In this document: positions 1-64,000 of the stretch, piece by piece
How positions within the stretch are numbered: the first letter of the stretch is position 1
Layout: every line of letters starts with the position of its first letter
Origin: Muricea muricata
Lineage: Eukaryota; Cnidaria; Anthozoa; Malacalcyonacea; Plexauridae
DNA: 64,000 bases
Assembly: GCA_963855995.1 (NCBI GenBank)
Contig: OY979720.1
Location: 1,428,501 to 1,492,500 of the forward strand
Direction of reading: 5' to 3'
Position numbers and translations under genes: made by a program
Notes under the pieces: model-generated
What the model saw: the letters and a program-made list of their open reading frames with translations, nothing else
Told to the model about the DNA's origin: nothing
Database searches by the model: none

Positions 1-464
1 CATTTCTAATATAAAGATATATTTTAAAGAGGTTATTTGATATTGCATGATGATAAAAGGGGCCGTTCGAGTTGTTATTTTTAATTCTAATATATATAGC
101 ATCGGCCAAGTTTTAATTTATGCGAGAGTGTATGATATACATATGCATGGTTTAAAGAGTTTTTTTAGTTACATCACAAACAGAGGAGCACTTTTAATCT
201 TTAGGGTGACACAGTGATAATATATGCTATATGAGATTGCTTTTGATAATAGTTCAGTTATATTAATCCAACTGCTTGCATAGTTGCATTCCTCCAATGC
301 TTGCCTTAATTACCACAGGCACAATATAGTGAATTGACAGTAGTCATTACCACTCAGCAGTGCTATGACCTACGTGCCGCCCTATTTTCATGCAGTTATA
401 CTGAAAGTTATGCTGGTTGTCGTGCAGAGATCATTTTGCTCGAATTTGCATATTCTTTTTCTAG
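1..464. other. Left edge, upstream intron or exon of gene 1
   Basis: No exon could be fixed here. A short open stretch around 318-413 has several cysteines and lies behind a possible acceptor (cacag at about 317), but no donor brings it in phase with the exon starting at 465. It may be part of the same gene, or intron. The real 5' end, with any signal peptide, must lie here or left of the window. Confidence 0.3.
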
Positions 465-1111
465 ATGCCAGAATTCTACATTCAAGTCTATAAAGCGCAG
501 TCGGATGCCATGAAACCGTTGAAAGACCTGCTTGATGATGCCAACACTTTCCTTGATGTCATTTGGGATGATAAGTGTTTGAAAACAGTACGGGAATTGG
601 CATGTATGCCCATGTACTGCTCGGAAACAGATGACCAGATTATTCAGATTAAAAACAAGAGAAAGGATTGTAATGAAGCTATGGAATGGTATGTTATATA
701 TTTACAGAACGACTGGATCGTTTCTTTGTATTGATGCTTTAGTAGCAACGTTTTGAAGACCACGTTTCTGATGTCAGATCACAAAGCAGTTTTGCATCTA
801 ATCTTGGGAAAAATTTGGAAGTTTTCCAAAAATTTAAACTTTTCTAATGATTCATTTTAATTTTTGATAGCGTCTCAAAATCAACAGATAAGTTGGAATC
901 GTTGACGGAAGGAACATTGATCCCAGACGAAACGGTGACTGAACTCCGAGGTGCTATCAAAGACAGCTGTGAATCGATCATTAAAACATTTGAGGATCTG
1001 ACGAAAAGTACACCGCAGACGAAAAAAACTGCCGGAGGAGGAGTTTTACCTGTACAGATTTCTGTCTCTTTGATCTTGGCGGCTGTTTTGCTTTCCTTGA
1101 AAATGTTTTAG
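465..1111 (+). CDS. 3' part of a Cys-containing, probably GPI-anchored protein
   Basis: Two exons are visible. The first, 465-688, follows the acceptor ttttctag and ends at gtatgt in phase 2. The second, 871-1111, follows tttgatag and ends at a TAG stop. Together they encode about 154 residues. Cysteines are spaced as in a small disulfide-bonded helical domain (CLKTVRELACMPMYC, then KDCNEAMEC, then DSC). The C-terminus is a linker with a Gly triplet followed by a hydrophobic stretch (VLPVQISVSLILAAVLLSL) with only three residues after it and no basic cytoplasmic tail, which is what GPI-attachment signals look like. A type I membrane protein is the alternative. The ATG at 465 is directly at the splice site and has no signal peptide, so earlier exons are expected upstream. 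I do not recognise the family; a frizzled-type Cys-rich domain was considered but the spacing does not convince. Confidence 0.55.
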
Positions 1112-1650
1112 CAATCACGTGAAACGTCTTGTTGTATAACAACTCCATAATTATATAATCGTAAGAATATTTGTAATCTCGTGAATATTTGTAATCTCGT
1201 GACCTAACAGTAATTAGCAATACTATAAAATACTTCATACAACAAGATAATAAAGACCGCACTGTAGGATTACCTTCGTTTTCATAAGTTAAGTTTTTAG
1301 AAAAACTATGCATAGTAGAAATTTACTAAACATTTCTCGTGTGATAACTAGAGTAGGATACAAAAACTACACAATGTTCATAAATGTACACAAATAATAA
1401 GTACATTTTGTATTTCTTAGGAAGTAAATATAAGCTTGAACTTATTTATCGTCTATTTTGTTTCTTATCACACAACTCTTTTAACGACCAAGTTATTTAT
1501 GCCGTTTCTTCACAGCCACTGATGAGTTTCTAAGCTTGCTAAAGTTTTTGGCAAACTTTGTCAAGTGTATTGAGTGATTACGGTGCGTCATTGCTTACGC
1601 ACAAATATTTCAAATCAATTACGTCACAATACCCTAATGCTCTGCTCCAG
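1112..1650. other. Short intergenic region, gene 1 to DBF4
   Basis: Holds the gene 1 3' UTR and presumably the DBF4 promoter and first exon, which I could not locate. Otherwise AT-rich and featureless. Confidence 0.4.
1249..1254 (+). terminator. Poly(A) signal AATAAA of gene 1
   Basis: AATAAA lies about 138 bases after the TAG stop of the preceding gene on the same strand and before the next gene; it is the most likely cleavage signal. Confidence 0.5.
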
Positions 1651-4283
1651 CAGACTTTACATTCATTAAACTTCATGAAAAAACATTGAAAGTGGCTTCA
1701 ACTCGCGGTTCAAATCCTAGAAAATATCGGAAAAAAGAAAAATGGAGCAATCTACTCAAAGGCCAGTCCTTTTACATTCATTTGCCGGACTCTCAGAAAA
1801 CAAAAAGATTAGAAAAAAGATTGAGTACTTTTGGCGCAGTAAGTTGTCGAAATGTTTAGTTTTTGGAGCATAATAAACTATATCTAGATCCTAATGTTTG
1901 AAAAAATTGTTTTTTTACACTACCGTATTCGAGTAATAACAAAATATATACGCCATCAAAACACATTATATAACATAACGAGAAACAAACTACGCCATCT
2001 CATACCGACGTTGTGTGGGTAAACTACCCGAAGAACGTTTCACTGTCTCTGACTAATATGTTTATTACTCATCATTGTTGGCCAGTTATTGTTACTGTAG
2101 GATTGTACTTGTCGTTGCTGTATTTGTCGTAACATAAATTCCTCATTCCTAACTCTCTCAAAACTGTATAATTTATTTATCATTAGGTTGTAGAAACGTT
2201 TTTTCACAAAGGAGTACATTTTGTCATTTCGTCTGAGCTGCAACGTATTCCTGAAAATAAGGAATACAACACTCGAACGAGTCCATTACCAAGAAACAAT
2301 ACAATTGAAACGAAATATGTAAGTGACAACTCGACTTTAATTGTAGAATGGGTTTATACAGTTTGACCGCTTCTCCACATTAAGGTTCAAGTTCACTTGA
2401 CATGGACAAAAACACTTTATTACTGTGATTTACTCCTACTTTTCCCTCGACTAGGCGACCCGTACTAGCTCGGTTCTAAAGAAAGTTAATCTAAAATATT
2501 CAAGCCAATATCATGAGGTGATTACAGCGGCAAAGAACTGGGGTATTAAGATAAAATCTCTGTTCGCTGTCAGCCAGTGGTTGAATGAGGTTGAAAAACG
2601 AATGAAAGCAAGTCAAAAGCTGAGAGAAACTCCTCGCGTAAGAACACTCAAAAGAACCTTTCTAAAAGTTGAAGATTTTCATGGGTACGTGGGCAACTAA
2701 CATAGCTTGAAAGTCACAATATCAGTTATAATTGTGAATTTCTTGAGATTGATAATTTGAGATGCATGCCAAAGTTAAATCTCGCCAAGTTGAAGAAATT
2801 CGTTTTGACGCTTTAGTTGAAATCAGTAAATTAACAAATATTTTAAATAGATGATGCGCATGTTATGCGGTATTTAGCTAGCTATTTTCGTTCACAAAGC
2901 ATATCAACTATAATGAGAGTTGGCACAGCGTCTGGTATGTATGTTTTTAAACTTTCAACATTCAATGTTTTTTACCCTGAAGGCAATTCCTGTTTGCAAA
3001 CTATAATTAACACGCTTACTGACAGCCAGCTATAAAAATTAAAGGTTTTTCACATATTTTCCCAAGCTATACCATGATATAGCTGTACTACCTATAGCAA
3101 TTGCAAGCTAAATCAAATTGTATAGGTTTAAATTATACACATATAAAGTGTAAACTTCAAAGAAACTCTCACCAACCCCAATACACTGGACCAGGTAGCA
3201 TAAAAAGCAACCTTACTAGTGGCTAAAATCCAGAAATTGAAAAAATGCCCTAAACGGCTAAAGCTAGGTTGGCGTCTAGCGTCTTTTGTGTTTGCGTCAG
3301 AAAAGATAAATTCCAAACTATAAAAATAAGTTTTCAAATTATATTCAAATACCACTAATTACCGTATTAAATTGCGCATAAAATTGCATGCTGTCCTTTT
3401 ATTCAATCAGTATCCAATTTGTACCAGTTTAAAAGGACTTATACTGGCACAAACACGCATCTATGACCTTTCAGGTGTGGAGTAAAGACAGAGTGCGGAA
3501 TGCGGGATACATCCAGTCAAAATATAGAAGACATCTGGTCCCTAGCCAAAATAATGTAGTTGCCCGATTTTGCTGCTGCTGCCCGTTTTTCCATGCAGCC
3601 ACCATTTTGCAAGCGACGGAGTAAAGGCCTAGGTCTAGGCTGGTAGTTCACCACGTTCCCAACTTTTCCTATAATTCATGCAATTTACAGGAACTTAACT
3701 TGCAGTAACAATTCATTTTCTAGTGACAAAAGTACGAAATAATTTAATCCCTAGCTAAAATAATGTACTTTACCATGTTCTCTCTTCAATTCCTATAAAT
3801 CATGCAAGGTTACGAGAACTCAGTGACAATTATTCATTTTCAAGGAACTATAGACCTCTTATAAAAGAAATGGACGCATGGCCACAGATTCACATTGATT
3901 CTAGATCGTGTCCGTTCGATCAGGACACTCAGGTTAGCAAGACGTTCTCTTTTGAGGTGGACTCCAAACTTGAGAAAAAAAAATCGAAAGGAAAGCAGAA
4001 ACAGTCAGGTAACCGAGTTTAGAAAGTCTCATTTCGATGCACTAAGAAAAGTGTTGGCAAATTATGGTACTGATTGAGGAACAGTAGATGAGTCATATCT
4101 ATATTTGTAGGGTATTGTGAACCGTGTGACGTCAAATACAGAGATCTCAATGATCACTTGAATGGATCACAACACAAAAAGTACGCCAGAAATGATGCCA
4201 ACTTTAGATCCCTTGACAAGTTAATCGGACGAGGACCGAGTGCCAACCACTTAGGACAAGCCACGAAAAGGAAGCGAGCATAA
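1651..4283 (+). CDS. DBF4: DBF4-type regulatory subunit of CDC7 kinase
   Basis: DBF4 binds and activates CDC7, which phosphorylates MCM helicase subunits to fire replication origins. Exons with matching phases: about 1651-1838, 2187-2318, 2455-2684, 3845-4008 and 4111-4283 (TAA). All three family motifs are visible. Motif N (BRCT-like) reads LKGQSFYIHLPD with RLEKRLSTFGA, continuing after the intron as VVETFFHKGVHFVIS. A central block reads AAKNWGIKI and later LKRTFLKVED. Motif M reads NYRPLIKEMDAWPQIHID, created exactly by the phase-2 splice at 2684/3845, followed by SCPFD. Motif C is a C-x2-C-x9-H-x5-H zinc finger (CEPC, then DHLNGSQH). The protein stops soon after the zinc finger, so it lacks the long C-terminal tail of vertebrate DBF4. 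The start is not resolved: an in-frame stop lies at 1635-1637 and no in-frame ATG follows, so a 5' exon is missing from the model. Confidence 0.87.
2685..3844 (+). other. DBF4 intron of 1.16 kb
   Basis: Runs from gtacgt to the acceptor ttttcaag. No coding exon, RNA gene or clear repeat was seen inside. Two short stretches near 3540 and 3755 resemble each other (ccctagccaaaataatgta and ccctagctaaaataatgta), a weak local repeat. Confidence 0.5.
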
Positions 4284-4664
4284 GAATGACCTGATACCAA
4301 GATAAGACAATTCGATATGTGTACATGACTCACAGGAGCACAGTGACGAGCATAAGAATAGTGATTTGTGTCCGAAAATCTTAAAGGCAACTAAATAAGC
4401 AACGAGCCTGTTCAATCTATTGTTTAATATGAAATCAGTATTATCAGACTTTACAATTTACAACACAAGAGTTACTAATTATCTATATATGTATACATGC
4501 TTGTCTGGTCCATTTCACTCCTTGCACGTACGTATATAGCCACGTACGCAATTAGTATACTTACTATTTATATTCTCACAGTTTTACTGTTTAATTTACA
4601 TTGACATATTGCAATTAATAATCGTGCTAAGTGCTTAGTTATTTGTTTATGCAAGAGTCGCATT
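4284..4664. other. Convergent intergenic spacer
   Basis: The 3' ends of DBF4 (+) and the knottin-like gene (-) face each other across about 380 bases. No other feature seen. Confidence 0.5.
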
Positions 4665-6704
4665 TTACTTTCCTGGATAACCACCATAGCCACCACCATA
4701 GCCACCACCATAGCCTCCAAGTCCAAATGGATCCGGGTCTGGCTTTCCGCATTTTCCATCAGCTGTAGAGATACAAACAATTATACAGATATTGAAGTCT
4801 TTTTCAGAACAATAACTTAATTGAGGTGTGGAATGAAGTATAGCAAATACGTTAGTGTCCTGGCATATATACTTCATGCCAATTATGTTGGCTGGAAGGT
4901 GAAAATTTAGGAGGGCATATCATGCTGATGTTATGTTTACAATATAAAGACAGTTTGTACTGCAGACTGTATGAGGAGAATCATGTTTAGTTTATGAACT
5001 TAGGAGAAGTTCTAAACATTGCAGCTTCCTACACTTGCTTGTTTAATGCGTACAATGCACGTCACACAAACTACTTTCTGTCAGATCGTGATGACATGAC
5101 ATATTTGTTTCAAGGGTGTTATTTCTTATTTATGAAGAAAACAAGACAGATTCTTACCTGTACAAACGTGCGGTGCACAGCAGTCTAGTAGACTCTCACA
5201 GGAACGACCAAACAAATTGCAACCAAGATCCCCAACAAGATCAATAGGAGGCTGAATAGCTGGGGCAGGTGGAGGCGGCATAGGATTGTCAGTTGGGTAT
5301 TCACATCGACTAAAATCACCTGATTGAGAAACAATCACAGTTAATTCAATATTAATAAATAATCTGTGACATTTACTTTATTGCACATTTTAATTTTTCC
5401 ACGCTATATAAAAACATTCTTATGCACTTTAAAACATCCCTTCTTCTTCCTCATCCAATTCTTAATGAATTCATCTAAACTCCCATGTCCAATGTTTTGT
5501 TCTGGTGGTTTGGGATTTAATATGCTCATAGAGTAATGATTTTCCCAAAAGTCGGTAACAACCAATAATTCATAATCCAACAACCAATAATTCATAATCC
5601 AACAACCAATAATTCATAATCCCAGCCCTATGAAAATCAATTCCTCATTGCTAACAGGAATAAAAGGAGTTTAAAAACGAAGCCTCAGTTAGAACAAAGA
5701 TGTTCACGCTATCATCACTTGAGTCATTTTGTCTGTTGACTATTTCCCCGAAAGAAAACTGAACAACTTCAGTGAACTTACCGAAATCCATACATCTCAG
5801 AACGCCACAGCAATCTTCATGCGCAGTACAATCGGCGTACCTGTAACCACACGTTTCTTCTTCTTCTTCTTCAACGAAGGGTAGTTCTGTAGAGTAGGGC
5901 AGTACAGCACCTAGATGTAGAACAGAAATTTCATTTTAGACACAACACATCTCTGTCTTCACTGGCACTCAGCAATTAATTTTTTCACAAGAATTCAAAA
6001 CCTGAGCAAGTTCGTATCGCTACACAAAGTAGAATCTTTTCGTTTTTGATAAAAATGCGTCCATTCACTTCAATATCAAACTTACAGTTCAAAAATGAAT
6101 ACGCAGTAAGATCAAGAGAAACGTAAAACGAAAAACAAACAATGTCCCGCCTGCCTTGCTATTTAATAATGCTGTTGACAACAGCATGAGAGATTCTTGG
6201 TCAATAAGTAGTCACGCAAACCCAAACCGAGTTTCTGATGTAATCTCATGACTTCAACCGAATCAAGTTTAAATTGAAATCAATGATTCTTTCTGATGAA
6301 ATAAGAAAGCCTAAATCTTAATTATTTTATATTGCGTGATTGGCTCTAGAGTAAAAACAGCCCAATTGGCTAATTAGAATAATATGCGCAAAGGTCAGAG
6401 CATTTTTTAAAATTTTAAGCAAAATGTTCAATGTTCATGCGTATTACACATATATCTTTGGGTCAAAGTTATCCGAAACTATACAGATCCTTCTTTCGCG
6501 GTTTACTGAGCGGGCGTTATAGAAACAATGAATGTACTCTGATGTACATTTGTACACGAATACAAAATCTCTTGTCACATGTAGCGCAGTGATACTTAAA
6601 ATATGTTGTAGTCGTAGTGTCGTTAATACATCGAGTATACACTTACCATAGGCGAATGAGACGATTTGACATACTACCAGAAAGAGAAATAGTTTTCCCG
6701 ACAT
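4665..6704 (-). CDS. Secreted protein with two knottin-like six-Cys modules
   Basis: Four exons read on the minus strand: 6704-6647, 5910-5782, 5319-5158 and 4762-4665, all joined in phase 1, giving 148 residues. The product starts with a clear signal peptide (MSGKLFLFLVVCQIVSFAYG), then a short acidic run of six Glu, cysteine module 1, a Pro-rich linker, cysteine module 2, and a Gly-Tyr repeat tail ending GGYPGK. Both modules have the inhibitor-cystine-knot order with a CC pair: C-x6-C-x5-CC-x4-C-x8-C and C-x6-C-x5-CC-x4-C-x6-C. In each, the intron falls between cysteines 5 and 6, so the modules look like an exon duplication. Small secreted knottins include channel ligands, protease inhibitors, antimicrobial and signalling peptides; nothing here decides which. 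The exon and splice evidence is strong, the function unknown. The Gly-Tyr tail would suit binding to matrix or self-association. Confidence 0.8.
5559..5622. repeat. 22-bp tandem repeat, 2.9 copies
   Basis: The unit caaccaataattcataatc plus caa or cag occurs three times in a row in an intron of the knottin-like gene. The first two copies are identical. Confidence 0.85.
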
Positions 6705-6785
6705 TTTCTTTCAGAATGTTTTGATCTAGTGATGTTCACTGTTTAATTTTCTTCACTCAACTGACAAGGATCACTTCACGTCTGT

Positions 6786-6793
6786 CTTTTATA
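6786..6793 (-). promoter_or_regulatory. TATA box of the knottin-like gene
   Basis: The minus strand reads TATAAAAG about 82 bases upstream of the ATG at 6704. That spacing leaves room for a transcription start about 30 bases downstream and a short 5' UTR, and it supports the chosen first exon. Confidence 0.65.
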
Positions 6794-9700
6794 CTCTCTC
6801 AAATCTTCCTGGGAGATGCTGACATTCCAAATCCCTGGCGTTCCCTCTAATGTTTGGGTTTGGCAAAGTGCTGTTGAGTCTTGACGTACTTCAAAATATC
6901 GAGTTTCAAATTTGTCGCACCCTGAATAGTTTTATCAAACATTTCCGTTTGTCATTCAAAAACACTCCTGTCAGCGTGATATCGTTTCAAGTAAACACAG
7001 GGAAGAAAAGATAGAACAAAAATGCGATTTTTCACTCTTCAAAAAAACTGTTTGGAAACATTGACAAATGATATATCTAAAGTTCATAAACCTACCGAAG
7101 TATATTATGGAGATAATATATCTTATCACACACAGGGAAAGAAAAATATAGTGCAAGGACCGAGCCATTTTGTTGAAAGAATAATCTCCACAAATGACTC
7201 AGCTTCCTTTATGTTCTTACAAACTCTCTAAATGATGTTTACAATATTCATGTTGTTTACGGCGTTTCAAGTTGGGGCACACTTGCCAACCATCCGTATT
7301 ACCGGATACATAAAACATTGCATATATTTGTTATAAAATAAGAAATGCCAAGATAAGATTAATTAGTCAAGTTTATCATCATATATTACTACTATCATTG
7401 TACAAGTTTTTGACTGAATAATATGTCTGATGGTAATTTAAAATAGACAATAGCAGTTGCAAGAGAGAATGCCAGTAAAGGTCGTAAGGTTAGTTACGTG
7501 ACTAATCCTAAGTATGGTTAAGTATGGTTGAATCACATAACAAAGAATAAAACGGAATATTTCAATGAAGAGATACGGTAGCTAGTCTCTTCCCTTGACA
7601 TCAGAAACAATTTAATCTGATACGCTTCGTGCGCGAACTGACAAGTTATAATTAGATATTACCGGGTTTCTTGCTTTATCACCGGGATATTCTAGTCTGG
7701 CGTAGAACATCCGGCATTACTTGCGTTTGTTTGTTTTGCAGGATGACATCTCAAGAGCACTTTGTACGTCACATGACAAAAACTGACTCGGTTATCATTA
7801 TTTCAGCATGTATGTGCATGTGTTGTGTTTCTAGAACATTTTTCAATCAAATATGTGGATCACATTACCAGCTCGATTATCCATTATTTTTAGTCACCAA
7901 TAACTTGTGAACGATAGAGCTAATTAACTTATGTGATTTTTCGAAGCACTAGGGCCTTCCAACAGGGGTCCTATTTTTATATTTCCCAGCCCAAATTTTG
8001 ACCAAATCCAATTGTCTAAGACGACATATCTCATAATCGTAGTGCAGCACGTCTTCGTCGAATCTTAATCGCACTTTTATTTTTTATTTGTTTTTTCCTA
8101 TTGAATGAATTCCCCGCAAGGAGTCCCATTTTCTCAGCAAAAATAGGCAATTTTATTTCCAACTTACGTTCTACCCTGATCAGGAGTCTTTTCCAAACAC
8201 AATATCGTATATCCATATAGTTTCAATAAAATATTCGCATTAAAATAGGCTGTTTTTTATTTCTAATGCGCGTGCGGAATTGTTTTCGTTCAAACTGAAT
8301 TTTCGCATGTTGGGGATTGCCTCCTTTTGTTTCGCCCAACAACTTAAAATCACGATCACACAATATACGTTTAATAAAGTGTAATGTAAAAGTTCACAGG
8401 TCACGTTGACATTAGATTATACCGTATCTGTTATACGGTATCCGGTTACAATCAATGAGTTAAATACTAGCGAACTGTTGTTCTAAGCTAGCGTTTGATC
8501 CAACGATCTTCCTCGAATGGTTTTTCTAATGGTCTTGGTTCTAATGTGTTTAACTATCATTTACAGGTTATATTTACACTAAATTATCGACCAGTCATTG
8601 TGGTTTCTGACGCAAGTTCTCTACGGAAAATATGCAAATTCATGAAGTCCCTACGCATAAGTTCCGACTGCGCCTTAGATAATTCGTTGCTATGTCATGT
8701 CTGTGTGTGGTTACGAAGGCCCTAGATTGTTACGATGCATTTTCGTTTGCCACATCATGCACGTTTACGCTAATTCTATATGATTATATAATGTCTACTG
8801 TTCCTTAATAATAAACTCGAAAGTCTCCGACACGCATTTCCTCTTGAGCACTTTTCGGACTTTTTTTTTTCTCTGGGCGCATAAACATGTGTCGTTTTAT
8901 CAACACCTATATGTCCAAAGCCAAAATGCCATTTGCTGGCCAGCTTACATGAAAAAATAGCATAAAGCAAATTTTTCGGTTTCCTTTCTTCTGCGTTGTA
9001 TATCGCACTAACTGCATGTCTAAGTTAATTTTTTAAGTGCATAGCGGAAAGAGATTAATATATAAACGCACGTGCACACACACTTAACTTAACGAGTTTT
9101 CATTTAGATTTGTTCAACGGTTTCCCTTGCATAGGGTCAAGGTAAGATGTGAAACAGGATTACATGGACGCATTCACAAGCACGAAATGCAACGGAATTA
9201 CAACCTGTCTCTATTTCCACTTTAACGGATTATCTTAACTTTGAAGTACAGCATTTATCATTTCAAATTTCTTAAATTAAATTCCCTACAATTTATTTCG
9301 AATTCGAGTCAATAAGGAAAACTTAATAAAAACAAAACCATTTAAAAGAAACTTAATCAGCTAGATTTTTGAATTTGTCTAAATATTAAAACAATATAAT
9401 TTTGAAGACAGGAAAAGACCCTCAAACGGAAACTCTAATGGGATGGAATATTGGAATTCGTTGAATTCTTGGTGTTGCACGCCATGTGAAGTACTTCATG
9501 ACATAGCCATTATAGGCATGACAGATGCAGGAAGACGAAAGATGGAGATTAAAAGTAGGAAGCTAACAATGTTTGCAATTTTGAGGTCCCCACATCAGCA
9601 TATTTCATCAAACATCGTTATCACAGCTCTGTCGTAAGGAAGCACTCAAGCGATAACTTAGTCTGGAATATTGTATTCCTTCTAAAACTCATCATCATTG

Positions 9701-10021
9701 AGAAGTTTTTAAGACGAGAGGCAGGATCTCAAATACAGAGACTCAATGTTGTTTTTCATGGTAATAAATATATTTCAAAGTTTTAACATGACTCAGCAAA
9801 CATTATATAACACAGTCTTCAGTCTAATATTACTACTAAACTGGGAATGATCTGATGATAATCACTCACTAATCTTGATTCTCGCTTTTACTCATCTATA
9901 TAGTTGCTTCCTTCAAATTTCCTATTTAAACTACCATTTCCACACGATGTCTTGTTGCCAAAGTTCTCTTACTAATTTCCCCCTTAGTCTGTACCATATT
10001 TTAGGCCATAATTGTATTTCT
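6794..10021. other. Gene-poor stretch of 3.2 kb
   Basis: No convincing exon. Open frames of 60-80 codons near 7022, 7671, 8495 and 9443 have no splice context, no recognisable family and ordinary composition for chance frames. The right end must hold the TTC14 3' UTR (minus strand). No RNA gene or well-formed repeat was recognised. Confidence 0.5.
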
Positions 10022-13000
10022 TCAGCTTTCATTATAGCTTTTGCTTCTCTGCCTTCTTCTGCCCTCACTTGTACTACGCCGTTCTTTATTATTCCTGCTT
10101 GTACTACGCCGTCCTTTATTATCCTTGCTTGTACTACGCCTTTCTTTATTATCCATGCTTATACTTCGTCTTTCTTTAATTCCCCAACTTCTACTTCTCC
10201 GACTATCACTACTACAACTTGTACTCCTGCGTCTTGTAGTACGCCGTTCTTCATTATCTCTGCTTGTACTTCGTCTTCCCCTTCTATTAGTTGTTCTCCG
10301 TCTTGATCGATCACATTTCAGACCAATGCTTCTACTTCTTGACCGATCTCTTTCACTACTACTATCATCACGCGAACCTCGTCGTCCTCTACTATCTCTA
10401 CTTGTACTCCTCCGTCCTCTGCCATTCTGACTTCTCCTACGTCTGACAATTGTCGACTCGTCACGCTCAAAGTTCCTCGTAGTTCGTTCGCGACTGCTGT
10501 CGTCTGAGCTACTTCTTGCATTATGTCGTACATTTCTCCTTCCATGTTCTCGTCTGTTCGTATTTTCCCGATGTTTTCCACCATAAGAATCGCTTTCTTT
10601 CAGCTTCTTACAACTTTCCTTACGTGTGCCTGAATCTCCTTGGTTTCTACTCATCGTAGCCCCATCTTTCCTCTCAACTGAACCGCTTCTACTTCTTGAA
10701 TGAGAAGTACGATGGAGCTTACTCTTGCCAGATATATTTTTGATAGTTTCCCTATCACCATTTCCAAACCTGCCTTTCTTTTCTTTATATTTTACTTCCT
10801 CCTCCTCTTCTTTACATTCTCGCCTTTCTCCAACATTTCCTAAAAATCCTTGCACGTTCCTTTCCAAATCTTTCCCCCTCACATTTCGATCTTCCATTCT
10901 ACCTTCCCCGGTTTCAGAAAACTTACGTTCACTTGCTACAAATGACCCTCGAGTATCACTGGATGTGGCTCCTGTCATTGCGCTGCTTTTACTCTCCATT
11001 AAACTGTGTTTCAATGTTCCCGGTGAATGTCCCTTAGGATCCTTTTCAATCCATTCATCACCTTTCCTGTCATTCCCTTCTCCTTCACTAGCAGTACTTG
11101 TGGTCTCGCTTTCACTACGACGTCTACGTTTCTTGCTTTTCTTCCCTTTCTTCTTTTTTCTGCAATATTTTTAATAATTAAGAAACGGATGGAAGAAAGT
11201 TTACAAGCAACGGATCACGCGTAATTTCATGTCTGCGTTTTCTCATTAGTTATTATTCGAACAATCAAGCATGAAGTTTACTTACCTTTTCTTCTTTCGA
11301 GCACTTTTCACGACATCCGGATCTGACTTGATCAGTTTTCTCACATGTTCAAACTTTTTTCGATTTTCGTGCAGCACACTTGCAGCCTTCCGAGCTTTAC
11401 TCTCATCTTCCACCAACTCCAAGAAGTGAAGTATTTATTGACAAATACGTGAAGTACCAGAGGAGGAGAGAAATCATGTATGGAAAGGTTGTACGAAAAA
11501 TAATTATAGACAGAATTTCCGGCAAAGCAAAATTGTTAAACACAGGAGATTATAAGGCGTAATTTTGTATATTTTTTTCAATGCGGTGTTTCGTTGCCAT
11601 GTTTGAGTAGTTTATGTATTGTATGGTTCAAATTGTGATAATGTATGGAGCACAAATTGATATATTCCGAATTTTGCAAAATAAAACATCAGTGGTTTTT
11701 TTTATATTTGAGGTTATGTGGCAATAATAAAGCAGATAATTTGGAAAAAATATAAGAACAATGATTATACATACCATGAAAAAATGCGGTTACGATTCAT
11801 ACATACCACACAAAAATATCAAAGTGCAACGACATAAATAGCAGTTGAAATAACCAACATACACCAACACAGTATATTTTCGTAAGCAGCAAGTTTTGTA
11901 CAAGATAGGAAAGACCAACGAAATCCACAAGAATGGCAACCACGACACACGAGATGAAAAGACAAGAGAAAACTTAAAATCAGGCCACGTGCAATATTGA
12001 TAAATACCAAGTATAAAACGTTGGCGCACCTTAGCAGCTAATAAAGCTTTCAGTTCTTCCAAATGCCCCCGGCTTGTAATACTTTGAGGATCCAGCTCTA
12101 ACACTTGTTCAAATATATTTATAGCATCTCTAATGTTTCCAACATTTTTTAACCTTCGCAAAAGAAAATTATTCTTCATCAAAAGGCTTTACAATGAGGT
12201 TTAACAAAGCCACCATCAAAAGTGGGCCCTCTAGAAATCAACTCAATATAATTATTACCTTAGTGCCTTCTCATACAATGTTTCTTTCAAGTACTTGCTT
12301 GCATTGTGATGTTTTGGATGCAGTTTCAAAGCTTGCTTGAAATCAACGATGGCCTTTTCGAATTTGTTTTGGTTTGCATACCTGTCAATGAGAAACAGCC
12401 ATGTTTGTGTAAGAAGCGTATGACATGAATTACCTAAAACCTATGAGAAATATAGGATCGTCGTCCTACATTTTCCTGACCTTTCAACGCAAGAATACTA
12501 TACCCACACTAGTCTCAACTTACAATGCGCCACGAGCAACCAAGGCTTCGGAATTTTCTTCATAAATGTTTAAAGCATGATTGAAATATTTCAGAGCTTT
12601 CTCATGATCACCGCTCTTGAAGCTATCCACACCGATGGCCGTCCTAAATTTGGAATGACATCATGGCTTTGGTAACGATTAAAATAGTCAAGGACAATAT
12701 CCGCGTTACTTTGAAACTATTATTTTTGGTATTCTAGAACTCTTATACTAACGTGTCCATTGACCATTTCTTAGACTGTTGTTTCCTCAAGGTATCTTTA
12801 TCACTGATTATCCATCTAACGTTAAACAAGGAACCATCGATTATATCGTGACTATTTTCAGCAGTCTACAAACATCAAAACAGCTGCTCTTATCTTTCTA
12901 CCTTTGACAAGATCTCAGTAACGAACTTGGAGGTTTACAGTCGATTCCTAAAACATCAACCAAGGTCTGCACATTGGTTGGATTGCAGAATCCGGGATCT

Positions 13001-15572
13001 CTTCTCAAGTAATCGTTATAATCCAAGCTTTCATCGGACGATTTCGGTCTAAATGGGTAAAGATAGGCAGTTCAATTAGGAAACGCTCTGAAGAACTTAT
13101 CATTTTCTTGGCTTGGTTTAAATACAAATCAAAGTTTCTTATTGCAAAAACGTCAAAACGTCGCTCAAAAGAAGATCTCTTCCTCTGGTTGCTTGCTAAT
13201 GCCACATTACGCAACTTAGACAAGCGAAACTTTAACTATAAGCATAATCTTAAAGTCTTAACCATCATGTTTCTGTGCTTAGGGCTGTCTCGTCCTTTGA
13301 AATGCTTTTATCATCATTAAAATCTGAATTTGTTCAGTTTCGTCACCTTAACTTGTGTTCTTCGACGTCTTCAATGATACCCTAATTGATAAGAGAATAA
13401 AATTGATTATTATATTTCTTAGGAGCGATTCGTCTTGCACAGTACCGGCATGGAAACACGAAGTTTCGTCCAAATTACCAGTTCAATGTTGCCATATTCC
13501 GATGGCAGGTTTGCAGAGCGAAAAGAAATTGCAATCCTTTCTTCATCGTTTGATATGGAACAAATCACACCTGGAATAAAGATACTGAACATGAGTGCCT
13601 GCATGTCCCGTTCAAACATCTTTCTATATCAATATAACTAATAAATTATATCTACTTTACTTTTCTATATTCACAGTATACAGTAATTTATTAACATTTG
13701 ATCATCAAACCTTGGACAATGTCATCAACATCAAAATCATCTATTGGATCTAAATGTTCACGTGACTTGTGATCTTTCTCTAATTCTGACTTTGGACACA
13801 ATGCCTGCAAGTTGTGGGTTAGAAAACATATCTCTTAGTTAAACCGTATGCACTGAATCATAAATACGCAAACCCCAGCTTTTTAGGAGGGCTAATTAGC
13901 CCAGTGTCTCTACCGTGCTGATAACAGTGTCATTACACTAATACCTACTTCACAGACAACACATTCATCACGATAGATGAAGCACATGTACAGATGAAGT
14001 CTCAATATATAGTGAGTCTCAATTGAAGTAACAAGACTGTATTCAGACAAACCTGAATATCAATATTGTTAAAATCCAAATTCCGCCCATGAACCAAAGA
14101 GAGAATTCTTACAAAGACGCCAAATGGACGCTTCCCAACAACTTTTCCAAGGACAATGTCATCCACATTCAATAACTGACCAAATACAAAACAGTGGTGT
14201 TAAATTATTTCAAATACCAAGCCCTGTATGCCAACTTAAATAACCATCAGAACATGAATATAAATATGATCAAGTAGCACTTACTTCAAAAATGTGAGCT
14301 CTACGTGCAAGATTGGATAAGTGCATTCCATCTTCAAGTGGTGGAACTTTTGTAGCAAATATACTATAAGCTGAAAAAGAAAAGACCTGTATAGATATCT
14401 CAACTTTAACATCAAGTTTATGGTTGCTGCCAAGACAAATGTTCACTGCCTTTCTAATTCTGACATATAATCATATTACCAGTACATAAACAAAATTCAC
14501 CGAGAATCACCAACATCTTTCCATTAAATAAGATACCCAGGGCCTGACGTAATAGCCGACCACCGATCGGCAAAAAATGGTTTATGTCTTTATGATTGGC
14601 GAGGTAGCAAAGCTGTCAATCATCTTGATTGGCAAAAATATACATCACCATAGTCTGAAAAACATGCTTACTTCCAGAGATCTTTATCAAAAAGATCTCA
14701 TTTACACAAAAAAACTCTTGTTCAGTTGATACAACAGGAAAGACGGCAACACATTTGTCACTACTTTTGCTTTCCTATATGTCATGTATGTCATGTACCA
14801 ATGTGTATTTAGTAACAAATTTATATTTTTTCTGATTGGGTAGATTTCTATTCAATTGACAGGAAGTCAAGACAGCTGATCATCATGACCGGAAACTTTA
14901 GGAATGTTACTTCAAGCCCTGGATACCTATGTTTTGAAGACACAAAAACAGTCTGACTGTATTACAATTATATATGTATTTGTGTTCAAATCAAAATTGT
15001 ACATGTACCTTCTTGTGCTTCACCTATATTGTAATCAACTCCACTTCGTAATCTATCTTTTCCTTTCAGTTTAAATAGCAAGTCTGCTTTTGAAGTCGTA
15101 AAATTCTTTACTCTGTTCCTAAAATAACATGACAAGAAAAATTGCTATGCATTATTCTAATATTTCTGAAGGATTTTCATGCATTAGAAATCAAATTTTA
15201 CCTGAATTGTGGGTCTTCATTCATATCATGACTACCTGTGTATGACTATAATTGTGAAATTTTGACTTTTAATGAGAAATTATTAATAATTCATCATAAT
15301 GAACAAAGCTTCAAGTGTGTAACTATGCTTATTACCTGAAGTTTTTGTCTGTAGTAATGTGTAGCATAACTTGTTTGATTTTCTAAATCAAGGAATGCAA
15401 AATCACTACCAGGTTCACATCCTTGTTCTTGTGCTGTTGCCTCTCCTAAATCCCTGCCAAGAGCACTCAATGATTGCACAAACCTATCTATTCTCCAAGT
15501 GATATCCTCACTTTCTCCTATAAAATCAAAGTTAAATCTTGAAAAGTTTGCAAAAAAACAATCTAATGCCAT
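10022..15572 (-). CDS. TTC14: TTC14: S1 RNA-binding, TPR and RS-rich protein
   Basis: Fifteen exons, minus strand, all phases consistent: 15572-15336, 15245-15202, 15118-15009, 14370-14285, 14175-14053, 13804-13711, 13570-13479, 13381-13347, 13048-12902, 12803-12753, 12643-12524, 12381-12259, 12153-12030, 11416-11286, 11159-10022; 884 residues. The order follows TTC14: an N-terminal block ([20 protein letters not shown]), an S1 domain ([20 protein letters not shown] to VDDIVQG), a block with GFCNPTNVQ, then TPR repeats ([54 protein letters not shown]), a Lys-rich helix and a long Arg/Ser tail like those of splicing factors. Vertebrate TTC14 is poorly studied; a nuclear RNA role is inferred from S1 plus RS. 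The start at 15572 is uncertain: an intron-like acceptor (tttatag at 15518) lies inside this exon, and a splice from the CACUL1 exon upstream would also be in phase. Confidence 0.88.
10025..10310 (-). repeat. 30-bp coding minisatellite in the TTC14 RS tail
   Basis: The end of TTC14 consists of imperfect 10-residue repeats of the type [10 protein letters not shown], visible as repeated cttgtactacgcc/tttctttattatcc on the plus strand. Copies nearest the stop are most alike, which suggests slippage or unequal exchange. The frame is kept open throughout. Confidence 0.75.
14538..14921. mobile_element. MITE in a TTC14 intron, 6-bp direct repeat
   Basis: Starts CAGGGCCTGA and ends TCAAGCCCTG, imperfect inverted ends, and is flanked on both sides by GATACC (14532-14537 and 14922-14927). 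The ends look hAT-like, though a hAT target duplication should be 8 bp. No coding capacity; 384 bp. Confidence 0.6.
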
Positions 15573-17046
15573 GTGATTTTACTGAAGGGGAAAGTGTTAC
15601 ATTATCTCTATAGTGTATGAAGCAATTTGAGTATGGCTTCTTCCATTGCACAAGGTACTAGTTCAATGCAAGATGCCCTCTCCTAACACTCTACTTTAGT
15701 TTTCGATAAGCGCCAAGCAAAAGAACAATTATATTACTATAACATCATCTTTTTATATCTCTGTTGATGCTCCTGGGGCTAGAACCTAAAACATCAACTA
15801 CCATTAGACCAACCAGGTTAATATTGTGTGTCAGTGTTCAATAGACTAATTAGGATATCTGCATGCATATGTCTATTGCTAATATGCAATGTACATCCGA
15901 CCACAACACTCTATTATATTTCAATTCTCGATTGGACAGCACAATGTTTTACTTATTTGATGTTGGATTGTTTTGTGTAGCATTGCCTCATATTTTTAGT
16001 ATAGTGTTTGTTTTAATTGTGCATGGGATTTGTCTAGTTCACTGATCCCTTATCATTACACTTTCTGATGCATAATACCGTAATGTCTTGTCTGCCATGC
16101 CGTACATTGTAAAGTTGTGAGCCTGATTAAAGTTTCTTCTATTAGATATTGCTATTCAATAAGTAGACTCCATTGAAGTCAATAGATGCTGTTATTTTAA
16201 TTTTCTGAGCCTTGGCAAAAACACCATAGTCTGCATAGGAGACTAGTCAATGAGCTAATCTCTATCAAATATCCAAAAATCACCCCACCTCCCTCTCTAC
16301 TTCCTACCCTACCCTAGGTACAACTAATGATCTTATAATCTACATAAGATACTACAGCTATACTTTTTTATAGCACATGCATACTTCTTATTATATTCTG
16401 TCCATAATAGGGGCACTAAACAACGTTACATTATGGAATATACTACAAATACTATTATAGTTACTTTCAATTCAGGTATAAAACAATTTGAACAAATTTA
16501 TACGGATAGCTCATTTATCTCACCTATTGCAAACGACATGATTCTTCGAACACATATTATATTTTGATAGGAGAGGCATAAATTGTCACATTTCTAAATC
16601 ATCCACCCAAACAAAGACATAAACATTATTTTCATCATTGATTTACAGTAAAACTCCGCGCACTGCGAGGACTGGGATTAGCACGTTTTCTTCACCTGTA
16701 ATCTCCGTAACCAGCCGTAATTTACCCAATATGTAATACAAATTATGTTAAGTTATGTGATTCGCGGCTGCCCAGAAGCGTGCAAGATGTAAATCTCTCT
16801 TTTTAGAAGACTGCCCAGTCAACTTCCCTGATGGCTGCAGCTTAGCATCTGTACGCGCTACCACCCAGAGGCGTTCCCTTTCCAGATGCGCGCGCATCTG
16901 GGTGCCTGCCTAGATGTGTACCACGACGGCAGCTACTGTACCAAGATGGGTACAACTTTATGAGTGGGTACGAGATTGAATCGGAGTGCAACTGGTGCGC
17001 AAGTGCGTGTTTCCAAACAGAACTCATGACTGCTTTACAGTCAAAT

Positions 17047-17513
17047 CAGGTGTTCTGTTCCCCCAAAATTGCCGTCAATATTGCAATGTTCGTGCGCTAA
17101 CTGCTCCGAGCAAGGTGCACTGGAAGTTGCAACGGAATTTTCTCTGATAAAAACACTCCCAACTAAATATACTGTAAATCTACACTGGAAAATTCGTTAA
17201 AAAATTAGCACGCAATTTATTACTTTAACTGCCGCATTCTCGTCAAGCTACTAAATGCAATTACATGTTCAAAACATTAAATTGATAAACCAAATAATAT
17301 AAATATTTTTACTATTCATGACTTTTCCTGCAATTTTAGTTGCTTAGTAGTATTTCTACCAGCGAAAATATGCCATGAAAATATTGAAATCAACAAATTG
17401 GTTCAAAATTAACATAGTTGTAACTTAAGGTGCAACTTGCTCGAAAAAGTTAGCGCATGAACATTGCAATATTGATGGCAATGTTACAATTGGGGAGGGG
17501 GACAGAACACCTG
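17047..17513. mobile_element. Long-TIR MITE, 467 bp
   Basis: The ends CAGGTGTTCTGT and ACAGAACACCTG are perfect inverse complements. The similarity continues imperfectly inwards for about 60 bases (TCAATATTGCAATGTTC against GAACATTGCAATATTGA; GCGCTAAC against GTTAGCGC). No open frame. No clear target duplication. Confidence 0.75.
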
Positions 17514-17951
17514 AGTTGGCTGTAAATGCTTGAAGCTGCCTGGTTGCTCATCTTGAGTTAGTTTTCTCAATGAACTTCAATCTTAACTGAAACACTAACT
17601 GGAGTTTTAATTACATATATATGTACAGAGCATACAGTACTATCATGTGGCCTAGCTCAGTGTTCTGGATTGAAGGCATTATGAACATTACTCTATAAAT
17701 ATTTATAATATACAGTATGTGCTGAGACTTTAGCGATGGTTATTATCTTGATCAACACCTTCACAAATAAATTATCATCATTGTCCCAAAGTGTTCCAGT
17801 GTCCTCTCTAGTTGCCATATTAAACGGAACACTCCTACGTCATTGGTTCACATTTCTTCACAGGACCTACCAAGATAAACAAATTTTGACTAAAATTTTC
17901 TATCAACTCAAAAAGAAAAAAGGTTTAGTGTAATTACTATTGGAAAATGAC

Positions 17952-17957
17952 TTTATT
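17952..17957 (-). terminator. Poly(A) signal AATAAA of CACUL1
   Basis: Minus-strand AATAAA about 53 bases after the TGA at 18010-18012. It supports CACUL1 ending there as a gene of its own. Confidence 0.55.
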
Positions 17958-18009
17958 ACTACACATAAAACCTCGTATAAAACCTATGTATTAAATAGCT
18001 CTAGGTGCT

Positions 18010-20146
18010 TCACCATTCAAAAATACCTTCCACTGAGATTTCTGCTGCATCCAGATCTCTCTTAAGTAAATTTTCTCCCCTAGAAGGCAAAACAGTAGTA
18101 ATATCATGTAATACATTTGTTAAGGTGTACATGCAAATCTCCTCTTGTGCATCTAAATCTGCTGTATTAAAGAGATGAAACAATTCGTCTGCACAAATAA
18201 CTTGTCAGACAACAAATAAACTGATTAGCATAATGTACCAGTAATTTAAACTTTACCTCAGAAATCCTTCCTGATTTCTTAAATTCTGTTGTAATAATTC
18301 TGTTTCAATAATTTCTTCATCCAGTGAATTAGAATGGCCAACAAGATTAGGTATAAACCGAGAAAACAGGTCGACATTCTTCTCGGCAAATTCTAAAACA
18401 AAAAAGAACGTGAGACCTTAAGTTAGCGCCGATTAAACACATGTCTAAACATAAGAGTTCTCAGGTTAGACCAGCAAATGATGAATTTTGCCACACTTTT
18501 TTATCCAATCTCACCCAAATTTGCGGGAGCTTTTACATTCAGGCACATCTCTACTCTATGTAGGGTTTTCCCTTCCTCATAGCGTGATCATCACTGTTAG
18601 ATACACCGGCACAAAAACCCTGCAAAACATCACTCCACTGCAACCACAGTCATATGAGCCTGGTAATTACCTGGTCTAAGCATGTACAGTCCTCGCACAA
18701 TTGACATTAATACCTCTGGATTGGATGAAAGTGGTTGAGCTGCACAATGGTTGAGAATATCTAAATTAAAGTAAATTTAAATTTATTTAGGTAATTTTAT
18801 TTTGTAATATTCTCATTTTTTAAGATATATAATTGTTGTTAATAATAAAACATACCAAACAATCTCTCATTGTCTGCAATCAATGATGAAAATAATGTTA
18901 ACAGTTCTGCTTTGAGCTCACAGTTTTTCTTAGGCTTTACATAAAATCGGTTCTACAATTTAATAAAGTCAATCTTAATAGTAGTGACCAAAATGATCAT
19001 TCATGACTAACAAGGGTTTATGCACTTGTGAAAAGATCATGTTTTGTTAACATTTCTACCACTCAAGGGCATCTTAGAGCTTGAAGTGATTAGTGAAGCA
19101 ATGGTCACTCATTTGCATTTATGCTTCAGTAATATAGTGATACATATTTACACACTTAGTCCAGGACATGGCTAATGAGTAGTGATCGATCGTGATAAGG
19201 AGACAAAAATTGCTAATTATCTCTAGCTAACCTGCCGAACTCTGGCATAGATTCCAGCTGGGGTAAACAGGGCTTTACATTGACTAGTGCACTAGTTTTT
19301 ACTTTAAAATCCATGTGATTGCTCTATGCTTACCATATAATTAAATATTGCTGCAATTCCCTCCACGCTTTGCAAATATTGAGACATGATATGCTCAAAT
19401 CTCTGGAGATACATATTGACAGGTTGATTCTGCAAGAAATACAAGACTTTAGCCAATGCACAAGGGTGCATGGTCATTTCATGGAGCGTGTAGTTTGGAT
19501 TGCCAGCACAGAATCATGTCAAAGCTGGCACACAATTTTGAGTTCAGTGGTTGGGGTACAAATGCAACATGAACTGTCCTTTGGGACTTGAGTAATAATT
19601 GTTTGTTTTAGTATTCTGTTGGCCGAACTATATAATGAAAAAAAAGGTGGGGCACTAGCTAGTTGAGCTCAGGTGGCAAATGGCAACACAGCTTAAGATC
19701 ATCTTCAGCATGAGGAATGCACCCTGGCCAATGCAACCTAAAACTCGTACAGAAACTATAAAAACAGTAAAGTTCTGTCAACCATTTAACGGTCTGCAAG
19801 GTGGGCTTAGCATAACACGTACTAACCTCTAATTCGTTTTTAATCCTGCTAAGAATATTATTAATAAGTATCATCAAATTCTCATAGAGCTTTTCAGAAT
19901 GTTGTTGACAAACACACTTGTAAACAGCACTAGAAAGTAAACATAATTTTTTTACTACAGTTGTTTAATATTTAAACAAACCTACGGAACATTCAATAAA
20001 AAACACCCTGACCTGTAGGTCTCCTCATACGATATAGGAATATATTCCCCTGGATTTTGTTGCAAAATCAAGTTAATAGCAGCCTCCAATTTGGGCCAAT
20101 AATATCTATGAAATTCATCCTCACTTATAGATATCATTTTGGCCAT
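18010..20146 (-). CDS. CACUL1: CACUL1, CDK2-associated cullin-domain protein
   Basis: Seven exons, minus strand: 20146-20013, 19929-19827, 19429-19334, 18952-18856, 18760-18671, 18392-18257, 18079-18010; 241 residues. Family motifs are clear along the length: PGEYIPISYEETYS, AVYKCVCQQHSEKLYENL, a helix MYLQRFEHIMSQYLQSVEGI, SIVRGLYMLRPE and DLFSRFIPN. The protein corresponds to the cullin-like helical region of vertebrate CACUL1 and lacks its N-terminal extension. CACUL1 promotes CDK2 activity and G1/S progression in mammals. The start is the first ATG of the conserved block (20146); the reading frame upstream continues without another ATG. The last exon can either read on to the TGA at 18010 or use a gtattt donor at 18026, which splices in phase into TTC14. 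Confidence 0.88.
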
Positions 20147-20608
20147 TATGGAGCAAGTGCTGGGCGCATTTTTACGCAAAATCGAAGCAAAATAATTGAA
20201 AAATCTTTCAAAAAAACAAAAGCGCTAAACTGTAACCATTTTTGTTTTGTTTTCGCCGCAGGCTCAAAAATTGCTTCTCGGAAACGACCGGAGTGTGTCG
20301 TGCTTTCTTGTGTAAATACCAAATATATTATTTGTTATATATAAGAATATTTTCTAATATATTTTAGAGACTTGTTAGCTTTTCTTTTAATGGTACTGCA
20401 GGAAAATATTGACCTGCTAGTTTCTTCAACTTTCAACTTATTTCTCGTAAATTGTTTTGTTTGGATGTGTCATCTCCTATTCCGTTCCTTTCCGAGTGTG
20501 TACCGGTAGGTCACGGTTGTGCAGAGCAACAAAGGTTTCTCCATAAACAACTATAATTTTTGCATTGATTTTATATTTATTTAGCTTGTGTTTAAGATAT
20601 TTTTTAAA
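20147..20608. promoter_or_regulatory. Head-to-head promoter region, CACUL1 and WDR54
   Basis: The ATGs of CACUL1 (-) and WDR54 (+) are 462 bases apart and point away from each other, so the spacer must hold both promoters. No TATA box stands out. Shared regulation is plausible but inferred from spacing only. Confidence 0.5.
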
Positions 20609-23600
20609 ATGTACAAGAAGCAGACATCAATGACCTTAAAAGGCACGCCTTCAATGCTTGCCAACAACCTGGCGACAAACAAAGCGAAAAACTTATCCTA
20701 TGCTGTTGTTCACAAGTCGGTTGTTTGTGTCAACACTGTTGTTGCCGCTGGTTCATCCCCGCTTCAAAAACAGATAGCATGTAAGGGCGAAGGCACTACC
20801 GGGAATTCTACAGTGATGCAGGTATCCATGTTTCCTCATCATGCAATAATCTGCAGCCTTGATTTTTGACATGGAAAGGTTCTAATAGAATATCCAAACT
20901 GAACAATTTATTATACAAACAACATCCATAATTTATAACATGCTGGTAGTTATAAGGTATGTCTCTGTGGTCTGTCTCTATAAACCTGTCTTATTAAAGA
21001 CTCTTAGGTGTGCATACATGTCTACCCCCTCCCCTCCCCCGGGTGCATTCCTTGTAAACCCCATGCCAGAGATATGCCAGTATTTACTATATATAAATTC
21101 AATAAATATTGCATAAAAAGAGTGCTCAATACAACATGTAGAGCAACACTCTTCACTCTTGAATACTTGGATAATAAAATTTTAAAAAATGTATAAAGTA
21201 TATATATATGTACTATTGTGATTTGCTAAATGCACACCAGCACTCCAGGCACGGAGTGCATGGAATGCACCTAGCCGGCGTCCCAGACTGCAAAGTCAGG
21301 GACTAAAATTGGAGAGAAATTTAAACGTGAGTTTATAGAATGCCTCAAAATGTCACTGCAGGTATCCCTGCTGACTGTATTATATCTGAATAACACACAG
21401 TAACTGCAGCATCTTGTCTGGTCAGGTCTATCTAGGCAATCTTTCTTTCTAAACATGCTCGTTGAAATTATATATGCAGTGTTCAGTAAATGTAATCATG
21501 CAAATAATAAAATGATGACCTTGCAACAGGTGAAATGGTGTCATGTCTCTGATAGGGTGGTGCTAGTCATTGCATCTGCAAAAGGAGTTCAGGTAGCGTG
21601 AAGTTTACTAATAAGGTTTTATTATGTGGTTGTGGGGGGTTTACTGTAAACTAAAACACTCGCTAGTGAAGACATGAAAAATATGAAATGCATGAAAGGT
21701 TGCATAATTTCCTGTGGGAATTTATATGTTCTGTGTTAGCTTCTGAGCCTCAATCTTAGCAGGAATTAGTTGGAACACTTGATAAAATATCTACACAAAT
21801 GAATGTGCACTAAAACGTGCATTTTAAAATGATTTCATGATGGCCCAGGCCTCCCTTTCAATTTTGTTTCATTCCTCGCTTACGTTATCATATTATATCA
21901 CACGTGATAGGATTTTCTAGCCCATTAGAATGCATTATGCTAGGATTTTCTGACCCATTAGAATGTATTAATGCATGAAATACTTATTTTTCTTTAAGAT
22001 GTTTGAGCAAGATGGTTCAATTATGATATTTTGGCATTCGGTCTCACAACCACAAGAAAATAAATGTAGGTGAAAATTGCTCGAAAAGTGCTGGTCATGA
22101 AAAGAATCACTCTCATTCACAAATGGATATTTACAACATTTATTGAACTAACTAAAATCTGTGTTTTTATAGCATTTTCATATTTTGCAAGAGGAATTTG
22201 CTGTATTTTAAATAGATTTATTTGTGTTGGTAAGATTGCCATGAATAATAATTATTAAACTGAGTATACGAATTTGTGCACCTACTGTACATTTCCTGTT
22301 CATTGCAAATCAGTGTACATTCCTATAATAACCAGGATATTTTCCCATCTGGGCGTTTTTGGAGTGACTGCAGGTGGATGGTCCATTCCATTATCAGTTT
22401 TTGAAGGATTTTATAACCTTATTTTCATGTTCATAATTTTAATATAAATGTGCACCTTTGCACAATTCTTGGAGCTCAACAGTTCCATAAAAACAAACAA
22501 AATACGTAAAATTACAAGTCAACCATTGAAATTAATTATATATTTATATTAATAGAATGTGTTAATGATTTTATTTTGATCTAAGTGATACATATTACCT
22601 TCTAAACAGCATAGATTTTCAAAAATTTAGACTACAAAAAGGTCAAATTATGGAAACAAGATAGCAATAATGGCGAATTATTATGCAGCCAGTTTTGCGG
22701 ACGGAGGATGGGAAACCAAAGTCTAATTTAGAGTGGCTTAACAAGAGCTGCATTGCTGTGATTAAGAGGCAATTTTCTTAAACATGTTTCCCTTATAAAT
22801 TTCCATGAAAAACTTTGACAAAAACCTCTTGAATGGCATTTCACTAAATTTAGGAAGCTCTTTCCAAATGTGCTAAAATTGTTTTCAAATTTAAAAGTTT
22901 GTCTAATTAGGGAATGGTCCATTCATCTTCGCCTTCTCTAATGCACCAAAGGTTTTACATGCACCCTCCATATTTAAATCTGTACTTGAAATCAGTTGCG
23001 TTTTTTTTTCAGGAACATGTAGAGGATCAGTGTTAATATTCGATATTCCATCTGAAGGCACAACGGTGAAATTACAGCAGACTTTAGATTATCATAAAGT
23101 TGGAATTACAGACTTAGCAAGCGTTATGGATAAAATGGTCTCCGCTGATGAGGATGGTAATATCGTTGTGTGGCAGTGCGATGAGACGACGCGGCAAATT
23201 GCAGAAATACGAGGCTCAGGGTAATGCTTCTCTATCAAGATACTGTGGACACGTCTTGACCACGAGTGCTGTACAAGACTGGGGATATTTGAAACCTGCG
23301 ATTTGTTGTACGAAAGGTGGATAGAGGAAAGCGATTTTTCAACTGCCGCAGAATGGCATAAAAACTAATATAAGACCAGGGATATTTGAACTTGAGAAAT
23401 AAAAGCGACTCCAGTTTGTAGGTGCTGAACTTTAATGCGAACTTGACCAGTTACTCAACATGTTTAAAGAGTTTGAAAAAAATCACTATCCGATTGATGG
23501 CGCTATTTACCTTTCGTACAACTGATCCCTGGAGATTGATTGATGAATAAATGATTATAGAATGTTTATTTTTTACAGGCAGTATTAGAACTGTATGTAT

Positions 23601-24825
23601 ATCTTAGAATAAGGAATTCCTGTAATCGTATTGCTATTAAAATGAAAGCATCATGAATACACAAAATCGGCTAACTTTTGTTTATACCCAATTCACATTT
23701 TAAGATCACTCACATGCCTAGTTACTACTACATTACCTTGCGGCAGCGTAACGGAGAACAAAACTAGGCATTAAGATGTATGGACACGAGTCAATAACTC
23801 GTATTCATCATTCGTATGTCTGGTTACTTTTGTTCTAATGCACACATTCGCGAACCAGAACAATGGCAAACCACCATGTGAATTTTCAAAGTTGGAAGCG
23901 GCATAAGCAAACGCGTTAGCCGAATTTGTCTATTCTTTTATTATTTTACTCTAACCTATATTATTGTCACTCCTTTTAGAATCCCATGCATGAGCCTTGC
24001 TTTGTGGAATGGTTTTATTACGGCAGGCTATAGTTCTGGACATATTCGCTTATTTGACTTATCTCTTGGAATTCTTAAAGTAGAGATATGTGCTCATTCA
24101 CGCTGCATTAATTCATTAGACATCGCTTTAGAAACTGGACTGGTGAGCTTCGTATTCCTCTACATGCACATTTATACAACAGGAGTTGGTTGTGGCAGAT
24201 GGTGCTATTCGCCCGTTAGATTCGATTTCTTTGAACTGCAGTACTAGAAACGCAAAAACGAAATAACACCAGGAATATTGAACTCGCAAAGTCTCTTGAA
24301 CCCAAAAAGTTCTGAGCTTCAACTAACACTGGTTTTACTTGTTACTGAACATTTTTAGAAAGTTTGAGAAAATCACTATCTGGTGGATAGCGCTAGATTT
24401 AAATGCTACAATACCTCGTCTTTTATCTTGGGAGGGAGGGAGGTGTGAGGAGGTCCAAATTCAACCGTTCTGCTTTAATCTTTACATCACATGAAAAGAA
24501 GAGATAAATTTAAATATTTCAATATTAACTCTCTGTTCTCTATGTATTTTTTCAGCTGTTATCAGCCAGTGAGGATTCGTTCGTGCGAGTATGGACGTTA
24601 CCAAAAGATTCTTCTAACAAAGTAATACAGCAGCAATCACATTATCTTTTCAATAAAGCACACTATTGTTAACCTAAAATTATTTTTCTTCAGGTGGAAT
24701 TGTTATTCCAAGTTCCTGTTTCTGACAGTCAGTTATGTGGCGGGCGTTTTTTTGACGAGTCAGGCCAGTCCTTTGGTGTCAGCGGTTATGATTTAGCAGA
24801 AATTGTTGTCTTCAGCAAAAAGTAG
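20609..24825 (+). CDS. WDR54: WDR54, WD40-repeat protein
   Basis: Eight exons with consistent phases: 20609-20821, 21530-21592, 21999-22065, 22173-22229, 23013-23220, 23980-24142, 24556-24621, 24694-24825; 322 residues, close to the vertebrate length (about 334). Matches to WDR54 run from start to end: MTLKGTPSMLANNLA, VKWCHVSDRVVLVI, an FARGI block, GSVLIFDIP, MVSADEDGNIVVWQ, AAGY-type GFITAGYSSGHIRLF, LLSASEDSFVRVWTLP, and the C-terminal SQLCGGRFFDESGQSF with VSGYDLAEIVVF. WDR54 is a small beta-propeller reported to self-assemble and affect receptor signalling in mammals. The last two exons are duplicated twice downstream as part of the FReD tandem array, so this is the only complete copy. 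Confidence 0.9.
21625..21735. repeat. Dispersed repeat shared with FReD intron 2
   Basis: This intron segment (ggtttactgtaaactaaaac, then aaatatgaaatgcatgaaa, ttcctgtgggaatttatatg) matches 26419-26550 in FReD gene A and 50568-50690 in gene C. It is absent from gene B, whose intron is only 70 bp. Probably an old non-autonomous transposon family. Confidence 0.55.
21908..21974. repeat. 33-bp tandem duplication
   Basis: Two adjacent copies of taggattttctagcccatta and following bases, with four differences, in WDR54 intron 2. Confidence 0.8.
23305..23523. mobile_element. MITE with 14-bp perfect TIR in WDR54 intron
   Basis: Ends GTTGTACGAAAGGT and ACCTTTCGTACAAC are exact inverse complements, separated by about 190 bp without coding capacity. 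A diverged relative, same internal order of short matches (aataac-accaggaatattgaact, gttactgaac, aaaatcactatc), lies at about 24185-24400 and in the two duplicated WDR54 introns. Confidence 0.75.
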
Positions 24826-25552
24826 ATTAGAAAATGAACTATTGTGAAAACCTTTAGGAATAGATAGTATTATCTCTTGCGTTAATATTGTAGCTATCTG
24901 GAACGCGCGGTTCGTTTTAACATGTATGCCTAATTACTAAATGATGACAAACATTTAACACAGTGTTCATAGTTAATAATAATGAAACACAAACTCCCGC
25001 TGTGTCAGTGATTCCAAAAAGGTTTCTACAGTACAATATAGTAATGACAAAGAAATCTATAGAAAAATAAAGTAAAAATTGTACATGATGTAAAAGGTAA
25101 TGTTGTGAATAATCTGTCTCACAGTAGCTGTAAATAAAAACTTCTCCTTAAAAAACCTTGAAAGACTTGTCCTTGTGTGTTTGAAGTGTTCCAATCAGTT
25201 TACAGAAATTTGAGCTCGGAATTCGAAAAATTATTCTATATACCATGCATGTTAAGACATGTAGATTTTTTAGTTCGTTCCAGATAATATCCTCAATGCA
25301 TAAGGTCTAGCTTTGATAGTGGTGCTGTCCAATTAATTTCGAAGATTCTTTATTTACACGTTTAGGTTAATCATGAGAAATAGCAAAACAAACATATATT
25401 CAGAAAAAATTGAGAAACTGCCAACATTTCTCATTTGTAATCCTATACAAGTAATCCTATACAAGTAATTCATCCCGTATGATTAAGGACATCATATGGT
25501 GTCACAGAATGAGACCACTATTCACAATCTTTCACTGACTCGTAATCAGATA
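24826..25552. other. WDR54 3' flank and FReD A upstream region
   Basis: No exon. Repeated in units 2 and 3 with small indels. Holds a short direct repeat (taatcctatacaag twice, 25438-25467). Confidence 0.5.
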
Positions 25553-25560
25553 TATTTATA
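25551..25560 (+). promoter_or_regulatory. TATA-like box of FReD gene A
   Basis: TATATTTATA precedes the inferred non-coding first exon, which ends CATTCGTGAAAGCG at a gtaagt donor (25665). The acceptor is ttctag at 25956, ten bases before the ATG. The same arrangement exists in unit 2; in unit 3 the TATA segment is gone. Confidence 0.55.
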
Positions 25561-25966
25561 GCCCATGTCAAGCTGAAACGAGGTGCTTCGGTCATCGAGC
25601 AGTTAAAATACAAGGTTTTCTGCTCAACTGTTCACTTCAAAATCAAACAGCATTCGTGAAAGCGGTAAGTGAAATTATTGTTCTTAATTTAGATTTCAGG
25701 TCAAAACTACATTATTTAAAACTGGAGCTTTCCTAAAGTGAAGATAATTACTAACATCATTACGGTGTGGATATCATTAGAGCAGGAAGAATTGGTCAGT
25801 ATGAAATCCACAGCCCTTAAATACTCTTGTCATTGAGTCGCACAATTTGTTAAATCATTCTGAAATGCAGTCTCATGGCACAAGTTTAAGTGTTGAGATT
25901 AAGAAAGATGTCATACTTTATGCATGTCGACAATAATTTCTACGATTAAATTCTAGATTGTTAAAC

Positions 25967-28900
25967 ATGCAAATCGCACTGCTGGTTAGCTTGATCGTGT
26001 GGTTGTCACTGGGTGATCCGAGTGCTTCAGCTAGAATAAAGGTGAGTAGCTAGAACACCAAGTTGCTTTGATGGCAAATTGTTCAGCAAATGCGAAAAAG
26101 ACTAAACTAGTACGAAAAGCCAAGCTCGGTTCTTTCGAGAACGTTTCTGGTATTTTTAACTGCAGGACTGAACAACATTATTCAACAGTAAACCATCACT
26201 CGCTTATAGATATGATCCCACCTTATCTCCGATACTTTTGTAGAAAGTCAGTCTTAAAGGTTTCAACCCTGGAATATGCAATGAAACGAATCATGGCAAC
26301 TTAATCATGGTCAAAGATCGTGACAACAATGATAAACTGCTGGTTTGTGCGGAAGAAAAAAGTGCCGGTTATCTCTGGAAAACAACTGATGGTAAAGTAG
26401 ATATAGTTTTTTATTATATGGTTATAGGTGTTTTACCGTAGACTAAAAAACTCGAATTTTTCGTATTCTTACTAGAGAAGATACGACAAAATATGTAACG
26501 CGTGAAAAACGCGTGTGTTTCCCGCGGGATTTATGTGCTCTCTGTCCACTTGTTACGACTTCTGACCATATAATAAAAAGAACATTACACGTTTGCTTGA
26601 AGTTATGAATATTATTTTCTCGTGTTGAAAAGTAAACAATATTGTTTTCACCACTCGAAAATGATATTCATAACGTCGTCCTGCCGTGTAATATCCTCTA
26701 TGTATTGCTTTGTCACGGACAAGATGAGAAAATTGACAACTAATGATTCTTTGCATTTGAAGGTTCCAATCCAACGGGAGAATTTTTTAATCCTGCTTAT
26801 GACTGTTCGGATGCTCTCAACAAAATCTCAGATGCAAAAGATGGATTTTATTGGATCAAATTAGCTGGAAAAGTTCCAAATAGGGTATTTCTGCGTTGTG
26901 AAATATACCATGTCGCAATTTAGCAATAATAAAGTTAATAACTGACTATGTTTCAGCTGTGGTGTGACATGAGTACTGACGGCGGGGGCTGGGCACTAAT
27001 TGGTCGTTCAAAAACTGCTGCCATGTGGCGAGTACCATCCAATAATAAAACAGTTGAACCATTTGGCGAACCTCATTGGTCGAGCTCACTTGGAGATGCT
27101 CCAATCCTTGACTTCCGGATTCAAGTAGCGACACAAGAAGATTTCAGTGCAACAAAAGCTCATTGGTAGGTATAGTCAGTATAGTCTAGTCCTCTTCATA
27201 GCCACATTCCGTGCCGACTGAGCTCTATTCACTGCAGTTTTTGCTAGTGCGTAGGCTGAAAATGCATACATATTGCAAGGAGTACTAAGAAAACGTTTTG
27301 TTTGTCTACTGCTACATATTTCAAAAGAAAACACTTATTAATGTACTTATTTTAGTAAAATTTGAAAATTCTCTACACTGGTTGGTTGCCCTAGAAGTTA
27401 TCATGATCATAGACACAATGATCACCTGACCTGAGCGCCGTAAGCGGATTTTTCAAAATGGTTACCAGTCGTTTCGTTTTGTCAATTGTTTTGAAATATG
27501 AAACGTATTTTTGTCATTTTTCACCTATGTGATTCTACTAAAATAATTATTCACCTCCAGCTCAGTGATTATCGGTGAATAACTTCGCCTTCGGCGAATA
27601 ATTGTTAAATACTCCTAGTTCCATAGATTTGAACACCTGAATACCTGGCCACATTAGTTACGATGATGTAACGAATATTCATGATCTGTGTAGGTCATTT
27701 AGGTTCCAAAAAGAACGTCCTTTAAAGAATCTTTTGATGATTAATGAAGGTGGATGTGGTAGATTATTACCAGGAATTGGAGATATTTCTTATGTTAAAG
27801 ATCTTCAGACTGAGGAGATTGTCACAACAACATTTCGTTGTTCACAATTCACTTCTCGTCATTCGAAATTCTACGGTTATGGTTGGGTAGGTTTGAAAAC
27901 GATCAAATTTCGTTTTTCCAAACTGACGTTTTTCCAAACAATGATATCGTTATAAACCACGAATTAAACCCTGTCAGGACTACATGAAATTTAATTTTTT
28001 GCAGGACATGTTAAACACTTGTTTTGAGCGTCCATGTTCACCTGGTTTTGCATTTCACGAACACTTTCCAGTTCAAATGGACCATACAGGAGCTTTTGGG
28101 TAAACATTTACGTAAATATAAAGTTGATAAAAAATACAAATGGACAATAAGCATTTCATGAAGATTACATTTTCAATATGACGGCAAAAACAATGAGCTA
28201 ATGCTCTATATTCATCCCTTCTTGTTACAGCTATAGTGCGAACGGAAATACTACTTCAGGAATTACCCAGGACTCGACATCATTTGTTGGCTGTGACAAT
28301 CGTGATATAGTAAAGTGACAAATGTTTATTCTTTGCAATCAGTTGACATCAAACTAATATTATAAAAATTCACGTCACCTAATGCGGATGATCGTTTAAT
28401 CGTTCATCTCAAGTAATGAATGATGGGAAAATTAGCCAATCATTATGTTCCTAACGTGATAGTACGAGATACCTGAAAATCTTAGAAAACTACATTGCAT
28501 TGAGTTCTTGGAATTGTTCAAAATCAACTTAGCCATGGCTGGAATAACATGTATGAGAGTGAACCTTATTTTTAAATATTCTAATTTGACCAGGGGCCGG
28601 TTGCTCAAAGGTGGGGGGTTTTCAAACGATGCTCAAACACAATAAAATTGAGACTTAATAAAGGAAAACTGCATGAAAATATCAAAGTTTATTGTGACTT
28701 AACCTGACCAAGGTTGTTTTGGAAATCTTTATCTGGTGGATAGCATTTTCCCACCTTCAAACAATCTCACTCAAGTTTTCTTACAGTTGAAATTTAATTT
28801 GTGTTACAGTCATGAAATTCACAACAAAAATATTACACATTTTTCCGTCATACATAATGTTTGTACCTCTATAGTGTTGTGGTTGTTTTGGTCCAGTTGG

Positions 28901-31900
28901 TGGTAAGAAAAATTACTGTGGAGCTGAATGCACAGCTAAAAATGGTGGAACTACTGAAAAAAATGTCTACACATGGTTTTGGGTGAGATCATCTCTACCA
29001 AAAAAAGTCTGGAACAAATGCATGGAGTATAAAGTAACTGTTTCTCCTGGGAAAGAAGTTTGGTACAAGTTGTATCATGGAAATAATGTTCCAGTCTTGG
29101 TTAGTTTTTGCCTTTCTGCTATTCTTACCAAAAGATAAGAAGCATTAATATTGATCAACGTATTATATTATTAGGTTTAGGATCGCTTTTCACTTTTCAG
29201 TATGAAAGCAGACCTTAAAGATTAAGATTATTCTCAACTTATTAACTTATAGTTTCGCATTTTCTTTTTTTTCCGTAGGGGAGATGTGATCAGAATGAAC
29301 CTCTTCTGAACGATGGCGTAAGAATTGATTTACATGCGCTAGTTTATTTTAATGTTAACACTGTAACATATAGATTTGTTGAAACAATTCTGTGTGCATA
29401 CAGTCAGGGAGGCAGAGGTACAAAAATACATGTTTACCTACCATATCGAGGGGCAATTTCATTTTACGTTTATATTGTGCCTTAAATCTGATAAGTATAT
29501 TTCTCTATGTTGAACGTGCTAAAATTTCTTGTGTTCCCCAGCCAACACGTTTTCCCCTAAGTTTTCTAAAAAACTATATTACTGTCAAAAAAGGCGAGAT
29601 TTCAGATTTATTTCTAGGAAAAATTAATTATGTCATCAAAAACGTAATATATACCACACTAGCACCGAGGAAATTGGCACCATTTTAGGACATTTCATCA
29701 TGTTAGGGTAACCGTAATGATGTCTTATATGTTGTTTTTTATAAGCTTTCTGATAATACAAGTCATTTTTCAAATGAATGAACTTGAAAGTTTGCTATTT
29801 TTGCGATATAATAGTTTTATAATAAAATAAAGAAATACGTGTTAATCGAAGCTCACGAGATAAATTGGGAATTGTTATATTAGACATCTAGCAGACAATT
29901 TAAGAGCAAAATAGATTTGCCCCTTGAGAGGGTGAGTAATATTTTCTCTGCCTCCCTCACTAATATTGCACTGTAGATTGTGGTTGTTCCAGATAGTGCC
30001 GCTGCCCAGAAAGTACCGCCTGTGCCAGGAATATTGGAATACCGTAAGGATACCGAGGAACTTTATGTAAGATCAAATGAAACATGGAATGTGCTTGTTG
30101 ATGAAAATAAGGTACACAATGACATTTATGTTAGAATGCCATGAAATGAAATGAAATGTGATTTACTCTGAACACTGGCATTCCTTTAAATCAAATGAGA
30201 TAATAATCATTAAATTTCAAGGAATTTAACTGAATAAGTTCAAATTAAAAAGAATTGCAGCTACGGTTAAATCATAAATCGATTTGCCATTTTAAAAGGA
30301 AACAAATTAAACAAACTCTCAGTCTTGTGTGATCTACATAGCAGTGAAAAAGACATTAAAGTTATATATTCCCTACTCATTACCAATTAGTTAAAAGAAC
30401 AACTCGAGGCCCTCAAGACGCTATTGAGAAGTGTTAACAAAACCGTCCATGATCACATGGGATTTGGTGAGATATACACCATTTGTGTTCTTTTAATTCT
30501 ACTTTAGGTTGAAAGTCTGTAAAACACGTACACATTTGATTACAACATGTTCATTGTAACGTTACAATAAAACAATTGCTGATTTTTACCACTAACTTGC
30601 AAATTGTCTCTGACAAAACTAAAAAAATTAGTCTGGGTGATTAGGTTGAAAAGATCGTGAGTCTCTGACTCACCGCCTCTGCACGAAGACAGGCCATCGG
30701 CATAAGTTTATTGCAATTTCATTTCAAATCGTTTTTGAAACAGAAAAAAGTTGTGCAGATCTGTATAAATCTGGAGCGAGGAAGGATGGTGTTTATACTG
30801 TAAATCCTGATGGTTTCGGACCATTCCAAGTCAGATGTGATATGCAAACAGACGGCGGGGGTTGGACAATATTCCAAAGACGACAAGACTCAAGTGTTAA
30901 TTTCTATCGTGGATGGAAAAATTACAAAACTGGTTTTGGTGATCTTCACGGAAATTTTTGGCTTGGTTTGGACAAAATACATCGTTTGACAAAATCAGGA
31001 CAAAATGTTCTAAGAGTGGACTTGACGGATTGGACGGACGATAAAGCGTATGCAAAGTATGGTTCATTTTCTGTGGCGTCTGAGTCTGACGCTTACAGAA
31101 TGAATTATGCTAGTTTCTCAGGTAACTATGACAGACATTGATAAATTATTTTACGATATGCAGTGTATGAAACGAGTTAATATTTTTTAACTTATTTATT
31201 AACTTAACAACTTGCAGCTGGAAAGAATATTTACAACCTTGGCGTTCTTACTCTACAGATGGATATAAATTAAATACTATAAGTTTTAAGGAGAAAAAAT
31301 TAATGCACGTGACACATATTACAGTCAGTTCATATACCTTATTGCAGCTGAGAAATTCACTATATCAAAGCGTCATAAATCAAAGAGTCATATAATTAAC
31401 ATGCATGCACGGATTACCATCTACTTTAAAAGTAATTAAATTAACGTGAATCTGATACTTAAATTAACTCGAGTTCATACTAAATGTGAACGTAATGCAC
31501 TAAGAATCTGCACTAGAAGAAACTGAAAATTCAGATAGTGACAGTAAATAAATTGACCGATGTTTTTGTTTTGTCTTTATACATGGTATATAAAAAATAA
31601 TCAAACTTTAGAGTGCTTTAACGCGTTTATTATTTAATCTAGAGAAATCATTCTTTCGCAGTCGGAGAGACCAGGCCTCAAGCTTTCGATTGTCACCATT
31701 TGTGTGAAATTTAAAGAAACATTGAGCAAATACGAATCAAATGAAAATAACCAGTCGAAATCGCATATTTTCACTTCTGAACAAACAAAAACGCCATTAA
31801 TCATTTACCTGTCACGACAAACAATTAACATGATCATGACTTATAAGATGCATTAATTAATCTTAGTTACCTAAGCTAAGATTTCTAAATTTTAATTGTC

Positions 31901-32994
31901 AAATGAAATTAAACTTCTAAAGATTTTGATTAAATTTCCTACGGTGAAAAAATACGATTTCGATCGGCAATTTTTATCTGATTCGTATTTGCTCAATTTC
32001 GCTTCACATTTTACAACAACGGTGACATTCAAAGCTAAATGCCTGGTCTTTCCAACTGTGAAAGAATTATTTCTATATGTTAAATATTACGCGCTCTAGA
32101 GCACTGCAAAGTACGATTTTTTTATAGATCCTGCATAACGTAACTTTAACATCAAAGGAGTTCGTGTAGTTTCAATAAAATTAAGGCCTTTAATTACGAT
32201 AAATTAAATTTGTATCAAGCTACCGAATTACCGATAACATAAATTATCATGAATTAAATTAACGCTATTAATACAGTGCACATTACATTTGCTATAATAT
32301 AATTTACTGATGAACTTATACGTGAATTATAATTATATTTCAAGCAATTACAAATTTAGTGTCATAAATACACAGAGAATGTAGAACATAAAATAATGAA
32401 ATATACTGAAAACGGTTGGTCACCGGAAGTTAAGTCATGTAGAAATCCTGCGTTTCAAATTTTATCTAACAAAAAAATTACAGTCATAAATGAAACAGGG
32501 ATTGGTTGTAAAAAATTCTTAACCACATTACAACTATCTATTTTGTAGTTAAATAGCAGTTAACTATCAAATGAATGCGCGCTTGGTTCACCTTCTCAAG
32601 AATTGTGAGGAAATTCAACAATTACTTTTTCATACAACAGCCCCCTGAAGTTAAAGGCGAAACATGTTCCCCAGACACATACCTAAAATTCCACACTTCG
32701 AAATATAATATTTTAAGGAAATTCTATATTTAAGGTAATGCTGGTGATTCTTTGTCTCATCACAACGGCATGAAGTTCTCGACCTACGACAGAGATAATG
32801 ATCAGTGGGTTTACAACTGTGCTTCGGAAAGGAAAGGTGGTTGGTGGTACAAGTCCTGTCTCAACTCCAACCTCAATGGTCTTTACCTCAAGGCAGGAGA
32901 GAAATCTTTTGAAGGAATCAACTGGTACAAATGGAAAAGCGACTACAGATCTATAAAAAAAACTGAGATGAAAATACGTCCTGCTCAGTTTTAG
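25967..32994 (+). CDS. Secreted fibrinogen-related protein, copy A
   Basis: Thirteen coding exons: 25967-26041, 26244-26391, 26763-26884, 26957-27165, 27694-27886, 28005-28099, 28231-28309, 28875-29099, 29279-29317, 29977-30111, 30391-30466, 30744-31121, 32735-32994; 677 residues, phases continuous. Order: signal peptide ([19 protein letters not shown]); a small Cys module; an N-terminal fibrinogen-like region starting [18 protein letters not shown] and running to the Cys-rich [15 protein letters not shown]; a segment [20 protein letters not shown] that resembles the trimerisation domain of collagens XV/XVIII; a coiled coil ([19 protein letters not shown]); and a canonical fibrinogen C-terminal domain ([19 protein letters not shown], Ca-site DRDND, C-x12-C loop with GGWWYKSC, NLNG, KKTEMKI). 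Such proteins are usually extracellular, oligomeric lectins. Exon 13 holds the ligand pocket and is the variable exon. Exon 7 uses a gtaaag donor overlapping an in-frame TGA. Confidence 0.88.
28593..28766. repeat. Inverted-end repeat before FReD exon 8
   Basis: Starts ggggccggttgctcaaaggt and ends cccaccttcaaacaa, imperfect inverse complements. Present at the same place in all four units (near 40047, 52757 and 58455), so it predates the duplications. Shares its GGGGCCGGTTG start with the MITE at 54307. Confidence 0.5.
31122..32734 (+). other. Large conserved intron before the variable exon (copy A)
   Basis: 1.6 kb, no coding exon seen. Nearly the same sequence separates exons 12 and 13 in copies B, C and D, with only small indels, in contrast to the exon it precedes. 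Confidence 0.6.
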
Positions 32995-33979
32995 CCTCAG
33001 GATTACATCAGTGATATATAAACTAGAGAGTTGTGTAGAACATAACTCATCTCGTATTCCATTCTGCCAAACTGTAAGCTGTTTCTTTACCCTATGCAAT
33101 ACTAAATATATATATATACATATCTGGCTATATATACACCAAATATTAAAACTTAGTAAAGATATATTCAACTCATCAAGGTAATCTCAATATTGTTATT
33201 TTTACAACAAACATGCAACATATTAAAACTGCCGGGTTTGTTATTAGGTAATTTTTTAATTTTTTCTTCACAAATTCATCGATGAAATCACATTGAAAAA
33301 CTTTGGCTGTGCAAAAGTTGTTGGAAATGTTGGCTTCTTTTCACTATGAACTTGTGGTTTCCTTTATTCCTAGAAAAACAGAAATATTACATACAGAAAC
33401 TGATTTTCTGTGTGTCAGCTGAATCTCAATTAAAGTGTTGTTGCCTAGTTTATGCTTCAAACAGAGGCGATGATTTTACATTTTAACCGCATGTATGGTA
33501 ATAAATTTCTATAGTTTATATATAGCGTGATCTTACATTTTATTTACAAAATATTTCAGTTTTCATTATATTACAAAACAAAATTCTATATTTGTGTTTC
33601 AGATTATATCTGGAAAATAAAAATTTTAATATACTTTTTAAAATATTTGTTTTGGAGAGTCATTATAAAGATTTGTAACAACTTTCCCCCATAATTCAGT
33701 GCCAAATTTCAAAAATTTCTAATCAGATTAAACTCTAATATATTTGCTTGTTTGATCTCTATCTATTTCTGGAGTAACAACTCAACTAAAGTGGAGCATC
33801 CAGTTGCAGTTTAGTTTCAGCGCGGTCAACACAATACAGACTGCTTCGACAAAGAATACACTGGTTTATGAATTGATTGCATCCTCTTCCCAAGAGCCTT
33901 GCGGTCCTGGGATTGATCATTCCAGAGGTTTCTCAAACATGTCATAGACGAATGAAGCTCTTACTCCAGATATGTTCTA
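32995..33979. other. FReD A 3' flank
   Basis: 3' UTR and spacer, no further gene. An ATTAAA lies near 33147, a possible poly(A) signal. Repeated after copies B and D, and partly after C. Confidence 0.45.
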
Positions 33980-34355
33980 CAGGGTGTCCCAAAAAAACCC
34001 AAAACTATTGAAAATGATCTATTGTTAGAATTTCAATGCCTAGCACTAAATTGAACCCACGAATGGATAAAGTATTGACTTAAAGTATTGACTTAATTAA
34101 TAGTAATACTCAGTGTTAAGCATTAACCAGTGTTAGCCAGACAAAAAAACTACACCTACGAGTGCATATTAAAAATGCAATCAAATTGTATGCATGGTTA
34201 TTTGATTTAGAGAAAACAATTTACAAATGTAAATTCCCATGAGCAAAACAAACGTACTTTACAAAGATATTTTAATTTTTTAACAAGTGCTAGGGCATTC
34301 AAATGTTAACAATAGATCATTTTCAATAGTTTTTGGGTTTTTTTGGGACACCCTG
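33980..34355. mobile_element. Mariner-like MITE, unit 1 only
   Basis: Ends CAGGGTGTCCCAAAAAAACC and its inverse complement GGGTTTTTTTGGGACACCCTG; the inverted match runs to about 45 bases (to GATCTATTG). A TA dinucleotide flanks both sides (33978-33979, 34356-34357), the Tc1/mariner target duplication. The sites at 45530 and 63585 in units 2 and 4 are empty. Confidence 0.85.
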
Positions 34356-34576
34356 TAGAATTCAACAATCTAATTGAAACATTTCAACGGTCAGGGTAAC
34401 ATTTTAAGGAAACAGGTTCACATTTCGTGACTGAAAGAAAAATCCACCTCTGAGCGTTCCCGCTTTAGGTCTTTCATCAGGAGCTATCGTGAAGTGCAAC
34501 AAAACAACATGAGTGTGGTAAGATCTTCCAGCTAGCATGATCTACATTCTCGTATTTTTAAATGTCTCTACGGACC

Positions 34577-35374
34577 TTACACAAACGTAACACGCACATT
34601 TCCTTCTTCGTTCGCTGGCTCATTCGCTTGCCAGCAAACTCGGGGTTCAATACTAGCGGCTTCCACGTGATTGTCACGTGCTCTACATGTTCCTGTTTCA
34701 GTGAAGTGGTCTCCTGGTGTATAAGAGTTTCCAGGGGGAATAAACAACGGGCATTTCATTGGAGTTCCATTCCTTTCTTTGGGGGATGAGGTTATGAGAG
34801 GAGAATTCAGCTCTGGCGAAAGTTGTGAAAATAATCGTGAAGGCTTGAGATGGTCTCTTAAAAATGAGTTATCAAGAATAGCTTGACGATCGTTACCCGA
34901 CTTTAAGGCGTGAGAAGTCGACGGCTCAGCGAGTGTGTGCACGTGACGTTTAGCAGTGGCCATATTCTCACAAAAATATTGGCTTGTCGGGCTCGAACGG
35001 AAAGGTACGACACTTCCCGACACAGCCAGCTGATCACTGTTTGCATTTCCCTGAGGTACAATCACTTCAGCTTTCGGAAAATTTCGGGTAACACCTTCGT
35101 CATCTGTCGTACTTTCGTAACCAGCACCTCCTGAAGGATCCGGTTTAGTCAAGCTGCGCATGCGATTTTTGTTGAGGGTACTTGAAACCCAAACAACGTC
35201 AGCCTTGTTATTATTCAAAGACATTTCGCTTTCATAATGATAACGAGTCCACGTTTTAAACACATTGCCGCCTGCTGTATCATTACAGCGGTCATATGAA
35301 TGAGTATATGGCAGCGATCTTGGTCGTAAGCGTCCGACGGTCTCATTTTGAGAATGTTTGAAAATCTTTTTCAA
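34577..35374 (-). CDS. Orphan 3' exon of a minus-strand gene, copy 1
   Basis: An open frame of about 265 codons on the minus strand ending in TGA-free sequence up to a stop at 34577-34579. The residues are polar, Ser/Thr/Pro/Asn-rich and without membrane segments or signal peptide, like a cytoplasmic tail. The C-terminus is NVRVTFV, and T-F-V fits a class I PDZ ligand; the same end is kept in copies 2 and 4. The frame has no ATG of its own near the left edge and is cut at the unit junction (35379), so it is most likely the last exon of a gene whose remainder stayed at the far right end of the array, beyond the window. Without its upstream exons it is probably not expressed as protein here. 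Family not recognised. Confidence 0.45.
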   Translation of the reverse strand: MKKIFKHSQNETVGRLRPRSLPYTHSYDRCNDTAGGNVFKTWTRYHYESEMSLNNNKADVVWVSSTLNKNRMRSLTKPDPSGGAGYESTTDDEGVTRNFPKAEVIVPQGNANSDQLAVSGSVVPFRSSPTSQYFCENMATAKRHVHTLAEPSTSHALKSGNDRQAILDNSFLRDHLKPSRLFSQLSPELNSPLITSSPKERNGTPMKCPLFIPPGNSYTPGDHFTETGTCRARDNHVEAASIEPRVCWQANEPANEEGNVRVTFV

Positions 35375-35763
35375 TCAATGCACACAACAAGAGTTGGTTG
35401 TGTTGGATGGCGCTATTCACCCCTTAGGATCGATTTCTTTGAACTGCAGTACTAGAAAGGCAAAAACGAAATAACACCAGGAATATTGAACTCGCAAAGT
35501 CTCTTGAACCCAAAAAGTTCTGAGCTTTAACTAACATTGGTTTTACCAGTTACTGAACATTTTTAGAAAGTTTGAGAAAATCACTATCTGGTGGATAGCG
35601 CTAGATTTAAATGCTACAATACCTCGTCTTTTATCTTGGGAGGGAGGGAGGTGTGAGGAGGTCCAAATTCAACCGTTCTGCTTTAATCTTTACATCACAT
35701 GAAAAGAAGAGATAAATTTAAATAGTTCAATATTAACTGTCTGTTCTCTATGTATTTTTCCAG

Positions 35764-36033
35764 CTGTTATCGGCCAGTGAAGATTCGTTCGTGAGAGTAT
35801 GGACGTTACCAAAAGATTCTTCTAACAAAGTAATAAAGCAGCAATCACATTATCTTTTCAATAAAGCACACTATTGTTAACCTACAATTATTTTTCTTCA
35901 GGTGGAATTGTTATTCCAAGTTCCTGTTTCTGGCAGTCAGTTATGTGACGGGCGTTTTTTTGACGAGTCAGGCCAGTCCTTTGGTGTCAGCGGTTATGAT
36001 TTAGCAGAAATTGTTGTCTTTAGAAAAAAGTAG
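35764..36033 (+). pseudogene. WDR54: Duplicated last two exons of WDR54, copy 2
   Basis: Exons 35764-35829 and 35902-36033 with intact splice sites, open frame and TAG stop. Only the last propeller blade is encoded, with no start codon and no promoter of its own. Differences from the parent include a Ser to Arg change in the last residues (VVFRKK) shared with the copy at 46926, so these two copies derive from one another or exchanged sequence. Confidence 0.85.
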
Positions 36034-36061
36034 ATTAGAAAATGAACTATTGTTAAAACCT

Positions 36062-36630
36062 TTTGCGTGATCGGATCACTTGAATTTGATCTGCCATTAA
36101 CGCTTGGATATAATCTACTTGTGGCTTCCCTAACGGTTTCAGGCCTATTATCTCGGGTATCTGCCCGTCTTTGCATGGTGTTATTTTGTTCATGTAGGTT
36201 TTCTACAAGTCTGCATAACTGTTGCCACCAGATTGTTATTGAAGACGATGGACCAGTGATGGACATACTTGGTCGGCCATGTTGAAAACATGGGTGAGGC
36301 GTGTACTTTATGTAACCTACCTTGTAACAGATCAGATATTGCGGGCTCGTATATACTGCGCAACAAGTTTTATATTTGCGGCGAAGTATTATATTAGAGA
36401 TCTTGCAAGTACCAAATATGAAACGAAGTAATATATTTGACATGAAGCATTATACCTGAGATGAAGTACTATATTTGCGGGGTTGTGTATTATATTAGCT
36501 GAAATATCTTAATCTTTTATATAAATGATTACGTGTTTCATAAATGTGGCATGAACTATTATATGTTGAAATAGGTATTATATTTCACATACAAGTATTA
36601 TTAAAACAAACGGCGCCCCACAATCTATTG
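36062..36630 (-). mobile_element. Unit 2-specific insertion, possible retroelement remnant
   Basis: This block replaces about 30 bases present in units 1 and 3. On the minus strand an open stretch encodes a polar segment (WWQQLCRLVENLHEQNNTMQ) that could be a gag-like fragment, and upstream of it lies TGGGGCGCCG, which resembles an LTR primer-binding site. Between 36355 and 36500 short degenerate repeats of the type gaagtattatatttg occur. No LTR pair or target duplication was found, so the class is open. Confidence 0.35.
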
Positions 36631-37294
36631 ATTTAATATTGTAGCTATCTGGAACGCGCGGTTCGTTTTAACATGTATAACATTGTTTGCTTTACAATTA
36701 CTAAATGACAAACAAAAACAGTGTTCATAGTTATTAATAATGAAACACAAACTTCCGCTGTGTCGGTGACTCCAAAAAGGTTTCTACAGCACAATATAGT
36801 AATGACAATGAAATCTATAGAAAAATAAAGTAAAAATTGTACATGATGTAAAAGATAATATTGTGAATAATCTGTCTCACAGTAGCTGTAAATAAAGACT
36901 TGTCCTTGAAAAACTTTGAAAGACTTGTCCTTGTGTGTTTGAAGCGTTCTAATCAGTTCACAGAAATTTGAGATCGGAATTCGAAAAATTATTCTATATA
37001 CCATGCATGTTAAGACATGTAGATTTTTTAGTTCGTTCCAGATAATATTCTAAATGCATAATGTCTAGCTTTGACAGTGGTGCTGTCCAATTAATTTCGA
37101 AGATTCGTTAGTTCCAAGTTTAGGTTAATCATGAGAAATAGCAAAACAAACATATATTCAGAAAAAAGGGAGAAATCGCCAACATTTCTCATTTGTAATC
37201 CTATACAAGTAATTCATCACGTATAATTAAGGACATCATATGGTGTCACAGGATAAGACCACTATTCACAATCTATCACTGGTTCATAATCAGA

Positions 37295-37304
37295 TATATT
37301 TATA
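37295..37304 (+). promoter_or_regulatory. TATA-like box of FReD gene B
   Basis: Same TATATTTATA and flanks as in unit 1, upstream of a non-coding exon ending at a gtgagt donor (37385). Confidence 0.55.
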
Positions 37305-37786
37305 GCCCATGTCAAGCTGAAACGAGGTGCTTCGGTCATTTGCTCAATTGTTTACTTCAAGATCAAACAGCATTCGTGAAAGCGGTGAGTGAAATTATTG
37401 TTCCTAATTTAGATTTCAGGTCAAAACTACGTTATTTAAAATTGGAGCTTTCCTAAAATGAAGATAATTACTAACATCATTACGGTGTGGTAATCATTAG
37501 GGCAGGAAGAATTGGTCAGTACTTATAGTCTGGTAAAAAAAAAATAAAGTTCCAGTTTCCTCCCACTAATAAAAATGTTGTCAGAATGCTTCGAAATGTA
37601 AAATTTAAATCCACAGCCCTCAAATTAGTCAAATATTCTTCGTCTTAGTCGCACAATTTGTTAAATCATTCTGAAATGCAGTCTTTGGCACAAGTTCAAG
37701 TGTCGAGGTCAAGAAAGATGTCATACTTTGTGCATGTCGACAATAATTCCTACCATTTAATTTGGATTATCTCTAGATTATTAACC

Positions 37787-40700
37787 ATGGAAATCCCACT
37801 GCTGGTTAGCTTGATCGTGTGGTTGTCACTGGGTGATCCGAGTGCTTCAGCTAGAATAAAGGTGAGTAGCTAGAACACCAAGTTACTTTGATGGCAAATT
37901 GTTCAGCAAATGCGAAAAAGACTAAACTATTACGAAAAGCCAAGCTCGGTTCTTTCAAGAACTTTTCTTGAACTTGTATCTTTAACTGCAGGACTTAACA
38001 ACATTAGTCGACAGTAAACCATCACTCGCTTATAGATATGATCCCACCTTATTTCCGATACTTCTGTAGAAAGTCAGTCTCAAAGGTTACAACCCTGGAA
38101 TATGCAATGAAACGAATCACGGCAACTTAATCATGGTCAAAGATCGTGACAACAATGATAAACTGCTGGTTTGTGCGGAAGAAAAAAGTGGCGGTTATCT
38201 CTGGAAAACAACTGATGGTAAAGTTTTATCTTGCTTTGTCACGTCAAGATGAGAAATTTAAGAACTGATGATTCTTTACATTTGAAGGTTCCAGTCCAAC
38301 GGGAGAATTCTTTAATCCTGTATATGACTGTTCGGATGCTCTCAACAAAATCTCAGATGCAAAAGATGGATTTTATTGGATCAAATTAGCTGGAAAAGTT
38401 CCAAACAAGGTATTTCTGTATTGCGAAATATACCTTGTCGCAATTTAGCAATAATAAAGTTAATAACTGACTATGTTTCAGCTGTGGTGTGACATGAGTA
38501 CTGACGGCGGGGGCTGGGCACTAATTGGTCGTTCAAAAACCGCTGCCATGTGGCGAGTACCATCCAATAATAAAACAGTTGAACCATTTGGCGAACCTCA
38601 TTGGTCGAGCTCACTTGGAGATGCTCCAATCCTTGACTTCCGGATTCAAGTAGCGACACAAGAAGATTTCAGTGCAACAAAGGCTCATTGGTGGGTATAG
38701 TCAGTATAGTCTAGTCCTCTTCATAGCCACATTGCGTGCCGACTGAGCTCTATTTACTGCAGTTTTTGTTTGTGCGTAGGCCGAAAATGCATACATATTG
38801 CAAGGAGTACTAAGAAAATGTTTTGTTTGTCTTCTGCTACATATTTCAAAAGAAAACACTTATTAATGTACTTATTTTAGTAAAATTTGAAAATTCTCTA
38901 CACTGGTTGGTTGCCCTAGAGGTGATTATCACGTGACCTGAGCGCCGTAAGCGGAATTTTCAAAATGGTTACCAGTCGTTTCGTTTTGTCAATTGTTTTG
39001 AATATGAAACGTATTTTTGTCATTTTTCATCTATGTGACTCTACTAAAATAATTATTCACCTCAAGCTCAGTGATTATCGGTGAATAACTTCGCCTTCGG
39101 CGAATAATTGTTAAATACTCCCAGTTCTATAGATTTGAACAGTGATCGTGCTTTGTGGTTACTGTTACCTGAATACCTGGCCACATTAGTTACGATGATG
39201 TAACGAATATTCATGATCTGTGTAGGTCATTTAGGTTCCAAAAAGAACGTCCTTTAAAGAATCTTTTGATGATTAATGAAGGTGGATGTGGTAGATTATT
39301 ACCAGGAATTGGAGATATTTCTTATGTTAAAGATCTTCAGACTGAGGAGATTGTCACAACAACATTTCGTTGTTCACAATTCACTTCTCGTCATTCGAAA
39401 TTCTACGGTTATGGTTGGGTAGGTTTGAAAAAAAACAAATTCTCATGTTCTGAGGTTTGCCTGAACAATTATATCGTTATAAACCTCGAATTAAACCCTG
39501 TCAGGACTACATGAAATTTAATTTATTGCAGGACATGTTGAATAGTTGTTTTGAGCGTCCATGTTCACCTGGTTTTGCATTTCACGAACACTTTCCAGTT
39601 CAAATGGACCATACAGGAGCTTTTGGGTAAACATTTATGTAAATATAAAGTTGATAAAAAATACAAATGGATGATCAGCATTTTCTGAAGATTACATTTT
39701 CAATATGACGGAAAAAACATGAGCTAATGCTCTATATTTATCCCTTCTTGTTACAGCTATAGTGCGAACGGAAATACTACTTCAGGAATTACCCAAGACT
39801 CGACATCATTTGTTGGCTGTGATAATCGTGATATAGTAAAGTGACAAATGTTTATTCTTTACAATCAGTTGACATCAAACTAATATTATAAAAAATTCAT
39901 GTTACTTAATGAGGATGATCTTTTAATCGTTCATCTCAAGTAATGACAAGCATTGAGTTCTTGGAATTGTTCAAAATCAACTTAGCCATGGCTGGAATAA
40001 CATGCATGAGAGTGAACCTTATTTTTAAATATTCCAATTCGACCAGGAGCTGGTTGTTCAAAGGAGGGGTTTTCTCAAACGATGCTCAAACACTATAAAA
40101 TTGAGAATTAATAAAGGAAGACTACCTGAAAATATCAAGTTTATTGTGACTTAACCTGATCAAGGTTGTTTTGGAAATCTTTATCCGGAGGATAGCACTT
40201 TCCCACCTTCAAACAATCTCACTCAGGTTTTCTTACAGTTGAAATTTAATTTGTGTTACAGTCATGAAATTTACAACAAAAATATTACAGATTTTTCTGT
40301 CATACATAATGATTTGTACCTCTACAGTGTTGTGGTTGTTTTGGTCCAGTTGGTGGTAAGAAAAATTACTGTGGAGCTGAATGCACAGCTAAAAATGGTG
40401 GAACTATTGAAAAAAATGTCTACACATGGTTTTGGGTGAGATCATCTCTACCAAAAAAAGTCTGGAACAAATGTATGGAGTATAAAGGAAATGCTTCTCC
40501 TGGGAAAGAAGTTTGGTACAAGTTATATCATGGAAATAATGTTCCAGTCTTGGTTAGTTTTTGCCTTTCTGCTATTCTTACCAAAAGATAAGAAGCATTA
40601 ATATTGATCAGCGTATTATATTATTAGGTTTAGGATCCTTTTTACTTTTCAGTATGACAGCAGACCTTAAAGATTAAGATTATTCTCAACTTATTATCTT

Positions 40701-43700
40701 ATAGTTTCGCATTTTTTTTCCATAGGGGAGATGTGATCAGAACGAACCTCTTCTGAACGATGGCGTAAGAATATTGATTTACATGCGCTATTTGATTTGA
40801 ATGTTAACACTGTATCACATAGATTTGTCGGAACAAATTGTGTGTATACAGTCAGGGAGGCCGAGGTCCAAAAATACATGTTTACCTACCATATCGAGGG
40901 GCAATTTCATTTTACGTTTATATTGTGTCTTTAGATCTGATAAATATATTTCTTTATGTTGAACGTGCTAAAATTTCTTGTGTGCTCCAGCCAACACGTT
41001 TTCCCCTAAATTTTCTGCAGAACTATATTACTGTCAAAAAAAGCGAAATTTCATATTTATTTCCAGGAAAAATCACTTATGTCATCAAAAAGAGCAAAAT
41101 GCATTTGCCCCTTGAGAGGATGAGTACAGCGTTGCCAACTGTAATTTTGTACAAGTCCCAAGTACGCTCCCTAAAAATCCCGAGATTTCCTTGAAAAGCA
41201 TTCATTCTCATGATTCCAGTCTCTGCGCAATTTAGGCCTCGGTCCTCTTATTGTGTGTTCTTTGCCTCTCGCTTTTGCTTTTGAGAGCCTTCCAAAACGA
41301 AATTTTGTTAAATATGCTGGTCAATAGGGCTTTAATACGAGCGCATGAACTGTCTATTTTAACAAAATCGTTTGTTAACTAGCTAATCTACCAAAACCTT
41401 GATTACTAAATTCAGAACATGGAGTTCTGAAAAATCCCCAAAAAATCCCGAGATTGAGTTTTAAAAATAGAAATCCCAAAAACATCCCAACTGATTTAAA
41501 AAAATAAAATCGCGGACTTGGCAACACTGGATGAGTAAAATCTTCTCTGCCTCCCTCACTAATATTGCACTGTAGATTGTGGTTGTTCCAGATAATGCCG
41601 CTGCCCAGAAAGTACCGCCTGTTCCGGGAATATTGGAATATCGTAAGGATACGAAGGAACTTTATGTAAGATCAAATGAAACATGGAATGTGCTTGTTGA
41701 TAAAAAGAAGGTACACAATGACATTCGTGTTATAGAATACCATGAGATGAAATGTGATTTATTGTGAATTATAAATCACATTTTTCACAATTAAAATGAG
41801 CATATTGATCATCGATTTCAAGGAATATAACTGAATAAGTTCAAATGATAAAGAACTGCACCTACGATTAAACAATAAATCGATTTGCCATTTTAAAAGG
41901 AAACAAATTAACAAACTCTCAGTCTTGTGTGATCCACATGGTGGTGAAAAGGACATTAAAGTTATATATTCTTCACTCATTACCAATTAGTTAGAAGAAC
42001 AACTCGAGGTGCTCAAGACGCTATTGAGAAGTGTTAACAAAACCGTCCATGATCACATCGGATTTGGTAAGATATATACCATTTGTGTTCTTTTAATTCT
42101 ACTTTGGGTTGAAAGTCTGTAAAACACAGCTCAGCACGTAAATCTAAGGCTGATTTGATTACAACATGTTCATTGTAACGTTACAATGAAACAATTGTTG
42201 ATTTTCACCACTAACTTGCAAATGGTCTCTGACAAAACTAAAAAAATTAGCCTGGGTGATTAGGTTGAAAAGATCTTGAGTCTCTGACTCACCGCCTCTG
42301 CATCAAGAAGGCCATCGGCGTAAGTTTATTGCAATTTCATTTTTAAATCGTTTTTGAAACAGAAAAAAGTTGTGCAGATCTGTATAAATCTGGAGCGAGG
42401 ATGGATGGTGTTTACACTGTAAATCCTGATGGTTTCGGACCTTTCCAAGTCAGATGTGACATGCTAACAGACGGCGGGGGTTGGACAATATTCCAAAGAC
42501 GACAAGACTCAAGTGTGGATTTCTATCGTGGATGGAAAGATTACAAAACTGGTTTTGGTGATCTTCACGGAAATTTTTGGCTTGGTTTGGACAAAATACA
42601 TCGTTTGACAGAATCAGGACAAAATGTCCTAAGAGTGGACTTGACGGATTGGACGGACGATAAAGCGTATGCAAAATATGGTTCGTTTTCTGTGGCGTCT
42701 GAGTCTGACGCTTACAGAATGAATTGTGCTAGTTTCTCAGGTAAATATGACAGATATTGATAAATTATCTTACGATATGCAGTGTATGAAACGAGTTAAT
42801 ATTTTTTAACTTATTCAATCTTAATTAGTGCAGCTGGACAGAATATTTACAACCTTGGCGTTCTTACTCTATAGATGGATATAAATTAAATACTATATTT
42901 TAAGGAGAAAAAATTAATGCACGTGACACATATTACAGTCAGTTCATATACCTTATTGCAGCTGAGAAATTCACTATATCAAAGCGTCATAAATCAAAGA
43001 GTCACATAATTAACATGCATGCACGGATTACCAGCTACTTTAAAAGTAATTAAATTAACGTGAATCTGATACTTAAATTAACTCGAGTTCATACTAAATG
43101 TGAACGTAATCGTCGTAATGCACTAAGAATCTGCACTAGAAGAAACTGATGGATGTTTTTGTTTTGTCTTTATACATGGTATATAAAAAATAATCAAACT
43201 TTAGAGTGCTCTAACGCGTTTATTATTTAATCTAGAGAAATCATTCTTTCGCAGTCGGAGAGACCAGGCCTCAAGCTTTCGATTGTCACCATTTGTGTGA
43301 AATTTAAAGAAACATTGAGCAAATACGAATCAAATGAAAATAACCAGTGGAAATCGCATATTTTCACTTTTGAACAAACAAAAACGCCATTAATCATTTA
43401 CCTGTCACGAGAAACAATTAACATGACTTATAAGATGCATTAATTAATCTTAGTTACCTAAGCTAAAATTTGTAAATTTTAATTCTCAAATGAAATTAAA
43501 CTTCTAAAGATTTGGATTAAATTTCCTACGGTGAAAAAATGCGATTTCGATCGGCAATTTTTATCTGATTCGTATTTGCTCAATTTCGCTTCACATTTTA
43601 CAACAACGGTGACATTCAAAAGCTAAATGTCTGGTCTTTCCAACTGTGAAAGAATTAAATCTATATGGTAAATATTAAGCGCTCTAGAGCACTGCAAAGT

Positions 43701-44566
43701 ACAATTTTTTATAGATCCTGCATAACGTAACTTTAACATCAAAGGAGTTCGTGTAGTTTCAATAAAATTAAGGCCTTTAACTACAATAAATTAAATTTGT
43801 ATCAAGCTACCGAATTACCGATAACATAAATTAACGCGATTAATACAATGCACGTTACATTTGCTATAATATAATTTACTGATGAACTTATACGTGAATT
43901 ATAATTATATTTTAAGAAATTATAAATTTAGTGTCATAAATACACAGAGAATGTAGAACATAAAATAATGAAATATACTGAAAACGGTTGGTCACCGAAA
44001 GTTAAGTCATGTAGAAATCCTGCGTTTCAAATTTTATCTAACAAAAAATTACAGTCATAAATGAAACAGGGATTGGTTGTAAAAAACTCTTAACTACATT
44101 GCAACTATCCATTTTGTAGTTAAATAGCAGTTAACTATCAAATTAATGCGCGCTTGGTTCACCTTCTCAAGAATTGTGAGGAAATTCAACAATTACTTTT
44201 TTCATACAACAGCCCCCTGAAGTTAAAGGCTCAACATGTACTCCAGACACATACCTAAAATTCCACACTTCGAAATATAATATTTTAAGGAAATTCTATA
44301 TTTAAGGTAATGCTGGTGATTCTTTGTCTTATCACAACGGCATGACGTTCTCGACCTACGACAGAGGTAATGATCAGTATAGTGGCAACTGTGCTTCGGA
44401 CTTCAAAGGTGCTTGGTGGTACAAGTCCTGTCACCAGTCCAACCTCAATGGTCGTTACCTCAAGGCAGGAGAGACATCTAGTCAAGGAATCAATTGGTAC
44501 TATTGGAAAAACGACCACAGATCTTTGAAGAAAACTGAGATTAAAATACGTACTGCTGAATTTTAG
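37787..44566 (+). CDS. Secreted fibrinogen-related protein, copy B
   Basis: Thirteen exons as in copy A: 37787-37861, 38070-38217, 38288-38409, 38482-38690, 39226-39418, 39532-39626, 39757-39835, 40328-40552, 40726-40764, 41576-41710, 41991-42066, 42363-42740, 44307-44566; 677 residues, no frameshift or stop. The start is [12 protein letters not shown]. Exon 4 encodes exactly the same residues as in A and C. Exon 12 differs from A at about six residues. Exon 13 differs from A at 22 residues out of about 86, including the loss of one Asp of the Ca-site (YDRGND where the others have YDRDND). Intron 2 is only 70 bp, against 371 bp in A. A hAT MITE sits in intron 9. Confidence 0.88.
41127..41529. 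mobile_element. hAT-type MITE, unit 2 only
   Basis: 403 bp with ends CAGCGTTGCCAA and TTGGCAACACTG (one mismatch as inverse complements), flanked by a perfect 8-bp duplication GATGAGTA (41119-41126 and 41530-41537). Ends and target length are those of hAT elements. No transposase frame. Units 1 and 3 have the empty site. Confidence 0.88.
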
Positions 44567-45739
44567 CCTCACGATTACATCAGTAATATATAAGAGAGTT
44601 GTGTAGAACATAACTCATCTCGTATTGCATTCTGCCAAACTATAAGCTGTTTCATTAGACTATGCAGTATTAAAAATATATACATATCTGGCTATATATA
44701 CACCAAATATTAAAACTTATTAAAGTTATTTTCAACTTATCCAAGTAATCTTAATATTGTTATTTTTACAACAAACACGCAAAATATTAAAACTGCTGGA
44801 TTTGTTATCAGATATTTTTTTCTTCACAAATTCATCGAATAAATCACATTGAAAAACTTTGGCTGTGCAAACGTTGTTTGAAATGTTGGGTTCTTTTCAC
44901 TATAAACATGTAGTTTCCTTTATTCTTAGAAAAACCGAAATATTACATGCAGAAACTGATATTCTTTGTGTCGGCTAAATTTTAATTAAAGTGTTGTTAC
45001 GTATTTCCCAAACAGAGGCGATGATTTTATATTTTAACCGCATGCGTGGTAATAAATTTGTATTGTTTATATATAGCGTGATTTTACATTTTATTTACAA
45101 AATATTTCAGTTTTTATTATATTACAAAACAAAAATCTATATTTGTGTTAAAGTTTATATCTGGAAAATAAGATTTCTAATATATACTTTTTAAAATATT
45201 TCTTTTGGAGAGCCATTATGAAGATTTGTAACAACTTTTCCCCCATAATTCAGTGCTAAATTTCAAAAATTTCTAATCAGATTACACTCTAATATATTTG
45301 CTAGTTTGATCTCTATCTATTTCTGGAGTAACAACTCAATTAAAGTGGAACATCCAGTTGCAGTTTAGATTCCGCGCGGTCAACACAATACAGACTGCTT
45401 GGACAGAGAATACACTGGTTTTATGAATTGATTACATCCTCTTCCCAAGAGCCTTGCGGTCCTGGGATTGATCACTACAGAGGTTTCTCAAATATGTCCT
45501 TGACGAATGAAGTTCTTACTCCAGATATGTTATAGAGTTCAACATCTCAACGGTCAGGGTAACATTTTAAGGAAACAGGTTCACATTTCGCGGCTGAAAG
45601 AAAAATCCACCTCTGAATGTTCCCGCTTTAGGTCTTTTATCAGGAGCTATCGTGAAGTGCAACAAAACAATATGTGTGTGGTGAGATCTTCAAGTTAGGA
45701 TGATCTACATTCTCGTGTTTTCAAATGTCTCCATGAACT

Positions 45740-46534
45740 TCACACGAACGTAACACGCACATTTCCTTCTTCGTTCGCTGGCTCATTCGCTTGCCAGCAA
45801 ACTCGGGGTTCAATACTCGCGGCCTCCACGTGATTGTCACGTGCTCTACATGTTCCTGTTTCCGTGAAATCGTCTCCTGGTGTATAAGAGTTTCCAGGGG
45901 GGATAAACAACGGGCATTTCATTGGAGTTCCATTCCTTTCTTTGGGGGAGGAGGTTTTGAGAGGAGAATTCAGCTCTGGGAAAAGTTGTGAAAATAATCC
46001 TGAAGGCTTGAACTGGTCTCTTAAAAATGAGTTATCAAGAATAGCTTGACGATCGTTGCCCGACATTAAGGCGTGAGAAGTCGACGGCTCAGCGAGTGTG
46101 TGCACGTGACGTTTAGCAGTGGCCATATTTTCACAAAAATATTGGCTTGTCGGGCCCGAAGGAAAAGGTACGACACTTCCCGACACAGCCAGCTGATCAC
46201 TGTTTGCGTTTCCCAGAGGTACAATCACTTCAGCTTTTGGAAAATTTAAGGTCTTCGTCATCTGTCGTACTTTCGAAACCAGCATCTCCTGAAGGATCCG
46301 GTTTAGTCGAGCTACGCATGCGATTTTTGTTGAGAGTACTTGAAACCCAAACGTCGGCCTTGTTATTATTCAAAGACATTTTGCTTTCATAATGATAACG
46401 AGTCCGCGTTTTAAACTCATTACCACCTGCTGTATCATTACAGCGGTCATCTGAATGAGCATATGGCAGCGATCCTGCTCGTAAGCGTCCCACGGTCTCA
46501 TTTTGAGAATGTTTGAAAAATATTTTTCCATCAA
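45740..46534 (-). pseudogene. Orphan minus-strand 3' exon, copy 2, frameshifted
   Basis: Homologous to 34577-35374 along its length. A net 5-base deletion near 46245 breaks the frame: the first part is open from about 46541 to 46230 and the second from 46285 to 45740. The C-terminal end with the PDZ-type ligand is unchanged. Confidence 0.75.
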
Positions 46535-46925
46535 TGCACATTTACACAACAAGAGTTGGCTGTGGTAGATGGCGCTATTCGCCCCTTAGGATCGCTTTCT
46601 TTGAACTGCAGTACTAGAAAGGCAAAAACGAAATAACACCAGGAATATTGAACTGACAAAGTCTCTTGAACCCAAAAAGTTCTGAGCTTTAACTAACATT
46701 GGTTTTACCAGTTACTGAACATTTTTAGAAAGTTTGAGAAAATCACTATCTGGTGGATAGCGCTAGATTTAAATGCTACAATACCTCGTCTTTTATCTTG
46801 GGAGGGAGGGAGGTGTGAGGAGGTCCAAATTCAACCGTTCTGCTTTAATCTTTACATCACATGAAAAGAAGAGATAAATTTGAATATTTCAATATTAACT
46901 CTGTGTTCTCTATGTATTTTTTCAG

Positions 46926-47195
46926 CTGTTATCAGCCAGTGGGGATTCGTTCGTGAGAGTATGGACGTTACCAAAAGATTCTTCTAACAAAGTAATAAAG
47001 CAGCAATCACATTATCTTTTCAATAAAGCACACTATTGTTAACCTAAAATTATTTTTCTTCAGGTGGAATTGTTATTCCAAGTTCCTGTTTCTGACAGTC
47101 AGTTATGTGGGGGGCGCTTTTTTGACGAGTCAGGCAAATCCTTTGGTGTCAGCGGTTATGATTTAGCCAAAATTGTTGTCTTTAGAAAAAAGTAG
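46926..47195 (+). pseudogene. WDR54: Duplicated last two exons of WDR54, copy 3
   Basis: Exons 46926-46991 and 47064-47195, splice sites and frame intact, TAG stop kept. Carries the same VVFRKK end as copy 2. Confidence 0.85.
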
Positions 47196-47878
47196 ATTGG
47201 AAAATGAACTATCGTGGAAACCTTTAGGAATAAATAGCATTATCTAATATCTATTGCGTTAATATTGTAGCTATCTGGAACGCGCGGTTCGTTTTAACAT
47301 GTATGCCTGATTACTAAATGACAAACATTTAACACAGTGTTCATAGTTATTAATGATGAAACACAAACTCCCTGTGTCAGTGATTCCAAAAAGGTTTCTG
47401 CAGTAGAATATAATAAGAAATCTATAGAATAAAATAAAATTGTACATTATGTAAAAGATAATATTGTGAATAATATGTCTCACAGTAGCTGTAAATAAAG
47501 ACTTGTCCTTGAAAAACCTTGAAAGACTTGTCCTTGTGTGTTTGAAGTGTTCTAATCAGTTTACAGAAATTTGAGATCAGAATTCGAAAAATTATTCTAT
47601 ATACCATGCATGTTAAGACATGTAGATTTTTTAGTTCGTTCCAGATAATATTCTCAATGCATAATGTCTAGCTTTGACAGTGGTGCTGTCTAATTAATTT
47701 CGAAGATTCTTTAGTTCCAAGTTTAGGTTAATCATGAGAAATAGCAAAACAAACATATATTCAGAAAAAAATGGAGAAACCGCCAACATTTGTAATCCTA
47801 TACAAGTAATTCATCCCGTATAATTATGAACATCATATCGTGTCACAGGATATGACCACTATTCACAATCTATCACTG

Positions 47879-49667
47879 TGTTACGAAACATGCATTTTGT
47901 TCCTCTATATGTTGCTATAAGAGATCGTTTAACATCTATTGTTCCATTCAAATTCATTTGTAAATGTCAACTATAAAACCAACAAACTTATTTATACAGC
48001 TAATGTAATATCAACACCGAAATGTAAGATTAATTAATCTTTTCAATCTTTATGTCATCCAAGGTAAAAAAATCTTAGCATTTGAGTCAGTCTTGGCAAG
48101 GGATTTTTTGGCACACCAACTTCTCTGATCAGATCCTGTTTGGTTGCGAGGCCCTCGCGCAGCATATATAGAGATTACTGCATGGTTGGCGAGTGCGTGC
48201 GATTTTTATGCACGAGTTGTGAAAGATTGCTGAACGAACGAGTGAGCGCAGCGAACGAGTGAGTTTAGCAATCTTTCACAACAAGTGCATAATAAAAATA
48301 GTACAAATGAGCCAACCATGCAGTAATTTGTTTATGCCAAACATATAGAGATTATTTTAAAACTGGAAACCTGTCAAAGGCGAACAATGTCGAAACAAAA
48401 TATTGAACTCTCAAAACAGAATCATCACGGCGGCCATGTTGTGGGCAAAATCGCAATACGATTTTCTTCACTGGTGAGAGAAACCGTATAGCCAATCAAA
48501 ATGCTGATACGATAAATTTTCACTAGTGAAAAAAATCGTACGGCCAATGAAACGCTTATTCGCTTCTCCGCAGCGAAAATACGATTTTTATTTCACCCTT
48601 TTACCTCGCGTAAATCTCTATATGTATGGCATAAAAATTTATCTTGAATAAAGACCTCGTAACATTTGGTGGAGGATGCGGGCATACTGAATGCCACGTA
48701 ATGTACAATTGTCGTCAAAACCTAGAATTGTCAAACTTGGCAATGATGATTAAGTGAGAAGAACAAGTTGTAAAAGCGAGAAATGACCATGCATGTAAGA
48801 GAAGAACAGAGAAAGGATGTTGAAATTTATAGAATGAAAAAACCAGGAAAAGACGGACAAAATGATTAACCAAGATTCCAAAAGCATCAAAATGTCGAAT
48901 TGTGACCAGATGAAAGAAGATGCGAAATCCTTACTGAATAGGTCCAATGAACGCATAAATAAGCTTGAAGAGTGTAATTAACAATTACGGTCGTATATCA
49001 AAGACTTACAAGTCTATTGTTAGGAACTGATAAAGTGGACAAGGGAATCCATCGAAACTAAATCGAACGAGAACCATGAACTGATTTGTGATGTAAATAT
49101 TATGTACGATGATGTTGAATATCTTACAGATTTAAACAAGAAGCTTAGAGCAGAAGTTGACCACAAAAAGAACATTATAAGAAAATTACAATACAAATTA
49201 TCTACGGTAAAGAAGATTTGTCAAGCCAGGAGGCTTGAGTTTTAGAAGGGAGGATTGTTACGAAACATGCATTTGTTGCTCTATATGTTGCTATAAGAGA
49301 TCGTTTAATATCTATTGTAAGAACGTGGCATATTTTATTGATGAAAGTTTTAGAATAAGAGATGCCATGACCAAAAGTCAAAATTGATAACCAAAAACAT
49401 GTTAAAATTGTTATTATTATTTTTTCTTTAAAAAACAAACTTATGTATATAGAGAAAAGTTATATTATGTATTATTGTTATAGTTATTTTAATGTGGGCA
49501 ATACCAGTGTTAAATGGGAATGCTAATAAAAACTGTTGTTTTTATTATTGTTGTCCCATTCAAATTCATTTGTAAATGTCAACTAAAACCAACAAGTGAA
49601 AGCAGGTGTTATTTATACAGCTAATGTAATATCAACACCCGAAATGTAAGATTAATTAATCTTTTCA
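47879..49667 (+). mobile_element. Non-autonomous LTR retroelement in the FReD C promoter
   Basis: 5' LTR 47879-48664 has inverted ends TGTTACGA and TCGTAACA. It is followed at 48665 by TTTGGTGGAGGATGCGGG, a typical primer-binding-site context. The internal part is only about 590 bp and encodes a broken coiled-coil-like frame (for example ELICDVNIMYDDVEYLTDLN near 49080-49140) ending LEF-stop at 49245. A purine tract AGAAGGGAGGA precedes a second TGTTACGA at 49256, the start of the 3' LTR, which is truncated at 49667 where host sequence resumes. The two LTRs also differ by an internal indel of about 230 bp. No reverse transcriptase or integrase is present. Host sequence at the site lost about 45 bases, including the TATA box kept in units 1 and 2. 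Confidence 0.8.
48174..48327. repeat. Foldback hairpin inside the 5' LTR
   Basis: The arms ATTACTGCATGGTTGGC and GCCAACCATGCAGTAAT, and further in TTGTGAAAGATTGCT and AGCAATCTTTCACAA, are inverse complements around a GAACGAACGAGTGAGCGCAG-like centre. Related ends (tatagagatta and aaatctctata) at 48167 and 48611 suggest a larger nested MITE of about 450 bp. Confidence 0.7.
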
Positions 49668-50132
49668 GTGTTCCGGTCATTGAGCAGTTAAAATACAAGG
49701 TTTTTTACTCAATTTTTTACTTCAAGATCAAACAGTATTCGTGAAAGCGGTGAGTGAAATTATTGTTCCCAATTTAGATTTCAGGTCAAAACTACATTAT
49801 TTAAAATTGGAACTTTCCTAAAATGAAGATAATTACTAACATCATTACGGTGTGGCAATCATCAGAGTAGGAAGAATTGGTCAGTACTTATACCCTGGTA
49901 AAATAAAAATAAAGTTCCCACTAATAAAAATTTTTTCAGGGGGTTTCGAAATGTAAAATTTAAATCCACAGCCCTCAAATTAGTTCAATACTCTTGCCAT
50001 TGAGTTGCACAATTTGTTAAATCATTCTGAAATGCAGTCTTCAGCACAAGTTTAAGTGTTGAGATTAAGAAAGATGTCATACTTTATGCATGTCGACAAT
50101 AATTTCTACGATTAAATTCTAGATTATTAACC

Positions 50133-53100
50133 ATGGAAATCCCACTGCTGGTTAGCTTGATCGTGTGGTTGTCACTGGGTGATCCGAGTGCTTCAGCTAG
50201 AATAAAGGTGAGTAGCTAGAACACCAAGTTACTTTGATGGCAAATTGTTCAGCAAATGCGAAAAAGACTAAGCTATTACGAAAAGCCAAGCTCGGTTCTT
50301 TCAAGAACTTTTCTTGTATTTTTAACAACATTAGTCAGCAGTAAACCATCACTCGCTTATAGATGTGATCCCAACTTATTTCCGATACTTTTGTAGAAAG
50401 TCAGTCTTAAAGGTTACAACCCTGGAATATGCAATGAAACGAATCATGGCCACTTAATCATGGTCAAAGATCGTCACAACAATGATAAACTGCTCGTTTG
50501 TGCGGAAGAAAAAAGTGCCAGTTATCTCTGGAAAATAACTGATGGTAAAATAGATAAAGTTTTGTAATATATGGTTATGGGTGTTTTACCATAGACTAAA
50601 AAACTCGAATTTTTACTAAAGAAGATATGAAAAAATATGTAACGCGTGAAAAACGCGCGGGATTTATGTGTTCTCTGTCCACTTGTTCCGACTTCTGACC
50701 ATATAATAAAAAGAACATTACACGTTAGCTTGAAGTTATGAATATTATTTTCTCGTGTTGAAAAGTAAACAATATTGTTTTCACCACTCGAAAATGATAT
50801 TCATAACTTCGTGCCACCGTGTAATATCCTCTATGTATTGCTTTGCCACAACAAGATGAGAAAATTGAGAACTAATGATTCTTTATGTTTGAAGGTTCCA
50901 ATCCAACGGGAGAATTTTTTAATCCTGCTTATGACTGTTCGGATGCTCTCAACAAAATCTCCGATGCAAAAGATGGATTTTATTGGATCAAATTAGCTGG
51001 AAAAGTTCCAAACAGGGTATTTCTGTATTGCGAAATGTACCATGTCGCAATTTAGCAATAATAATGTTAATAACTGGCTACGTTTCAGCTGTGGTGTGAC
51101 ATGAGTACTGACGGCGGTGGCTGGGCACTAATTGGTCGTTCAAAAACCGCTGCCATGTGGCGAGTACCATCCAATAATAAAACTGTTGAACCATTTGGCG
51201 AACCTCATTGGTCGAGCTCACTTGGAGATGCTCCAATCCTTGACTTCCGGATTCAAGTAGCGACACAAGAAGATTTCAGTGCAACAAAAGCTCATTGGTA
51301 GGTATAGTCAGTATAGTCTAGTCCTCTTCATAGCCGCATTCCGTGCCGACTAAGCTCTACTCACTGCAGTTTTTGCTGGTGCGTAGGCTGAAAATGCATA
51401 TATATTGCAAGGAATACTAAGAAAATGTTTTGTTTGTCTTCTGCTACATATTTCAAAAGAAAACACTTATTAATGTACTTATTTTAATAAAATTTGAAAA
51501 TTCTCTACACTGGTTGGTTGCCCTAGAAGTGATTATGACACAATGATCACGTGACCTGAGCGCCGTAAGCGGAATTTTCAAAATGGTTACCAGTCGTTTC
51601 GTTTTATCAATTGTTTTGAATATGAAACGTATTTTTGTCATTTTTCACCTGTGTGATTCTACTAAAATAATTATTCACCTCAAGCTCACTGATTATCGGT
51701 GAATAACTTCACCTTCGGCGAATAATTGTTAAATACTCCTAGTTCTATAGATTTGAACAGTGATCGTGCTTTGTGGTTACTGTTACCTGAATACCTGGCC
51801 ATATTAGTTACGATGATGTAACGAACATTCATGATCTGTGTAGGTCATTTAGGTTCCAAAAAGAACGTCCTTTAAACAATCTTTTGATGATTAATGAAGG
51901 TGGATGTGGTAGATTATCACCAGGAATTGGAGATATTTCTTATGTTAAAGATCTTCAGACTGAGGAGATTGTAACAACAAAATTTCGCTGTTCACAGTTC
52001 ACTTCTCGTCATTCAAAATTTGACGGTTATGGTTGGGTAGGTTTGAAAACGATTAAATTTCTCATGTTCTGAGGTTTGCGCAAACAATCATATCGTTATA
52101 GACCTTGAATTAAACCCTATCAGGACTACATGAAATTTAATTTATTGCAGGACATGTTGAACACTTGTTTTGAGCGTCCATGCTCACCTGGTTTTGCATT
52201 TCACGAACACTTTCCAGTTCAAATGGACCATACAGGAGCTTTTGGGTAAACATTTATGTAAATATAAAATTGATAAAAAATACAAATGGATGATCAGCAT
52301 TTTCTGAAGATATAATTTTCAATATGACGGCAAAAACAATGAGCTAATGCTCTATATTTATCCCTTCTTGTTACAGCTATAGTGTGAACGGAAATACTAC
52401 TTCAGGAATTACCCAAGACTCGACATCATTTGTTGGCTGTGATAATCGTGATATAGTAAAGTGACAAATGTTTATTCTTTACAATCAGTTGACGTCAAAC
52501 TAATATTATAAAATGATACAAAAATTCACGTCACCTAATGCGGATGATCTTTTAATCGTTCATCTCAAGTAATGAATGATGGGAAAATTAGCCAATCAGG
52601 CCCAATCTTTATGTTCCTAACGTGATAATACGAGATACCTGAAAATCTTAGAAAAGTACATTGCATTGAGTTCTTGGAATGTTCAAAATCAACATAGTCA
52701 TGGCTGGAATAACATGCATGAGAGTGAACCTTATTTTTAAATATTCCTATTTGACCAGGGGCCGGTTGTCCAAAATTGGTGTTTTTTCAAACGATGCTCA
52801 AACATTATAAAATTGAGAATTAATAAAGCAAGACTACATGAAAATATCAAGTTTATTGTAACTTAACCTGACCAAGGTTGTTTTGGAAATCTTTATCCGG
52901 TGGATTGCGTTTTCCCACCTTCAAACAATCTCCCTCAGGTTTTCTTACAGTTGAAATTTAATTTGTGTTACAGTCATGAAATTTACAACAAAAATATTAT
53001 AGATTTTTCTGTTATACATAATGATTTGTACCTCTACAGTGTTGTGGTTGTTTTGGTCCAGTTGGTGGTAAGAAAAATTACTGTGGAGCTGAATGCACAG

Positions 53101-56100
53101 CTAAAAATGGTGGAACTATTGTAAAAAATGTCAACACGTGGTTTTGGGTGAGATCATCTCTACCAAAAAAAGTCTGGAACAAATGTATGGAGTATAAAGT
53201 AACTGTTTCTCCTGGGAAAGAAGTTTGGTACAAGTTGTCTCATGGAAATAATGTTCCAGTCTTGGTTAGTTTTTGCCTTTCTGCTTTTCTTACCAAAAGA
53301 TAAGAAGCATTAATATTGATCAACGTATTATATTGTTAGGTTTAGGATCACTTTTCACTTTTCAGTATGAAAGCAGACCTTAAAGATTAAGATTATTCTC
53401 AACTTATTAACTTATAGTTTCGCATTTTCTTTTTTTTCCATGTAGGGGAGATGCGATCAGAACGAACCTCTTCTGAACGATGGCGTAAGAACATTGATTT
53501 ACATGCGCTAGTTGATTTTAATGTTAACACTGTATCATATAGATTTGTTGAAACAATTCTGTGTGTACACAGTCAGGGAGACAGAGGTACAAAAATACAT
53601 GTTTACCTACCCTATCGAGGGGCAATTTTATGTTGTGTTTATATTGTACGTTTAGGTCTAATAAATATATTTCTGCATGTTGAACGCAATAAAATTTCTT
53701 GTGTTCTCCAGCCAACACGTTTTCCCCTAAATTTTCTACAAAACTATGTTACTGTCAAAGAAGGCGAAATTTATGATTTATTTCTAGGAAAAATTAATTA
53801 TGTCATCAAAAAGTAATAGATACCACACTAGCACCGAGGAAATTGGCACCATTTTAGGACATTTTACCATTAGGGCAACCGTAAAGATGTCTTATATGTT
53901 GTTTTTTATAAGCTTTCTGATAATATAAGTTATTTTTCAAACGAATGAACTTGAAAGTTTGCTTTTTTTGCAGCATAATAGATTTATAATAGAATGAAGA
54001 AAAACGGTTAATCGAAGCTCACGAGATAAATTGAGAATTGTTATATTAGACTTCTAACAGACAATTTAAGAGCAAAATAGATTTGCCCTTGAGAAGGTGA
54101 GCAATATTTTCACTGCCTCCCTCACTAATTTTGCACTGTAGATTGTGGTTGTTCCAGATAGTGCCGCTGCCCAGAAAGTACCGCCTGTGCCAGGAATATT
54201 GGAATATCGTAAGGATACCGAGGAACTTTATGTAAGATCAAATGAAACATGGAATGTGCTTGTTGATGAAAAGAAGGTACACAATGACATTCATGTTAGA
54301 ATACTTGGGGCCGGTTGTATCAAAGGCGTTTAGCTTAAACAGTGGATAAGAGAAATTTAAAAATCACTTTTACATTTAGTACGGAACCGAAATTATGATA
54401 GAATAAATATTTAGTTTTATACATAATTGTGCTTCTCAGGTCAAATAACTTCAGCGACTTTTTTTATACAACATTTAAACTTGTTTTATATTTTTGACTT
54501 ATCCACCGTTCAAGCTAAACGCCTTTGATACAACCGGCCCCTGGAAATGAAATGTGATTTATTGTGAACACTGGAATTCCTTTGATTAAAATGAGCATAA
54601 TAATGATTCGATTTCAAGGAATATAACTGAATGAGTTCAAATTAAAAAGAACTGCAGCTACGATTATGCCATAAATCGATTTGGCATTTTAAAAGGAAAC
54701 AAATTAACAAACTCTCAGTCTTGTGTGATCTACATAGCAGTGAAAAGGACATTAAAGTTATATATTCTTCACTCATTACCAATTAGTTAAAAGAACAACT
54801 CGAGGCACTCAAGACGCTATTGAGAAGTGTTAACAAAACCGTCCATGATCACATCGGATTTGGTAATATTTATACCCTTTGTGTTCTTTTAATTCTACTT
54901 TAGTTTAGAAGGCTCTGAAACACAGCTCAGCACATAAATCTAAGGCTGATTTGATTATAACATATTAATTGTAACGTTACAATAATACAATTGTTGATTT
55001 TTACCACTAACTTGCAAATTGTCTTTGCCAAAACTAAAAAATTTAACCTGGGTGATCCTAGGTTGAAAAGATCGTTAGTCAAAAATATTAAAGCCCAGAC
55101 AACAGCTTTAAATAGAGCCATAACATACTAAAAGCTCGATTAGATACTTTTTAAAATTTGTTCTGTTTAGTATGTTATGGCTGTATTTAAAGCTGTCGTC
55201 TGGGCTTGAATATTTTTGATTAAGCTGAGATTTCCGCCCGGAGTATCTATTGCTATTGTTTTGAAAGATGGTGAGTCTTCGACTCACCGCCTCTGCATGA
55301 AGACAGGCCATCAGCATAGGTTTATTGCAATTTCATTTTTAAATCGTTTTTGAAACAGAAAAAAGTTGTGCAGACCTGTATAAATCTGGAGTGAGGAAAG
55401 ATGGTATTTACGTTATAACTCCTGATAGTCTCGGATCTTTCCACGTCAGATGTGACATGGAAGCAAATGGCGGGGGTTGGACATTATTCCAAAGACGACA
55501 AGACTCAAATATGGATTTCTATCGTGGATGGAAAGATTACAAAACTGGTTTTGGTGATCTTCACGGAAATTTTTGGCTTGGTTTGGACAAAATACATCGT
55601 TTGACAAAATCAGGACAAAATGTTCTAAGAGTGGACTTGACGGATTGGACGGACGATACAGCGTATGCAAAGTATGGTTCGTTTTCTGTGGCGTCTGAGT
55701 CTGACGCTTACAGAATGAATTATGCTAGTTTCTCAGGTAAATATGACAGATATTGATAAATTATTTGACGATATGCAGTGTAAGAAACGAGTTAATATTT
55801 TTTAACTAATTCAATCTTAATTAGTGCAGCTGGAAAGAATATTTACAACCTTGGCGTTCTTACTCTATAGATGGATATAAATTAAATACTATAAGTTTTA
55901 AGAAGAAAAATATTGATACACGTGACATATATTACAGTCAGGTCATATACCTTATTGCAGCTAAGACATTCACTACATCAAAGCGTCATAAATCAAAGAG
56001 TCATCTAATTAACATGCATGCACGGATTACCAGCTACTTTAAAGGTAATTAAATTAACGTGAATCTGATACTTAAGTTAACTCGAGTTGATACTACATGT

Positions 56101-57554
56101 GAACGTAATGCACTAAGAATCTGCACTAGAAGAAACTGACCGATGTTTTAGTTTTGCCTTTATACAGGGTATATAGAAAAACAATCGAACTTTGAAGTGC
56201 TCTAACGAGTTTATTATTTAATCTAGAGAAATCATTCTTTCGCAGTCGAAGCGACCAGGTTTTTAGCTTTCGATTGTCACCATCTTTGTGAAATTTGAAG
56301 AAAAATTGAGCAAATACGAATCAAATGAATATAACGGGTGGAAAACGCATATTTTCACTTCTGAACAAACGTAAACGCCATTAATCATTTACCTGTCACG
56401 AGAAATAATTAACATGACTTATAAGATGCATTAATCTTACTTATAAATAAGTCTACATTTGTAAATTTTAATTCTCAAATCAGATTAAATTTCTACAGAT
56501 TTTAACCAAATTCCTAACGGTGAAAAAATGAGATTTCGACCAGCAATTTTTACCTGATTCGTACTTGCTCAATTTCGCTTCAAATTTTACAACAACGGTG
56601 GCATTCAAAAGCTAAATGCCTGATCTTTCTGACTGTGAAAGAATTATTTCTATACGTTAAATATATATTAAACGCTCTAGAGCACTGCAAAGTGCGATTT
56701 TTTATTCATCCTACATGTAATTTTAACATCAAGGAGTTCGTGTTGTTTTAATAAAATCAGGACCTTCAATTACGATAAGTTAAATTTGTACCAGCTACCG
56801 AATTACCAAAAACATAAATTATCATGAATTAAGTTAACGCGATTAATAAAAGTGCACGTTACATTTGCCATAATATAATTTACTGATAAACTTATACGTG
56901 AATTATAATTATATTTTAAGCAATTATAAATTTAATGTCAAAAATGCACAGAGAATGTAGAGAATAAAATAGTGAAATATACTGAAAACGCTTGGTCACT
57001 GAAAATTAAGTCATGTAGAAATCCTGCGTTTCAAAATTAATCCAACAAAAAATTTAGAGAAATGAAACAGGGATTAGTTGTAAAAAACTCTTAACCACAT
57101 TACAACTATCCATTTTATAGTTAAATAGCAGTTAACTATCAAATGAATGCGCGCTTGGATCACCTTCTCACGAATTGTGAGGAAATTCAACAATTACTTT
57201 TTTCATTCTGAAGTTAAAGGCGCAATATGTACTCCAGACATGTACCTAAAATACCACACTTCGAAATATAATATTTTAAAGAAATTCTATATTTTAGGCA
57301 ATGCTGGTGATTCTTTGTCTCGTCACAACGGCATGAAGTTCTCGACCTACGACAGAGATAATGATCTGACAAGTAGCAACTGTGCTTCGCTCTTTAAAGG
57401 TGCTTGGTGGTACGGGGCCTGTCTCACCTCCAACCTCAATGGTCGTTACCTCAAAGCAGGAGAGAGATCTTATCATGGAATCACCTGGGCCAATTGGAAA
57501 AGCGACAGATCTTTGAAAAAAACTGAGATGAAAATACGTCCTGCTCAATTTTAG
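50133..57554 (+). CDS. Secreted fibrinogen-related protein, copy C
   Basis: Exons: 50133-50207, 50397-50544, 50895-51016, 51089-51297, 51844-52036, 52151-52245, 52377-52455, 53040-53264, 53446-53484, 54142-54276, 54787-54862, 55359-55736, 57298-57554; 676 residues, frame intact. Same architecture as A and B. Exon 12 has its own changes (VITPDSLGSFHVRCDMEANG), closer to copy D than to A or B at the start. The last exon is one codon shorter than in A, and the pocket residues differ again (NDLTSSNC, ASLFKGAWWYGAC, RSYHGITWANW). The usual TATA region upstream was replaced by the truncated LTR, so expression may be lost or driven by the LTR. Introns 10 and 11 carry private MITEs. Confidence 0.86.
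54307..54541. mobile_element. MITE with long TIRs in FReD C intron 10
   Basis: 235 bp. Ends GGGGCCGGTTGTATCAAAGG and its perfect inverse complement CCTTTGATACAACCGGCCCC; the match continues inwards through GCGTTTAGCTT. Absent from the other units. No clear target duplication. Confidence 0.85.
55079..55218. mobile_element. Hairpin MITE in FReD C intron 11
   Basis: 140 bp, almost entirely palindromic: TCAAAAATATT to GCCATAACATACTAAA and back as TTTAGTATGTTATGGC to AATATTTTTGA. Flanked by TTA on both sides (cgTTAg and TTAagc), which would fit a PIF/Harbinger-type 3-bp target. Absent from the other units. Confidence 0.75.
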
Positions 57555-57975
57555 CCTCAGGATTACATCAATAATATATAAACTAGAGAGTTGTATAGAA
57601 CATAACTCATCTCGTATTTCATACTGCCACAAACTGTAACAAACTTCAATGTGCATGCCATATCAAGCTGTTTCATTAGACTATGCAGTATTAAAAATAT
57701 ATAAATATCTGGCTATATTAAAACTTACTGAAAGCTATATTCAATTCATGAAGGTAATCTTTAATAATATTGTTATTTTTAGAACAAATATGCAAAATAT
57801 TAAAATAGCCGGATTTGTTATTAGGTAATTTTTTTTTCTTCACAAATTCATCGAAGAAACCACAATTAAAAACTTTGGCTGTTTAAAAGTTGTTAGAAAT
57901 GTTGGGTTCTTTTCACTGTAAACATGTGGGTTTCCGTAATTCTTAGAAACACAGAAATATCACATGGAAAGTTCA

Positions 57976-58207
57976 TTAATCATAGCGCAAACTGACCAAA
58001 AATCTTCAGCGAACGATGATTTTGCAAAAATTTAGCCCACTCTTCTCATTTTACGTTTAAAACCTCTGCAATAGTGATGTATTTTCAAAAATTTCAGCTG
58101 AACGTGATTCGCAGCAGTTAAATCATCAAAAGAGCCCAAAAACCTGTTATTCAAACAGTGAACGGAAATAAGTGAACAAGTCGATAGCATAGTGTCTAGC
58201 ACTACGC
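57976..58207. other. Junction sequence between units 3 and 4
   Basis: About 230 bases with no counterpart elsewhere in the array. To its left is the 3' flank of gene C, to its right the intron before FReD exon 8. It marks a deletion or rearrangement that removed a tail ORF, a WDR54 fragment and FReD exons 1-7. Confidence 0.6.
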
Positions 58208-58805
58208 GTAGATACAAAAATTCGTGTTACCTAATGCTGATGATCTTGTAATTTTTCATCTCAAGTAATGAATAATAAAGAAATTAGCCAATGCTAATGT
58301 AATTTGCTAATGCAATGACACCAGATACCTGGAAATCTATAAAAACACATGTAGGATTGATTGAGTTCTTGGAATGTTTCAAAATCAATTTAGTCTTGCC
58401 TGGAATAACATATAGGAGAATTAATCTTATTTCTGAAGATTCTGATTTGACCAGGGCCGCTTGTTCAAAGGTGGGTTTTCAACCGGTGTCAGATGCTCAA
58501 AAAACTTTAAAATTGGGAAATAATAAAAAGACAGAAAAGACTACTTTTTCATATCACTCAGCCTGATCAAGGTTGTTTTAGGAAGTTTAAAAAATCTTTA
58601 TCTGGTGAATAGCGCTTTCCCACCTTCAAACAATCTCACTGATTTCATTTCTCCGTCCCCAGGTTTGGCCAGCACAAAGAGAGGTTTTGCTGCTGAGATT
58701 TTATTTGTATTACATCCAATTAATCACCATTCACAAAATTTACATCATAAATATTCAGACTGTTCTGTCATACATTACGATTTTTACATGTCTATTTACC
58801 TACAG

Positions 58806-61800
58806 TGTTGTGGTTGTTTTGGTCCAGTTGGTGGAAAGAAAAATTACTGTGGAGCTGAATGTACAGCTAAAAATGGTGGAACTACTGAAAAAAATGTCTA
58901 CACATGGTTTTGGGTGAGATCATCTCTACCAAAAAAAGTTTGGAACAAATGTATGGAGTATAAAGTAACTGTTTCTCCTGGGAAAGAAGTTTGGTACAAG
59001 TTGTATCATGGAAATAATGTTCCAGTCTTGGTTAGCTTTTACTATTTTGTTATTCTTACACGAAGGTAGAACTATTGACACTGATTAATGAATTACGCTA
59101 TATCATGCATTACGTTTACGACTGCTTTTCACTTTGCAGTTTGGAAGTAGACCATAAAGATTAGGATTATTGTCAACTTTTATGGTCTCACTTTTGTCTT
59201 TTTTACAGGGTCGATGTGATCAGAATGAAACTCTTCTGAACGATGGCGTAAGATATTTATATGTTAAAAAAACTTACACACGCATGAACTGCGATTGGCC
59301 CAAATACAATACAAAATGGGAATGGGATTAAGACAGCCACTAGGACTGTGGGATTTGTGCACTTGCAAGGGATTTAGTCAAAAATTGGGCCAGGAAATGA
59401 GAATATAGCCCCCCCCCCGCATGACCCTGCAAGAAATCTAAATGTTACACAGTCACTGTTCACATTAAAATCAGGTACACGTGTAAAAACGCTGTGTATG
59501 AACCCCAGTGCATGGAAAAATAGGAGATTTCTAATTCCCATTTTACCCCATCACGGCCTTCTTGAAACAGTATGTATTTGCACTACAGATTGTGGTTGTT
59601 CCAGATAGTGCCGCTGCCCAGAAAGTACCGCCTGTGCCAGGAATATTGAAATACCGTAAGGATACAAAGGAGCTTTATGTAAGATCAAATGAAACATGGA
59701 ATGTGATTGTTGATGAAAAGAAGGTAATGACATTCATAGAACTTTTTACCTAGCATTATTACTATAGGTAGATGAGATATCTTGTTACTAGCATACCATG
59801 AAATGAAATGTGATTTATTATGAACACAGGAATTCCTGTCATTAAAATGTCCACAAAAACCATGCAAGCAATATGACTTTGCCATCGATTTGTCATTTAA
59901 AAAAAGACAAATTAACAAACTCCTAGTCTTGTGTGATCTATGCAGCAGCCTAGTAAAAAGAACGAAGTATTAAAATTATATATTCTTCATTCATTACCAT
60001 TTAGTTACATGAACAACTCGAGAAAGGTCTGGCTCAACTGAAGACAATCTTGACATTTGGTAAGACGTTCATGTTCATCGTTTTTCTGTGTTCTTTCAAT
60101 TCAGATAATCCCAGCGCCGAGACTACAAGGTATATGCCCGGGGGATGTTACATACATACATCTGCGCTAGGAAATTTGTCAGAATAGTCAATACTTGAAA
60201 TAAGACTGAATCAGGCTACTGAATATCATTATAGCAATGCATATATTATATTAGTCAGAAAGATTACCTATATGTAAGGAAGGGCTATATTTTGGTTAAG
60301 GTTTAATACATTATTTTTCTCAAAGACAATTGATAAAAAAAGTTCTAAAACATTTACAATCATATATTTTTCTTGAAGTAACAAGTTGTTCAGGTTTGTT
60401 TAAATCTGGAGTGAGGAAAGATGGTGTTTACACTGTAACTCCTGATAGTCTCGGACCTTTCCAAGTCAGATGTGACATGCAAGCAGATGGCGGGGGTTGG
60501 ACATTATTCCAAAGACGACAAGACTCAAGTGTGAATTTCTATCGTGGATGGAAAGATTACAAAACTGGTTTTGGTGACCTTAACGGAAATTTTTGGCTTG
60601 GTTTGGACAAAATACATCGTTTGACAAAATCAGGACAAAATGTTCTAAGAGTTGGCTTGACGGATTGGACGAAAGATACAGCGTATGCAAAGTATGGTTC
60701 GTTTTCTGTAGCGTCTGAGTCTGACGCTTACAGAATGAATTGTGGTAACTTCTCAGGTAAATATGACAGATATTGATAAATTTTACCATATGCAGTGTAA
60801 GAAACGAGTTAATATTTTTTAACTTATTAAATCTTAATTAGTGCAGCTGGAGAGAATATTTACAACCTTGGCGTTCTTACTCTATGGATGGATATAAATT
60901 AAATACTATAAGTTTTAAGGAGAAAAAATTAATGCATGTGACACATATTACAGTCAGTTCACATACCTTATTGCAGCTGAGAAATTCACTATATCAAAGC
61001 GTCATAAATTAAAGAGTAATCTAATTAACATGCATGCACGGATTACCATCTACTTTAAAAGTAATTAAATTAACGTGAATCTGATACTTAAATTAACTCG
61101 AGTTCATACTAAATGTGAACGTAATGCACTAAGAATCTGCGCTAGAAGAAATTCAGATAGTGACAGTAAAGAAATTGACAGATGTTTTAGTTTTGTCTTT
61201 ATACATGGTATATAAAAAATAATCAAACTTTAGAGTGCTCTAACGCGTTTATTATTTAACGTGGAGAAATCATTTTTCGCAGTCAACGAGACCAGGCCTC
61301 AAGCTTTTGATTGTCAACATTTGTGTGAAATTTGAAGAAACATTGAGCAAATACGAATCAAATGAATATAACCAGTCGAAATCGCATATTTTCACTTCTG
61401 AACAAACAAAAACGCCATTAATCATTTACCTGTCACGAGAAACAATTAACATGACTTATAAGATGCATTAATTAATCTTACTTACCTAAGCTAAGATTTG
61501 TAAATATTAATTCTCAAATGAAATTAAACTTCTAAAGATTGTCACTAAATTTCCAACGGTGAAAAAATGCGATTTCGACCGGCAATTTTTATCTGATTCG
61601 TGTTTGCTCAATTTCGCTTCAAATTTTACAACAACGGTGACATTCAAAAGCTAAATGCCTGGTCTTTCCAACTGTGAAAGAATTTTTATATGTTAAATAT
61701 TACGCGCTCTAGAGCACTGCAAAGTACGATTTTTTATACATGCTGCATAACGTAATTTTAACATCAAGGAGTTCGTGTAGTTTCAATAAAATCAAGGCCT

Positions 61801-62609
61801 TTAATTACGATAAATTAAATTTGTATCAAGCTACCGAATCACCGATAACATAAATTATCATGAATTAAATTAACGCGATTAATACAGTGCACGTTACATT
61901 TGCTACAATATAATTTACTGATGAACTTATTCGTGAATTATAATTTTATTTTAAGAAATTATAAATTTAGTGTTATAAATGCACAGAGAATGTAGAACAT
62001 AAAATAATGAAATATACTGAAAACGCTTGGTCAATGAAAATCAAGTAATGCAGAAATCCTGTGTTTCAAAATTAATCTAACAAAGAAATTATAGACATAA
62101 ATGAAACAGGGATTGGTTGTAAAAAACTCTTAACCACATTACAACTATCCATTTTGTAGTTAAATAACAGTTAACTATCAAATGAATGCGTGCTTGGTTC
62201 ACCTTCTCGCGAATTGTGAGGAAATTCAACAATTACTTTTTTCATACAACAGCCTCCTTAAGTTAAAGGCGAAACATGTACCCCTGACACATACCTAAAA
62301 TACCACACTTCGAAATATAATATTTTAAGGAAATTCTATATTTAAGGTAATGCTAGTGATTCTTTGTCTTATCACAACGGCATGAAGTTCTCGACCTACG
62401 ACAGAGATAATGATCAGTGGAGTAGTGTCAACTGCGCTTCGGACAGGAAAGGTGCTTGGTGGTACAAGTCCTGTCACTTCTCCAACCTCAATGGTCGTTA
62501 CCTCAAGGCAGGAGAGATATATGATCAAGGAATCAACTGGTTGCATTGGAAAAACGACTACAGATCTATGAAAAAAACTGAGATGAAAATACGTCCTGCT
62601 CCATTTTAG
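58806..62609 (+). pseudogene. 5'-truncated fibrinogen-related gene, copy D
   Basis: Exons 8-13 only: 58806-59030, 59209-59247, 59589-59723, 60005-60059, 60379-60756, 62347-62609, all in phase and open. There is no signal peptide, no exons 1-7 and no promoter, so on its own it should not make a secreted protein. The coiled-coil exon is shorter and different (LHEQLEKGLAQLKTILTFG), and exon 12 starts VTSCSGLFKSG through another acceptor. The variable exon is one codon longer than in A ([26 protein letters not shown]). It could still be reached by splicing from gene C transcription, or serve as a donor for gene conversion; both are inference. Confidence 0.7.
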
Positions 62610-63809
62610 CCTCAGGATTACATCAGTAATATATAAACTAAAGAGTTGTGTAGAACACAACTCATCTCGTATTTTATTCTGCCAAACTGTAAGCTGTTTC
62701 TTTACACTATGCAATACTAAACATATATATATACATATCTGGCTATATATACACCAAATATTAAAACTTAATAAAGATATTTTCAACTCATCAAGGTAAT
62801 CTCAATATTGTTATTTTTACAACAAACATGCAAAATATTAAAACTGCCGGATTTGCTATTAGGTAATTTTTTTATTTTTTTCTCACACGAAGAAATCACA
62901 TCAAAAAACTTTGGCTGTGCAAAAGTTGTTGGAAATGTTGGCTTCTTTTCACTATAAACATGTGGTTTCCTTTATTCTTAGAAAAACAGAAATATTACAT
63001 GCAGAAACTGATTTTCTGTGTGTCAACTGAATTTTAATTAAAGTGTTGTTGCCTAGTTTATGCCCCAAACAGAGGCGATGATTTTACATTTTAACCGCAT
63101 GCGTGGTAATAAATTTGTATTGTTTATATATAGCGTGATTTTACATTTTATTTACAAAATATTTCAGTTTTCATTATATTACAAAACAAAACTATATTTG
63201 TGTTACAGATTATACCTGGAAAATAAGATTTTAATATATACCTTTTAAAATATTTCTTTTGGAGAGTCATTATAAAGATTTGTAACAACTTTTCCCCCAT
63301 AATTCAGTGCCAAATTTTAAAAATTTCTGATCAGATTAAACTCTAATATATTTGTTTGTTTGATCTCTATCTATTTCTGGAGTAACAACTCAACTAAAGT
63401 GGAACATCCAGTTGCAGTTTAGTTTCAGCGCGGTCAACACAATACAGACTGCTTAAACAGAGAGTACACTGGTTTTATGAATTGATTACATCCTCTTCCC
63501 AAGAGCCTTGCGGTCCTGGGATTGATCATTCCAGAGGTTTCTCAAACATGTCATAGACGAATGAAGTTCTTACTCCAGATATGTTATAGAGTTCAACAAT
63601 CTAGTTGAAACATTTCAACGGTCAGGGTAACATTTTAAGGAAACAGGTTTACATTTCGCGACTGAAAGAAAAATCCACCTCTGAACGTTCCCGCTTTAGG
63701 TCTTTTATCAGGAGCTATCGTGAAGTGCAACAAAACAACATGAGTGTGGTGAGATCTTCAAGTTAGGATGATCTAAATTCTCGTGTGTTTTCAAATGTCT
63801 CCACGAACT

Positions 63810-64000
63810 TCACACGAACGTAACACGCACATTTCCTTCTTCGTTCGCTGGCTCATTCGCTTGCCAGCAAACTCGGGGTTCAATACTCGCGGCCTCCACG
63901 TGATTGTCACGTGCTCTACATGTTCCTTTTTCAGTGAAATCGTCTCCTGGTGTATAAGAGTTTCCAGGGGGAATAAACAACGGGCATTTCATTGGAGTTC
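63810..64000 (-). CDS. Orphan or genuine minus-strand 3' exon, copy at right edge
   Basis: The last 60 or so codons of the same tail frame as at 34577-35374, ending NVRVTFV, open to the window edge. This rightmost copy may be the original, still joined to the upstream exons of its gene. Confidence 0.5.
   Translation of the reverse strand, partial: TPMKCPLFIPPGNSYTPGDDFTEKGTCRARDNHVEAASIEPRVCWQANEPANEEGNVRVTFV

Follow-up and report, generated by a model that had tools for sequence, protein, structure and literature searches.

We found statistically supported positive selection on exon 13, the last exon, among the copies of a tandem array of FReD genes in the octocoral Muricea muricata. That a replacement excess is confined to this exon, where it lies in the domain and that it recurs in a second genomic cluster are results of computation; for another octocoral genus the observation is one of variability. 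The explanation that we consider likely is a germline-diversified set of lectins in which a constant N-terminal module is joined to a variable pocket under recurrent positive selection.

Gene Structure and Array Organisation

The sequence analysed, referred to here as the window, is a stretch of 64,000 nucleotides (C5:1428501-1492500). Copies were located by DNA searches with exons 13 and 12 of copy A, of which the best 30 and 10 matches, respectively, were placed as loci. Eight array copies were thus recognized on contig C5: A-D inside the window, E-G downstream of it, and H about 123 kb upstream of A. Exon-13 identity to A is at least 85% in all eight, and at most 72% in the rest of the matches listed. 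Across the 453-Mb assembly (74 contigs) at least 156 matches to PF00147 were obtained, that is, many FReD exons. The features of the window are as follows.

25967..29317, plus strand: exons 1-9 of copy A, encoding the signal peptide and the N-terminal FReD/intelectin/COLFI-like module (GT/AG sites and homology)
25967-26041, 26244-26391, 26763-26884, 26957-27165, 27694-27886, plus strand: copy A exons 1-5
28005-28099, 28231-28309, 28875-29099, 29279-29317, plus strand: copy A exons 6-9
29977..30466 (29977-30111, 30391-30466), plus strand: copy A exons 10-11, linker
30744..31121, plus strand: copy A exon 12, conserved first part of the C-terminal FReD, Fibrinogen_C match
31577..32138, plus strand: imperfect inverted repeat (foldback) of about 560 bp in intron 12 of copy A
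32735..32994, plus strand: exon 13 of copy A, last and hypervariable, coding for the P-domain and presumed pocket
37787..42740 (exon 12 at 42363-42740), plus strand: copy B exons 1-12
44307..44566, plus strand: copy B exon 13, hypervariable
50133..55736 (exon 12 at 55359-55736), plus strand: copy C exons 1-12
57298..57554, plus strand: exon 13 of copy C, hypervariable and shorter by one codon
58806..60756, plus strand: copy D exons 8-10, 11 and 12, with exons 1-7 absent
58806-59030, 59209-59247, 59589-59723, 60005-60059, 60379-60756, plus strand: the pieces of copy D
62347..62609, plus strand: exon 13 of copy D, hypervariable and longer by one codon

Copy A comprises 13 exons with consensus GT/AG borders and yields a product of 677 amino acids, a gene model supported by the full-length match of P0002, a putative protein from an ENA contig that is 70% identical to it. 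Homologues of the copy A protein are overwhelmingly octocoral (43 of 46, from Paramuricea, Dendronephthya and Xenia), with a single one from the sea anemone Actinia. Fibrinogen_C (PF00147) covers residues 466-674 (E 3.5e-86, 289 bits against a cut-off of 22), and a COLFI match stays below the Pfam threshold; the same Pfam scan returned no Ig family at E <= 1 and no collagen repeat family in copy A. The N-terminal module resembles solved structures weakly, the best being Xenopus epidermal lectin of the intelectin family (E 3.8e-5), whose match spans about 84 of the 416 N-terminal residues submitted. Among ten scanned octocoral proteins, similar modules occur with TLD (P0016, P0018 and P0023) or with D8C_UMOD (P0015, P0030 and P0034), and with no FReD. 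A full copy consists of a signal peptide, the constant N-terminal module, a linker, likely an oligomerisation segment (exons 10-11), and a C-terminal FReD. Exon 12 supplies the conserved part of the FReD, and exon 13 its P-domain, which includes the Ca loop and what is presumed to be the ligand pocket. Both disulfide cysteines of the C-x12-C loop are present in all eight copies, and both Ca-site aspartates in seven, the exception being B, which has Gly at the equivalent of FIBCD1 D393 (44307-44566).

The complete 13-exon set is found in A, B, C, E, G and H, exon 1 of H being projected with its own end. All 13 exons are present in copy F too, but its exon 4 contains a stop and its exon 6 is not followed by GT. 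Copy D consists of exons 8-13 only; its resemblance to the other copies begins at about 58211, inside intron 7, and the copy (58211-62609) lies behind gene C. The joint between exons 7 and 8 is of phase 0, and exons 1-7 of C could in principle splice to exons 8-13 of D, or D could be a truncated duplicate. An AG acceptor precedes exon 13 in each of A-D, and the frame is open to the stop. Between F and G lies a solitary exon 1 whose following exons are missing (L042/L043 area, ext 95525, C5 ~1524025). Ahead of copy A, at 22900-24830, are exons recognized by eye as resembling the 3' end of a WD-repeat protein; the last part of this stretch (24164-24855) is repeated before B (35384) and C (46534), and the duplication unit thus carries this segment along.

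A Replacement Excess Confined to Exon 13

Between copies A and B, exon 13 differs at 24 codons, 22 with replacement and two silent, and exon 12 shows six replacement and seven silent changes, both exactly as counted in the initial annotation. A comparison of the translations by eye again showed no residue difference in exon 4 among A, B and C. The in-frame codon indels are confirmed too, C lacking one codon relative to A and D having one more. The near-identity claimed for intron 12 holds for A/B (3.0-3.4% differences), but is weaker for A/D (5.5-6.3%) and A/C (7-10%). Over the 28 copy pairs, exon 13 has pS 0.103 and pN 0.140 (pN/pS 1.36), against pS 0.111 and pN 0.053 (pN/pS 0.48) in exon 12. 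Exon by exon, in a table of seven copies that leaves out D, pN/pS is 0.09-0.49 for exons 2-12 and 1.32 for exon 13. The signal-peptide exon 1 (25 codons, 25967-26041 in A) has a pN/pS of 1.42 in the seven copies and is the only exon besides 13 above 1. Mean divergence is 0.133 in exon 13 and 0.076-0.082 in the introns beside it; given the equal pS and this near-intron divergence, exon 13 as a whole is neither older nor more mutable, and its excess consists of replacements. Forty-eight of its 86 columns are invariant.

Codon models (F3x4; M0, M1a, M2a, M7, M8a and M8) were run in our own code. In line with the positive selection proposed in the initial annotation, exon 13 has a site class with omega above 1 and differs in this from exon 12. 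Under M8 about 28% of exon-13 codons fall at omega ~7 (M8a-M8, p 8e-13); under M2a about 45% are at omega ~0 and some 27% exceed neutrality (omega ~7). The M8a-M8 statistic (2dl) is 49.9, 65.2 and 67.3 on three trees for exon 13, and 0.2 for exon 12. The chi-square reference is somewhat too lenient here, since 8/60 and 6/60 null sets lie above 2.71 against an expectation of 3; yet none of 60 simulations on one tree, nor of 60 on two trees mixed, reaches 49.0, the maximum being 7.6. Averaged over the whole exon, omega is 1.63 on exon 13's own tree, not significantly above 1 (p 0.07); the joint tree gives 1.95 (p 0.013) and the star tree 1.88 (p 0.019). Exon 12 has 0.52. The exon-13 signal persists without the partial copy D and copy F with its exon-4 stop (p 1.3e-9). 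In fourteen columns the posterior exceeds 0.9 whichever of the three trees is used: 23, 24, 27, 32, 33, 43, 44, 57, 59, 60, 65, 66, 71 and 85. These posteriors are naive empirical Bayes values, which are meaningless for exon 12 and for the type 1 copies of cluster C1 (below), where the model test is not significant.

Selected Sites and the Ligand Pocket

The initial annotation had located the changes at the equivalents of human fibrinogen gamma 322-324, 329-330, 340-341, 363-365 and 370-371, which we take to be columns 24-27, 32-33, 43-44, 59-60 and 65-66. Most of this placement stands, columns 24, 27, 32, 33, 43, 44, 59, 60, 65 and 66 being selected, but column 25, an indel column, and column 26 are not. 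One correction concerns gamma 364: relative to FIBCD1 the copies lack one residue in the loop at gamma 363-365, so that no separate column corresponds to gamma 364.

Sites were placed on FIBCD1 by phmmer alignment, with residue number equal to chain position + 235 (residues 236-461, PMC3908420). In this alignment, columns 33, 43 and 59, all selected, correspond to Tyr405, His415 and Tyr431, which the structural account lists with Trp443 and Ala432 as holders of the acetyl group (PMC3908420). Trp443 is column 70, unselected and adjoining the selected column 71. Selected column 23 aligns with His396, an extended-site contact as described in a later study (PMC10825690), and selected column 85 lies near the C-terminus, distant in sequence from the pocket region. 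The overlap depends on how the pocket is defined. With two site lists, three of the four pocket side chains are selected (p 0.013 and 0.008), four and three of the seven contacts in Table 1 of PMC10825690 (p 0.012 and 0.054), and four and three of the nine positions in the union of pocket definitions (p 0.035 and 0.11). The earlier claim that the variable sites sit at the pocket is thus upheld in that known FReD pocket positions are among them, while its significance varies with the definition (p 0.008-0.11). Alignments differ on the 431/432 loop: column 59 is Tyr431 by phmmer and rather Ala432 by an HMM of the eight copies, which makes its single-residue equivalence uncertain; as both residues are ascribed to the pocket (PMC3908420), the pocket assignment of column 59 stands. 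The count of one triad in 99 from the HMM alignment was dropped on account of this ambiguity in favour of a motif count.

Defined as an aromatic residue at 405, His415 and Tyr/Phe431, the full S1 triad occurs by the motif count in none of the 22 copies examined (0/8 in C5, 0/14 in C3 and C1), in 3 of 17 matched motifs from other octocorals (24 proteins given) and in 24 of 75 from other animals (98 given). Since the triad is incomplete in all of these copies, acetyl binding in the manner of FIBCD1 is not predicted. In 99 FReDs from other animals, too, variation is highest at the selected columns (mean entropy 3.16 vs. 1.50 elsewhere), which are thus generally tolerant sites; the pocket is therefore a tolerant or repeatedly re-specified region across FReDs at large. 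What sets the array apart is that omega exceeds 1 among tandem copies of recent origin, and that it does so within a single exon. Silent change is also higher at the selected columns (pS 0.237 vs. 0.081), which were themselves chosen for variation.

Recurrence in Other Clusters and Genera

Cluster C3, with all five copies included, repeats the pattern (p 5.9e-9 and an omega class of 11.7 in exon 13, p 0.46 in exon 12), as does exon 13 in the four type 2 copies of cluster C1 (p 3e-4); the five type 1 copies of C1 show no exon-13 selection (p 0.2). With C3 and C1 type 2 positive and C1 type 1 negative, the pattern is repeated and not universal. In C1, exon 12 also tests positive (p 2.7e-4), for some 2% of its sites, in seven copies representing 7 of 10 stretches (L062, L064 and L066 left out). 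For exon 13 of C1, ten stretches were fetched and L073, with a disturbed frame, was left out; L072 was kept in type 2 though without the loop cysteines. These tests took in the C5, C3 and C1 groups, outside of which lie further loci (C1 5 Mb, 34-36 Mb, 108 Mb, C22, C25 and others).

In six Dendronephthya paralogs, namely the proteins with a complete last exon (P0008, P0009 and P0013 left out), mean amino acid identity is 0.854 over exons 1-11, 0.846 in exon 12 and 0.629 in exon 13, and the one Paramuricea pair compared has 0.898, 0.921 and 0.671, respectively. The 28 columns that vary in Dendronephthya cover 12 of the 14 selected in C5 (p 1.2e-5); at the columns so chosen, pN/pS in C5 is 2.36, and elsewhere 0.54. 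Overlap with the C5-selected columns is 5/8 for C1 type 2 (p 0.0024), 3/6 for C1 type 1 (p 0.052, with posteriors subject to the caveat above) and 4/13 for C3 (p 0.13); at C3-variable columns the C5 pN/pS is 1.73, and elsewhere 1.24.

Recombination and the Intron-12 Foldback

In AU tests exon 12 rejects the exon-13 topology (0.0006) and exon 13 that of exon 12 (0.006), while a joint tree is rejected by neither (0.077 and 0.141). Between copies B and E, exon 12 shows a single difference in 378 bases, whereas the intron differs by 4-6% and exon 13 by 13.5%. Differences between them amount to 0.3% through exon 12 and some 430 intron bases, and to 5.9% from about A 31551 onwards (0/300 permutations), a switch point 26 bases ahead of the intron-12 inverted repeat (31577-32138 in A). 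This repeat, which takes up the middle part of the intron, is found in seven of the eight copies (A-G; 43170-43725 in B) and is missing in H. A breakpoint scan run without H split three of 21 pairs (BC, BE and CE, seemingly one event) at A 31551-31565, and placed the best split of ten pairs at the start of the scan (30849-30854). One recombination event near the foldback is therefore clear; a general hot spot is not shown by the scan. A constant-frame, variable-cassette system, in which intron-12 recombination, perhaps aided by the foldback, would shuffle the hypervariable exon 13 between copies whose upstream exons are homogenised, and D and other truncated copies would serve as alternative 3' cassettes spliced to the upstream gene C, seems to us rather unlikely.

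Evolutionary Explanations

The reading we favour, a germline-diversified lectin set, would run as follows. The array would encode octocoral FReD proteins, probably secreted and possibly multimerised through their N-terminal part. Recurrent positive selection would swap residues lining or flanking the pocket, while duplication and recombination would hold the remainder of the copies similar. The copies would then form a germline-encoded recognition set with different pockets on one constant frame, each presumably binding its own ligand, and their role may be directed at changing biological partners, most likely microbes, with symbionts, prey or other colonies as possible ones. The initial annotation had spoken of positive selection for binding diversity in recognition lectins; selection and pocket positions agree with this, and we infer "recognition lectin" and "binding diversity" from the family and those positions.

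A selected array may also serve a purpose other than defence, in the extracellular or skeletal matrix, venom, allorecognition or gamete recognition, which we regard as possible though not as the leading account. The skeletal proteome of red coral includes a fibrinogen-related protein (PMC7853314). The N-terminal module of the array is only weakly FReD/intelectin/COLFI-like and is joined to TLD or D8C_UMOD in other octocoral proteins; a matrix role alone, however, does not predict pocket-confined omega above 1 across paralogs. Local mutation, or import by gene conversion of diverged exon-13 segments with little selection on binding, would accord with the mutual rejection of the exon-12 and exon-13 trees, the B/E switch beside the foldback and the elevated pS at selected columns. 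It is nevertheless unlikely: exon-13 pS is the same as in exon 12 and its divergence about that of the intron, a mutator without selection would not yield replacement-only change, and recombination is accommodated by a combined tree that neither exon rejects and by the mixed-tree null, in which 0/60 sets reach the statistic.

Decaying duplicates with an exon 13 tolerant of change would explain the damage to F (exon-4 stop, missing exon-6 GT), the absence of exons 1-7 in D and the variation of the selected columns in FReDs of other animals. Such relaxed constraint is already disfavoured, and very improbable in our judgement, given an exon 13 open in 8/8 copies with more than half of its columns invariant, a large class of codons at omega ~0 beside the one exceeding neutrality, constraint on exons 2-12 and a signal that survives dropping D and F. 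Least credible of all is an assembly artefact, with alleles or haplotypes strung together as tandem copies. A single assembly is the basis of the array, but neither spacing nor exon content is uniform among the copies (D is partial and F broken), their introns diverge by up to 10%, no other contig has a copy above 72% identity among the matches listed in the DNA search, and the protein pattern is repeated in other octocorals.

Comparison with Known FReD Systems

FReD families and their expansion are already known. The closest solved structure to the FReD is human FIBCD1 (4m7f, E 4.7e-67), similar in fold by sequence (residues 2-210), Ca loop, C-x12-C loop and S1 pocket positions; its single-domain pocket binds acetyl groups, whereas the S1 triad is incomplete throughout the C5 copies. 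The N-terminal module is, we presume, unrelated to the FIBCD1 stalk. Ficolins and tachylectin 5A likewise carry a FReD with an S1 acetyl site, but copy A has no collagen domain and its S1 triad is incomplete. The sea-anemone proteins with Ig, collagen and FReD domains (P0046, Actinia; 62% identical over 31% of the query) are cnidarian FReDs too, yet by Pfam have Ig and collagen domains where the C5 copies carry the N-terminal module. Outside the FReDs, in what we take to be a different lectin family, stands tachylectin-2 of the coral Oculina. This putative immunity lectin gene has been reported to be under positive selection (PMC2880987).

The FREPs of Biomphalaria are also an expanded secreted FReD family, presumed immune, in which, according to PMC7588048, the IgSF domains are diverse and the FReDs relatively conserved. 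They combine IgSF and FReD, whereas C5 copy A has no Ig domain and the FReD pocket itself is variable. Anopheles and Drosophila FREPs share an expanded FReD family with a P-domain pocket, the core of which is described in two papers as likely conserved (PMC1242226 and PMC2429915). A tachylectin-5A-like FReD gene is up in parasite-exposed sea fans, Gorgonia ventalina (PMC3722494). This and the red-coral report fit octocoral FReDs generally, and neither concerns an array gene. Our literature search, with most subscription journals outside its scope, found no account of octocoral FReD pocket-exon selection behind a constant module.

To our knowledge, anthozoans have no antibodies, and the array bears on how they gain recognition specificity. 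What is new relative to the FREP families compared is that the FReD pocket is the variable part, encoded by one exon behind a constant module, a pattern that the pocket also shows in one more cluster of this genome and in a further genus of octocorals. The array thereby offers a defined set of proteins, with about 14 residues in each, for asking what octocorals recognise.
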